64,000 bases of DNA. Source: Actinomycetota bacterium. Its GTDB lineage: Bacteria > Actinomycetota > Actinomycetes > Streptosporangiales > Streptosporangiaceae. Position 1 is the first letter of the stretch; each line of letters opens with the position of its first letter. The notes under the pieces are model-generated. The model did not search any database. It had not been told where the DNA came from and saw nothing but the letters and a program-made list of their open reading frames with translations. The position numbers and the translations under genes are program-made. Location of the stretch: contig JAJPIV010000080.1 in NCBI GenBank assembly GCA_021324595.1, forward strand, positions 38,649 through 102,648. Reading direction: 5' to 3'. Of the stretch, positions 1 to 64,000 are shown one piece after another.

Positions 1-425
1 TCTCCGATGAGCTCGACCAGCAGCCAGCCAGCCGGTACTACCTGGTGGCGGTCGAGGGCGGGCGGATCGCCGGCTACGCGGGGCTGCTCGGCGCGGGCTG
101 GCAGGGCGACGTGCTCACCCTGGCCGTGGCGACGGGTCACTGGGGCCGGGGGATCGGCTCGGCGCTGCTGGAGGCGCTGCTCGCCGAGGCGCGGCGGCGG
201 GGCTGCACCGAGGTCTTCCTCGAGGTGCGGACCGACAACCACCGGGCGCAGCGGCTGTACCGCAGGCACGACTTCACCGAAGTGGGGATCCGGCGCGGCT
301 ACTACCAGCCATCCGGGGCCGACGCCCTGGTGATGCGCCGGGCCCTGCCGCCCGGGGCGGAGGCCGCCGGCCCCGCCGGGGCCGGCGCGGCCGGCCCCGG
401 CGGTGACACCGGGGAGGGATCATGA
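1..425 (+). CDS. rimI: Ribosomal-protein-alanine N-acetyltransferase (GNAT family), 5' truncated by window edge
   Basis: Open from the window start; GNAT motifs ([36 protein letters not shown]); directly upstream of and overlapping tsaD, a common arrangement. Confidence 0.85.
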
Positions 426-1453
426 CGGCGCCGCTGGTGCTGGGAATCGAGTCGTCCTGCGACGAGACCGGCGTGGGAGTGGTCCGCGGCCATGAGCTCC
501 TCGCCGACGCCATCGCCTCCAGCGTCGACGAGCATGCCAGGTTCGGCGGGGTGGTGCCCGAGGTGGCGAGCCGGGCGCACCTGGAAGCCCTGGTCCCCGC
601 GGCGCACCGGGCGCTTTCCGCCGCCGGGGTCAGCCTGGGCCAGGTGGACGCGATCGCGGTGACGGCCGGGCCGGGCCTGGCCGGCGCGCTGCTGGTCGGC
701 GTGTCCGCCGCGAAGGCCTACGCCCTGGCGCTCGGCAAGCCGCTCTACGGGGTCAACCACCTGGCCGCGCACATCGCGGTCGACCAGCTGGAGCACGGGC
801 CGCTGCCGGTCCCGTCGGTGGCGCTGCTGGTGTCCGGCGGGCATTCCTCCCTGCTGCTCGTCCGCGACCTGGCCGGCGGGGTGACGCCGCTCGGCTCGAC
901 CATCGATGACGCGGCGGGCGAGGCGTATGACAAGGTCGCCCGCCTGCTTGGCCTGCCGTTCCCCGGGGGTCCCCCGATCGACAAGGCGGCCAGGGACGGC
1001 GATCCGGCGTTCGTCGCGTTCCCCAGGGGCAAGTACCGGGACGGCACCGCCGACTTCTCGTTCTCCGGCCTGAAGACGGCGGTGGCGCGCTGGATCGAGG
1101 CGCGGCAGGCCTGCGGCCTGGCGGTCCCGGTCGCCGACGTCGCCGCATCGTTCCAGGAGGCGGTCGCCGACGTGCTGACCCGCAAGGCCGTCGACGCCTG
1201 CCGGGCGCACGGCGTGGATCACCTGGTGATCAGCGGCGGGGTCGCGGCGAACTCCCGCCTGCGGGCGCTCGCCGCGCTGCGCTGCGAGAAGGCCGGGATC
1301 CGGCTGCGGGTGCCGCGGCCGGGGCTGTGCACCGACAATGGCGCGATGGTGGCGGCGCTCGGCGCCGACCTGGTCGCCGCCGGGGTCCCGCCGTCGCCGG
1401 CCGGCTTCGCCGCCGACTCCGGGCTGCCGGTCACGCGGGTTCACGTGAGCTGA
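422..1453 (+). CDS. tsaD: tRNA N6-threonylcarbamoyladenosine biosynthesis protein TsaD
   Basis: [35 protein letters not shown]; overlaps rimI by 4 nt. Confidence 0.97.
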
Positions 1454-1602
1454 CCGCCGGTGAAGGGGTGCCGTGCGGCCGCGGCGCGGGCCGGGGGCGT
1501 TGGCCCCGTGCTGCGCAGGGTAGCCTTGGCCAGGATGCGGCCGGCAGGCCCGGCGCGGCGGCGCGGCTTGACGGGGCATTCCAGCCCGGCTACCCTGCGG
1601 AC

Positions 1603-1629
1603 CTGGCACTCTATGGTGTAGAGTGCTAA
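1603..1629. promoter_or_regulatory. CIRCE element (HrcA operator)
   Basis: ctgGCACTC-N9-GAGTGCtaa, close to consensus TTAGCACTC-N9-GAGTGCTAA, about 95 bp upstream of groES. Confidence 0.93.
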
Positions 1630-1722
1630 TGCGACGAGGATGGTCTGGCACCCGCGACGGCAGGCCCCATGGTCGCCTCTCTAGTAACGCAGCTAGCCCT
1701 TTACGCAAGGGGAGGTCAGATC

Positions 1723-3802
<2,080 letters not shown>

Positions 3803-3885
3803 CCGCCGCCGGCGGCCTCCTCACGGCGAAGCGGCGGGCCGGGACGCGGTCGTCCCGGCCCGCCGTCGCGGCCTACGATGCCCCG

Positions 3886-6224
<2,339 letters not shown>

Positions 6225-6345
6225 GGTCGCGGCACGGCGTCCCGGGACCGTGCCCCCCCGGGCGCTGGCCTGGCGGGCCGGCCGGGCGCCTGCGCCTGCG
6301 GCGAGAACCGCCGCCCGGTCCCGCCGCGGGCGGGATCATGGGGTC

Positions 6346-7101
6346 ATGGCCCGTTCCGTCGCCGTGCTCTCCGACATCCACGGGGTGCTGCCCGCGCTCG
6401 ACGCCGTCCTGGCCGAGCCTGCCATCCGCAGCGCCGAGCGGATCGTGCTCACCGGGGACATCGCCGCGGGACCCCAGCCCGCCGAGGTGCTCGACCGGCT
6501 GCTCGGCCTCGGCGACCGGGCCGTGTGGGTCCGGGGCAACGCCGACAGGGAACTGGTCCAGCTGGCCCGCGGCGAGGGCGGCGACGTGCCGGATCCCATC
6601 GCGCCGTGGGCGGCGAGCCAGCTCGGCGCTAGCCACGTGGACTGGCTGGCCGGGCTGCCGCTCGCGGTGACGCTGCCGGTGGACGGCTTCGGCCCGGTCG
6701 TGTTCTGCCACGCGACGCCGCGGGACGACGCGGAGGTCGTGCTGGTCAACTCGCGGCTCGAACGGTGGGCCGACGTGCTCGCGGACCTGCCGGACGAGGT
6801 CAGGACGGTGGTCTGCGGGCACACCCACATGCCGTTCACCAGGCTGGCGGACACCCGGCTGGTCATCAACCCGGGCAGCGTCGGCATGCCGTACGGCCGG
6901 CGAGGCGCGCACTGGGCGATCCTCGGCGCAGGCACCGTCGAGATGAGGCGCACCGACTTCGACCCCGAGGCCGCCCGCGCCCGGATCCTCGCTGCCTCGT
7001 CCTACCCGGACGTCGCCGAGTGGGCCGACTACTTCGTCTTCGCGCGAGCCAGCGACGCCGCCGCCCTGGCCGCATTCGGCCCGCGGGATGGCCGGGCGTG
7101 A
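6346..7101 (+). CDS. Metallophosphoesterase family protein
   Basis: VAVLSDIHGVLPAL; LTGDIAAGPQP; GNADREL; VVCGHTHMPF; INPGSVGMPYG. Confidence 0.88.
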   Translation: MARSVAVLSDIHGVLPALDAVLAEPAIRSAERIVLTGDIAAGPQPAEVLDRLLGLGDRAVWVRGNADRELVQLARGEGGDVPDPIAPWAASQLGASHVDWLAGLPLAVTLPVDGFGPVVFCHATPRDDAEVVLVNSRLERWADVLADLPDEVRTVVCGHTHMPFTRLADTRLVINPGSVGMPYGRRGAHWAILGAGTVEMRRTDFDPEAARARILAASSYPDVAEWADYFVFARASDAAALAAFGPRDGRA

Positions 7102-7173
7102 CCGGCAGGCCCGGCAAGGGCGCGGCACGGGCGGCACGATCCGGCGCGGAGCGGGACGTGGCAGACTGGCGAC

Positions 7174-8301
7174 GTGGCGCAGGTGGAGATCGGACGGGGC
7201 AAGAGCGGCCGGCGCGCGTACGCGCTCGATGAGATCGGCATCGTCCCGTCGCGGCGGACGAGGCACCCGGAGGACGTGTCGACGGCATGGCAGATCGACG
7301 CCTACCGGTTCGAGCTGCCCCTGGTCACCGCGCCGATGGACAGCGTGGTCTCCCCGGCGACCGCGATCGCGATCGGCAAGCTGGGCGGGCTGCCGGTGCT
7401 CGACGCGGAGGGGATCTGGACCAGGTACGCCGATCCGGAGCCGCTGCTCGCCGAGATCGCCGAGCTCGGCGACGAGGCCGCGACCGCCCGGCTGCAGGAG
7501 ATCTACGCCGAGCCGGTCAAGGAGGAGCTGATCGGGCAGCGGATCGAGGAGATCCGGGCGGCCGGGGTGACGATCGCCGCCCGGCTCTCGCCCCAGCGGA
7601 CGATCCGCTACCACAAGGCGGTGATCGACGCTGGCGCGGATTTCGTGGTGATCCGCGGTACCACAGTCTCCGCCGAGCACGTCTCCAGCCAGGCCGAGCC
7701 GCTCAACCTCAAGCACTTTATCTACGAGCTGGACGTCCCGGTGATCGTCGGGGGCTGCGCGACCTACACGGCGGCGCTGCACCTGATGCGGACCGGGGCG
7801 GCCGGGGTGCTGGTCGGATTCGGCGGCGGATCGGGCCAGACCACCGCGGCGGTGCTCGGCGTCAAGGTGCCGATGGCTACCGCGATCGCCGACGTGGCCG
7901 CGGCCCGGCGGGAATACCTCGACGAGTCAGGTGGTCGCTACGTGCACGTGATCGCCGACGGCGGGATGACGCGCAGCGGCGACATCGCCAAGGCGCTGGC
8001 GCTGGGCGCCGACGCGGTCATGGTCGGCTCCCCGTTCGCCCGGGCGGCCGAGGCCCCGGGGCGCGGCTACCACTGGGGCGCCGAGGCGCATCACCCGGAG
8101 CTGCCGCGCGGCGCCCGGCTCCGGGTGGGAACGGTCGGCACGCTCACGCAGATCCTGCACGGCCCGTCCACCGTCGCGGACGGCTCGATGAACCTCGTGG
8201 GCGCGCTGCGCCGCACGATGGCGACGTCGGGCTACTCCGACCTGAAGGAGTTCCAGCGCGTCGAGGTCGCGGTCACCCCCGGCGCCGCTCCCGGCCGCTG
8301 A
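7174..8301 (+). CDS. GuaB3-family IMP dehydrogenase-related protein
   Basis: MAQVEIGRGKSGRRAYALDEIGIVPSRRTRHPEDVSTAWQIDAYRFELPLVTAPMDSVVSP is typical of the actinobacterial GuaB3 family. Confidence 0.92.
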   Translation: MAQVEIGRGKSGRRAYALDEIGIVPSRRTRHPEDVSTAWQIDAYRFELPLVTAPMDSVVSPATAIAIGKLGGLPVLDAEGIWTRYADPEPLLAEIAELGDEAATARLQEIYAEPVKEELIGQRIEEIRAAGVTIAARLSPQRTIRYHKAVIDAGADFVVIRGTTVSAEHVSSQAEPLNLKHFIYELDVPVIVGGCATYTAALHLMRTGAAGVLVGFGGGSGQTTAAVLGVKVPMATAIADVAAARREYLDESGGRYVHVIADGGMTRSGDIAKALALGADAVMVGSPFARAAEAPGRGYHWGAEAHHPELPRGARLRVGTVGTLTQILHGPSTVADGSMNLVGALRRTMATSGYSDLKEFQRVEVAVTPGAAPGR

Positions 8302-8433
8302 GCGTGCCCGCCCCGGCCGCTGGGCGTGCCCGCCCCGGCCGCTGGGCGTGCCCGCCCCGGCCGCTGGGCGTGCCCGCCCCGGCCGCTGGGCGTGCCCGCC
8401 CCGGCCACTGGGCGTGCCCGCCCCGGCCACTGC
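8302..8433. repeat. Tandem repeat, 22 bp x 6
   Basis: Six head-to-tail copies of gcgtgcccgccccggcc(g/a)ctgg starting one base after the guaB3-like stop codon. Confidence 0.95.
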
Positions 8434-8602
8434 GAGGCCCGGCGGTAGGGCGCGGCCCCGCGGACCGCGGGCGCCACCTGGCCGGCGCCGGGCGGGCGAG
8501 CACGGTTCCCCGGCGCCCGGTCGCGCGGACGCCGCCGGACCGGGCCAGGCCGGGGCCGGCCGGCGAGCGCCACCGGGCCTTCGCGTGGGCGACAATGGCG
8601 GC

Positions 8603-9334
8603 ATGGGCGAGGCGAACGCGGTCCGGCCGGCCGCCCGCCGGCGCCCGGCGCGGACCAGGGGCGGCTGGGAGCCGGCGGGGACTGCCGCGGCCCGGCGCAC
8701 GGCCCACGGCGAGCGGGTGACCGCCAAGGGGCTGCGCACCCGGGAGGAACTCGTGGCCGCGGCCCGGCGGGTCTTCGAGCGCGACGGGTATTCCGCCGCC
8801 CGGGTCGCGGACATCGCGGCCGAGGCCGGGGTTGCCCACGGCAGCTTCTACACCTACTTCTCGTCCAAGCAGGACGTGTTCCTCGCGGTGATGCGGTCGG
8901 TCGGCGACCAGTTCACCGCGGCGGTCACGCCGCCCCCGGCCGCTGAACGTGCCGATCCGTACCAGGCGCTCGACCGGGCGAACCGCCGCTTCCTCGACGC
9001 CTACCGCGCGAACAGCGCGATCTGGGCGCTGGCCGAGCAGGTCGCCACCATCGACCCGCGGATCCACCGGATCCGGCTGCAGGGGCGCCGTGAGCACGTC
9101 GATCGGGTGGCGAAGGCGATCCGCCGCTGGCAGGACCGCGGCCTGGCCGATCCGGACGTGGACCCCGAGACCACCGCGGGCGCCCTGGTGTCGATGATCT
9201 CCAACTTCGCCTACTGGTGGCTGGCCGGCGGCGACAGCTACGAGCCAGAGGCCGCCGCCGCCACGCTGACCAGGATCTGGGCTCGGGCGGTCGGCTTGCG
9301 CTGCCCGGACGCCGGGGGCACGCGCCCGCGCTGA
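8603..9334 (+). CDS. TetR/AcrR family transcriptional regulator
   Basis: TREELVAAARRVFERDGYSAARVADIAAEAGVAHGSFYTYFSSKQDVFLAV HTH region. Confidence 0.93.
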   Translation: MGEANAVRPAARRRPARTRGGWEPAGTAAARRTAHGERVTAKGLRTREELVAAARRVFERDGYSAARVADIAAEAGVAHGSFYTYFSSKQDVFLAVMRSVGDQFTAAVTPPPAAERADPYQALDRANRRFLDAYRANSAIWALAEQVATIDPRIHRIRLQGRREHVDRVAKAIRRWQDRGLADPDVDPETTAGALVSMISNFAYWWLAGGDSYEPEAAAATLTRIWARAVGLRCPDAGGTRPR

Positions 9335-9443
9335 GCCCGCCAGCGACCGGCGAGCCGCCGAGAGGGCGACGGCACATCGATCGGCATGGCCGCCATCCGG
9401 CCAGGACCCGGCCGGATGGACTATGCCGCCGCCCGCTGCCGCG

Positions 9444-9471
9444 ACATAATCGACATAGATGTCGATAATGT
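9444..9471. promoter_or_regulatory. 28-bp palindrome, candidate TetR-family operator
   Basis: ACATAATCGACATAGATGTCGATAATGT; half-sites match at 12/14 positions; AT-rich island between the TetR gene and the acyl-CoA dehydrogenase genes. Confidence 0.7.
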
Positions 9472-9571
9472 GCGGCGTGCTGCCGTCCGCCCGCGTGCCG
9501 GAGGCCGGCCCGGGACGGCGGGCGGCAGGCGACCGGCCAGGTCCGGGCGCCAGAGGCGGAAGGGCAGGCAG

Positions 9572-10927
9572 ATGCGGAGCGAGGATGACGCCGGGCGGGT
9601 GCCCGCTGAGGCCGGGGAAGTCCGGCGCGAGGCCCGCGCCTGGATCAAGGAGCACCTGGACCCGGCCATGCGGCTGGCCGACTGGCTCGAGGTGCTCGCC
9701 GACTCAGGCTGGGCGGCCCCGTCCTGGCCGCGGCGCTGGCACGGCAAGGGCCTGCCGCCCGCCCTGGCCGCGGCCGCCCAGGAGGAGCTCGCCGCCGCGG
9801 GCGCGCCGGGCCCGCCAGCGGGCCTGGGCATCATGCTCGCCGGGCCGACGATCATAGACCACGGCACCGAGGAGCAGAAGCGCCGCTTCCTGCGCCCGCT
9901 GCTCACCGGTGAGCACGCCTGGTGCCAGCTGTTCAGCGAGCCGGGCGCGGGCTCGGACCTGGCCAGCCTGGCCACCCGGGCGCGGCGTGACGGCGAAGAG
10001 TTCATCGTCGACGGGCAGAAGGTCTGGACCTCGCTGGCCCAGGTCGCCGACTACGGCATGCTGCTGGCCCGGACCGATCCCAGCGCCCCGAAGCACCACG
10101 GGATCAGCTACTTCGCGCTCGGCATGGGCCAGCCAGGGGTCGAGGTCAGGCCGCTGCGGCAGATGACCGGTGACTCCCTGTTCAACGAGGTGTTCCTGTC
10201 CGGCGCGCGGGTGGCGGCGGGCGACCTGATCGGCGAGCTCAACGGAGGGTGGGCGGTCGCCCGCACCACGCTCGCTCACGAGCGCACCAGCCTCGGCGCC
10301 CGGGTCGGCGGCCGCCGGCCGTTCCCCTCCCCGGCCGGCTCGCGCCTGGCCGGCCAGAGGGAGGTCACGGTCGCCGAGTTCATGGCGCGCTGCCGTCAGC
10401 GGTCACCGGGCCGCACGAGCAACGCGGACACCTCGATGGTGGCCGCCGGGGCGGGCCCGCTGATCCGGCTGGCCGCCGACCTCGGCCGGGATGCCGATCC
10501 GCTGGTCCGCCAGGAGCTCGCGCGGCTCCACACCATCTGCCAGATCAACGCCTGGAACGGGCTGCGCGGCCGGGCCGCAGCCGAGGCCGGCGGGCCGCCC
10601 GGGCCCGAGGCGTCGCTCGGCAAGCTGATGGCCTCGCAGATCGCCAGGCTCTGGCGGGAGACCGCGACGCTGGTCTGCGGCCCGGCGGCGATGCTCGCCG
10701 GGCCGGATGGCCCGCTGGACGGCCAGGTGGCCCTGCAGGCCCTCGCCGCGCCCGGCCCGGCCATCTACGGGGGGTCCGACCAGATCCAGCGGAACGTGAT
10801 CGGCGAGCGGGTCCTCGGGCTGCCGAAGGAGCCGGACCCGTCGGTCGGCCTGCCGTGGCGCCAGCTGCGCGCCGGCCCGGCAGGCCGCGGCCCGGCAGGC
10901 GGCGGCCGGGAGGGCGGGCGGTCATGA
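9572..10927 (+). CDS. Acyl-CoA dehydrogenase (subunit 1 of a tandem pair)
   Basis: CQLFSEPGAGSDLASLATRARRDGEEFIVDGQKVWTS; IYGGSDQIQRNVIGERVLGLP. Confidence 0.92.
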   Translation: MRSEDDAGRVPAEAGEVRREARAWIKEHLDPAMRLADWLEVLADSGWAAPSWPRRWHGKGLPPALAAAAQEELAAAGAPGPPAGLGIMLAGPTIIDHGTEEQKRRFLRPLLTGEHAWCQLFSEPGAGSDLASLATRARRDGEEFIVDGQKVWTSLAQVADYGMLLARTDPSAPKHHGISYFALGMGQPGVEVRPLRQMTGDSLFNEVFLSGARVAAGDLIGELNGGWAVARTTLAHERTSLGARVGGRRPFPSPAGSRLAGQREVTVAEFMARCRQRSPGRTSNADTSMVAAGAGPLIRLAADLGRDADPLVRQELARLHTICQINAWNGLRGRAAAEAGGPPGPEASLGKLMASQIARLWRETATLVCGPAAMLAGPDGPLDGQVALQALAAPGPAIYGGSDQIQRNVIGERVLGLPKEPDPSVGLPWRQLRAGPAGRGPAGGGREGGRS

Positions 10928-12120
10928 CCACGTTCGTGTTCACTGCCGAGCAGCAGGAGCTGCGCCAGACGCTGCGCAAGTTCCTCGCGGACCACTCACC
11001 GCCCGCGCAGGTGCGGCGCCTGATGGAGACCGAGGAGGGCTACGACCCGGCGGTGTGGTCGCTGATGGCCGATCAGCTCGGGCTGCTCGGGCTGACCGTT
11101 CCCGAGGAGCACGGCGGCCTGGGCTGCGGGCCGGTCGAGCAGGTCGTCGTCTGCGAGGAGATGGGCCGCGCGCTGTTGTGCGCCCCCTATTTCGCCACCG
11201 CCGTGCTCGCCACCGGAGCGCTCCTGGCCAGCGGCGATGGGCGCGCTCAGGCGGAGCTGCTGCCGCCGATCGCCGCCGGGTCCATGATCGCCACGCTGGC
11301 GGTCGCCGAGCAGGACGGCGCCTGGTCGGCGCGGGGACTGCGGACCCGGGCGATCGCGTCCCCCGGCGGCGGCCACCGGCTCAGCGGGGCGAAGAGCTAC
11401 GTCATCGACGGCGCGATCGCCGACCTCATTCTCGTGGCGGCTCAGGCCGACGGCGGCCCGAGCCTGTTCGCGGTCCGGGCCGGCGCGCCCGGGCTGACCA
11501 GGCGCCCGCTGCGGACCCTGGACCTGACCAGGAAGCAGGCGGCCGTCGAGTTCGACGAGGTCCCGGCGGCGCTGATCGGCACCGAGGGCGCGGGCGAGGA
11601 GATCGTGAGCCGGACCGTCCGGCTCGCGGCCGTCGCGCTCGCCGCCGAACAGGTCGGCGGCGCGCAGCGGTGCCTGGACATGAGCGTGGAGTACGCACGG
11701 CTCCGGGTCCAGTTCGGGCGGCCGATCGGCAGCTTCCAGGCGATCAAGCACACGTGCGCGGACATGCTGGTCGATGTCGAGTCGGCCAGGTCGGCCGCCT
11801 ACTACGCCGCCTGGGCCGCCGCGCAGGACGCCCCCGACCTGCCGCTGGTGGCGAGCATGGCCAAGGCGTTCTGCTCCGAGGCGTACTTCCGCGTCGCGGC
11901 GGAGAACATCCAGGTGCACGGTGGCATCGGGTTCACCTGGGAGCACGACGCGCACCTGTACTACCGGCGGGCCAAGTCCACCGAGGTGATGCTCGGCGCT
12001 CCGGCCGAGCACCGCGAGGTCGCCGCGGGCTACCTGCTCGGCCGCGCCGGCCAGCCTCCCGGCCGCCCCGGCGCGCCCGGCGGCCCCGGCGCGCCCGGCA
12101 TGCCGGCCCGGCCATCCTGA
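10924..12120 (+). CDS. Acyl-CoA dehydrogenase (subunit 2 of a tandem pair)
   Basis: FVFTAEQQELRQTLRKFLADH; QFGRPIGSFQAIKHTCADMLVDVESARSAAYYAAWA; QVHGGIGFTWEHDAHLYYRR; 4-nt overlap with upstream gene. Confidence 0.92.
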   Translation: MTTFVFTAEQQELRQTLRKFLADHSPPAQVRRLMETEEGYDPAVWSLMADQLGLLGLTVPEEHGGLGCGPVEQVVVCEEMGRALLCAPYFATAVLATGALLASGDGRAQAELLPPIAAGSMIATLAVAEQDGAWSARGLRTRAIASPGGGHRLSGAKSYVIDGAIADLILVAAQADGGPSLFAVRAGAPGLTRRPLRTLDLTRKQAAVEFDEVPAALIGTEGAGEEIVSRTVRLAAVALAAEQVGGAQRCLDMSVEYARLRVQFGRPIGSFQAIKHTCADMLVDVESARSAAYYAAWAAAQDAPDLPLVASMAKAFCSEAYFRVAAENIQVHGGIGFTWEHDAHLYYRRAKSTEVMLGAPAEHREVAAGYLLGRAGQPPGRPGAPGGPGAPGMPARPS

Positions 12121-12155
12121 CTGCCTGCCGGGCGGCCGGTAGCGTGTGGACTGTG

Positions 12156-13886
12156 ATGGCGGGCGTGACGGCGAGCATCGGACCTGACCAGCGCGGCAAG
12201 GCGCTCCGCGAGCTGACCGAGGCCGAGCATCAGGTCCTCGTGGTCGGCGGCGGGGTCGTCGGCGCGGGCGTGGCGCTCGACGCGGCCACCCGCGGCCTGT
12301 CGGTCGGCCTGCTCGAGGCCAGGGACTTCGGGTCGGGAACCTCCTCCCGGTCGAGCAAGCTGATCCACGGCGGCCTGCGCTACCTGGAGCAGCTCAACTT
12401 CGGGCTGGTCCGCGAGGCGCTGACCGAGCGGTCGCTGCTGCTCCAGCGGGTGGCGCCGCACCTGGTCAGGCCGGTCAGCTTCCTGCTCCCGTTCACCCAT
12501 CACGGCTGGGAGCGCGCCTACCTCGGTGCGGGCGTGAGCCTGTACGACCTGCTCGCGGTCACCCGCGGCCAGCTCCGCGGGCTGCCGGTGCACCGCCAGC
12601 TCACCAGGAGGGGCGCGCTCCGGCTCGCGCCCGCCCTGCGCAGGTCCGCGCTCACCGGCGGCCTGCTGTACTGGGACGCCCGGGTGGACGACGCCAGGTA
12701 CGTGGTCAGCCTGATCAGGACGGCCGCGGCCTACGGCGCCCGGGTCGCCTCGCGCACCCAGGTCACCGGCTTCGTGCGGGAGGGCGAGCGGGTCACCGGC
12801 GTCCGCGCCGTGGACCTGGAGTCCGGCTCGGAGCTCGTGATCAGGGCCCAGCAGGTGGTGAACGCCACCGGGGTGTGGACCGACGAGATCCAGGCCATGG
12901 TGGGCGGGCGGGGCTCGATCAACGTCCGCGCGTCCAAGGGCATTCACCTGGTCGTGCCGCGGGACCGGATCCAGTCCCGGACCGGGATCATCCTGCGCAC
13001 GGCGGTCAGCGTGCTGTTCGTGATCCCCTGGGGGCGGCACTGGATCATCGGCACCACCGACACCGACTGGGCGCTGTCCAAGGAGCACCCGGCGGCCAGC
13101 CGCAGCGACATCGACTACCTGCTGGGCCAGGTCAACCGGGTGCTCGCGGTGCCGCTCACCCATGACGATGTCGAGGGCGTCTACGCGGGCCTGCGGCCGC
13201 TGCTCGCCGGGGAGTCGGAGATCACTTCGAAGCTGTCCCGGGAGCACGCCGTCGCCCATCCGGTGCCCGGGCTGGTGATGATCGCCGGGGGCAAGTACAC
13301 CACGTACCGGATCATGGCGCGGGACGCGGTCGACGCGGTCGCGCACGGCCTGGACGGCAGGATCCCGCCATCGTGCACCGATCAGATCCCGCTGGTGGGG
13401 GCTGACGGCTTCCGCGCGATGTGGAACTCGCGGTACGCCCTCGCCCGGTCCTCCGGCCTGCACGTGGCCCGGATCGAGCACCTGCTGCACCGCTACGGCA
13501 CCCTGGTGACCGAGGTGCTCGACATGATCGCCGCCCAGCCGGACCTCGCCAGGCCGCTCACGGCCGCCGACGACTACCTGCGCGTCGAGGCGGTCTACGC
13601 GGTCACCCGCGAGGGCGCCAGGCACCTGGACGACGTGCTGGCCCGCCGCACCCACATCTCGATCGAGACCTGGGACCGCGGCCTGGCCGCGGCGGAAGAG
13701 GTGGCGACGCTGATGGCGGGGCCGATGCGCTGGCGGCCCAGCCAGGTCACCAGGGAACTGGAGAACTACCGCGCGGGCGTGGCCGCCGAGCGCAAGTCAC
13801 AGGAGGCCGACACCGACACCGACGCCGACGCGATCAGGCTGGGCGCCCCCGACATCGTGCCCGTGCTCGCCGTCAACGGCGGCTGA
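12156..13886 (+). CDS. glpD: Glycerol-3-phosphate dehydrogenase (FAD-dependent)
   Basis: VLVVGGGVVGAGVALDAATRGLSVGLLEARDFGSGTSSRSSKLIHGGLRYLEQ. Confidence 0.95.
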   Translation: MAGVTASIGPDQRGKALRELTEAEHQVLVVGGGVVGAGVALDAATRGLSVGLLEARDFGSGTSSRSSKLIHGGLRYLEQLNFGLVREALTERSLLLQRVAPHLVRPVSFLLPFTHHGWERAYLGAGVSLYDLLAVTRGQLRGLPVHRQLTRRGALRLAPALRRSALTGGLLYWDARVDDARYVVSLIRTAAAYGARVASRTQVTGFVREGERVTGVRAVDLESGSELVIRAQQVVNATGVWTDEIQAMVGGRGSINVRASKGIHLVVPRDRIQSRTGIILRTAVSVLFVIPWGRHWIIGTTDTDWALSKEHPAASRSDIDYLLGQVNRVLAVPLTHDDVEGVYAGLRPLLAGESEITSKLSREHAVAHPVPGLVMIAGGKYTTYRIMARDAVDAVAHGLDGRIPPSCTDQIPLVGADGFRAMWNSRYALARSSGLHVARIEHLLHRYGTLVTEVLDMIAAQPDLARPLTAADDYLRVEAVYAVTREGARHLDDVLARRTHISIETWDRGLAAAEEVATLMAGPMRWRPSQVTRELENYRAGVAAERKSQEADTDTDADAIRLGAPDIVPVLAVNGG

Positions 13887-13911
13887 CCGGCCCGGGCCCG
13901 GCCGCCACTAG

Positions 13912-14925
<1,014 letters not shown>

Positions 14926-14953
14926 CGGAGGCGCCGGCGCGTGCCGCACGCGG

Positions 14954-16339
14954 TCATCGCCCGGCCGCCTGCTGGTCCGCGGGCGGGCCAGCGGCGAGAT
15001 CCGCGGTCGCGGGGTGGCCTGCGCCCTCAGCGCCGGCGCGTTCGCCGCCGGTGAGCGAAGCGGCGACGCCGGCCGGGGACGCGGCGGAGCCGGCCCCGGC
15101 CCGGCTGGACCGCCGCCCGCGCATGACCAGCCCGGCCAGGCCCGTCGCGCACAGCCCCGCCGCGACGGCCGCAGCCAGCGCCCCCCGTCCGCTCGGGCCC
15201 GCGGGCCGTGCTGCCGTGGCGCCGGGCGCGCCGGGATGGCGCTCCCGGGCGGGCCGGCGGGGCGCCGGGAGCGGCCGGACGAGCACGCCCACCGGGCGGA
15301 TGTGCCCGTCCATCGCGAACCCCCAGTCGAGCAGCCGTTCCGCCGAGGTGATCTCGGTGAGCGGGGTGGCGTGCAGGATCGTCACGATCAGCGTGACGCC
15401 GTGCCGGCGGGCCATGCCGATGTAGGTGGCCCCGGCCGCCGTCGTCCAGCCGATCTTGCCGCCAAGCCCGCCCCGGTACTGGGTCAGCAGGTAGTTCTGG
15501 TTGGCCAGCCAGACGCTGCGGTGCGCGGTGACCGGGAACCGGGCGGTCAGCGTGCGGTCGTACCGCATGAACGCCGGCATCCGCAGCGCCTGCCGCGCGA
15601 TCAGCGCCAGGTCGTAGGCGGACACGACCTGCCCGGGCGCGGGCAGGCCGTTCGGCTGCCTGGCGACCACGTCGTAGGCCTGCAGGTGACGGGCCTCGGC
15701 GTTGATCAGCGCGATTCCCTTGCTGAACGAGCCGCTGGCCTGGATCAGCGCCACCGCCGCGTCGTTGGCGGAGATGAGCAGCAGGGCGCGGAACAGGTCG
15801 GCCACCTTGTACCGGTGGCCGGGGATCAGCCCCACGATGTTCGGCTCGACCGAGGCGGCCCGCCTGGTCGCGAGCACGGTCTGGTCCGGCCTGAGCCTGG
15901 GCAGCATGGTGATCGCCGTCAGCACCTTCAGCGTGCTCGCCGGCGGGAACAGGCCATGCGGGTCCTTGGCCGCGATGACCTCGCCGGTCGTGGCGTCCGC
16001 GATCACGTACGCGGAGGCCGGCACGGCGGGCAGGGGCACCGCACGGCCGGGCGGGTAGCTCACCACGATGCCGTGCCCGGCCATGCGGCGCCCGCCGACG
16101 TCGGGGAGCGGGATGCCCCCGGGCGTGACGGCGGCGCGGTGCCGTGCGGCCGGGGCGCCAGGGCCAGCCCGGCCGGCGCCGGCGGCCGGGCGCGCGGCAG
16201 CGCTCAGCGCCCGGGCGGCGGCCGGCGCGACGGACGGGCCGGGCATGGTCGCCGAGGACGCGATCGCCAGTCCGACCGTGGCGGCCGCGGTGACGATGCC
16301 GGCCACCGACAGGGCGGCGCTGCGGGTGCTCGACTGCAT
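14954..16339 (-). CDS. D-alanyl-D-alanine carboxypeptidase (S11 family) with C-terminal membrane anchor
   Basis: AYVIADATTGEVIAAKDPHGLFPPASTLKVLTAITMLP; SANDAAVAL; GGKIGWTTAAG; hydrophobic C-terminus. Confidence 0.9.
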   Translation of the reverse strand: MQSSTRSAALSVAGIVTAAATVGLAIASSATMPGPSVAPAAARALSAAARPAAGAGRAGPGAPAARHRAAVTPGGIPLPDVGGRRMAGHGIVVSYPPGRAVPLPAVPASAYVIADATTGEVIAAKDPHGLFPPASTLKVLTAITMLPRLRPDQTVLATRRAASVEPNIVGLIPGHRYKVADLFRALLLISANDAAVALIQASGSFSKGIALINAEARHLQAYDVVARQPNGLPAPGQVVSAYDLALIARQALRMPAFMRYDRTLTARFPVTAHRSVWLANQNYLLTQYRGGLGGKIGWTTAAGATYIGMARRHGVTLIVTILHATPLTEITSAERLLDWGFAMDGHIRPVGVLVRPLPAPRRPARERHPGAPGATAARPAGPSGRGALAAAVAAGLCATGLAGLVMRGRRSSRAGAGSAASPAGVAASLTGGERAGAEGAGHPATADLAAGPPADQQAAGR

Positions 16340-16626
16340 GTTCCCCCCGATCCCGCGGGCGGCAGGGCCGGCCGCGGGCGCCCCGCCGCGGCGGCTGGCT
16401 GGATCACCACGGGCGAGGACGGCGCCCGCGCGGGGCCGGCGCTGCCTGCTGTGCCCTGTGGACCTTCCCCGCGGCGCGCCGCCCGTACTCCTGCCGCAAT
16501 CTCGCGCGAGGCCGCGGCAACCGGTGCGATCGCCGCCGATCGCTCGCAAAGACTCGCCCAGGAGCGGGCCGGCCAGAGGCCAGCCGCTCGCCCGGGGGGC
16601 GCGCAGGCCGGCCGTAACCTTGTGCC

Positions 16627-18207
<1,581 letters not shown>

Positions 18208-18270
18208 CCGGGTCCCGGCCCCGGCGCCGGGCCCAGGCGGCCGTGCCCCGGCGCCGGGACGGCCCCGGCG

Positions 18271-18336
18271 GTCACAACCGGGCACACCCGCCCCGGCAAG
18301 GCGCCGGGCGGTCACAATCGGGCAACACCCGCGCCC
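18271..18336. repeat. Pair of near-identical direct repeats (GGTCACAA(C/T)CGGGCA(A)CACCCGC), 40 bp apart
   Basis: gtcacaaccgggcacacccgc at 18271 and gtcacaatcgggcaacacccgc at 18311, just upstream of TACGAT. Confidence 0.75.
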
Positions 18337-18661
18337 GGGCGGTCCGGGCGCTACGATGCTTACCTGTGCCGGGACGCGTCCCGCCGCCTGCGGGATGCGG
18401 GGGAGGGTGCTCTCCGGCGCTGCGTCGGCACGGCGGGAGCCGCCGCGTCAGCGCGTGATCCGGCCAGTGGTGCGGGCGGCCCTGGCCTGGGCCGGCGGGA
18501 GGATGGCGTGGATCGCCACGCCCGCGTGCGCACCGCGGGTTCCGCGTCGTCGCAGCGGTGCCAGGGTCGAGACGAGTGCGCGAAGGATCACATGGACACG
18601 CTCTGTGCCCGGCGGTTCCGGGCAACATCCCCGGCGGAACGGGGGCCGCGGGGGAGGCGGC

Positions 18662-20107
18662 ATGGCCGAGCATGACCTGGCCGGGGAGCTCGACGCGTTC
18701 CTCGCCGCCCACGAGGCGGAACTGATCGAGTTCCGGCGGGACCTGCACGCTCACCCCGAGGTGGGGTACGCCGAGCACCGGACGACCCGCCAGATCGCGC
18801 TGCGCCTCGAGGCCGCGGGGCTGCGGCCGGCGATCCTGCCCAAGGGAACCGGGCTGATCGCCGACATCGGCGGCGGCGCCGGGGACGAGGCCTCGGTCGC
18901 GCTGCGCGCCGACATCGACGCGCTGCCGATCACCGACGAGAAGAACGTCCCCTACCGGTCCCTCAACGCCGGGGCGTGCCACGCCTGCGGCCACGACGTG
19001 CACACATCGGTCCTGCTCGGCACCGGGCTGTTCCTCGCCCGCGCGGCCGCCTCCGGCGCGCTGCCCGGCAAGGTCCGGCTGATCTTCCAGCCCGCCGAGG
19101 AGGTGCCCGGAGGCGCCCTCGACGTGCTCGCCGCCGGGGGCATCTCGTCGGTGGACCGGATCTTCGCGCTGCACTGCGACCCCAAGCTGGAGGTCGGCAA
19201 GGTCGGCACCAGGATCGGCGCGATCACCGCCGCCTGCGACAAGGTCAAGGTGACGCTCTCCGGCCCGGGCGGGCACACGGCCCGGCCGCACCTGACCGCC
19301 GACCTGGTCTTCGCGCTCGGCAAGATCATCACTGAGCTGCCGGCCGCGCTGTCCCGGCGGATCGACCCGCGCTCGTGCCTCAGCCTGGTCTGGGGCAAGG
19401 TGAGCGCGGGCACCGTCGCGAACGCGATCCCGGATCTCGGCGTCGCTGAGGGGACCGTGCGCTGCCTGGACGACGGCGCCTGGCACGCGGCCCCCGAGAT
19501 GCTCAAGGCCCTGGTGGAGTCGGTCACCAGCGCGTACGGGCTGACCGGAGACCTCAGCTACGTGCGGAGCGTGCCCCCGGCGGTGAACGACGCGGCGAGC
19601 ACGGCGATGATCGCGGCCGCCGCCGACCGGGTGCTCGGCCCCGGAGCGGTCACGCAGGCGCCGCAGAGCCTGGGCGGGGAGGACTTCGCCTGGTACCTGG
19701 AGTCGATCCCGGGGAGCCTGTTCCGGCTCGGCACCCGCCGGCCCGGCTCGGTGGACGAGTTCGACATCCACCAGCCGATGTTCGACGTGGACGAGCGGTG
19801 CATAGGCGTGGGCGTCCGGGTGATGTCCGCCACCGCGCTGACCGCGATCGGCCCGGGCAACGGCGCGGGCCCCGCGGGCGGGCCGGCGCGGCTGACGGGG
19901 GCGACCATGGGCGCTGCCGGGGGCGCGGCGGGCGGGTCGCTCGCGGGCGGGGCGGGCGGCCCGCTCGCGAGGAGGGCGGACGGTGAGGCGGCCGGGGCCG
20001 CGGGCGGCGCCGCGCTCGCCGGACCGTTATTAGCCGGGGCGGCCGGCGGCGCCGCGCCCGCCGGGCCGGCGCGTGCCCGGGCCGGGCGGGCATATCCTGG
20101 TCGGTGA
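18662..20107 (+). CDS. M20 family amidohydrolase with Gly/Ala-rich C-terminal extension
   Basis: EFRRDLHAHPEVGYAEHRT; ALRADIDALPITDEKNVPYRS; GACHACGHDVHTSVLLG; ~90-aa low-complexity tail. Confidence 0.92.
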   Translation: MAEHDLAGELDAFLAAHEAELIEFRRDLHAHPEVGYAEHRTTRQIALRLEAAGLRPAILPKGTGLIADIGGGAGDEASVALRADIDALPITDEKNVPYRSLNAGACHACGHDVHTSVLLGTGLFLARAAASGALPGKVRLIFQPAEEVPGGALDVLAAGGISSVDRIFALHCDPKLEVGKVGTRIGAITAACDKVKVTLSGPGGHTARPHLTADLVFALGKIITELPAALSRRIDPRSCLSLVWGKVSAGTVANAIPDLGVAEGTVRCLDDGAWHAAPEMLKALVESVTSAYGLTGDLSYVRSVPPAVNDAASTAMIAAAADRVLGPGAVTQAPQSLGGEDFAWYLESIPGSLFRLGTRRPGSVDEFDIHQPMFDVDERCIGVGVRVMSATALTAIGPGNGAGPAGGPARLTGATMGAAGGAAGGSLAGGAGGPLARRADGEAAGAAGGAALAGPLLAGAAGGAAPAGPARARAGRAYPGR

Positions 20108-20140
20108 ACGCCCGACCCTGATGCCGGAGCAGCAACGAAC

Positions 20141-20887
20141 GTGTCCGCACCCGACAAGCGCGCCGCTGCCGGGGACCTGCCGGTGACCGCGGGGCGGCGC
20201 ACGGCCGACGGCAGGCTCGTCTACCGGATGGTGGCTCCCCTCGTCATCTGGTGGGGCTGGGTGGCCGTGGCCCTCTTCGGCCTGGGCGACCTGGCGGTTC
20301 AGGGACACGACCTGCTCTCGCTCAGATTCGGGCTCGGCGTGCTCACCGTGACCGGCGTCGTCTACGCCTGCACGCTGTGGCCGCGCGTGCTCGCCGGCGA
20401 GTCCGGCATCGAGGTGCTCAACCCGCTGCGCCGGTTCCACATCCCGTGGAGCGCGGTGAACGGGATATTCCTCGGGGACTCGGTCGAGGTGCAGTGCGCC
20501 CGGCCGGCGCCGCAGAAGGACAAGACCGTGTACAGCTGGGCGCTGTCCTCGCCGCGCCGGGCCCGGGCAAGGGCGCAGCTGCGGGGGCTGCGCTGGGACC
20601 GGGGCTCGGGCAGCCGCCCGGCGAGCTACGACCGGCTGCCCGAGCCCGCGCGCCAGATGGCCAAGGCGCAGCCGGCCGAGGTGTTCGCGCGCGAGCTCGC
20701 GCGGATGGCAGAGGAGGCGAAGGCCCGCGCCGCTGCTGGTGCCGGAGCCGGCGCGGCGGGCGCCGGCGCGGCCGTGTCCGCGGCCGGCCAGCGGCCCGAG
20801 ACGCTGACCGCCCGGTGGGCGTGGCAGCCGCTCGCCGCGATCGTCGCCCCCGGGATCGCCCTGGCGATCGCGCAGCTCATCCGCTGA
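20141..20887 (+). CDS. PH (pleckstrin-like) domain membrane protein
   Basis: Hydrophobic segments flank a central bPH-like region (LWPRVLAGESGIEVLNPLRRFHIPWSAVNGI); matches actinobacterial PH-domain protein architecture. Confidence 0.7.
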   Translation: MSAPDKRAAAGDLPVTAGRRTADGRLVYRMVAPLVIWWGWVAVALFGLGDLAVQGHDLLSLRFGLGVLTVTGVVYACTLWPRVLAGESGIEVLNPLRRFHIPWSAVNGIFLGDSVEVQCARPAPQKDKTVYSWALSSPRRARARAQLRGLRWDRGSGSRPASYDRLPEPARQMAKAQPAEVFARELARMAEEAKARAAAGAGAGAAGAGAAVSAAGQRPETLTARWAWQPLAAIVAPGIALAIAQLIR

Positions 20888-20923
20888 GCCGGCCCGTCAT
20901 CCGCCGGGCCCGGCCCACCGGGC

Positions 20924-21376
20924 TCACGCTCCGATCGAGGTGCACGGCCGGGCCCGCAGCTCGCGGACGTAGTCCGCCGGCGCCCCGGCGGCCTCGGCGG
21001 CATCGGCGACGATCCCCAGGTACCGCGCGGAGGGGAGCCCGCCCTCGTAGTCGTTGAGCACGTACAGCCAGGCGAGCACGTCGCCGTCGAGAGTCGCCAC
21101 CCGAACCTTCAGCTTGCGGTAGTAGCCGAGCGTCGCCCCGTCCCAGCTGTCCAGCGTCTCCTCGTCGGCCGGGCTGACCTCGTAGAGCACGACGAACACG
21201 CGGGATCCGGCGTCCTCCACGACGGTGGCCAGCGCGCCCTCCCAGCCCAGATCCGCGCCGCCGAAGGTGAGCCGCCAGCCTTCCAGCCAGCCGATGCCCG
21301 CCTGCGGCGAGTGCGGGCAGCGTCGCGCCATCTGGGCCGCGTCCATGTTGCTGCCGTAGGCCGCGTACAACGCCAT
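20924..21376 (-). CDS. Gamma-glutamylcyclotransferase family protein
   Basis: MALYAAYGSNMDAAQMARRCP...GWRLTFGG...VFVVLYEVSPADEETLDSWDG. Confidence 0.87.
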   Translation of the reverse strand: MALYAAYGSNMDAAQMARRCPHSPQAGIGWLEGWRLTFGGADLGWEGALATVVEDAGSRVFVVLYEVSPADEETLDSWDGATLGYYRKLKVRVATLDGDVLAWLYVLNDYEGGLPSARYLGIVADAAEAAGAPADYVRELRARPCTSIGA

Positions 21377-21498
21377 GGTTGACTAGCGTACGAGGCCAGA
21401 GCGGCGCGAGTGGTCAGGATGTCCCCGGCGGAGCGGCCTTGCCCGGGCAATCGCCGGCCGGCGGGGCGCTGCCCTGGATGTGATCGGATGGGGGGAAC

Positions 21499-22986
21499 GT
21501 GAGGCAACCGCGCCCGCGCGTGGCGATCATCGGCGGAGGTCCCGGAGGGTACGAGGCTGCCCTGGTCGCCGCGCAGCTCGGCGCCCAGGTGACCCTGATC
21601 GAGGAGAGCGGCCTCGGCGGCTCGTGCGTGCTGACCGACTGCGTTCCGTCCAAGACGCTGATCGCCACGTCGAGCCTGCTGGCGGCGGTCGAGGAGGCTC
21701 CCCATCTCGGCGTCCGCGTGGTGGCGGGCGGGCCGGAGCGTGATCCCGGCCCGGCCCGCGGCCGCGGTGACGGGCCGGGACGCCGGGACGGGACGGCGAG
21801 CGGTGGCCGGCCGGGGCCCGGGGACCGGGCCGGGCGCCAGGGCCGCGCGCGGGTGGATGCCCGGCAGCTGAACGCCCGCGTCCGCGCGCTGGCGGCGGCG
21901 CAGTCCGCCGACGTGGCCGCCCGGCTGCAGGCCGAGGGGGTCGAGGTGGTGGCCGCCCGGGGCAGGCTGGCCGGGCCCGGGCTCGTGGCCGCCGGCGGCC
22001 GGCGGATCCAGGCGGACACCGTGCTGATCGCCACCGGGGCGCGGCCCCGGGTGCTGCCCGGCGCGGAACCCGACGGCGACCGGCTGCTCACCTGCCGGCA
22101 GCTGTACGACCTGACGGAACTGCCGGGCGAGCTGGTCGTGGTCGGCTCCGGGGTGACCGGGGCGGAGTTCGCCAGCGCCTACCAGGCGCTCGGCTCGCGG
22201 GTCACGCTGGTCTCCTCGCGCGAGCGCGTGCTGCCGAACGAGGACGCCGACGCGGCCGTGGTGGTGGAGGACGTGTTCCGGCGCCGCGGCATGCGGGTGC
22301 TCAGCCGGTCCAGGGCGGCGTTCGCCCGGCGCTCCGGCGACGGCGTGGAGGTCGGCCTGGACGACGGGCGGACCGTCTGCGGATCGCACTGCCTGCTGAC
22401 CGTCGGCGTCGCTCCGGCCACCGAGGGAATCGGGCTCGGCGAGGCAGGCGTCGCCATGGACGAGCGGGGGTTCATCACCGTCGACCGGGTCTCGCGGACG
22501 TCGGTGCCCGGCGTGTACGCGGCCGGGGACTGCACCGGGGTCTGGATGCTCGCCTCGGTCGCCGCGATGCAGGGCAGGATCGCGATGTGGCACGCGCTGG
22601 GCGAGGCGGTGAAACCGCTGCGGCTCGGGCATGTCGCCGCGACGATCTTCACCGAGCCGGAGATCGCCACCGTCGGGGTCAGCCAGGCCGAGACGGACAG
22701 CGGCGCGGTGCGCGCGCGGACCGTCAAGCTGCCGCTGGGCACCAATGCCCGGGCCAAGATGGACGGGCTCGACGACGGGTTCGTCAAGCTGTTCACCACG
22801 CCGCACAGCGGCATCGTGCTCGGCGGCGTCATCGTCGCGCCGCGGGCCAGCGAGCTGATCCTCGCGGTCTCGCTCGCGGTCGAGCAGCAGCTCACCGCCG
22901 AGCAGGTCGCCCAGACCTTCGCGGTCTACCCGTCGCTCAGCGGCAGCATCACGGAGGCGGCGCGTCGGCTGATGCAGCCGGCGTAG
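21499..22986 (+). CDS. NAD(P)H-quinone dehydrogenase (flavoprotein disulfide reductase family, LpdA-like)
   Basis: VAIIGGGPGGYEAALVAAQLGAQVTLIEESGLGGSCVLTDCVPSKTLIATS; C-terminal dimerisation domain; lacks the classic redox CxxxxC. Confidence 0.9.
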   Translation: MRQPRPRVAIIGGGPGGYEAALVAAQLGAQVTLIEESGLGGSCVLTDCVPSKTLIATSSLLAAVEEAPHLGVRVVAGGPERDPGPARGRGDGPGRRDGTASGGRPGPGDRAGRQGRARVDARQLNARVRALAAAQSADVAARLQAEGVEVVAARGRLAGPGLVAAGGRRIQADTVLIATGARPRVLPGAEPDGDRLLTCRQLYDLTELPGELVVVGSGVTGAEFASAYQALGSRVTLVSSRERVLPNEDADAAVVVEDVFRRRGMRVLSRSRAAFARRSGDGVEVGLDDGRTVCGSHCLLTVGVAPATEGIGLGEAGVAMDERGFITVDRVSRTSVPGVYAAGDCTGVWMLASVAAMQGRIAMWHALGEAVKPLRLGHVAATIFTEPEIATVGVSQAETDSGAVRARTVKLPLGTNARAKMDGLDDGFVKLFTTPHSGIVLGGVIVAPRASELILAVSLAVEQQLTAEQVAQTFAVYPSLSGSITEAARRLMQPA

Positions 22987-23554
22987 CGCCTGCCGCCGGC
23001 GCAGCGCTCCCGGGGCGGGGCCGCTGGTCGCGGGGGATCACCAGGCGCAGCGCCGACCAGGTCTGGTCGATCGCGCAGACCTTGGTGTCGACCAGGCCGG
23101 CAGCCCGGGCGGCTCGCCTGACCGCCTCGTCGCTGAGGTCGGTGCGCGCCCCGGAGGCCCGCTTGGGCCAGGCGATCCACAGGCCGCAGGCGGGGGCCAT
23201 CCGGGCGCGCAGCCGGCCGGTCATCTCCTGGAGCTCGGCGCGGCTCGTCACGAACGCGACGATCACGTCGAACAGCGGGGCGTCCTCGAGGGCGGCGCGG
23301 ATGATCGCGCGGTCGCCGACCTCCGCCGCGAGCCGGTCGGCGAACCCGTCCGGCGCGCCGACCACGGCCACCTCGTCATCCTCGCCGATGCCCAGCTTGC
23401 GCCCGAGCGGCACTGGCGCCTGCTGGTTCCCCGGTGCGGGCTGGTTCCCTGGTGCGGGCTGGTTCCCTGGTGCGGGCTGGGGCCGCGGCGCCCGGGAGCC
23501 GGGGACGGCCGGCCGCCCCGGGCGGGCCCGCTCGCCGCGAGGATTCCCCGACAC
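22949..23554 (-). CDS. DUF3052-type protein with N-terminal PAPGNQ repeats
   Basis: PLGRKLGIGEDDEVAVVGAPDGFADRL...DVIVAFVTSRAEL...CGLWIAWPKRASG...LVDTKVCAIDQTWSALRLV. Confidence 0.85.
   Translation of the reverse strand: MSGNPRGERARPGRPAVPGSRAPRPQPAPGNQPAPGNQPAPGNQQAPVPLGRKLGIGEDDEVAVVGAPDGFADRLAAEVGDRAIIRAALEDAPLFDVIVAFVTSRAELQEMTGRLRARMAPACGLWIAWPKRASGARTDLSDEAVRRAARAAGLVDTKVCAIDQTWSALRLVIPRDQRPRPGSAAPAAGATPAASADAPPP
23425..23478. repeat. In-frame tandem repeat, 18 bp x 3
   Basis: ggttccc(c/t)ggtgcgggct x3; encodes PAPGNQ repeats on the minus strand. Confidence 0.95.
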
Positions 23555-23566
23555 CGCCCGCCGCCG

Positions 23567-24166
23567 CTACCGGAAGTCGAACCCGCCCGGGCAGCCGTTC
23601 CGGTCGGCGATCAGCCCGGCCAGCGTGGAGATCGCGATCTCCGGCGGCGTCTTCGAGCCGATATTGAGGCCGATCGGCCGGTGCACCCGGGCGACCTCGT
23701 CGGGTTCCACGCCGAGCAGGGCAAGCGCCTCGACGTGCGGCGGCTCGACCCGCGGGCTGCCCATGATCCCGACCCAGCGGGCAGGGGTGGCGAGCGCGTC
23801 CCTGAGCACCACCCCGATCTCCTCCCTGTGGTGGTCGGTCACCACCACGTCGGTCCCCGCATCCGGCACCGAGTCGATCGCGGCGCGCACGTCCAGGCCG
23901 TCCCCGGCCGCCTCCTTCGCCAGCTGCGCGTCGGGCTCCACGAGCACCGTCCGGTAGCCGGCGTCGGCGGCGTAGCGCAGCAGGTACCGGGCGACCGGGG
24001 TGGCGAAGACCGCGACCAGGGACCGGTCCGCGGGCGGCGCGGGCACGGTTCCGTGCGCGATCTCGCAGGCGGCGTCGTGCTCGGCATCGCGCGGGTGAGG
24101 GTGGTGCTCGTGGCGATCGTGGTGCGCCTGAAGGTCATCGTGGCCGTCGTGTCCGGTGCTGGTCAT
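23567..24166 (-). CDS. XdhC family protein with His-rich N-terminus
   Basis: VAVFATPVARYLLRYAADAGYRTVLVEPD; VVVTDHHREEIGVVLRDALATPARWVGIMGSPR; HRPIGLNIGSKTPPEIAISTLAGLIADR. Confidence 0.87.
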   Translation of the reverse strand: MTSTGHDGHDDLQAHHDRHEHHPHPRDAEHDAACEIAHGTVPAPPADRSLVAVFATPVARYLLRYAADAGYRTVLVEPDAQLAKEAAGDGLDVRAAIDSVPDAGTDVVVTDHHREEIGVVLRDALATPARWVGIMGSPRVEPPHVEALALLGVEPDEVARVHRPIGLNIGSKTPPEIAISTLAGLIADRNGCPGGFDFR

Positions 24167-24217
24167 AGCCTTGAGCTTGCCACGCCGGCCCGGGGGTGTC
24201 ATGGGTGCCCCGTGCCG

Positions 24218-25987
24218 CTAGCCGTCGAGCAGCTCGCGCACGGCCTGCCGCAGCGGGTCCATCCTGGCACGGGCAGCCCGCCTGGCCTCGTCCAGCCGCC
24301 CGGCGATGACCGGCTCGACGACCTGCAGGTACGCCTTGATCTTCGGCTCGGTGCCGCTCGGGCGGATCACCACCCGGGCGCCGCGCATCCGGAAGCGCAG
24401 CACGTCGGCCGATGGCAGGTCCGCGGTGCCGCCGGTCAGGTCGGTGAACGAGGTCACGGGCTCACCCGCCAGCTCGGACGGGCTCGCCGCCCGCAGCCGC
24501 GCCATCACGTGGACCGGTTCCCGCGTCGCCACGGTGACCTGCTCGGTCAGGTGCACGCCGTGGGCGACCTCCAGCGCGTCATAGGCCTCAAGCAGCGACT
24601 CGCCGCCCGCCCTGGCCCTGGCGGCCAGGCCGAGCACCGCGAGCGCGGCTCCGATCCCGTCCTTGTCCCGGACCGTCGTGCCGACGCAGTAGCCGAGGGC
24701 CTCCTCGTAGCCGAACACGAACCGGCACTCGGGCCGCAGGTCGCCGGCCCTGGCGATCCACTTGAACCCGGTGAGCGTCTCGACGTACCGGGCGCCCGCC
24801 GCCGCCGCGATGCCGGCCAGCATCGTCGCCGACACGATCGTGGAGGCCACCAGCGGCCGCCGTCCCCGGCCGCCCTCCGCCGCGGCGTCGCCTGCCTGGG
24901 CGGCCCGGTCCTGCGGCGCCGCCTGCTCGCGTGCCGCGTCCCGGCCGAGCAGGTAGGCGCCGAGCAGCGCCCCGACCTGGTCGCCGGTGAGCTGGCGCCA
25001 GCCGCCCGGTGCCCGGTCGTCGGGGACGGCCACCGCGAGCCGGTCGCCGTCCGGGTCGTGGGCGAGCACCAGGTCCGCGCCGGTCCGCCGCGCCTGGGCA
25101 AGCGCGAGGTCCAGCGTGGCGTGCTCCTCCGGGTTCGGCGAGGCGACCGTCCGGAAGTCCGGGTCCGGCTTGGCCTGCGCCTCGACCAGGTCCGGGGGCG
25201 GGAATCCGGCCTGCTCGAAGGCCCGCAGCGCGAGCTCGCCCGCGACGCCGTGCAGCGGCGTGTAGACGTAGCGCAGCCAGGCGGCGCCGCGCGGGGCGCG
25301 TGCGGCGGCGCAGACCGCGTCCAGGTAGGCGGCCGCGACCTCGTCGCCGAGCTCGGTGATCAGCCGGTCTCCCGGCGCGGCGACGGGCACGCGGGACAGC
25401 GGCCCGAGCGCGCGGACCGCCGCCTCGATCTCCAGGTCGGCGGGGGGCGCGATCTGGGCGCCATCGCTGAGGTAGAGCTTGTAGCCGTTGTCGGGCGCCG
25501 GGTTGTGGCTTGCCGTGATCATGATGCCGGCGGCGGCGCGCAGGTGCCTGACCGCGAACGCGAGCAGCGGCGTGGGCTGGCGCGGGGGCAGCAGGAGCGC
25601 GGGGATCCCGGCCCCGGCCAGCACGCAGGCGGCTTCCTGGGCGAGCTCCTCCGACCGGTGCCGCGCATCGCAGCCGATCACGACGCCGGAGCTGGTCGCG
25701 GCCGGGTCCACGTAACGCAGCCAGCCGGCCAGCGCGGCGGTGGTGGCGCGGACGACGGCTCGGTTCATCCGGTTGGGCCCGGCGCCGACGGCACCGCGCA
25801 GTCCGGCGGTGCCGAACTCCAGCCGCCCGGCGAACCGGTCGGCGAGCTCGGCGGCGGCCCGCTCCGCCGCGTCGCCGGGGCCGGACCGCGCCGCGCCGAG
25901 CAGGGCGGCGAGCTCGGCGCGGTCGCCCTCATCGGGGTCGTCGGCGATCCACGCCATCACCTGGTCGCGCAGCTCGTCCCCGATCAC
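24218..25987 (-). CDS. Phospho-sugar mutase (phosphoglucomutase/phosphomannomutase family)
   Basis: [76 protein letters not shown]. Confidence 0.95.
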
Positions 25988-26835
25988 GACGGCCTCCCGC
26001 CGCCCGGGTCACCGTCCAGCGCGCCCGGCAGGATCTCGCGGAGCAGGGCGCCGACCGCCGGGGCGGACCGGCGGCCCGCGGCGATCACCTCGGCGTGCCC
26101 GAGCCCGGCCGCGGACAGCCCCGCCGCCGGGTTGGTGACCAGGGACAGGCCGAGCACCTCGGCGCCGAGGTGGCGCGCGGCGATCGCCTCCAGCGCGGTG
26201 GACATTCCGACCAGGTCGGCGCCCGCGGCGCGGAGCATCCGGATCTCGGCGGGCGTCTCGTAGTGCGGGCCGGGCAGTGCGGCGTAGACCCCCTCGGCCA
26301 GGCCGGGGTCCGCTCGCCTGGCCAGGCCCCGCAGCCGCGCCGAGTACAGGTCGGACAGGTCGGCGAACCGCGATCCGCAGCCGGGCGGCGGCTCGGGGCC
26401 GGCGAGCGGCGAGCGCCCGGTGAGGTTCAGGTGGTCGCTGATCAGCACCGGCTGGCCCACGGCATACGCGGGGTTGATGCCGCCCGAGGCGTTGGTGAGC
26501 ACGACGGCGCGGCAGCCCGCGGCGACCGCGGTGCGCACCCCGTGGACGACCACGTGGACCGGGTGCCCCTCGTACAGGTGGAGGCGGCCGAGCAGGACGA
26601 GCACGCGCAGCGGGCCGAGCCGCACCGACCGGCCGAGGCCGGCGTGACCGGGCACGGTCGGCGGCGGGAAGCCGCCGAGCTCACCGAGCGGGAACTCGGC
26701 CGCCGGCTCGCCGAGGGCGTCGGCCGCTGCGGCGAAGCCGGAGCCGAGCACGACGGCCACGTCGTGCCCTGGCTGGCCGGAGAGGCGGGCAAGGCGCGCC
26801 GCGCTCTGGCGCGCGGCCGTGTAGGGGTCGGTCAC
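25984..26835 (-). CDS. Purine-nucleoside phosphorylase
   Basis: [82 protein letters not shown]. Confidence 0.95.
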
Positions 26836-26872
26836 CTCTTCCTCACTCGCAGCAGGGTAGCGGCTGCCCCGG

Positions 26873-28147
26873 TCAGGCCTTCACGTACGGCTTGCCGTCG
26901 GCGGCCGGCGCCCGCACCCGCCCGACCAGCCCGGCCACCGCGATGATCGTCGCCACGTAGGGCGCCATCAGCAGGATGAACGAGGAGACCGGGACCTGCA
27001 GGCTGCCGAGCTCGGTGGCAAGCTGGGTGCTGAACCCGAACAGCAGCGCGGCGGCGACCGAGCCGAGCGGCGTCCACCGTCCGAAGATCATGGCGGCCAG
27101 CGCGATGTAGCCCATGCCGGAGCTGATGTCGGAGGTGAAGAAGCCAACCGACCCGATGGTCAGGTAGGCGCCGCCGATTCCGGCCACCAGCCCGCCGAGC
27201 ATGACGTTGCGGTACCTCACCCACAGCACCCTGATGCCGACCGTGTCGGCGGCCACGGGATGCTCGCCGACGGCCCGCACGCGCAGCCCCCACCGGGTGC
27301 GGAACAGCGCGACCTGGATCACCAGGATGAGCGCGTAGGTGAGGTAGAGGAACACGTTCGAGTCGAAGAACACCGGCCCGATGACCGGCAGGCTGCCCAG
27401 GACCGGGATCCTGACCGGGGTGAACGTGTTGCCGGTGTTGAAGGTGCTGGCGTACGGGATCATGATCCGGTCGTACAGGTAGTTGGTGAGCCCGAGCGCG
27501 ATCACGTTGAGCACCACGCCGAGGATGATCTGGTCCACCAGGAACATGATCGCGAAGACCGCCAGGACCGCCCCGAGCAGGCCGCCGGCCAGGGAGCCGG
27601 AGATCAGGCCGAGCCAGACGCCGCCGGTGACGCTCGCCACCGCCGCGCCGGTGAACGCGCCGAACAGCAGCTGCCCTTCGATCGCGATGTTGATCACGCC
27701 GGCGCGCTCGCACAGCAGGCCCGACAGCGCGCCGAGCACCAGCGGCACCGAGGCGGTGAGCGTGCCCTGCAGCAGGTCGACGACCTGCAGCGGCCCGACC
27801 GGGTTGCCCGCGTCGGCCCAGGACAGCAGCGCGAGCAGGAAGCAGGCGAGCGCCGCGGAGACGGTCAGCCGTCGGCCGGCCCGGCCGAGGTCGGCGGCGG
27901 CGCGGACGGCAGCCAGGCCGAGCGAGATCCCGCCGAGCACGTAGCAGAACTGCCTGCCCGGCACGCGGATCGCGGGCAGGCGGGGCGAGGCCCCGGGCAG
28001 CGAGAGCGCGAAGACCGCGTCGCCGCGGTGAGCGAGCAGGCCGAAGACCGCGACGTCGAGCAGGCCGAGCAGGGCGAACGTGCCCGCGGCGAGGTACCTG
28101 CGGTTCGCGGCGGCCGGGGCCGGCACGCCGGCGGTCAGCGCGGTCAC
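26873..28147 (-). CDS. ABC transporter permease (BMP/nucleoside-type)
   Basis: [36 protein letters not shown] start overlaps the stop of the next permease. Confidence 0.92.
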
Positions 28148-29462
28148 CCGGTCCACCCCTTCGGCGCGAGCGCCTGCGGCCCGGCGCCGCCCGGCGCGCG
28201 CAGCCGGAACAGCAGCCGGATCAGCGGCGGCGCGGCGACGAACAGGACGATCAGGCCCTTGATGACGTCTACGACGTCCGACGGCACCCCGGTCGCGGCC
28301 GCCATCAGCGTCCCGCCGCCGTCGAGGGCGCCGAACAGCAGTCCGGCCAGGACCACGCCCCAGGGCCTGGCCCGGCCGAGCAGCGCGACGGTGATGCCGT
28401 CGAAGCCGTAGCTGCCGTAGCTGTTGAACGTCAGCGGCTGAGTCTGACCCTGGACGATCGTCGCCGCCGACAGGCCGGCGAGGGCGCCGGCGATCAGGAA
28501 CGCCAGCACCCAGACCCGCTCGACGGAGATGCCGGCGCTGCGCGCCGCGCTCGGGCTCGCGCCCACGGCGCGGAACCGGAATCCGATCGTCGTCCGGGAC
28601 AGCAGCCAGGCGGTCACCGCCGCGGCGGCGACCGCGATCAGGAAGCCGGCGCCGACCTGCGGCGGCGGCCCGCCGGCGCGGGGGAGCATCGCGTTCGGGG
28701 CGAGGTTGGGCGCGACCGCGTTGGTCTGGTTCGGCGCCTGGAGCGCGGCCCGGCTGGTCAGCAGGAACGACAGCAGGTTGTACATGACGTAGTTGAGCAT
28801 GATCGTGAGGATCACCTCGTGGGCGCCGGTGCGCGCCTTGATCTCGCCCACGATCCAGCCGATCACCGCCCCGCCCACCAGCGCGCCGGCCACGCAGGCG
28901 ACGGCGTGTACCACGACCGGCAGGCTCACGTCGACACCCAGCCAGGTGGCCACGAGCGCGCCGCCGATCCACTGCCCGGCGGCGCCGATGTTGAACATGC
29001 CGGCCCGGAACGCGACCGTGACCGACAGGCCGGTGAGGATCAGCGGGGTGGCCTCGAACGCGGTCAGCGAGAGCGGGTAGAAGACCGCGGCGATGGACCC
29101 GCCGTGGAACGCGGCCGCGATCGTTGCCGGGCTGAAGACCGCGCCCTCGAAGAGGGCGGAGTAGGCGGCGCTCACCGAGTCCCAGGTGGCGGCGAGCGCG
29201 GCCCCCGGCGCGTAGCCGAAGGATGCCCAGGCGCGCAGCACCACCGGGTCGCTCGCGACGATCAGTACCCCGCCGATCACCAGCGCCACGACGAACGCCA
29301 GGATGGTGATCACGGCCGGGCTGCCCTCCGTGATCGCCTGGATGATCGCGCGCCCGGTCAGCGGCCGCGGGCCGCCCGCCGGGGCGGCCGGCGCGGCGCC
29401 CTGATCCTGCCGCTCGGCCGAGGTGGCGTCCGCGTCCGCGGGACCTGCTGCTGCCTGGTCGC

Positions 29463-29466
<4 letters not shown>
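28144..29466 (-). CDS. ABC transporter permease (BMP/nucleoside-type)
   Basis: LILTGLSVTVAFRAGMFNIGAAGQWIGGALVATW; VIGWIVGEIKARTGAHEVILTIMLNYV. Confidence 0.93.
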
Positions 29467-31058
<1,592 letters not shown>

Positions 31059-31143
31059 CGGCAGTTTCCCTCCGTCCGCTGGCGGCGGCCCGCGCCGCGG
31101 GCCGCCGCCAGCCGGGCGGTGCCTGCCACCGGGCGCGGGCCCG

Positions 31144-32244
31144 CTACACCGGGCTCTTGGTGGCCGGGGAGATCTTGCCGCTGATGATCTCCTGCTCGAC
31201 GGCCTTCAGCTCGGCCTGCAGGCCGGCGGGGACCTTGCTCGCCCAGTCGTGGAACGGCGCGAGGACGGCGCCGCCATTGGCCAGCGTGCCCACGTAGGTA
31301 CCGCCGTGGAAGGTGCCGTTCGCGGCCTCGAGCACCGCGGTCTTCACCGCGCTCGCGATCCCCTTCTCCACGCTGGTGATGAAGTACGGGCAGTAGGCCG
31401 CGGCGCTGACGCAGCCGTCGGTGTCCACCCAGAACATGCTGACCTTCTTGCCCGCGGCGTCCGCGGCCTGCACGGCCTTGGCGCTGCCCAGGCCGACGCC
31501 GCCGGCCACCGGGAAGATGATGTCGGCGCCCTCGTGAATGAACGTGTCGGCGATGGTCTCCCCGGCTGTCAGGTTGGTGAAGCTCCCGGCGAACACGCCG
31601 TTCTGCTTCGGCTCGCTCCAGCCGAGCACCTGGACGTGGGTGTGGTGCTGCGCGTTGTAGTACTGCACGCCGTCCCAGAAGCCGTCCATGTAGATCGTGA
31701 CCGTGCCGAACTTCTCGCCGCCGTAGGTGGCGACCTTCCCCGTCTTGGTCATCCCGGCCGCCAGGTAGCCGCCGAGGAACGCGTCCTGGACCGTGTTGAA
31801 GACCAGCTGGTCGATATTGCTGAGCTTGCCGCCGGGCTTGGTCGGCAGGCAGAAGGAGGCGTAGGAGCAGTCGACGATCGCGAACTTCTGCTTGGGATTG
31901 GCCGCGGCCGCCTGCTGGGTGGCGGCTCCCATGAGGAAGCCGACCGTCACGATGATCCCGCACTTCTCGCCGAGGAACGTGCTGATGTTCGTGGCGTAGT
32001 CCGAGGGCGACGTGGACTGCAGGTACCGCACGGTGATCTTGTCCGGCTCGGCCGCCTGGGCCGCCTTCATGCCCTGCCAGGAGGTCTGGTTGAACGACTT
32101 GTCGTTGATGCCGCCGGTGTCGGTGACCATGCAGCCGAGGAACTTGGCCTTCGTCGCCGTCGTACTCGGCGCGGGCTTGGCGCAGCCCGCGGCGAGCAGC
32201 CCCACGGCGCTCAGCGCGGCAAGGGTCTTGACCGTCCGTCTCAC
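31144..32244 (-). CDS. BMP family ABC transporter substrate-binding lipoprotein
   Basis: Lipobox LAAGC; GCMVTDTGGINDKSFNQTSWQGMKAA; FPVAGGVGLGSAKAVQAA. Confidence 0.94.
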   Translation of the reverse strand: MRRTVKTLAALSAVGLLAAGCAKPAPSTTATKAKFLGCMVTDTGGINDKSFNQTSWQGMKAAQAAEPDKITVRYLQSTSPSDYATNISTFLGEKCGIIVTVGFLMGAATQQAAAANPKQKFAIVDCSYASFCLPTKPGGKLSNIDQLVFNTVQDAFLGGYLAAGMTKTGKVATYGGEKFGTVTIYMDGFWDGVQYYNAQHHTHVQVLGWSEPKQNGVFAGSFTNLTAGETIADTFIHEGADIIFPVAGGVGLGSAKAVQAADAAGKKVSMFWVDTDGCVSAAAYCPYFITSVEKGIASAVKTAVLEAANGTFHGGTYVGTLANGGAVLAPFHDWASKVPAGLQAELKAVEQEIISGKISPATKSPV

Positions 32245-32512
32245 GGGAACCTCCTCTGCGGGGGCGGCGGGCTGCCGCGGTACGCACGGCGCGCTGACCC
32301 GCCCCGGCCGGCCAGGGCACGCAAGTACCCCCGGGATCCCCCCGGGCTGATCGGAATCTAATACCTACCAGGTGCCCGCGGAAGCGGGCGAGCCCGGCGA
32401 TCCGGGCCCGTTGTGAAATCGATACGCATGGTGCTGGCGGTGCGGCGGCAGCCGCGGGCTCCGCCCCGGTGACCGTGGGCCTGGCGAGTCGGGACGAAGG
32501 TCCCTGGGAGCC

Positions 32513-32620
32513 GTCACCAGGCCGGCGGGAATGTGACCCAGGAGACATTGGCCTTCGGCCTCGGGAACTTCCTGTGGTGGGAGCGTCACCAGGCCGGCGG
32601 GAATGTGACCCAGGAGACAT
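32513..32620. repeat. Two identical 36-bp direct repeats separated by 36 bp
   Basis: GTCACCAGGCCGGCGGGAATGTGACCCAGGAGACAT at 32513-32548 and 32585-32620; contains GTCAC...GTGAC dyad. Confidence 0.92.
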
Positions 32621-32653
32621 CACCGGGCTTGGCGGCAACAGGGGAGACGCGGC

Positions 32654-33019
32654 ATGGGCGACATCGGGCCAGGCGGGGCGTGCGTGCGGTCGTTCGGCGA
32701 ACTGGAACTGGCGGTCATGGACCTGGCCTGGGCCTCGCCATGCCCGCTGCACCCGGGTGAGGTGCAGCAGCGGCTGCGGCCTGCGCACCCGGTCGCCTAC
32801 ACGACCGTGCTCACGGTGATGAGCAGGCTGCACGCCAAGGGATGGCTGGCCCGCAAGAAGGAAGGCCGGGGCTACGGCTACTGGCCGACCACGAGCCGCG
32901 CCGAGTACGCCGCCGGGCTGATGAGCCAGGCGCTCGCGATCGGCGGGAACGACTCGGCGACGCTGGCGCAGTTCGCCAGGCGGCTCAGCTCGGCTCGCCG
33001 CACGGCTGGAGCCGCCTGA
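32654..33019 (+). CDS. BlaI/MecI/CopY family transcriptional regulator
   Basis: FGELELAVMDLAWASPCPLHPGEVQQRL...VAYTTVLTVMSRLHAKGWLARKKEGRGYGYWPT. Confidence 0.93.
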   Translation: MGDIGPGGACVRSFGELELAVMDLAWASPCPLHPGEVQQRLRPAHPVAYTTVLTVMSRLHAKGWLARKKEGRGYGYWPTTSRAEYAAGLMSQALAIGGNDSATLAQFARRLSSARRTAGAA

Positions 33020-33196
33020 TCGGCGGTACCGCCGGCTCGCGGGCGGCTGCGGCCTGCCGACGACAGGGGCCGGGTCCCGGTCCCGGCGCGCCCGGTGGCC
33101 GGTGCCGGCAGGCCCGCGCGGCCGCCGGGGCAATGGAATACTCTGCTGGCAAGTTGCCGGGAAGGCGGGGATTGACCCGAAGCTGGGAGATGCCCG

Positions 33197-33604
33197 ATGA
33201 CGACCGACTGGCCCGCGCTGCGAGCGACCGCGGCGGCGGCCGCGGCCAATGCCTACGCCCCGTATTCGCGGCTGCGGGTCGGCGCGGCCGGGCAGACGAC
33301 CGCCGGGACGGTGGTTACCGGCTGCAACGTGGAGAACGCGTCCTTCGGCCTGACCCTGTGCGCCGAGTGCGGCCTGGTGAGCGCGCTGCACGCGGCCGGG
33401 GCGGGCAGGCTGGTCGCGGTGAGCGTGGTCGCGGGGGACGGCGCGCCGCTGGTGCCGTGCGGCCGGTGCCGGCAGCTGCTGCTCGAGGCGGGCGGCCCCG
33501 GCCTGCTGATCGACTCGCACGGCGGGCCGCGGCGGCTGGGCGAGCTGCTGCCTGACGCCTTCACCGGGACCGACCTGGCCGAGCGCCGCGACCACGGTGA
33601 CTGA
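33197..33604 (+). CDS. cdd: Cytidine deaminase
   Basis: AYAPYSRLRVGAAG; GCNVENASFGLTLCAECGLVSAL; VPCGRCRQLL. Confidence 0.95.
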   Translation: MTTDWPALRATAAAAAANAYAPYSRLRVGAAGQTTAGTVVTGCNVENASFGLTLCAECGLVSALHAAGAGRLVAVSVVAGDGAPLVPCGRCRQLLLEAGGPGLLIDSHGGPRRLGELLPDAFTGTDLAERRDHGD

Positions 33605-34949
33605 GGCGGCCCGGGCCGCGGACGGCCCGGCTCCGGCGCCCGGGCGCGCACCGGCGGTGGTCGACCTGATCCGGGCCAAGCGGGACGGCGGCACGCTGAC
33701 GGCCGGGCAGATCCGCTGGCTGATCTCCGCGTACACCGCCGGGGAGGTCGCCGACGAGCAGATGGCGGCGCTGGCGATGGCCATCTTCTTCCGCGGCCTG
33801 AACCGGGCTGAGCTGAGCGCGTGGACCGACGCGATGATCGGCTCCGGCCGGCGGCTCGACCTCAGCGGGGTGCCGGCGCCGACCGTGGACAAGCACTCCA
33901 CGGGCGGGGTGGGCGACAAGGTCTCGCTGATCCTCGTCCCGCTCGTCGCCAGCTGCGGCGCCGCCGTGCCGCAGCTGTCCGGCCGGGGCCTGGGGCACAC
34001 CGGCGGCACCCTCGACAAGATGGAGGCGATCCCCGGCTGGCGGGCCGGCCTCCGGGGGAGCGAATTCGCTCGCCTGCTCTCCTCCGTCGGCGCGGTGATC
34101 GCGGCGGCCGGGGAGGACCTGGCGCCCGCCGACCGCAAGCTCTATGCCCTCCGAGACGTCACCGGGACCGTCGAGTCGATCCCGCTGATCGCCAGCTCGA
34201 TCATGTCGAAGAAGATCGCCGAGGGCACCGCGGCGCTGGTGCTCGACGTCAAGGTGGGCAGCGGCGCGTTCATGCGGGACCTGGCCCGGGCCAGGGAGCT
34301 GGCGCGCGCGATGACCGAGCTCGGCGCCGGCCACGGGGTGCGGACGACCGCGCTGCTCACCGCGATGGACGCCCAGCTCGGCCGCGCGGTCGGGAACGCG
34401 GTGGAGGTCGCCGAGGCCATCGAGGTGCTGCGCGGCGGCGGGCCCGCCGACCTGGTCGAGGTGACCCTGGCGCTGGCGCGGGAGATGCTGGCCCTGGCCG
34501 GGATCGCGGCCGACCCGGCGGCCGCCCTGGCCGACGGCCGGGCGCTGGCGAAGTTCCGCCAGATGGTCGCCGCCCAGGGCGGCGACCCCGACGCCCCGCT
34601 CCCGTCCGCCGCGCACGCCAGGCGGGTCGCGGCGGATGCCTCCGGCTGGCTGCTGCGGCTGGACGCGCTCGCGGTCGGCACCGCGGCCTGGCGGCTCGGG
34701 GCCGGCCGGGCGCGGAAGGAGGACCCGGTCAGCCCCGGAGCTGGGGTGCTGTGCCTGGCCAAGCCGGGCGATCCGGTGGCGGCCGGGCAGCCGCTGCTGG
34801 AGCTGCGCGCCGACGACCCGGCCCGGTTCGACGGCGCCCTCGCGGCGCTGGACGGCGCCGTCGCGATCGGGCCGCAGCGCCCGGAGCCCGGGCCGCTGAT
34901 CATCGGCAGGATCCGCCAGCCCGGCGGACGCCGCCGTGCGCGACAATGA
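33597..34949 (+). CDS. deoA: Thymidine phosphorylase
   Basis: [83 protein letters not shown]. Confidence 0.97.
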
Positions 34950-36088
34950 GCGCCATGACCGCGACCCTGGACGCGACCTCGCCCTCGCTGGATGCGATCC
35001 GCCGGGTGCCGAAGGTGCTGCTCCACGATCACCTGGACGGCGGCCTGCGCCCGGCGACCATCGTCGAGCTGGCCGAGCAGGGCGGCTACCGGGGGCTGCC
35101 CACCACCGACCCGGGCGAGCTCGGCGCGTGGATGGCGGCATCGGCCGCGGAGCACGGCAGGCTGGAGCATTACCTGGCGGGGTTCCGCCACACCGTGGCG
35201 GTCATGCAGAGCCGCCAGGCCCTGGTCCGGGTCGCCGCCGAGTGCGCGCAGGACCTCGCCGCCGACGGCGTCGTCTACGCGGAGGTCCGGTTCGCCCCCG
35301 AGCTGCACGTCGAGGGTGGGCTGAGCCTGGACGAGGTGGTCGAGGCGGTCCTCGAGGGGTTCGCCGCGGGCAGCGCCGGCCGGCCCATCCGCGTCTACGG
35401 GCTGCTCACCGCGATGCGGACGGCGGCCCGGTCGCTGGAGATCGCCGAGCTCGCGGTGCGCCACCGCGACCACGGGGTCGTCGGTTTCGACATCGCCGGC
35501 GCCGAGGCGGGCAGCCCGCCCAGCCGCCACCTGGACGCGTTCCAGTACGTGGCCCGGGAGAACTTCCACATCACGATCCACGCGGGCGAGGGGTTCGGCC
35601 TGCCGTCGATCTGGGAGGCCGTGCAGTGGTGCGGGGCCGAGCGCCTCGGCCACGGCGTGCGGATCATCGATGACATCACGGTGGAGCCGGACGGCACCGC
35701 CAGGCTCGGCCGCCTCGCCGCCTACATCCGGGACCGCCGGATCCCGCTGGAGATGTGCCCGTCGTCCAACGTGCACACCGGCGCGGCCCGGTCGATCGCC
35801 GAGCACCCGATCGGCCTGCTGCGCCGCCTGTCGTTCCGGGTCACGGTGAACACCGACAACCGGCTGATGAGCGCGGTCAGCCTGTCGAGCGAGTTCGCCG
35901 CGCTGGTCCAGGCGTTCGGGTACGGCTGGGCGGACATCCAGTGGCTGACCATCAACGCGATGAAGAGCGCGTTCGCCCCGTTCGACGAGCGCCTGGACCT
36001 GATCAACACGGTGATCAAGCCGGGTTTCGCCGCCGCCATGGCCCCGCCGGTGAGCACCCGGCCGCCGGCGCGCCGCCTGGGCCGGTAG
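34946..36088 (+). CDS. add: Adenosine deaminase
   Basis: [59 protein letters not shown] overlap with deoA. Confidence 0.96.
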
Positions 36089-36375
36089 CGTTCCGCCAGG
36101 ATCCGCGGGGCGAGGGCCCGGCCTGCCGCCGATCCGGGGGCGGCGCCGGGTCGGCCGGGCGGTCCGGGCGAGAATGCACCTGTGCCGTGGCGTTTGCCGC
36201 ACCTGAGGTGACCGCGCCGGCGGTTCTTCCGCGTTTCACGGCCGGTGACGGGCGCATGAGGCTAGGGTGCGGATGGGGAATTCGCGCTCCGGGCCGGATG
36301 GGTGAGCGCTGCCAGGCTGACCGATAATGGCGCGCGCGTGCTCATCCAGGCGCTTCCGGGCAATGGATCGGGCGT

Positions 36376-37473
36376 TTGGGGGGATTGGCCCTGCGGCACG
36401 AAGTCATCCCGGGCCGGAGGGCCGAGGGCGCCGTTCCGGCGGGCCCGGCCGGCGGCCCGCCGGTGCCGGTGCTGTTCATCGCCGGCTTCGGGCGCAGCGG
36501 GAGCACCCTGCTCGACCGCCTGCTGGGCAGCGGCCGCCAGCTGCACAGCGGCGGGGAGATCGGCGGGGTGTGGGCCCTGGGGCTGGTCGACGACCGGCTC
36601 TGCTCGTGCGGCGCCCGCTTCTCGCGCTGCGCGTTCTGGCAGGCGGTGGGCAGGGCCAGCTTCGGGGACCTGAGCGACGCCCAGATCCGGGAGGTGGTGC
36701 GGTACCTGCGCCGGGCCTTCCCGGTCAAGGGGGCGTGGCGCCTGCTGAGCCGCAGGACGAGAAGGCGGCTCATCGAGTCGGCTCCCCCCGCCTTCTTCGA
36801 GGTGACCGCCCGGATGTACCGGGGGCTGCTGGACGTGAGCGGCAGGCGGGTGGTCGTCGATTCTTCGAAGCTGGTGACCTACCTGGTGCTGCTGGCGCAC
36901 GTGCCATCGCTGGACCTGCGCGTCGTCCACCTGGTCCGCGATCCCCGCGCCGTGGCGCACTCCTGGCTGCGGCCGGGGGCCGCCGATCCGGATGGCCGGT
37001 CGTCGATGCCCCGGATCGGCATCCTCACGTCCGCCGCCCTGTGGCTGATCCTCAACGGCGCCGTGGAATGGGCGGCCCGGTGCCTGTCGCTTCCGTACGT
37101 CCGGGTCCGCTACGAGGACCTGGTGCGCGACCCGGCCGCCGTGGTGAGGCAACTGCGGTCGCAGGTCCTGGCGGACCCGGACCGGGAGGATCCAGCCCCC
37201 CGGGATCGTGCCGCCGCTGACCTCGGCGCCGGGCACATCGTCTCCGGCAATCCGATGCGGTTCCGCCGGGGCCGCGTGGAGATCGCGGAGGACGCGGGCT
37301 GGAAGGCGGATCCGGCCGCGGCGCGCGCGATCGTGGCGGCGGTCACGTTCCCGCTGCGGTGGCGGTACGGATATGGCGGGGTGCGCCTGGCCGGGCCCGG
37401 GCGCCGGCGCGGCATCGCCGGCCGGGGCCAGCCCGGGGCGGCGGACCCGGAGTCAGCCGCCGGCGGTGCGTGA
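36376..37473 (+). CDS. Sulfotransferase family protein
   Basis: VLFIAGFGRSGSTLLDRLLGSG (5'-PSB loop-like); VVVDSSKLVTYLVLL; LRVVHLVRDPRAVAHSWLR. Confidence 0.88.
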   Translation: MGGLALRHEVIPGRRAEGAVPAGPAGGPPVPVLFIAGFGRSGSTLLDRLLGSGRQLHSGGEIGGVWALGLVDDRLCSCGARFSRCAFWQAVGRASFGDLSDAQIREVVRYLRRAFPVKGAWRLLSRRTRRRLIESAPPAFFEVTARMYRGLLDVSGRRVVVDSSKLVTYLVLLAHVPSLDLRVVHLVRDPRAVAHSWLRPGAADPDGRSSMPRIGILTSAALWLILNGAVEWAARCLSLPYVRVRYEDLVRDPAAVVRQLRSQVLADPDREDPAPRDRAAADLGAGHIVSGNPMRFRRGRVEIAEDAGWKADPAAARAIVAAVTFPLRWRYGYGGVRLAGPGRRRGIAGRGQPGAADPESAAGGA

Positions 37474-38691
37474 CCGGGCCAGGGCCTCGTACCTCGACTC
37501 GACGTCGCGCATGTTGCGCTGGTAGTCGGCCCGGGCAGCCACCAGCCGCAGGTTCTCAGGCCGCGCCGACCGCGCCAGGGACTCGTCCGCCAGCGCCCGC
37601 ATCAGCGCGCTCGCCACCGCGGCCGGATCCGCCGGCGGCACCACGATGCCGTTGACGCCGTCACGAACCCACTCGCGCACCGACGCGACGTCGCCGACGA
37701 CCGGCAGCGCGCCGCACGCCATGGCCTCCAGGAGCGTGTTCGGGGTGCCGTCGTGCTCGGCGAGCGACACGCTGACGCGGCTGGCGCGGAAGGCGTCGGC
37801 CATGCCGGCCCGGGACAGCGGCGGGAGCAGGTGCACCCGCGCCTGGTCCAGGCGCGCCTGCGCCAGCATCCGGAGCGCGTGGCGCGATCCCGCCATGCCC
37901 GGGCAGACCACGTGCGCCCGCGGCGCCGACGCGAGCACCGGCGCGAGCGCGCGGAAGAAGACGTCGGTCCGCACGTACTCCCTGATGCCCCGGGGGTTGA
38001 GGATGACCGGAGCGCGCTCGGGTATCCCGAGGCGCCGCCGAAGGTCGCTGGGGCCCGGCCGGAAGACCGAGGCGTCGACGCCGCCGTTTCCCGGGATCAC
38101 CCAGACCTGGCGGTCCCGCGGGAAGCCCCACGCCCGCGCGACGCGCGAATCGCGCTGGCAGTCACAGTGCAGCACCGAGGCGGCCGCCAGCGCCCGCCGC
38201 GTCGCGCTCGCCATCATCGGAGTCCGGCCGGCGAACAGCGTCAGGTCATTGCCCCAGACGGAGACGATGACGCGCGCGCCGGCCAGCGCCGCGGCGGCGA
38301 TGCCCTCGAACGGGATCCGCATCGCGTGGACGACGTCGGGCTGATGCCGGGCCACCACCTGGCGCAGCCGCTCCCGCTTCACGCGCACCAGCGCCGGCCC
38401 GGCCAGGCACCGGACGGCCGCGACCCGCCGCGGGGTGACCCATCCCGCCGCCCGCCCGGCCGCGCGGATGGCCAGCCGGGCGGGGCCGCCCGGCGGCCGG
38501 CCGCCGCCGGCTCCGGCCCGCCCCGCCGCGGCGAGGACGAGCGGCAGCGGCACGACGTCGGCGCCGGGAAGCACATCCGCGGGCACCGGGTAGGAGGAGA
38601 TCGCCTGGACCTGGTGACCGCGATCGGTGAAGTACCCGATCCACTGGATCGCGATCGGGCTGCGCAGGTCGGCGATGAACGTGAGCCTCAT
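37453..38691 (-). CDS. Glycosyltransferase family 4-type protein
   Basis: MRLTFIADLRSPIAIQWIGYFTDRGHQV; HAMRIPFEGIAAAALAGARVIVSVWGNDLTL; SVSLAEHDGTPNTLLEAMACGALPVVGD. Confidence 0.9.
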   Translation of the reverse strand: MRLTFIADLRSPIAIQWIGYFTDRGHQVQAISSYPVPADVLPGADVVPLPLVLAAAGRAGAGGGRPPGGPARLAIRAAGRAAGWVTPRRVAAVRCLAGPALVRVKRERLRQVVARHQPDVVHAMRIPFEGIAAAALAGARVIVSVWGNDLTLFAGRTPMMASATRRALAAASVLHCDCQRDSRVARAWGFPRDRQVWVIPGNGGVDASVFRPGPSDLRRRLGIPERAPVILNPRGIREYVRTDVFFRALAPVLASAPRAHVVCPGMAGSRHALRMLAQARLDQARVHLLPPLSRAGMADAFRASRVSVSLAEHDGTPNTLLEAMACGALPVVGDVASVREWVRDGVNGIVVPPADPAAVASALMRALADESLARSARPENLRLVAARADYQRNMRDVESRYEALARSRTAGG

Positions 38692-39761
38692 CGGACGGCG
38701 CCCCGGGCGGATCCGGCGGACCGGATGGCGGACGCCATCGCGCGGGCGACCTCCTCGGCCGAGAACGCGGCCCGCAGCGAGGCCGGCACGGCGCGCGTCC
38801 TGGCCTGACGGGCCGCGGCCACCAGCTCGCAGGGCGTGGCCGCCCGCATCGCGACGACGGCGTCCCCCGCGGCCCGCCGGAGGTCGGCCGTTGAGCCGAC
38901 GCCCGGGCCGAGCACGACCGGCCGCAGGCCGACCAGGGCCTCGGCGGCCACGAGCGGCCACGGATCCATGCGGCTGGGCAGCAGGACGACGGCCGACCGC
39001 TCGAAGATCCTCCGCCGGTCCTCGCCCTCCACGAACCCGGCGTACTCAAGGCCGGGCAGCTGCCTGGCCAGGGCGGCGGTCTCCCGGCGGAGCGGGCCAT
39101 CGCCGGCCATGATCAGCCCCGGGAAGACCGACAGCAGCTCGGCGGCGGCCGCGAGCACCAGGTCGGCTCCCTTGCGCCGCGACAGCTGCCCGAGGAACAG
39201 CGCCGCGCCGGCGGGCCGCGGCGGGCCGATCGTGCGCAGGTCCGGTCCCTGCACCGAGTTGGGCGCGCGGTGGCAGGGAAGCGCCGGCGCCAGCTCGCGG
39301 ACGAACTGCTCGGCGGCGGCGCCCGGGACGATCGCCGCCGAGCAGGCGGCCAGGAACTCGCGCCGGACCGCCGACGACAGCCCGCCGCGGTGCCGGCCCG
39401 TGCCGTGGGCGCTCTCGACCCAGCTGATCAGCGGCACGCCGCGGCGCCTGGCCCACGCCCAGGCCGACCAGCAGGCGGGGACGTCCCAGCCGCCGAGCAC
39501 GATGGCCCGGGGCCGCAGGGCGTCCAGCGCGGATCGCACCCCGCGGGACAGCTCCAGGGCCACCCGCCCGGCCTCGACCCGGTGGCCGGGCAGGACTTCG
39601 ACCCGGAACCGGACTTCGGGCCACGGGATGGTCCACCGCCGGCCCGGCGCCGGGTCCCGCCGCGAGAGCAGCACGGCGAACTGCCCGCCGAGGGCATCGC
39701 TCAGGCAGTTGAACAGCGGCACCCGGTAGGGGGCCAGCGATCGCTGGAAGAGCACGATCAC
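38688..39761 (-). CDS. Glycosyltransferase family 4-type protein
   Basis: GAALFLGQLSRRKGADLVLAAAAELL; VVLLPSRMDPWPLVAAEALVGLRPVV; GTG start. Confidence 0.88.
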   Translation of the reverse strand: MIVLFQRSLAPYRVPLFNCLSDALGGQFAVLLSRRDPAPGRRWTIPWPEVRFRVEVLPGHRVEAGRVALELSRGVRSALDALRPRAIVLGGWDVPACWSAWAWARRRGVPLISWVESAHGTGRHRGGLSSAVRREFLAACSAAIVPGAAAEQFVRELAPALPCHRAPNSVQGPDLRTIGPPRPAGAALFLGQLSRRKGADLVLAAAAELLSVFPGLIMAGDGPLRRETAALARQLPGLEYAGFVEGEDRRRIFERSAVVLLPSRMDPWPLVAAEALVGLRPVVLGPGVGSTADLRRAAGDAVVAMRAATPCELVAAARQARTRAVPASLRAAFSAEEVARAMASAIRSAGSARGAVR

Positions 39762-41281
39762 GCTGCCTGCCCTCCGTCCCGCGCGAGCGGCGCGATGGCC
39801 ACCGGGCGCGCGGCGGCGAGGTAGCGGGCGATCTGGCGCAGGGCGAGAGCGCCCGCCGCCCCGGCGGCGACGGCGGCGCAGCCCACGGCCACGCCGCCCA
39901 GCCGCTGGCGCCCCCACGCGAGCAGGAGGGCGGCGCACGCCGTGCCGCCCCACGCGACGGCGGGCCGGAGGACCGGCCGGCCGCGGGCCCGCGCGGGCGG
40001 GCGCAGCCACCTCAGCCGTGTCACCGCCGGGGCCGCCTCGAAGATGACCGTGCAGGCGAGCAAGGCCCCGGCCGCGCCGGCGGCGCCCCACCGGCCGGCG
40101 GCGGGGACCGACAGGGCCGCCTGAGCCGCGAGGCTCCCGGCGAACCACAGGCGCAGCGCGCCCACGCCGTTCTCCGCCTGCAGCAGGCGCACGAACGGCC
40201 GGTACGCGCTCCGCACGGTCTCGGCCAGGACGATGACCAGCACCGCCCACGCGCCGCGCCCGTAGCCGGCGCCGAACGCCAGGCGCACGCCCTGCGCGCC
40301 CGCCGTCACCACGGCGAACGCGAGGGCCGCACCGCACGCCACGGCCACGATGGCGAGCTGGGCCGCCAGGCCGCAGAGGACCGGCCTGGCCTGGCGGGTC
40401 GCGCGGCACAGCGACACGAACATGCTGTCGGTGAACGGCGTCGTGACCCTGCGGGCCAGGCTTCCCACCTTGCTCGCGACGCCGTACAAGGCCGCGCCCG
40501 CCGGCCCGGCCGCGTGGCCGGCGACGGCCATGCCGATCGTCACGCTCAGCAGCGGCAGGGCGTCGGCCAGCACCACGCCGGTGGACTCGTACCACGCCCG
40601 CGCCCACCAGGCGAACGCCGGCGCGCCCGCGGGCCGTGCCCGCTGCGGCTCACCGGGCCAGCGCCGGCGCGCGACGATCACCAGCGCCAGGTCGAAGGCG
40701 ATCTCCACCGCCGCGTAGGCCAGGGCCACCGCGACGGCGGTCCGGTACCAGTACGCGGCCGCGACGCAGGCGAGCGTCCCGGCGACCGCGGGCCCGGCGC
40801 CGAAGATCCGCTCCAGGTCCATCCGGCCCAGCGCCAGCAGCCGCAGGGCGCACGTCTGGCACCTGAGGTTCACCCCGATCGCCGCGATCACCGCGAGCGC
40901 GGCCAGCTCCGGCCACCTGGTGTCCGCCAGGTACGGGCCGAGCAGGCCGCCGGGCAGCAGGCAGGCGAGCGCGAGGACAGCCACCAGGACCGCGGTGGCC
41001 AGGCGGTAGAACGCGCTCGCGCCGCGCAGTACGCTGGCCCGCCCGGCGCCGTCATGCTCGGTCATCCTGCGCAGGAAGACCAGCGACATCCCCATGTCCG
41101 CCACCGAGGCCAGCGCCGACAGCGACACCAGCAGCGTCCACAGGCCGAGCTCCGGGGTGCTCAGCAGGCGGGTCAGCAGCGGCAGGGTGAGGACGGACAC
41201 GACGAGCGTGCCCTGAGACCAGAGCCAGGCGGCGATCGTGTTCACGTACAGCTCGCGCCTCACGCGGTGGCGGCCGGCCAT
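39758..41281 (-). CDS. Oligosaccharide flippase / polysaccharide biosynthesis membrane protein (Wzx-like)
   Basis: Multi-pass membrane protein: NTIAAWLWSQGTLVVSVLTLPLLTRLLSTPELGLWTLLVSLSALASVADMGMSLVFLRRM. Confidence 0.85.
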   Translation of the reverse strand: MAGRHRVRRELYVNTIAAWLWSQGTLVVSVLTLPLLTRLLSTPELGLWTLLVSLSALASVADMGMSLVFLRRMTEHDGAGRASVLRGASAFYRLATAVLVAVLALACLLPGGLLGPYLADTRWPELAALAVIAAIGVNLRCQTCALRLLALGRMDLERIFGAGPAVAGTLACVAAAYWYRTAVAVALAYAAVEIAFDLALVIVARRRWPGEPQRARPAGAPAFAWWARAWYESTGVVLADALPLLSVTIGMAVAGHAAGPAGAALYGVASKVGSLARRVTTPFTDSMFVSLCRATRQARPVLCGLAAQLAIVAVACGAALAFAVVTAGAQGVRLAFGAGYGRGAWAVLVIVLAETVRSAYRPFVRLLQAENGVGALRLWFAGSLAAQAALSVPAAGRWGAAGAAGALLACTVIFEAAPAVTRLRWLRPPARARGRPVLRPAVAWGGTACAALLLAWGRQRLGGVAVGCAAVAAGAAGALALRQIARYLAAARPVAIAPLARDGGQAA

Positions 41282-42708
41282 CGCACGTTCCCAGGTCGGG
41301 GCGGGGGGACCGGGACCGGCCGGGGGACGTCCTCCAGCAGGGCCGACCGCCTCCGGCAGGCGAGGGCGGTCACCGCGAGCAGGCCCGCGAACGAGGTCAG
41401 CATCGCGGCGATGGCGCCCCGGGTGAAGATGTCGAGCAGGACCGATCCGCCCACGGCGACCAGCACCGACTCCCGCAGGCTCGCCGAGCCGGCCAGGCGC
41501 AGCGCGAGCAGCTCGGTGAGCGCGCCGAACAGCACCGAGCCGATGAGCGCCCCGGGCAGCCCGAAGTTCGCGTACATCTCGCCGAACTCGGGGAAGGCGA
41601 TGCCGGAGTTCCCCGGATCCATCTGGCCGGTGACGACGCTGATGGCGTCCTGCGGCTTGCCGCTCCACAGCGCCCGCGGAATGGGGAAGATCACCGTCTG
41701 CAGGTAGCTGGCGCCGTGCAGGTAGGGGGTGCCGTCCGGGACGGTGCCGGCCAGCCCGGCCAGCGGGAGGAACAGGTCGTTCCCGGAGCCGAACGGCTGC
41801 GCGAGCACGGCCCCGGGCGTCACGTCCCGGCTCCCGGCGGCGCCGCGGGCCACGGCGATCAGCGCCGCGGCGCCGACGACCGCCAGCATGCCGGCCGCCG
41901 CGAGGCGGCGCGGCGGGAGCGGCCGCGCGCTGGTCTTCAGCCAGATCAGGCCGGCGGCGCACACGGGCACGAAGAACCGGCCGCGCTGACCGTCGCCGAG
42001 CAGGACGACGGCGGCCAGCGCGGCCACCAGGAGCGGGCGGGCGATCCGCGCCGGCGTGGCGCGGCCCAGCCGGAGCGGCAGCAGGACGATCGCCAGCCCC
42101 GCTACGCACTGCGCGACGCTGAGGAACGCGAGATTGCCGGTGAGCTCGCGGTAGAACGTGCCGTAGCCGCCGGGGCTGGTGTAGGCGAAGAAGTCCCGCG
42201 GGCTCGCGTGGCCGAGGACGATCATGGCGGCGACCGCGGCGATGCCGGTGACCAGCGCCCTGCGGGCAGCCCGGTCCAGGCGCGGACCGGACAGGGTCAC
42301 CGGCAGGCGGCGCATCGGCGGGAACGGCCACAGCGTCCGGGCGGCGATCGCGCCGAGCAACATCCCGGCCTGCGCCAGGGCGGCGATCTGAAGGGCCAGG
42401 TCGACGCCGCCCTGGTAGTCGTTGCCCGCGATGGTCGTGCGGCCGAAGGCCTCGGCGCCCGTGGCGGGCAGGAGCACGAACAGGAACATGGCCATCAGGA
42501 CCGCGGTGAACAGCATGGAGAACGACCGCCGGGTCAGCGCCCAGGCCAGCGAGGCGGCCCAGCTCGCCCACAGCACGGTGAGCCAGAACGCGCCGGCTGG
42601 GGCGGAATCCGGCGGCGCGGGGCTGAGCAGGCCGGACAGGGCCACGACGGCCACGACGGAGGACGCGACGGCGACGAAGGCGAGCGGGACGGCCAGCCGC
42701 CGGGTCAC
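41260..42708 (-). CDS. O-antigen polymerase-like membrane protein (Wzy-like)
   Basis: Multi-pass protein; position between flippase and aminotransferase genes; FPEFGEMYANFGLPGALIGSVLFG motif typical of these polymerase-like proteins. Confidence 0.7.
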   Translation of the reverse strand: MTRRLAVPLAFVAVASSVVAVVALSGLLSPAPPDSAPAGAFWLTVLWASWAASLAWALTRRSFSMLFTAVLMAMFLFVLLPATGAEAFGRTTIAGNDYQGGVDLALQIAALAQAGMLLGAIAARTLWPFPPMRRLPVTLSGPRLDRAARRALVTGIAAVAAMIVLGHASPRDFFAYTSPGGYGTFYRELTGNLAFLSVAQCVAGLAIVLLPLRLGRATPARIARPLLVAALAAVVLLGDGQRGRFFVPVCAAGLIWLKTSARPLPPRRLAAAGMLAVVGAAALIAVARGAAGSRDVTPGAVLAQPFGSGNDLFLPLAGLAGTVPDGTPYLHGASYLQTVIFPIPRALWSGKPQDAISVVTGQMDPGNSGIAFPEFGEMYANFGLPGALIGSVLFGALTELLALRLAGSASLRESVLVAVGGSVLLDIFTRGAIAAMLTSFAGLLAVTALACRRRSALLEDVPRPVPVPPPRPGNVRWPAATA

Positions 42709-43769
42709 CGCCCTGACACCGCCTCACCGAGCACGTGGCGGACTCGGGCGATCTCGGACCGCGTCATCGCAGGGTAGAGGGGGACCGACACGATCGCCCC
42801 GTGGAGCCGGTCGGCGACCGGGAAGGTCCCCCGCCCGGCCCACCGGCGGGCCGGGACCGGCCTGCTGAACCCGACCCCGCGGGCGCGGGCACGCGCCACC
42901 ACGGCGGCCGGGTCGCCGGTGGCCAGCAGGTACCGCCACCATGTGCCGGTCCGGCCGGCGGGCGCCCGCAGCACCCGGCGCGCCCGCTCACCGAGCGCCT
43001 CGTCGTACAGGCGGGCGATCCCGGCGCGGCGGTCCAGCAGCTCGGGCAGGCGCGCCAGCTGGGCGGCGGCGAGCGCGCAGGCCAGGTCGGCCATCTTCGC
43101 GTGCGGGACCGGCGCGTCCGGTGGCAGGTCAGACTCCGGGTCGGTCCACCGCCGTGCCGCATCGACGTCCTCGGGCGATCCCGCCAGGGCCCCGCCCTCG
43201 CCGCCGCAGATCAGCTTCGTCGCCGAGAACGACAGGACCGCGAAGCGGCCGAACGTGCCCGCCGGCCGCCCGCCCACCGTGCCGCCCGCACAGGTCGTGA
43301 CGTCCTCGATGACCGTCACGGGGCTGCCCGCGGCCTCGGCCGCCGATGCCGCGGGGATGCCGAACTGGTGCACCACGACCGCCGCCTTGCACCGGCCGGC
43401 CAGCGAGGCGAGGGTCCCCGGCGGGAAGGACAGGTCGGCGGGATCCGCGTCGACCAGGTACGGGGTCCCGCCGGCCCGCAGGACCGCCCGCTCGATGGAG
43501 GCGCAGCAGTACGCGGGAACCGCCACCAGCTCCCCGGCGACGCCGGTCACGCGGAGGGCCACTTCCAGGGCGGCCGAGCCCGATGAGACGGCAGCGGCCG
43601 CGGGCCGGCCGAAGGCGGCGGCCACCGCGGATTCCAGCTTCCGGCCGGCCTCGCCGCCCGCCCCGACCCAGGCGCGATCCAGCGCGGCGATCACCGCGCG
43701 GCGCTCGGCGTCCCCGATGTCCGGGCGCGCGTGCGGAATCGGCGGCCCGGGGGGCTCGTCAGCCGACAT
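42705..43769 (-). CDS. DegT/DnrJ/EryC1/StrS family aminotransferase
   Basis: PHARPDIGDAERRAVIAALDRAWVGAGGEAGRKLESAVAAAFGRP; SSGSAALEVALRV; VIEDVTTCAGGTVGGRPAGTFGRFAVLSFSATKLICGGEGGAL. Confidence 0.92.
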   Translation of the reverse strand: MSADEPPGPPIPHARPDIGDAERRAVIAALDRAWVGAGGEAGRKLESAVAAAFGRPAAAAVSSGSAALEVALRVTGVAGELVAVPAYCCASIERAVLRAGGTPYLVDADPADLSFPPGTLASLAGRCKAAVVVHQFGIPAASAAEAAGSPVTVIEDVTTCAGGTVGGRPAGTFGRFAVLSFSATKLICGGEGGALAGSPEDVDAARRWTDPESDLPPDAPVPHAKMADLACALAAAQLARLPELLDRRAGIARLYDEALGERARRVLRAPAGRTGTWWRYLLATGDPAAVVARARARGVGFSRPVPARRWAGRGTFPVADRLHGAIVSVPLYPAMTRSEIARVRHVLGEAVSGR

Positions 43770-44448
43770 GGACGTCCAGGGACGGCTCGGAGAGGACCTC
43801 GCGCGCGGCGGGCAGGCCCGCGTTGGCCATCAGGTCCAGGACGGACGGGTCGGCGAGCCCCCGGCGGCTGGCTGGCGCCGGCCAGGACTGGACGGCGACC
43901 TCGATGCCCTCGGCGCGGAAGCGGTCCAGCGGCAGGTACGACACGCCCGGGCCGCCGGAGATGTAGCAGGTGCCGCCCACCTCCTTGACCAGGTCGAGGA
44001 CCAGGTCCCCCTTCGCCGAGCGCACCGGCAGGTCGGAGCTGCGCACGACCTTCACGTCAGGGGCGAGCAGCCTCAGGCACGCGCGGAAGGTCCGCCAGCA
44101 GACCTCGTTGATGGTCTCGGCCTCGTCCCGGTAGACCGCCTCGACCGCCGGGGCCAGGTCGTTCCAGTGCGGGCGCCTGGCGTAGCAGTGCCGGATGGTC
44201 CGCAGGTGCCGCCGCCACGTCGGCTGGACCCCGGCTTCCGACCACAGCGCGAGCCTGGACCCCCGCAGCGGCAGGCGCAGGACGATCGGCCGGCCGTCGG
44301 ACGACTCGACCACCGTCCGGTCCTCCCACTTGGTGGCCGAGCGCGAGAACTTCACCGAATCGAGCCAGATGTACACGTCACTGGCGAAGACCCGGTTCCA
44401 CACGTGGGTGCGCGCCCAGTAGGTCGGCTGGGTGATGGCCACTCTCAT
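43759..44448 (-). CDS. WbqC family protein
   Basis: MRVAITQPTYWARTHVWNRVFASDVYIWLDSVKFSRSATKWEDRTVV. Confidence 0.88.
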   Translation of the reverse strand: MRVAITQPTYWARTHVWNRVFASDVYIWLDSVKFSRSATKWEDRTVVESSDGRPIVLRLPLRGSRLALWSEAGVQPTWRRHLRTIRHCYARRPHWNDLAPAVEAVYRDEAETINEVCWRTFRACLRLLAPDVKVVRSSDLPVRSAKGDLVLDLVKEVGGTCYISGGPGVSYLPLDRFRAEGIEVAVQSWPAPASRRGLADPSVLDLMANAGLPAAREVLSEPSLDVHVG

Positions 44449-45074
44449 CGCCGGCCGCCGACCGTCATCCGCAGCGCGCGGAACGCCTCCGCGTACTCCA
44501 GTCCCGCGAACGCCCCGCGGATGCGCGCCCAGCTCGTGATCACGTCGGGGTCGATGATCTGCCGGCCCGCCTGCGATCCCCCGTACCGCCGCACGGCGGC
44601 CAGCTTGCGGTCCATCACCGGCGAGATGTCCACGTAGTAGTTCAGCTCGGCCTCCCGGCCGTCGAAGGCCCACGCCGAGCCCGGGTACTCGTAGGCGAGC
44701 ACGGTGGCCGCGACGTAGCCGGACCGGGACAGCGGCCTGGTGGCCGCCAGCCCCGCCTCGAACATGACGACGTGATCCTGGTGGTAGGAGGGAGAGGGGA
44801 TGCAGACGACGTCCGGGGCCTCGGCGGCGAGCAGCTTCTCGATCTCGCCCACCAGGTCGCGCCGGTCGAGGCAGAGCATCCGCGCCTCGTACTCCGGGCC
44901 GTGCAGCACCCGGTAGCGGAAGCCGAGCTCGGCGGCGACCTGGTCCACCTCGATGCCGCTGTCCCGCGACTCCACGCCGAAGATCACGAACGGGTCGCGC
45001 GCGCAGGCCAGCATGCCGCCGCAGCCGAGCGTCTCGTCGTCCATGTGCGGGGCGATCACCACGAGGTCAGCCAT
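44445..45074 (-). CDS. PIG-L family deacetylase (LmbE-like)
   Basis: LVVIAPHMDDETLGCGGML; PSPSYHQDHVVMFEAGLAA. Confidence 0.93.
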   Translation of the reverse strand: MADLVVIAPHMDDETLGCGGMLACARDPFVIFGVESRDSGIEVDQVAAELGFRYRVLHGPEYEARMLCLDRRDLVGEIEKLLAAEAPDVVCIPSPSYHQDHVVMFEAGLAATRPLSRSGYVAATVLAYEYPGSAWAFDGREAELNYYVDISPVMDRKLAAVRRYGGSQAGRQIIDPDVITSWARIRGAFAGLEYAEAFRALRMTVGGRR

Positions 45075-45942
45075 GGTCCTGCCCTTCGTTCTGCCGGTGG
45101 CCGGCCCGGGCCGGGCCGCCCGCCTGCCGCGGGACCCGCGACGCCGGGCCGTCGAGCGCCAGCACCCTGCCCTTCTCGGCGATGGGCACGAACCCCAGGC
45201 CCAGCAGCCCTGCCCGCAGGTCGCCCGCGGTCACCGGCCCCTGCTCCGACACGGTGTCGTGCAGTTCGATGACGAGCCGGCGAGCGCGCGTCAGGACCGG
45301 CTCGGCGGCCTGGATCAACGCCGCCTCGGCGCCCTCGATGTCGCAGACCACGGCGTAGTCGGGCCAGCCCCCGGCCAGGTCGGCGAGGTCCACGACCGGA
45401 ACGCGCGGGTGCCGTTCCCCTGAGGCGTCCGGGACGACCCTGGAGCACAGGGATGAGCGGCCGAGGGCAAGGGACGTGGTGGCCGAAGGCTCGCCCGGTG
45501 CCACGCCGACGGCGCCGTGAATGGCCCGCACCGTGGCGCCGGCCCTGGCCGCCGCGGCGGCCGCGGTCGCCGTGAGCGCTTCCAGCAGCCGCGGATTGGC
45601 CTCGACGCACACCACCTCGGCGCCCGGCGCCGCGACGTCGAGTATGTGCGAGGTGGTGACGCCGAGGCTCGACCCGAGCTCCAGCACCCGCGAGAACCCC
45701 GCGAGATGGGCGCGGATGAAGCGGATCTCGGCGCTCTCGTAGATGCCGAAGGCGATCTGCGCCTTGACGGCGGGGGTGAACGCCGCCGGGGAGGTGTCGA
45801 TGACGACGCCGAAGCTCCTGATCCGGTCACGGAGGGCCAGCGAGATCAGGCTTCCGACCGCGGGCTGGGACAGCGCGCGCGCCGTGGCCGCCTTCGCCTG
45901 CCGCGCGGCACTGGCGGCCAGCTCAGCCAGCCGGCTGCTCAT
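45067..45942 (-). CDS. FkbM family methyltransferase
   Basis: FSRVLELGSSLGVTTSHILDVAAPGAEVVCVEANPRLLEAL; VCDIEGAEAALIQAAEPVL. Confidence 0.85.
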   Translation of the reverse strand: MSSRLAELAASAARQAKAATARALSQPAVGSLISLALRDRIRSFGVVIDTSPAAFTPAVKAQIAFGIYESAEIRFIRAHLAGFSRVLELGSSLGVTTSHILDVAAPGAEVVCVEANPRLLEALTATAAAAAARAGATVRAIHGAVGVAPGEPSATTSLALGRSSLCSRVVPDASGERHPRVPVVDLADLAGGWPDYAVVCDIEGAEAALIQAAEPVLTRARRLVIELHDTVSEQGPVTAGDLRAGLLGLGFVPIAEKGRVLALDGPASRVPRQAGGPARAGHRQNEGQDHG

Positions 45943-46646
45943 GGCCGGCGCCACGCGCGCAGGCAGATGTCGTTGGGAAGGTAGGAGCGGTCCAGCTCCA
46001 GGTGCGACCAGTCGCGCGCGTCCAGCAGGCCCGCCACCTCGGCGGCCGAATAGTGCAGCCGGCCGTCGGCTGGGACGTGCAGGAACGTCACTGCGATGCC
46101 GCGCCTGCTGGCGGCCCACATCGCGTCGACGGCCCGCGCGGTCTCGGGCTTGGACCATCCGCTTGAGTAGTTGAAGGGCCCCGATGCCACGGCCCAGTCG
46201 CACGCGCTGAGGTCGGCGACGCTGCCGACGCGGAACTCCCCCCGCGGCCGGCGGCGACGGGCGAGCGCGATCATCTCCGCCGACCAGTCCAGGCCGGCGT
46301 ACGAGACGCCCGCGGGGACCAGGTCGGCGAGCCGCCCAGTCCCGCAGCCGAGCTCGAGCACGCGGTCCCCGGGCTGGATCGGCAGCCGCAGCAGCGCGTG
46401 CAGGCGCTGCTCGTGCGACTGGGGGGATCCGCAGTCGGCGACCAGGTAGTCCGGCCCGGCGGTCCTGGCGCGGCGGTCCCATGCCGCCGGGGTGCTCTCG
46501 GCGAGCCAGGGCGCCGGCCTCGCCCCGCCCGCGACCGCCGGGATCCGCGGGCCGGGCTCGCGCGCCTGCCCGCCCGGCGCCCCCGGAGCCGTCGCGGGAA
46601 TCCCCGAAACCGGCACAGTCATTGCCATCCCCCGTTTCCGGGCCAT
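45939..46646 (-). CDS. Class I SAM-dependent methyltransferase
   Basis: GDRVLELGCGTGRLADLVPAGVSYAGLDWSAEMIALARRRRP. Confidence 0.88.
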   Translation of the reverse strand: MARKRGMAMTVPVSGIPATAPGAPGGQAREPGPRIPAVAGGARPAPWLAESTPAAWDRRARTAGPDYLVADCGSPQSHEQRLHALLRLPIQPGDRVLELGCGTGRLADLVPAGVSYAGLDWSAEMIALARRRRPRGEFRVGSVADLSACDWAVASGPFNYSSGWSKPETARAVDAMWAASRRGIAVTFLHVPADGRLHYSAAEVAGLLDARDWSHLELDRSYLPNDICLRAWRRP

Positions 46647-46851
46647 TGCCTGCCTAACCTGACGGGCGCTTCGGCGCCGGTCGAATTGAAATCTCCGGCC
46701 TCGCGATCCGGCACACTATCAGCCCGGTGCCCGGGCGGGGGCCGGAACGCCGGCATGGCGGATTTCGTGCAGGCTTTCCGAGTTTGGCGGGAGGCGCGAA
46801 ATGGAGTGGCTCACGGTCGCCGGCCTGGCCGGGTCACGTGGCCGGCGCGAT

Positions 46852-48084
46852 TCACCGGTCATCTGGCCACGGCATGGTCGGAGATGCCCCGACCAGTTCC
46901 CCGGCCGACTCCACGACGCGGGCGCCGAAGGCCGCCGCGGTCCTTCCGGCCGCCTCGGCCAGTCCCGCGGCCGACAGCCGCTCCAGGAGAGCGCGGTCCG
47001 CGGCGAGCGCCTCGATGGCCTCGATGATGGCGTCCGGGCTGCGAGCCGGGATGGTCATCGCGCACGCCGGCCCGCCCGCCTCGGGGGTCGCCACGACCGG
47101 CAGCCCGAGGGCCGCCGCCTCCAGGGTCACGAGCGCGCTCCCCTCCGAGAGCGAGGGGAAGAGCAGGACGTCGGCCCGGCGGAACTCCTCCAGCAGCCGG
47201 GCGCGCGGGACAGGGCCGTGGATGGTGCCGACCTCGCTGAGCCGGCGCAGCCCGAGCGGGGTGAGGTTGGCCGGCCCGAAGAAGTCAACCGTGACAGGCA
47301 GGTCAGGTCGTGCGCGCAGCGCCTGATGGATGTACTGCACGCCCTTGTGGAGCATCAGCGTCCCCGCGAAGACGATCCGCAGGGACCCGTGCGCCCGGAA
47401 GTCCCGCCTGCGCGGGGCGCGCTGATCGCCGGGGATCGGGTACGGGATGACCCGGAACTTCCCGCGCGGCGCGCCGAATCCCTGCGAGATGTCGATGAGG
47501 TGGGCGGACGGCACCCAGATGAGGTCGGCGAGCTGCCACTCCGCCTCCATCCGGTGATCCCAGCCCGACAGCCTGGCCACCCGTTCCGGGGCCCATCCGG
47601 GGAAGCGCGCGAGCTCCTCGGCGGCGACGGCGGACTCGTGCCGCAGCGGCGGGGAGACCTGCTCCATGATCCGGTGCTGCCTGCCCGCGAACAGCTCAAG
47701 GCTGCCTGACTGCAGGCCGACGACCGCGGGCGAGTCGCACTGCCGGGCGATCGAGCGGAAGGCGCGCGACAGCGCACGGTCGACGAGCGTCGTGTCGTAC
47801 CCGGACAGGACCATCCGGCGCCGCGCCCGGGCGAGCACGAGCAGCTGCGGATGCCTGCGCAGGCGCGCGGCGGGAATGCCCGCGACGACCCGGTTCATGG
47901 TCCGCTGCCCGGCCGCGCGCGCCAGGGCTCGCGCGGCCCATCCCGGCGCCAGGCACGCATCGACGTGCGCGCTGCGCAGCAGGCCGCCGGACTCCAGGGC
48001 CACCGCCGTGGCCAGGCCCATCCGCACGCTGGGCGAGAAGTAGTCGACGGCGCGTTCACGCCGCCCGGTGAACGCCGTGCTCAT
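46852..48084 (-). CDS. Glycosyltransferase family 4-type protein
   Basis: WVPSAHLIDISQGFGAPRGKFRVIPYPI; RIVFAGTLMLHKGVQYIHQAL; VLLFPSLSEGSALVTLEAAALGLPVVATPEAGG. Confidence 0.9.
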   Translation of the reverse strand: MSTAFTGRRERAVDYFSPSVRMGLATAVALESGGLLRSAHVDACLAPGWAARALARAAGQRTMNRVVAGIPAARLRRHPQLLVLARARRRMVLSGYDTTLVDRALSRAFRSIARQCDSPAVVGLQSGSLELFAGRQHRIMEQVSPPLRHESAVAAEELARFPGWAPERVARLSGWDHRMEAEWQLADLIWVPSAHLIDISQGFGAPRGKFRVIPYPIPGDQRAPRRRDFRAHGSLRIVFAGTLMLHKGVQYIHQALRARPDLPVTVDFFGPANLTPLGLRRLSEVGTIHGPVPRARLLEEFRRADVLLFPSLSEGSALVTLEAAALGLPVVATPEAGGPACAMTIPARSPDAIIEAIEALAADRALLERLSAAGLAEAAGRTAAAFGARVVESAGELVGASPTMPWPDDR

Positions 48085-48860
48085 CGCGGCCGTGCCCGCG
48101 GGCCGCAGGCGGGCGGGCGGGCTCCCGCCTGGAGGCAGAGCACCCGGAGGGTCCGGGGGCGCCCCGGCGGGCGGGCGGTCCCCGGCCCCGCGGCCCCGGG
48201 CGCCGGGGCCAGCCCGGCGCGCCCGGCCGCGGCCAGCCACCACCGGAGCCGGTGCCGCTGCCGTGATGCCCGCAGGTACCGCCGGTAGGACTGCCACCGG
48301 CCCGGAGCGGCCGGCCAGGCCGGCCCGCCCGCCACCGGGCGGAGCAGCCGCTCCAGCCAGCGCACGGGGTGCCGCAGGTCGGGCACCGTGCACACGACGA
48401 CGCCGCCGGGCCGCAGCGCGCGGGCGCATTCGGCCAGCACGGCGCCGGGGTCGGTGACGTACTCGAGCATGCTGGAGGCCACCACCGCGTCGAACCGGGA
48501 GGCGGCCACCGGCAGCCGCCGCCAGCCTGGCTCCAGGAGCACCCAGGCGGCTGGCCCGCCGGGGCGCGGCGGCCGGGCACGGCCGGCCGCGGCCGCCCGG
48601 CGCAGCATCTCCGGCGAGATGTCGCACCCCACCACCCGCAGGCCGTGGCCGGCGAGCCACCGGGACATCTCGCCGGTGCCGCAGCCGAGGTCCAGCACCA
48701 GGCCGCCGGGGGGGACCTGCCGCGCCACCGGCAGGCCCACCGCGGAAAGCCGGCCGGCCAGGGTCCCGCCGGCGGCGTACTTCGCCGCCCAGGCCGGCGC
48801 CTTGGCGTCGAAGAGCCGGCGCACGAGCTCGGCGTGGGCATCGGCTGTGGTCCGCGCCAT
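48081..48860 (-). CDS. Class I SAM-dependent methyltransferase
   Basis: GGLVLDLGCGTGEMSRWLAGHGLRVVGCDISPEMLRRA; ATGA overlap with next gene. Confidence 0.9.
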   Translation of the reverse strand: MARTTADAHAELVRRLFDAKAPAWAAKYAAGGTLAGRLSAVGLPVARQVPPGGLVLDLGCGTGEMSRWLAGHGLRVVGCDISPEMLRRAAAAGRARPPRPGGPAAWVLLEPGWRRLPVAASRFDAVVASSMLEYVTDPGAVLAECARALRPGGVVVCTVPDLRHPVRWLERLLRPVAGGPAWPAAPGRWQSYRRYLRASRQRHRLRWWLAAAGRAGLAPAPGAAGPGTARPPGRPRTLRVLCLQAGARPPACGPRARPR

Positions 48861-49067
48861 GACGCAGATCGTATCCGAGCCATTGCGCCGAGTGATCGAA
48901 ATGGCTCACGCGGCGTCCTCCCGGCCCGCGTGCCTGGCGCCCCGCCGGGGGTGCCGGGAGGCCAGCGTCGCTGGCCCGGTGCCCGGGCACGAGGTGGCGC
49001 CGGGCGTGATTTCCCGGTCGCCCAGGCCGGGCACCACCGTTCCCGGGCGCGAGGTAGCGTCGGGGGC

Positions 49068-50063
49068 ATGGCGGGCGAGGAGGGCGGGGCGGCCCGGACC
49101 GTGGCGACTGGGGGCACGGCCAGGGATCCCGGGTGGCTCACGGGTGCGCCCGGCTCGGACGCGGCGCTGCGGCAGCTGCTCCGCGGGCTGCCGGGTGTCG
49201 ACGAGGCGGGAACGCGGGCAAGGTGCGAGGGCCTGGCGACCCGGTCCGTGAAGCGCCAGGCGAAGCTGGCCGCGATCGACCTGGCCATCCGGATGACCGA
49301 CCTCACCACGCTGGAGGGCGCCGACACCCCGGGCAAGGTGCGCGGGCTGTGCGCGAAGGCGCGCCGTCCCGACCCGGACGACCCGGCGGTCCCCCCGGTC
49401 GCGGCGGTGTGCGTCTACCCGGACCTGGCCGGCCTGGCCAGGTCCGAGCTGGCCGGCAGCGGCGTCGCGGTCGCGTCCGTGGCGACGGCGTTCCCGTCCG
49501 GCCGGGCGCCGCTGGCGGTCAGGCTGGCCGACGTGGCCGAGGCGGTCGCGGCCGGCGCCGACGAGATCGACATGGTGATCGACCGCGGCGCGTTCCTGGC
49601 CGGGCGCTATGGCCAGGTCTGCGAGGAGGTCCGCGCGGTCCGGCAGGCATGCGGGAGCGCGCGCCTGAAGGTGATCCTGGAGACAGGCGAGCTGGCCACG
49701 CTCGACAACGTCTGCCGCGCCGCGTGGCTGGCGATGCTGGCCGGGGCGGACTTCATCAAGACCTCGACCGGGAAGGTCAGCCCGGCCGCCACGCCGGAGG
49801 CCGCGCTGGTGATGCTCGCGGCCGCGCGCGACCACGAGCGCGCCACGGGCCGGCGGGTGGGCGTCAAGGTCGCCGGCGGCGTCCGCACCGCCAGGGACGC
49901 GATCCGCTACCTGGTGCTGGTCCGCGAGACCGCCGGCCCCGGCTGGCTGAGCCCCCGCCTGTTCCGGATCGGCGCCTCAGGCCTGCTCAACGACCTGCTC
50001 ATGCAGCGCCGGGCCCAGCTGACCGGAGCGTACTCGGGGGCGGAGTACTTCACCCTGGACTGA
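49068..50063 (+). CDS. deoC: Deoxyribose-phosphate aldolase
   Basis: AIDLAIRMTDLTTLEGADTPGKVRGLCAKA; AVCVYPDLAGLAR; LKVILETGEL; GADFIKTSTGKVSPAATPEAALVM; VGVKVAGGVRT. Confidence 0.95.
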   Translation: MAGEEGGAARTVATGGTARDPGWLTGAPGSDAALRQLLRGLPGVDEAGTRARCEGLATRSVKRQAKLAAIDLAIRMTDLTTLEGADTPGKVRGLCAKARRPDPDDPAVPPVAAVCVYPDLAGLARSELAGSGVAVASVATAFPSGRAPLAVRLADVAEAVAAGADEIDMVIDRGAFLAGRYGQVCEEVRAVRQACGSARLKVILETGELATLDNVCRAAWLAMLAGADFIKTSTGKVSPAATPEAALVMLAAARDHERATGRRVGVKVAGGVRTARDAIRYLVLVRETAGPGWLSPRLFRIGASGLLNDLLMQRRAQLTGAYSGAEYFTLD

Positions 50064-50112
50064 CCGGGGCATATTCCCCCGCCCCGGGAACAATGCCTGA
50101 TTCCGGATGCGG

Positions 50113-50201
50113 AATGCCAGGTCATCCCGGCTCGCCTGCAGCCGAGACGCGGCCCGGCCATTCGAGTAATGTGCTAGGGGCATTTTCCGGCGCCTGGCAT
50201 T
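50113..50201. promoter_or_regulatory. 9-bp perfect inverted repeat pair upstream of CapD-like gene
   Basis: AATGCCAGG (50113-50121) and CCTGGCATT (50193-50201) flank an AT-richer putative promoter region (attcgagtaatgtgctag). Confidence 0.5.
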
Positions 50202-50217
50202 TCCCGGGAGCCGGCCG

Positions 50218-52212
50218 GTGAAGTGCGGCGGCAACATGAGGGGTGTTGAAGTGCGGAACGGGGGCATCCGCTGGTCCGCGGTCCTGGCCGGGCTGCGCAG
50301 GCGCCGGGCGTGCCGCGCGCTCGAGGCGGCGTACGACGCGGGCTGCTGGGTCCTGGGCCTGTCGGTCGCGGCCCGCGTGACCGGCGACCTGGCGGGCGCC
50401 CGCCACGGCGCCCGCCTGGCGGCGGCCGCCGTGGCGGTCGCCGCCCTCGTGGCGGGCAGCGGCCTGCTGGCCGGGCTGTACCGGGGGCGGTACCGGCGCG
50501 GCAGCCTCGATGAGGCCCTCGGCGTCAGCCGGGCAGCGGGCGTGACCGCGCTCGCGCTCGCCGTGGCCGGCCGGGTGCTGGTGGCCGGCCAGCGCGCCCC
50601 GCTGGCGACCATTGCGGCGGGCGCGGCCGCGGCGCTGCTGGCCATGGTCGGCGCGCGGTACCTGGTGGCCGCGATCCGGCAGTCGCCGCCGTGGCTGGCG
50701 TCGGCGGCCGCGGCGGCGCGGGCCGGGGCGCCGGGGGCCAGGGTGATCGTCTTCGGCGCCGGGGAGGCCGGGACGGCGCTCATCCGGAGCCTGATCCGGC
50801 AGCGGGACGGGCACTACCTGCCGGTCGCGCTGCTGGACGACGACCCGGACAAGCGCCGGCTGCGGGTCTGCGGCGTGCCGGTCCTCGGCGACCGGCATGA
50901 CCTCGCCGACGTCGCCCGCCGGACCGGCGCGACCATCCTGGTGATCGCGATCGCCAGGGCGAGCGGCAGCGTGATCCGCGAGCTGACCCGGGCCGCCGAG
51001 CAGTGCGGGCTGGTGCCGAAGGTGGTCCCGTCGGCCGCCGAGCTGCTCAGCGGCGGGGCCCGGATCGAGGGCGTGCGCGACCCGAGGATCACCGACCTGC
51101 TTGGCCGCAGGCCGGTCCAGACCGACCTGCCCGCCATCGCCTCCCACTTCGCCGGGCGGCGCATCCTGGTCACCGGCGCCGGCGGCTCGATCGGCTCGGA
51201 GATCTGCCGGCAGCTGCACCGGCTGGGCCCCGGCGAGCTGGTCATGCTCGACCGGGACGAGTCGGCGCTGCACGCGATCGAGCTGGAGCTGCACGGCCGC
51301 GCCCTGCTCGACTCGGACCTGACGGTGCTTGCCGACATCCGGGATCCGGCGCGGATCAGGCAGGTCTTCGATCGCTGCCGGCCCGAGATCGTCTTCCACG
51401 CGGCGGCGCTGAAGCACCTGCCGCTGCTCCAGCGCTACCCGGGCGAGGCCGTCAAGAGCAACGTCTGGGGAACGCTGACCGTGCTCAAGGCGGCGGCCGG
51501 CTGCGGGGCGTCCGCGTTCGTCAACATCTCGACGGACAAGGCCGCCGACCCGACCAGCGTGCTCGGGTACTCCAAGCGGCTCGCCGAGCGGCTCACCGCG
51601 GAGTACGCGGCCCGCACCGGCGCGCGGTACCTGAGCGTGAGGTTCGGCAACGTCCTCGGCAGCCGCGGCTCGGTGCTGACCGCGCTGAGCGCTCAGGCGG
51701 CGGCCGGCGCCCGGCTCACCGTGACCCATCCCGAGGTGAGCAGGTACTTCATGACCGCGGACGAGGCCGTGCAGCTCGTGCTGCAGGCGGCGGTGCTCGG
51801 GCGGCCGGGCGAGGCGCTGGTCCTCGACATGGGCGAGCAGGTCAAGATCGTCGACATCGCCCGGAGGATCGCCGCGAACGCGCCGGAGCGGGTGGAGATC
51901 GTCTTCACCGGGCTGCGCCCCGGGGAGAAGCTGGCGGAGAGCCTGCTGGCCGCCGACGAGGTGGATGAGCGGCCGTATCACCCGCTGATCCGGCACGTCA
52001 GCGTGCCGCCGATCGCGCCGGAGGCGGTGGAGGCGCTCGACCCGGCGATGCCGTGCGAGCGCCTGGTGGCCGCCCTCAGGCGGTCCTCGGCGGGTTCCCG
52101 GGCCGGAGGCCCGGCGGCCGGGGCGGATCTCGCGGCCGCGTCGCTGGCGATGCTGCGGCCCACGCCAGGCGGGCGAGCCGATCGCACAGGACATCGAGCT
52201 GGCCGGCCGTAG
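50218..52212 (+). CDS. Polysaccharide biosynthesis nucleotide-sugar dehydratase/epimerase (CapD/WbpM/PglF-like)
   Basis: N-terminal membrane segments; VIVFGAGEAGTALIRSLI; RILVTGAGGSIGSEICRQLHRLGPGELVMLDRDESALHAIELEL; NISTDKAADPTSVLGYSKRLAERL. Alternative ATG start at 50236. Confidence 0.94.
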   Translation: MKCGGNMRGVEVRNGGIRWSAVLAGLRRRRACRALEAAYDAGCWVLGLSVAARVTGDLAGARHGARLAAAAVAVAALVAGSGLLAGLYRGRYRRGSLDEALGVSRAAGVTALALAVAGRVLVAGQRAPLATIAAGAAAALLAMVGARYLVAAIRQSPPWLASAAAAARAGAPGARVIVFGAGEAGTALIRSLIRQRDGHYLPVALLDDDPDKRRLRVCGVPVLGDRHDLADVARRTGATILVIAIARASGSVIRELTRAAEQCGLVPKVVPSAAELLSGGARIEGVRDPRITDLLGRRPVQTDLPAIASHFAGRRILVTGAGGSIGSEICRQLHRLGPGELVMLDRDESALHAIELELHGRALLDSDLTVLADIRDPARIRQVFDRCRPEIVFHAAALKHLPLLQRYPGEAVKSNVWGTLTVLKAAAGCGASAFVNISTDKAADPTSVLGYSKRLAERLTAEYAARTGARYLSVRFGNVLGSRGSVLTALSAQAAAGARLTVTHPEVSRYFMTADEAVQLVLQAAVLGRPGEALVLDMGEQVKIVDIARRIAANAPERVEIVFTGLRPGEKLAESLLAADEVDERPYHPLIRHVSVPPIAPEAVEALDPAMPCERLVAALRRSSAGSRAGGPAAGADLAAASLAMLRPTPGGRADRTGHRAGRP

Positions 52213-52699
52213 CGGCGTAGGCGCGCGGCGGCCCGCCGGCGGGATCGGCGATGTCGTCCTCGGGGCTGGCGCCCATCAGCGCGGCCCGGTCCCTGCCCTG
52301 GTGGGCGAGGGCCAGCCAGTCCGCCAGCGGCTGGCCCGCCGTCCTGGGGCCCACGCGGTCCCCGCGGCGGACCAGCTCCTTGATCGTGAATGACCGCGGC
52401 CAGGCCCGCGGAAGCGTGACCACCGCGTGCCTGAGCTGCTCGCGGGTCGCGGTGAGCACCAGGTCGGCGCCGGCCAGGTCGTCCGCGCCGACCTGCCTGC
52501 TGCGGTGCGCGGCCACGTCGAGCCCGCGGCCGCGCAGCTCGCGGATCACCTCGGGGAGAGGCGGCTCGCCCCCCGGGAGCAGGCCCGCGGACCGCACCCG
52601 CGCGGCTGGTTCCAGCACCGCGAGCCGGCTCGCCAGCAGGGCCTGCGCGAGCACCGACCGGCAGACGTTGGCGGTGCACAGGATCAGGACATCGGTCAT
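52076..52699 (-). CDS. Low-molecular-weight protein tyrosine phosphatase (Wzb-like)
   Basis: VLILCTANVCRSVLAQALL (C-x5-R-S P-loop); convergent overlap with the CapD-like 3' end. Confidence 0.88.
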   Translation of the reverse strand: MTDVLILCTANVCRSVLAQALLASRLAVLEPAARVRSAGLLPGGEPPLPEVIRELRGRGLDVAAHRSRQVGADDLAGADLVLTATREQLRHAVVTLPRAWPRSFTIKELVRRGDRVGPRTAGQPLADWLALAHQGRDRAALMGASPEDDIADPAGGPPRAYAATAGQLDVLCDRLARLAWAAASPATRPRDPPRPPGLRPGNPPRTA

Positions 52700-52747
52700 C
52701 GGGCCCCGCCCGCCAGCCATTGCCAGGAGATCGTGATTACCAAATGA

Positions 52748-52762
52748 AGTATAGCGTATACT
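52748..52762. promoter_or_regulatory. AT-rich palindrome AGTATA-GCG-TATACT in divergent intergenic region
   Basis: 6-bp arms with 3-nt centre, between LMW-PTP (minus) and BY-kinase (plus) starts. Confidence 0.6.
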
Positions 52763-52859
52763 CACCGTTACCTACGCGTGAGCCGGTGACACGCGGCGAC
52801 CGGGCCCCGGCACGCGCACCCGGTCGGCGGAACGCCTGCGGAAATCCGGAGGAAAGCGG

Positions 52860-54524
52860 ATGAGCACCGAGCACGCGCCCAATGCGGCATTGCTCAGTTA
52901 CGTCATTGTCGCCCGGAAGCGGAAGTGGTGGATCGCGAGCATGGCGCTGCTCGGCCTGCTCGGCGGGATCGGGCTGTCGCTGATCGAGCCGAAGCAGTAC
53001 CAGGCGACGGCGCAGGTGCTCGTCGAGACCGCGGGCGGGGTGCCGGCTCTCGGCGGCTCCGCGGCCGGCGTCACCCCGACGGTGGTGCAGACCGACGTGC
53101 AGCTGGTGACCAGCGCGCCGGTGAGGCGCGCGGTCGGGCCAGCGCTCTCCGCGAGGTCGGCGGTGACCGCGTCCGAGGTCGCGCAGACGAACGTCATCGC
53201 GATCACCGCCGCCAGCGGCGCGCCGGAGCTGGCGGCCCGCGCCGCCAACGCCTACGCGCGCGCGTTCGTCCGGTACGAGGAACAGGTCGCGCTCACGTCC
53301 CTGGCCGCGATGGAGAGCCAGCTGCGCAAGCAGATCCGGGCGCAGGAGCGGCAGATCAACGCGCTGAAGGTCCAGCGCGGGACCGGGGCGCAGGTGGCGG
53401 CGCTGCTCAACGAGGTCGCGGTGAGCCGTGAGCAGCTCGCGCAGATGCAGGTGCAGGGCGCGACGGCGAACGCGAGCGGGGTCGCCTTCGTGACCCCGGC
53501 CCAGGCCCCGGCCGGCCCGAGCGCGCCGCGGCCGGTGCAGGACGCCGCCCTCGGGCTGCTGGCCGGGGTGATCGTGGGCCTGGCCGTCGCGTTCCTGCTC
53601 GACAGCTTCGACGACACCGTGGGGTCCAAGGACTCCGCCGAGCGCATCGGCGGCGTCCCGGTCCTCGCGATGGTCCCGATGATCCCCTCGTGGAAGAGGG
53701 GCGACGAGGCCGTGGTCGTGTCCATCACGCAGCCGTTGTCGACGGCGGCGGAGGCCTACCGGTCGCTGCGCACCTCGCTGCAGTTCATCAGGCAGGAGCG
53801 CGAGCTGCGGACGCTGCTCGTGACCAGCCCCGCGGTGGCCGAGGGCAAGTCCACCACGGTCGCCAACCTCGGCGCGATGTTCGCCCAGGCCGGCGAGCGG
53901 GTGGCGCTGGTCTCCTGTGACCTGCGGCGGCCCCGGCTCGGGGAGTTCTTCGGCCTGGGGGAGAGGGCCGGGCTCAGCGCCATCCTCCGCGGCGCGGCCG
54001 CGCTGCCCGCGGGGATGCAGCAGGTCAGCGGCAACCCGAACCTGTGGCTGCTCGGCGCCGGCCCGGTGCCGTCCAATCCGGCCGAGCTGCTCAGCGGCCC
54101 GTTCGCGGAGGAGGCGTTCGCCTGGCTGCGGGAGAACGTGGACCTGGTCCTGATCGACAGCCCGCCGGTCCTGCCGGTGACCGACGCCGCGGTCCTGTCG
54201 CGGTACGCCGACGGCGTGCTCGTCGTCGTCGCGGCCAACCAGACCAAGCGGGTGGACATGCAGCGCGCGGTGGAGAAGCTGATCCAGGTGAGCGCGCCGC
54301 TGGTGGGAGTCGTCATGAACGGCGTGACCAGGCAGACCGGCTACGGGTACGGCTATGGGTACGGGTACGGCTACGGGTACGGGCTCGACCATGGCGCGGC
54401 CGACGAGCAGGTGCCCGTTCCGCGTAATGGCCGGCCCGCGGAGCGGCAGGCGCGCAACGGGCACGTGCGGGTGCGGTCCTGGTCGGCGGCGCCCGACCCG
54501 GCGCGGGATGGCCGCGGACGCTGA
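52860..54524 (+). CDS. Polysaccharide co-polymerase / bacterial tyrosine autokinase (Wzz-BY-kinase fusion)
   Basis: N-terminal Wzz region; LLVTSPAVAEGKSTTVANLGAMFAQAGERVALVSCDLRRPRLGEFFGL; VDLVLIDSPPVLPVTDA; C-terminal (GY)7. Confidence 0.93.
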   Translation: MSTEHAPNAALLSYVIVARKRKWWIASMALLGLLGGIGLSLIEPKQYQATAQVLVETAGGVPALGGSAAGVTPTVVQTDVQLVTSAPVRRAVGPALSARSAVTASEVAQTNVIAITAASGAPELAARAANAYARAFVRYEEQVALTSLAAMESQLRKQIRAQERQINALKVQRGTGAQVAALLNEVAVSREQLAQMQVQGATANASGVAFVTPAQAPAGPSAPRPVQDAALGLLAGVIVGLAVAFLLDSFDDTVGSKDSAERIGGVPVLAMVPMIPSWKRGDEAVVVSITQPLSTAAEAYRSLRTSLQFIRQERELRTLLVTSPAVAEGKSTTVANLGAMFAQAGERVALVSCDLRRPRLGEFFGLGERAGLSAILRGAAALPAGMQQVSGNPNLWLLGAGPVPSNPAELLSGPFAEEAFAWLRENVDLVLIDSPPVLPVTDAAVLSRYADGVLVVVAANQTKRVDMQRAVEKLIQVSAPLVGVVMNGVTRQTGYGYGYGYGYGYGYGLDHGAADEQVPVPRNGRPAERQARNGHVRVRSWSAAPDPARDGRGR

Positions 54525-54540
54525 GCATCACCTTACTAAA

Positions 54541-54563
54541 AGTAGTCTTTCAACTACTGAAAG
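54541..54563. promoter_or_regulatory. Nested AT-rich inverted repeats upstream of WecA/MraY-like gene
   Basis: CTTTCA-ACTAC-TGAAAG (54547-54563) and AGTAG...CTACT (54541-54558), 26 bp before the GTG start. Confidence 0.5.
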
Positions 54564-54588
54564 TGATAGCCGCTGTTAGCATGGCCCT

Positions 54589-55626
54589 GTGCGGGGGACA
54601 TTCACCATTACGGTCGCGGCCCTGTCGTGCGGTGCCTTCGTGGCCGCGGCCGAGCCATTCACGATCGCGATGCTGCGCCGCGCGGCGGCGCTCGACGTGC
54701 CCGGCGCCCGTTCGTCGCACCGGGTCGCCACGCCGCGCGGGGGCGGCGCGCCGATCGCGGCCGGGCTGGTCACCGTCGGCCTGCTGGTTCACAGCGGCGC
54801 GGCGATCGCGTTCGCCGTGGCGGTCGCCGGCTACGCGGCGATCGGCCTCGCCGACGACCTGGCGGGGTCCCAGGGCGGCCTGCCTGCCCGGCGGCGGCTG
54901 GCGCTGCAGGCGGCCGTCGCCACGGTCGTCACCGCTGCCCTCGCCCGCCAGGCCGGCTGGCCGGCCCTGCCGGCCGCCGCGGCGGCCGCGGCCGGGGCGC
55001 TCTGGCTCACCGGGTTCGTGAACGCGTTCAACTTCATGGACGGCGTCAACGGCATCTCGGCCGCGCACGCCGCCATCGGCGGCTGCGTCTACGCCGGCCT
55101 CGGCCTGTGGCGGCGCGATGGGTTCGTGGTTGCCGCCGGGGCGGCGGCCGCCGCGGGCGCGCTGGCGTTCTTGCCGTGGAACGCATGGCGCGCCCGGGTG
55201 TTCCTGGGTGACGTCGGCAGCTACGGCCTGGGCGCTGCGCTCGCGGTGCTCGCGATCCGCCTGGTGGCCGACCAGGTGCCGCCCGAGGCGGCGCTCGGCC
55301 CCATGCTCCTGTACGTCGCCGACACGGGCTGGACGCTGCAGCGCCGGATCCGGGCAGGGGAGCCCTGGCTCGAGGCGCACCGGACCCACGTCTACCAGCG
55401 CTGGTGCGACATCGGCTGGTCGCACCAGCGGGTCACGGCCACGGCGGCCGCCGTGACCACGCTGCTGTGCGCGCTCGGCATGGCCAGCCTGACCGGGAGC
55501 CTCGCGCTGCGGGCCGCGGCCGACGCGGCGGCGGCCGGGCTCGTCGCGCTCTACCTGCGGTCCCCGGCGCTGCTCGCCCGGCCGGCCGGCCGGGCGCGGC
55601 GCCTGGAGCGCCTGGAGCGTGCGTGA
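54589..55626 (+). CDS. MraY/WecA-like glycosyl-1-phosphate transferase
   Basis: LDVPGARSSHRVATPRGGGAPIA; GLADDLAG; FVNAFNFMDGVNGISAAHAAIGG; VFLGDVGSYGLGA. Confidence 0.93.
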   Translation: MRGTFTITVAALSCGAFVAAAEPFTIAMLRRAAALDVPGARSSHRVATPRGGGAPIAAGLVTVGLLVHSGAAIAFAVAVAGYAAIGLADDLAGSQGGLPARRRLALQAAVATVVTAALARQAGWPALPAAAAAAAGALWLTGFVNAFNFMDGVNGISAAHAAIGGCVYAGLGLWRRDGFVVAAGAAAAAGALAFLPWNAWRARVFLGDVGSYGLGAALAVLAIRLVADQVPPEAALGPMLLYVADTGWTLQRRIRAGEPWLEAHRTHVYQRWCDIGWSHQRVTATAAAVTTLLCALGMASLTGSLALRAAADAAAAGLVALYLRSPALLARPAGRARRLERLERA

Positions 55627-55627
55627 C

Positions 55628-56857
55628 ATGCGGATCCTGATGGTGACCCACTACTTCCCCCCGGAGGTCGGCGCCCCGCAGGCCAGGCTGTCCGCGCTCG
55701 CCGCCGCATGGGCGGCCGACGGCGACGAGGTGACCGTGCTGACCGGCATGCCGAACCATCCGACCGGGGTGCTGCCGCCGCAGTACCGGCGCGCGATCCG
55801 GCGGACCGAGCAGCGGGACGGGTACCGGGTGGTCCGCACCTGGCTCTACGCCACCGCCAACGAGAGGGTGGTCCGCAAGACCCTGTGCCACCTGAGCTTC
55901 ATGGCCAGCGCCGTGCTGCTGGGCTGGCGCCGCTGCCGGCGGGCCGACGTCGTCGTCGTCTCCTCGCCCACCTTCTTCTCCATCGGCGCGGCCTGGCTGC
56001 TGGCCCGGCTCGCGCGCGCCCGGCTCGTCGTCGAGGTCCGCGACCTGTGGCCGGCGATCTTCACCGAGCTCGGCGTGGTCACCAGCCGGCGGCTGATCGG
56101 CCTGCTGGAGCGCCTGGAGCTGGCCGCGTACGCGGCCGCCGACCAGGTGGTCGTGGTGACCGAGGGGTTCCGCGCGAACCTGATCTCCCGCGGCGTGCCG
56201 CCGGGGAAGGTCCACGTGATCCGCAACGGGGTGACGCCAGGCCGGTTCGACCCGGACGCCGCGCCCGACCCCGGGCTGCGCGCCCGGCTCGGCGCCCGGC
56301 CCGGCGACTGCCTGGTCCTGTACGCGGGGACGCACGGCATCTCCCAGGGCCTGCGCGCGGTCGTCGACGCGGCGGCGCTGCTCGCCGGCCTGCCGGTCAG
56401 GTTCGCGTTCGTCGGCGAGGGATCGGAGAAGGAGGGCCTGCGCGGCTACGCGGCGCGGCGGGCTCCCGGGCAGGTGACGATGCTGCCCGCGGTCCCGCAC
56501 GCCGAGGTCCCGGCCCTCATCGCCGCGGCCGACATCTGCCTGGTGCCGCTGCGCGACGTGCCGTTGTTCTCCGCGTTCATCCCCTCCAAGATGTTCGAGT
56601 ACCTGGCCGGCGGGCGGGCCGTGGTGGGCTCGGTGCGCGGGGAGAGCGCGCGGATTCTCGCCGAGGCGGGCGCGGTGGTGGTGCCTCCGGAGGACAGCGC
56701 GGCGCTGGCGCGCGCGATCGCGGCGCTCGCCGCCGACCCGGCCGAGCGCCTGCGGATCGGGCGGCGGGGCCGCAGCTACGCCGAGCGCTGCTGCGACCGG
56801 CTGGCGCTGGCGCGCGAGTACCGCAAGATCCTCGACCTGGCCGCGGACCGCCGGTGA
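55628..56857 (+). CDS. Glycosyltransferase family 4 (WbuB-like)
   Basis: MRILMVTHYFPPEVGAPQARLSALAAAWAADGDEVTVLTGMPNHPTGVLPPQYR; VVEVRDLWPAIFTELGV; PSKMFEYLAGGRAVV. Confidence 0.94.
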   Translation: MRILMVTHYFPPEVGAPQARLSALAAAWAADGDEVTVLTGMPNHPTGVLPPQYRRAIRRTEQRDGYRVVRTWLYATANERVVRKTLCHLSFMASAVLLGWRRCRRADVVVVSSPTFFSIGAAWLLARLARARLVVEVRDLWPAIFTELGVVTSRRLIGLLERLELAAYAAADQVVVVTEGFRANLISRGVPPGKVHVIRNGVTPGRFDPDAAPDPGLRARLGARPGDCLVLYAGTHGISQGLRAVVDAAALLAGLPVRFAFVGEGSEKEGLRGYAARRAPGQVTMLPAVPHAEVPALIAAADICLVPLRDVPLFSAFIPSKMFEYLAGGRAVVGSVRGESARILAEAGAVVVPPEDSAALARAIAALAADPAERLRIGRRGRSYAERCCDRLALAREYRKILDLAADRR

Positions 56858-57729
56858 GGCTGCTGGTCACCGGGGGGAGCGGCTTCCTCGGACGGCACGT
56901 GCTCGCCGAGGCGGCCAGGCGCGGGCACGAGTGCGTCGTCCTGGCGCGCAGCGAGGCCGCCGCCCGCACGGTCGCCGGGCTCGGTGCCCGCCCGCTGGCC
57001 GGCGACGTGGGCCGGCCCGCCGGCCTGGCGGGCGCGTTCGGCTCGGCGCGCTGCGACGTCCTGGTCAACCTCGTCTCGCTCGGGTTCGGGCACGCCCCCG
57101 GCATCGTCGCCGCGGCGCGGGCCGCCGGCATCCGCCGCGCGGTGTTCGTCTCGACCACCGCGGTCACCACGAGCCTTCCGGTGCGGTCCACCCCGGTGCG
57201 CCTGGCCGCCGAGGAGCACATCCGCCAGTCCGGCCTGGACTGGACGATCCTGCGCCCGACCATGATCTATGGCGCGCCCGGTGACCGGAACCTGTCGCGG
57301 CTGCTCGCCATCCTCGCCAGGACGCCGGTCCTGCCGGTCCCCGGTGGCGGCGCGCGCCTGCAGCAGCCGGTCCACGTCGCCGATGCGGCCGCCGCGGTCG
57401 TCGCCGCGGCGCTGCGGCCGGCCAGCGCCGGGCGGTGCTACGACGTCGCCGGGCCCGAGCCGATGCCGTTCACCGTGCTCCTGCGGCACTGCGCGGACGC
57501 GGTCGGCAGGAGGACCAGGTTCGTCCCGGTGCCGCTCGGCCCCGCCGTGGCCCTCGCCGCCGCCTACGAGCGGCTCGCCAGGCACCCGGGCATCAAGGCC
57601 GAGCAACTGCGGCGGCTGGCCGAGGACAAGGCGTTCGCGATCGACGCCGCCGTGCGCGACCTCGGCTTCGCGCCCCGCCCATTCCCCGCCGGCATACGCG
57701 CCGAGGCCCAGGCCATGGGGCTGCGGTGA
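56854..57729 (+). CDS. NAD(P)-dependent epimerase/dehydratase family protein
   Basis: GTG start; LLVTGGSGFLGRHVLAEAARRGHECVVLARS; LDWTILRPTMIYGAPGDRNL. Confidence 0.92.
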   Translation: MRLLVTGGSGFLGRHVLAEAARRGHECVVLARSEAAARTVAGLGARPLAGDVGRPAGLAGAFGSARCDVLVNLVSLGFGHAPGIVAAARAAGIRRAVFVSTTAVTTSLPVRSTPVRLAAEEHIRQSGLDWTILRPTMIYGAPGDRNLSRLLAILARTPVLPVPGGGARLQQPVHVADAAAAVVAAALRPASAGRCYDVAGPEPMPFTVLLRHCADAVGRRTRFVPVPLGPAVALAAAYERLARHPGIKAEQLRRLAEDKAFAIDAAVRDLGFAPRPFPAGIRAEAQAMGLR

Positions 57730-59510
57730 CCGGGGCGGACGTCGCGCTGGCCGCCCGCACCGCGGTGCGGCTGCGGCCGTCGCAGGTCGCGCACCGGGCC
57801 AGGCTCCGGGCGCAGCGCGCGGCCCTGCGCCGGTGGCCCCGGGCCGGCCGCCGGCTGCTCGCCGGGCCCGATCCGGCCGGCGCGCGCGGCTGGCCGCGCG
57901 GCTTCGCCCCGCTCGACGCGCGGGCGGGGCTCGGCTGGCCCGGCCTGGCCGGCCTGGCCGGCGGCAGGATCGAGGCGCTGGGCATCGCCCGGGATCTCGG
58001 TGACCCGCCGGACTGGGAGCAGGCCGGCGCTCCCCGGCTGTGGCGCTTCCACCTGCACTACTGGGACTGGGCCTGGGGCCTGGCGGCCGAGCCCGACCGG
58101 GCGGCGGCGCGCGCCGCGTTCGCCGCGCTCTGGCGGTCCTGGCGTTCGGCGGTCACGTTCGGCCGCGGCGACGCCTGGCTGCCCTACCCGGCGGCCCTGC
58201 GCGCGTGGGCCTGGTGCGGCCAGCACCGGCCGCTGGTGGCGGGCGGCGAGCTGGAGCGCGAGTTCACCGCCGAGCTCGCGGCCCACTGCGGGTTCCTCCG
58301 CCGTCACCTGGAGGCCGATGTCGGCGGTAATCACCTGATCAAGAACCTCAAGGCGCTGGCCGGCCTGGCGGTGTTCTTCGGCGACGAGCGGCTGCTGCGG
58401 CGCGCGCTGGGCCGCCTGGCCGGCCAGGCCGCCGTGCAGGTGCTGCCCGACGGCGGCCACTACGAGCGGGCCCCGGCCTACCACTGCCAGGTGCTCGCCG
58501 ACCTCATCGACGTGGCGGGCCTGGCCGCCGCGGCCGGGATCGCCGCGCCCTCCGAGCTGGCCGTCCTGACCGGGGCGATCGGGCGGATGCGCGGGTGGCT
58601 CGGCCAGGTGCTGCTGCCCGGCGGCCAGGTGCCGCTGCTGAACGACGGCTACCCGGTGCCCGCGGCGCTCGTGGCCGCGTGCCGGCCCGGCCCGGCTCCC
58701 GCCCGGCCGCTGGTGGTGCTGCCCGGCAGCGGGCTGGCCCGCGCCACGGCCGGCGGCTGGCACCTGCTCGCCGACGTGGGCGCTCCGTGCCCGGACGAGC
58801 TGCCCGCCCACGCCCACGCGGACCCCCTCGGCTGCCTGGTCCACCTGGACGGGGCGCCGCTGCTGGTGGACACCGGCACCTCGGGTTATGAGCCCGGCCC
58901 GGTCAGGTCCTACGAGCGGTCCACCAGCGCGCACAGCACGGTCCAGGTGGACGGCGCGGACTCGACCGAGGTGTGGGGCGCGTTCCGGGCCGGGCGCCGG
59001 GCGCGGGTCCGTGACCTGACCGCCCGGGAGGACGCCGGGAGGATCATCATCGAGGCGTCCCACGACGGCTTCCGGCGGCTGCCCGGCAACCCGGTCCATC
59101 GCCGCCGCTGGACGCTGACGGCCCGGGAACTGCTGATCACCGACGAGGTGACGGGCTCGGGTCGCCACCAGGTGGCGGCCACCTGGCACCTGTCGCCCGG
59201 GACGCTGGTGCGGATCGAGCCGGACCTGGCCGGACGGGCCGCCGGCGGCGGCGCCGGCGTCCCGTGGTGCCGGTCGGCAGTGCTCACGGCCGGCGGCCCG
59301 GGCGGCCCGGCCGTGGCCGTCACGCTGCGCGCCTCCAGCCCGGCGCTTCTCCAGGCGGGCTCGGCGCCGGTCGCGAGCGGCTTCGCCCGCACGGTCCCGG
59401 CGCCGGTGCTGACCTGCCGCGTGGACGCCGCCCTGCCGGTGCAGCTCGAGGTCCGGCTGCGCCGCGTCACGGGCACCGGCCCCGGCCGGCCCGCGGGGGA
59501 GGCGTCGTGA
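57726..59510 (+). CDS. Heparinase II/III family protein (polysaccharide lyase-like)
   Basis: LWRFHLHYWDW; GNHLIKNLKALAGLAVFFGDERLL; DGGHYERAPAYHCQVLADLID; PAHAHADPLGCLVHLDGAPLLVDTGTSGYEPGPVRSYERSTSAHSTVQVDGADSTEVWGAFR. Confidence 0.92.
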   Translation: MTGADVALAARTAVRLRPSQVAHRARLRAQRAALRRWPRAGRRLLAGPDPAGARGWPRGFAPLDARAGLGWPGLAGLAGGRIEALGIARDLGDPPDWEQAGAPRLWRFHLHYWDWAWGLAAEPDRAAARAAFAALWRSWRSAVTFGRGDAWLPYPAALRAWAWCGQHRPLVAGGELEREFTAELAAHCGFLRRHLEADVGGNHLIKNLKALAGLAVFFGDERLLRRALGRLAGQAAVQVLPDGGHYERAPAYHCQVLADLIDVAGLAAAAGIAAPSELAVLTGAIGRMRGWLGQVLLPGGQVPLLNDGYPVPAALVAACRPGPAPARPLVVLPGSGLARATAGGWHLLADVGAPCPDELPAHAHADPLGCLVHLDGAPLLVDTGTSGYEPGPVRSYERSTSAHSTVQVDGADSTEVWGAFRAGRRARVRDLTAREDAGRIIIEASHDGFRRLPGNPVHRRRWTLTARELLITDEVTGSGRHQVAATWHLSPGTLVRIEPDLAGRAAGGGAGVPWCRSAVLTAGGPGGPAVAVTLRASSPALLQAGSAPVASGFARTVPAPVLTCRVDAALPVQLEVRLRRVTGTGPGRPAGEAS

Positions 59511-59626
59511 TCGCCGCGAGGGCCGGGGGCACTCGGGCAGGCGGCGTGCCCACGGGGAGGCGGCGTGGCCACGAGGTGGCGGACCGCGTGACCAGGGGAG
59601 AAGCGACCATGGGGGAAACGCCGTGA
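59507..59626 (+). CDS. Putative small ORF, 39 aa, unknown function
   Basis: VIAARAGGTRAGGVPTGRRRGHEVADRVTRGEATMGETP; GTGA overlap with upstream stop and GTGA overlap with downstream start. Confidence 0.35.
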   Translation: MIAARAGGTRAGGVPTGRRRGHEVADRVTRGEATMGETP

Positions 59627-61794
59627 GGCAGGTCGTTCAGCCGCTCGCGGGCGGGCCGGTCCGGGTGCTCGACGTGCCACGGCCGGTTCCGGCGCCGACG
59701 GAGGTGCTCGTGCGCACCCTCGCCTCGGTGCTGTCGCCGGGCACGGAGAGCGCGGTCACCGCCCTGGCCCGCTCCGGCCTGGTCGCCAAGGCCCGGGCCA
59801 GGCCGGACCTGGCCCGGCAGGTCGTCCGCAGGGCGCGGGCCGACGGGGTCGCCGCGGCCGTGGGCGCGGTGCGGAGCAGGCTCGCCGGCGACATCCCGCT
59901 CGGCTACTCGGCGGCGGGCGAGGTGATCGAGGTCGGCGCCGCGGTGACCGGGATCCGGCCCGGCCAGGTCGTCGCGACGGCGGGGGCGGGCAAGGCGAAT
60001 CACGCCGAGTACCAGGCGGTCCCGGGCCTGCTGTGCGCCGTGGTGCCCGACGGCGTGCCGCCCGGCGACGCCGCGTTCGCCACCCTTGCCGCGATACCGC
60101 TGCATGCCCTGCGGCTGGCCGGGGTGGGCCCGGGGTCGAAGGTGGTGGTGATCGGCCTGGGCCTGATCGGCCAGCTCGCGGCCCGGCTCGCGATGGCGGC
60201 GGGATGCGACGTGGCCGGGATCGACCCGGCCGGGCACGCCCGGGACGCCGCGCGCGGCTCCGGGGTGCTGGCGCTGGAGGAGTCAGGCGAGGCGACTACG
60301 CAGCGGGTGCTCGCCTGGTCCCGGGGCCGGGGGGCCGACGCGGTGCTGGTGTGCGCGGCGACCCCCTCGGCGGACCCGGTCGCCCGGGCGCCCGGGCTCT
60401 GCCGGGACCGGGCCAGCGTGGTGATCGTCGGCGACGTGGGCCTGCGGCTGGACCGGGCGCCGTTCTACGCGCGCGAGCTGTCGCTGCTGTTCGCCCGGTC
60501 CTATGGACCGGGCCGGCATGAGCCGTCCTATGAGCAGTGGGGCGTGGACTACCCGCCCGGGCAGGTCCGCTGGACCGAGGGGCGGAACCTGGAGGCCGTG
60601 CTCGACCTGCTCGCGGTCGGCCGGCTCGCCGTCGCCGACCTGGTCACGCACCGGTTCCCGATCGAGGACGCGGCCCGCGCTTACGAGCTGATCGAGCGGC
60701 GCTCCGAGCCGTACCTGGCGATCAGCCTCAGCTACCCGGGGCCGCCGGCCGCCCCGCCTGCCCGGCCGGCGCCCGCGGCGCCTGCGGCCCCGCCGCCCGC
60801 GGCCGAAGCTGCGCTGCCCGCCGCGCGGCGGGCCGCCGGGCACGGCCCGATCCGCGCGCCCGGCGTCGGCTGGATCGGAGCGGGCTCGTTCTCCGGCCAG
60901 ACGCTGCTGCCGGCGTTCCGCGCCGCCCGGCTCACCAGCCTGGTGGCGGTGGCCTCGGCGAGCGGGCTGTCCGCGCGCTGCTTCGCCGAGCGGCACGGCT
61001 TCACCGCCGCCGTGAGCGGCGCGGGAGCGGTCATCGACCACCCCGAGGTGGATGTAGTGGTGGTCGCGACCCCGCATGACTCGCACGCCGAGCTCACGGC
61101 GCGGGCGCTGGCCGCCGGCCGGCACGTGTGGTGCGAGAAGCCGCTCGCGCTCAGCGCCGACGGGGTCGACTCGGTCGAGGCCGCGTGGCGGGCGTCGGGC
61201 AGGCAGCTCATGATCGGGTTCAACCGCCGCTGGTCGCCGGCCGTCCTGGCGGCCGCGCGCGCCCTCGCAGGCGTCCCGGGGCCGCGCTACGTGACTTACC
61301 GGGTCGCCGCCGGGCCGGTGCCGGCGGGCCACTGGTACCACGACCGGCGGCAGGGCGGGCGGCTGCTCGGCGAGGTGTGTCACTTCGTCGACACGGCGCA
61401 GGCGCTGGCCGGGGAACCGGTCGCGCAGATCCGCGCCGTGCTCGGCGGCGACGACCGCGACGGCCACGGCGTTCCCGGGGCGGACGCGGCCGTGTGCGTC
61501 AGGTTCGCCGCCGGGTCGCTCGCGGTGATCTGCTACGGCAGCGCGCGGTTGCGCGACGGCAAGGAGCGGGTCGAGGTCATGGCCGGGCCGCACGCCCTGG
61601 TGATCGACGACTTCAGGTCCGCGCGCCTGGACGGCCGGGTGCTCTGGAGGGGGAGGCGGGACAAGGGTCACCGGGCGCAGGCCGCCGCGTTCGCCGCGGC
61701 GATCTCCGGAGGGGCCGCGCTGCCCACCGCCGACATGATCGCCACCATGCGCGCGACCATCGCCGCCGCGGATTCCGGGGTGCGCGGTGATTAA
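59623..61794 (+). CDS. Bi-domain oxidoreductase: zinc-type alcohol dehydrogenase fused to Gfo/Idh/MocA dehydrogenase
   Basis: N-terminal MDR (VLSPGTESAV; GVGPGSKVVVIGLGLIGQLAARLA), Pro/Ala linker, C-terminal Gfo/Idh (VGWIGAGSFSGQTLLPAFR; VVVVATPHDSHAELTARALAAGRHVWCEKPLALS). Confidence 0.93.
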   Translation: MRQVVQPLAGGPVRVLDVPRPVPAPTEVLVRTLASVLSPGTESAVTALARSGLVAKARARPDLARQVVRRARADGVAAAVGAVRSRLAGDIPLGYSAAGEVIEVGAAVTGIRPGQVVATAGAGKANHAEYQAVPGLLCAVVPDGVPPGDAAFATLAAIPLHALRLAGVGPGSKVVVIGLGLIGQLAARLAMAAGCDVAGIDPAGHARDAARGSGVLALEESGEATTQRVLAWSRGRGADAVLVCAATPSADPVARAPGLCRDRASVVIVGDVGLRLDRAPFYARELSLLFARSYGPGRHEPSYEQWGVDYPPGQVRWTEGRNLEAVLDLLAVGRLAVADLVTHRFPIEDAARAYELIERRSEPYLAISLSYPGPPAAPPARPAPAAPAAPPPAAEAALPAARRAAGHGPIRAPGVGWIGAGSFSGQTLLPAFRAARLTSLVAVASASGLSARCFAERHGFTAAVSGAGAVIDHPEVDVVVVATPHDSHAELTARALAAGRHVWCEKPLALSADGVDSVEAAWRASGRQLMIGFNRRWSPAVLAAARALAGVPGPRYVTYRVAAGPVPAGHWYHDRRQGGRLLGEVCHFVDTAQALAGEPVAQIRAVLGGDDRDGHGVPGADAAVCVRFAAGSLAVICYGSARLRDGKERVEVMAGPHALVIDDFRSARLDGRVLWRGRRDKGHRAQAAAFAAAISGGAALPTADMIATMRATIAAADSGVRGD

Positions 61795-61811
61795 CCCTGA
61801 GAATTCAGGGT
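61794..61811 (+). terminator. Possible hairpin after oxidoreductase stop codon
   Basis: ACCCTGA-GAAT-TCAGGGT, 7-bp perfect stem overlapping the TAA stop; no T-tract. Confidence 0.4.
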
Positions 61812-61880
61812 GGTCTCTAGCGCGCTGGCGCGGCAAACGTGAGAAGTGCTCCTGACCTGGGAGGATATGGGTGCTGATTC

Positions 61881-64000
61881 TCAGACCTCCGGAAGTAGGT
61901 GAGCCGCGGACCGTCTGGCCTGCCGTTTCCTTGATGCCCTTGTTATGCGGAAACTGTTGAATTTACGGTTGGATGAGGGCATGACGCCGGCGGCCGCGGC
62001 CATCCTGGAGGGCATGCCCGGCCCCAGGCTCCTGCACCACGCGGACCGTGCCGGCACAACCTGGTTCCTGGCCGGATCGGCGCGGCTGGCCTGCTACCCG
62101 TCCGGGGACGCGGGGATGCGCAACGTCGCGGTGGCGGTACTGCGCCAGCTCGGGTTCGGCGGCCGGGCGGTCGCCGGGGTGATGGGGCTGACCGGGAATT
62201 ACGTCGCCACGCAGCATAACCGGGCGCTGCGGCGCCCGGGCCGCAGGCAGGCGAGCCGAAGGCGGAAGACGAGCCCGCGGCGCCTGAGCAGGAAGGCGAG
62301 ACCGAGGCCCGGACCGCGGCGCCCGGGCCCGCACCCTCGCCTGCCGGCGGCCTGGTCCCGGCGGGCGGGCGGGAGCGGTCGCCGGGCGCCGGGCTGGCCC
62401 GGGTCGCCGGCGGCGTGCTGCCCAGCCGGCATGCGGGGGTGATGCTGGCCCGCGCCTACCTGGACCGGATCGGCGCGGAGGCAATCCTGGCGGCCGGGCT
62501 GCCGCCCGGGCTGGCCCGGCCGCGGTATGACGACCTGGGGCTGCTGACTGCCACGTCGCTGGCGTTCGCGCTCGGGATGTCATCGGCGGAGGGGGCCGAG
62601 CACCTGATCCCGGCCCGGGCCGGGATCCTGGCTGGGGTCGGCCGGCTCCCCGGCCCCCGGACGCCGGGGCCCCGGCTGGCCGCGATCGCCGGGGCGTGCG
62701 GCCCGCTGGCCCTGCAGCGCCAGCTGGCCGCGGCGATGCTGGCCGTCGGCGCCCCGGGCCTGCACGCGTACTACGCCGGTGATCACTTCGTCCCCTGCGA
62801 GGGCGCCAGGCCCGTGGCTGGAACACCAAGCGCCGCCACGCCCAGCCCGGCCGCGCCGGCACCATGGTCGCCGGCTACCAGGGCCGGGCGGTGTGCCTCG
62901 CCGCCGGCGGGCCGTCCGGGCTTTCCGCCACCTTGCCGCCCGTCCTGGCCCAGCCGCGCCAGGTGCTCGGCGCGGAGGCGAAGATCATGCCCGGCTTGGA
63001 CCGGGGCGGCTCCTACCCGGTCGCCTTCCGCGCCATCCGCGAGCAGCGCGCCGACTGGGTCACCTGGCGGCGCGGCCCGCTCGCCCAGGTCACCGCCGCG
63101 CCGCGCCGGCACTGGGCCGCCCCCGGCGACGGCAGGCCCGCCGAAGTCCTCACCCTCGCCGATGAGAGCGCGGAGATCAAGGACAACGGCGAGGCCCGGC
63201 AGATCACCTTGTCCGAGGACGGCGTCCCGGTGCTGCAGGTGCTCACCAGCGACACCACCGCCCCGGCGGTGGCGCTGCTGGCCTGGCTGCGCTGCCGGTG
63301 GCGGATCGGGAACCTGTTCAAGTACCCGGAGTCCCGCTACGGCATCCACTGGCTGTGCGACTACCACGCCAGCCCCGAAGACGACGACCACCTGACCGCC
63401 ACCCCGACGCAAGGCCGCCCGCGCCCGGCAGCGCCAGGCCGAGGCGGCCCTGGCCGCCGCCGAGTGGGCGCTCGCCGCCGTGATCTCCGCCCCGGACCTT
63501 TCCGCCGCCGCCAAGAACAAGGCCGCCCCGGCCGCCGAGAACAAGATCACCAAGGCCAGGGACGCCGTCACCGCGGCGAAGGCGGCGCTCAAGCACACCC
63601 CCGCTAAGCTGCCCGCCAGCCAGGCCACCCCCGGCGCGCAGAAGGCCATCCTGGCCACCCGGCGCCGCTCCCTGCAGATGGTCCTGCGGCAGCTCGCCGC
63701 CGCCGCCGGGCACTGGCCCGGCAACCGGCTCAACGACTACCCGCGCGACCCCGGCGAATACCGGGCCATCACCCGCCGCCTGCTCCACCCCGGCGGCCAG
63801 ATCACCCGCACGCCCCCCGCGTGATCACCGCGACCCACGATCCGCCCGCCCCGCCCCGGATCACCCGCGCCCTCGCCCTGCCCCCCGAGCAGATCAACGC
63901 AACCCCGCCCCGCATGCCCGGCGACAGCCCCGCCCATCACCTACCAGCCCGCGGCACCGCCAATCTGACAACGATCAAGGACCGACTTCCGGAGATCTGA
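61881..64000 (+). mobile_element. Insertion sequence of at least 2,120 bp with terminal inverted repeats
   Basis: Left TIR TCAGACCTCCGGAAGTAGGT (61881-61900) matches the reverse complement of ACCGACTTCCGGAGATCTGA (63981-64000) at 18/20 positions; transposase-like reading frames between. Confidence 0.85.
61945..63824 (+). pseudogene. DDE-type transposase, frameshifted in at least three places
   Basis: Continuous transposase-like protein recovered only by joining ORFs 61945.., 62415.., 62864.. and 63480..63824 (MRKLLNLRLDEGMTPAAAAILEG...; HAYYAGDHFVPCEGARPVA / WNTKRRHAQPGRAGTMVAGYQGRAVCL; WRIGNLFKYPESRYGIHWLCDY; NRLNDYPRDPGEYRAITRRLLHPGGQI). Confidence 0.8.

Follow-up and report, generated by a model that had tools for sequence, protein, structure and literature searches.

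A probable Wzx/Wzy-dependent exopolysaccharide locus with a sulfotransferase and a PIG-L/WbqC gene pair in a soil actinomycete

Introduction

Sulfation is an established modification of bacterial exopolysaccharides (EPS), as in the cyanobacterial polymer synechan (PMC8205485). Among actinomycetes, a predicted sulfated-EPS locus of the Wzx/Wzy type, wps-1, was reported in 2026 from Actinoplanes missouriensis, where it is needed for normal sporangia and mutants have distorted sporangia (PMC13390465). Other described systems share single components with the locus analyzed here. In Pseudomonas aeruginosa PA14, which encodes the HepP/ZbdP pair, hepP is needed for a normal pellicle/biofilm (PMC5732420). 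In bacillithiol synthesis, BshC is the enzyme proposed to attach cysteine to glucosamine-malate once BshB, a PIG-L enzyme, has taken off the acetyl group; a 2015 review noted that BshC activity had not been shown in vitro (PMC4360819).

Here we describe a locus at positions 36376–61794 of a 64,000-nucleotide stretch of DNA from a soil actinomycete (the window). A sequence-only reading had called this region the best candidate for an undescribed system in the window, which is too strong given that a predicted sulfated-EPS Wzx/Wzy locus was already reported from Actinoplanes in 2026 (PMC13390465).

Results

Gene calling used a codon model trained on the 64-kb window, and families were identified by HMM search (Table 1). 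The region is probably a Wzx/Wzy-dependent EPS locus. All genes named in the sequence-only reading were recovered at 36376–61794 with family matches by HMM, which upholds its assignment of Wzx/Wzy assembly with BY-kinase/LMW-PTP control and of amino-sugar, methyl-transfer, and sulfation genes to this locus. Its contiguous polysaccharide region stands in gene content but is divided by deoC, a housekeeping gene that had been overlooked and has no part in polysaccharide synthesis. The result is two blocks, a cassette and a core, and several transcription units: the sulfotransferase (+), eleven minus-strand cassette genes (GT4a through MT2), deoC (+), and, to its right, a core that runs from CapD to the bi-domain oxidoreductase and is mostly on the plus strand, with LMW-PTP on the minus strand. 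The contig ends where the window does on the right, and the locus could therefore extend further. Near this end, positions 61945–63824 resemble a broken transposase gene spread over several frames, with no Pfam match.

Table 1. Positions in the window, strands, and supporting evidence for genes of the locus
Feature	Position	Strand	Evidence
Sulfotransferase (Sulfotransfer_3)	36385..37473	+	PF13469 51.5 bits; 64% ortholog, same place in G021
GT4 glycosyltransferase a	37453..38691	-	HMM; 69% ortholog in G021
GT4 glycosyltransferase b	38688..39761	-	HMM; ortholog in G021
Wzx-like flippase, weak	39758..41263	-	NF041503 23.5 bits, cut-off 300; 58% ortholog in G021
Wzy-like polymerase, weak	41260..42708	-	TIGR04370 27.7 bits, cut-off 40; 56% ortholog in G021
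DegT/LegC-like PLP aminotransferase	42705..43769	-	DegT 152 bits; Lys motif SFSATKL present
WbqC family protein	43759..44442	-	WbqC 105 bits; model pLDDT 92; best fold match BshC (4wbd)
PIG-L deacetylase	44445..45074	-	PIG-L 42 bits; PHMDDE and HQDH motifs intact; 82% ortholog in G021
FkbM methyltransferase	45067..45942	-	TIGR01444 45.3 bits, cut-off 37.7
SAM methyltransferase MT1	45939..46646	-	HMM
GT4 glycosyltransferase c	46852..48084	-	HMM
SAM methyltransferase MT2	48081..48860	-	HMM; homologue adjoins core in G039
deoC, deoxyribose-phosphate aldolase (nucleoside salvage, bystander)	49068..50063	+	TIGR00126 164.6 bits, cut-off 117.3; adjoins add in G002, G003
CapD/WbpM-type UDP-GlcNAc 4,6-dehydratase, membrane form	50218..52212	+	CapD 308 bits
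LMW protein-tyrosine phosphatase	52076..52693	-	LMWPc 57.4 bits; CTANVCRS
Wzz + BY-kinase	52860..54524	+	Wzz 37.9, TIGR01007 152.1 bits; Walker A AVAEGKST; Tyr-rich tail (GY)n
WecA/MraY-like polyprenyl-phosphate sugar-1-phosphate transferase	54589..55626	+	PF00953 92.6 bits
WcaI-like GT4 glycosyltransferase d	55628..56857	+	HMM
SDR, possible C4 reductase of CapD product (role inferred)	56854..57729	+	HMM
Heparinase II/III-like protein	57726..59510	+	Hepar_II_III_C 158 bits; NH, YH, HxHxD conserved
Bi-domain oxidoreductase (Zn-ADH + Gfo/Idh/MocA), ZbdP-like architecture	59623..61794	+	HMM

The initiating transferase and the Wzz co-polymerase, BY-kinase, and LMW-PTP of such a system are present. 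The Wzx-like protein is a multi-pass membrane protein with no Pfam match, and the Wzy-like protein has ~9 hydrophobic segments and, besides its TIGR04370 match, a PF14296 score of 20.3 (cut-off 26.6). That both score under curated cut-offs counts against the EPS explanation. The LMW-PTP gene and capD, which are on opposite strands, overlap at their 3' ends (52076–52212), an arrangement kept in genomes G036 and G002. The C-terminus of the BY-kinase is a pure (GY)n tract with seven tyrosines. CapD carries LxxxK (LGYSK), compared with the MxxxK that WbpM-type enzymes presumably have in their catalytic triad.

The unity of the locus was borne out by a search for the same neighbourhood in relatives, as the sequence-only reading had proposed. 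A second genome (G021; JAOPYP010000587.1, a MAG labelled Actinomycetes bacterium RYN_230) has the same block, with the whole cassette and the 3' half of the core in one unbroken 19-kb stretch at 50%–82% identity: the sulfotransferase, GT4a through MT2, then the bi-domain oxidoreductase, the heparinase-like gene, the SDR, and GT4d. The core directly follows the cassette in G021, whereas deoC lies between them in the window. Because the cassette and part of the core are continuous there, the two belong together. The G021 contig stops inside the core, a point counted against the EPS explanation, and a search of this MAG (89% complete) gave no close homologue of WecA.

The window genome and G021 are the only two genomes found with the cassette. 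No other close cassette was identified among 201 family genomes (PIG-L with >60% identity in a cluster) or in a pattern-based scan of 84,980 species, and Nonomuraea sediminis has from the cassette only the PIG-L/WbqC pair (66% and 53% identity). The core is common to other genera and is joined there to different cassettes; it lies beside these in three genomes (G033, G036, and G039), and a smaller part of it occurs in a fourth (G080). With its core among such varying neighbours, the locus is built in the usual way, with an exchangeable cassette added to conserved assembly genes.

The add and deoC genes are adjacent in two genus-mates (G002 and G003) and separated in the window by 13 kb of cassette (36088–49068), which identifies the cassette as an insertion. 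The add-deoC junction seems to take up DNA (loci L151, L152, and L153). CapD, LMW-PTP, and BY-kinase genes follow deoC in G002, as in the window, with a probable transposase gene (helix-turn-helix; L152, 6189–7388) between deoC and capD. After the transposase-like gene there are two tandem BY-kinase genes, the second of which follows the CapD/LMW-PTP/BY-kinase set, and a different DegT, a Wzy_C protein, an FkbM gene, and a GT/flippase fusion are nearby. This gene content marks the place next to deoC as a polysaccharide site of the genus with changing contents.

Because the window genome, apparently a MAG, is in 168 contigs with 4% contamination, an error of binning or assembly might have placed the cassette between add and deoC. 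This is extremely improbable, as the cassette has the same GC content as its surroundings and adjoins its accompanying core in G021, and the core occupies its genus-typical place after deoC, as in G002. No clear mark of transposition was seen at the cassette edges: positions 36060–36420 and 48780–49230 share no direct or inverted repeat of at least 11 bp. In another genome, G001, the junction holds ~1.4 kb with two other small ORFs.

Both PAPS-binding motifs of the sulfotransferase, which the sequence-only reading had marked for checking, are intact in sequence: GFGRSGSTLL and VHLVRDPRAVAHSW, with GRSGST for the 5' phosphosulfate and VRDPRAVAHS for the 3' phosphate. The window genome also encodes an APS kinase for PAPS supply, and together these make sulfation of the polymer plausible. 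The only PDB sequence relative found was 4gox, listed as a polyketide synthase, which we take to be a sulfotransferase domain. About half a dozen further Sulfotransfer_3 genes occur in the window genome, so the family alone does not give the acceptor. Given these genes and its separate strand, the enzyme could act on a small molecule; its conserved position in G021 points to a polysaccharide.

A broader form of the small-molecule explanation is that the sulfotransferase and PIG-L/WbqC have a small molecule or glycolipid as their substrate and that their genes are next to an ordinary EPS locus only by coincidence. The separate transcription unit of the sulfotransferase, the frequency of such genes in these genomes, and the synthesis of mycothiol and bacillithiol by PIG-L relatives would all fit. 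We nevertheless consider it unlikely, since G021 keeps the gene order, with Wzx, Wzy, and glycosyltransferases interleaved in one run, and since PIG-L/WbqC pairs lie among glycosyltransferase and sugar-nucleotide genes in many phyla. Genomes G000, G001, G003, and G039 have many Sulfotransfer_3 genes (up to 15 matches), an abundance that hints that sulfation is widely used across the family.

PIG-L and WbqC, listed as two separate genes in the sequence-only reading, form a recurrent pair. A pattern search of GTDB genomes gave 80 PIG-L loci (L051–L130). Of these, 45 also carry a WbqC gene on that stretch of DNA, in nearly every case immediately downstream or a few genes away, and they represent several phyla. 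In Omnitrophota and Nitrospinales, DegT aminotransferases, sugar dehydratases, cytidylyltransferases, NeuB, and radical SAM proteins are nearby, and the neighbourhoods are predicted to encode nonulosonic-acid-like or related amino-sugar pathways. In Nonomuraea, Marmoricola, and Nocardioides, the pair is found among glycosyltransferases and sugar-nucleotide genes. A stand-alone pair in Nonomuraea was considered and dropped because GT4 and GT2 genes are close by. A de-N-acetylated polymer had been proposed for this locus. Because PIG-L travels with WbqC, including in loci with NeuB, cytidylyltransferase, and DegT, modification of one sugar or of a precursor is more likely than deacetylation of a GlcNAc polymer.

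The only PDB fold match to the WbqC model with a probability of 1.00 was BshC (4wbd; E = 2.3e-3, 155 columns, TM-score 0.44 on the query). WbqC gave no match to the BshC Pfam family, its profile search against PDB sequences returned nothing credible, and hhalign with three BshC sequences was not significant. Deeper alignments gave an E value of 0.015 and a score of 25.9, which beats 200 of 200 column-shuffled BshC alignments (maximum 23.3); an unrelated family gave 22.1. Profile comparison supports the link weakly, short of significance, and this too counts against the EPS explanation. By eye, HQPxxLPWxGFxxK in WbqC resembles GQQxGLxxGPxYxxxK in BshC, and hhalign twice aligned YISGxxGxxY with FxGGPxExxY of BshC. 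A literature search on WbqC returned nothing useful, with no function assigned in the sources searchable. The O-antigens of Escherichia coli O121 and Shigella dysenteriae 7 carry a glycyl-type group on 4-amino-4,6-dideoxyglucose, and a wbqC gene is present.

The recurrence of the pair and the best structural match of the WbqC model suggest, by analogy with BshC, that PIG-L/WbqC may be a deacetylate-then-ligate step on an amino sugar of surface glycans. More tentatively, and with doubt outweighing confidence, the pair could be a widespread two-gene module for surface glycans, in which a compact BshC-like ligase puts an amino acid or another acyl group in place of the N-acetyl on an amino sugar. 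If so, it would be the polysaccharide counterpart of BshB-BshC in bacillithiol/mycothiol synthesis, and the WbqC family would gain a function.

The model of the heparinase-like protein (pLDDT 86) has its best fold matches in heparinase III (4fnv, TMq 0.71; 5jmf, E = 1e-19), and the residues expected for catalysis (N202, H203, Y252, H362, and H364) are invariant in 16 homologues. Sequence and model are therefore consistent with a heparinase III-type fold and active site. A PDB sequence search gave no match, plasmid records contained only distant relatives, and no clear N-terminal signal was seen. The gene belongs to the core rather than to the sulfotransferase cassette and is found beside other cassettes.

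The sequence-only reading had likened the chemistry to that of glycosaminoglycans. In such an analogue, a backbone of amino sugar and uronate would be N-deacetylated and sulfated, and the heparinase-like protein would be its dedicated lyase; a sulfotransferase, a deacetylase, and a lyase most similar in fold to heparinase III do lie together here. However, no uronate-forming gene or UDP-sugar dehydrogenase is among the locus genes, PIG-L is not an NDST-type N-deacetylase, and the heparinase-like protein and oxidoreductase match the HepP/ZbdP architecture of P. aeruginosa and sit in a core that also accompanies other cassettes. Four UDP-glucose/GDP-mannose dehydrogenase-type genes score over cut-off elsewhere in the window genome, a point in favor of the analogue. 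Lyases with the heparinase III fold act by a known mechanism on uronic acids, so the polymer could still contain uronate. Taken together, a glycosaminoglycan analogue is quite unlikely.

Discussion

We consider it probable that this is an exchangeable Wzx/Wzy EPS locus whose product starts with a 6-deoxy-N-acetylhexosamine and carries a tailored amino sugar, methylation, and sulfation. Gene content, motif integrity, conservation of the block, and its genomic site are direct observations; substrates, step order, and chemistry are predictions. CapD and the SDR would form a 6-deoxy-N-acetylhexosamine nucleotide sugar (QuiNAc/FucNAc type), which the WecA-like enzyme would load onto undecaprenyl phosphate. 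Four GT4 enzymes could then build a repeat of about five sugars for Wzx to flip and Wzy to polymerize, with chain length presumably set by Wzz/BY-kinase and LMW-PTP. DegT, PIG-L, and WbqC may tailor one amino sugar by installing or exposing an amine that is then amide-linked to another group. FkbM, MT1, and MT2 would methylate, and the sulfotransferase would sulfate the repeat or its precursor with PAPS as the donor. The heparinase-like lyase and bi-domain oxidoreductase would serve as core functions, possibly in trimming and sugar oxidation.

The assembly machinery is ordinary and the locus is rare. Sulfated EPS are rarely predicted in actinomycetes, and this locus would be a second one, differently built. 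The PIG-L/WbqC pair is the most testable and biologically least expected point. If experiments bore out a link to BshC-like amide ligation, one could predict which of many bacterial glycans contain sugars that are aminoacylated or N-acylated in other ways, and the result would also bear on BshC itself.

Among described systems, wps-1 is likewise a Wzx/Wzy/Wzz locus of an actinomycete; it includes sulfotransferases and a methyltransferase, and sulfation is also predicted for it; it differs in having 11 genes, with two sulfotransferases, GT2/GT26, and GH26, and the gene list given for it mentions no PIG-L, WbqC, DegT, CapD, heparinase-like gene, or LMW-PTP (PMC13390465). Synechan (xss), the sulfated EPS of the cyanobacterium Synechocystis, is described together with genes for a sulfotransferase and wzx (PMC8205485). 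HepP/ZbdP is alike in domain architecture, with a heparinase-like protein lacking an export signal next to an ADH + Gfo/Idh/MocA bi-domain protein, but zbdP is upstream of hepP in P. aeruginosa, whereas the oxidoreductase gene is downstream here (PMC5732420). BshB/BshC and MshB/MshC likewise pair a PIG-L deacetylase with an amide-forming ligase acting on the exposed amine, and the WbqC model resembles BshC; theirs is a small-molecule thiol pathway, and WbqC has 227 aa compared to ~540 aa (PMC4360819).
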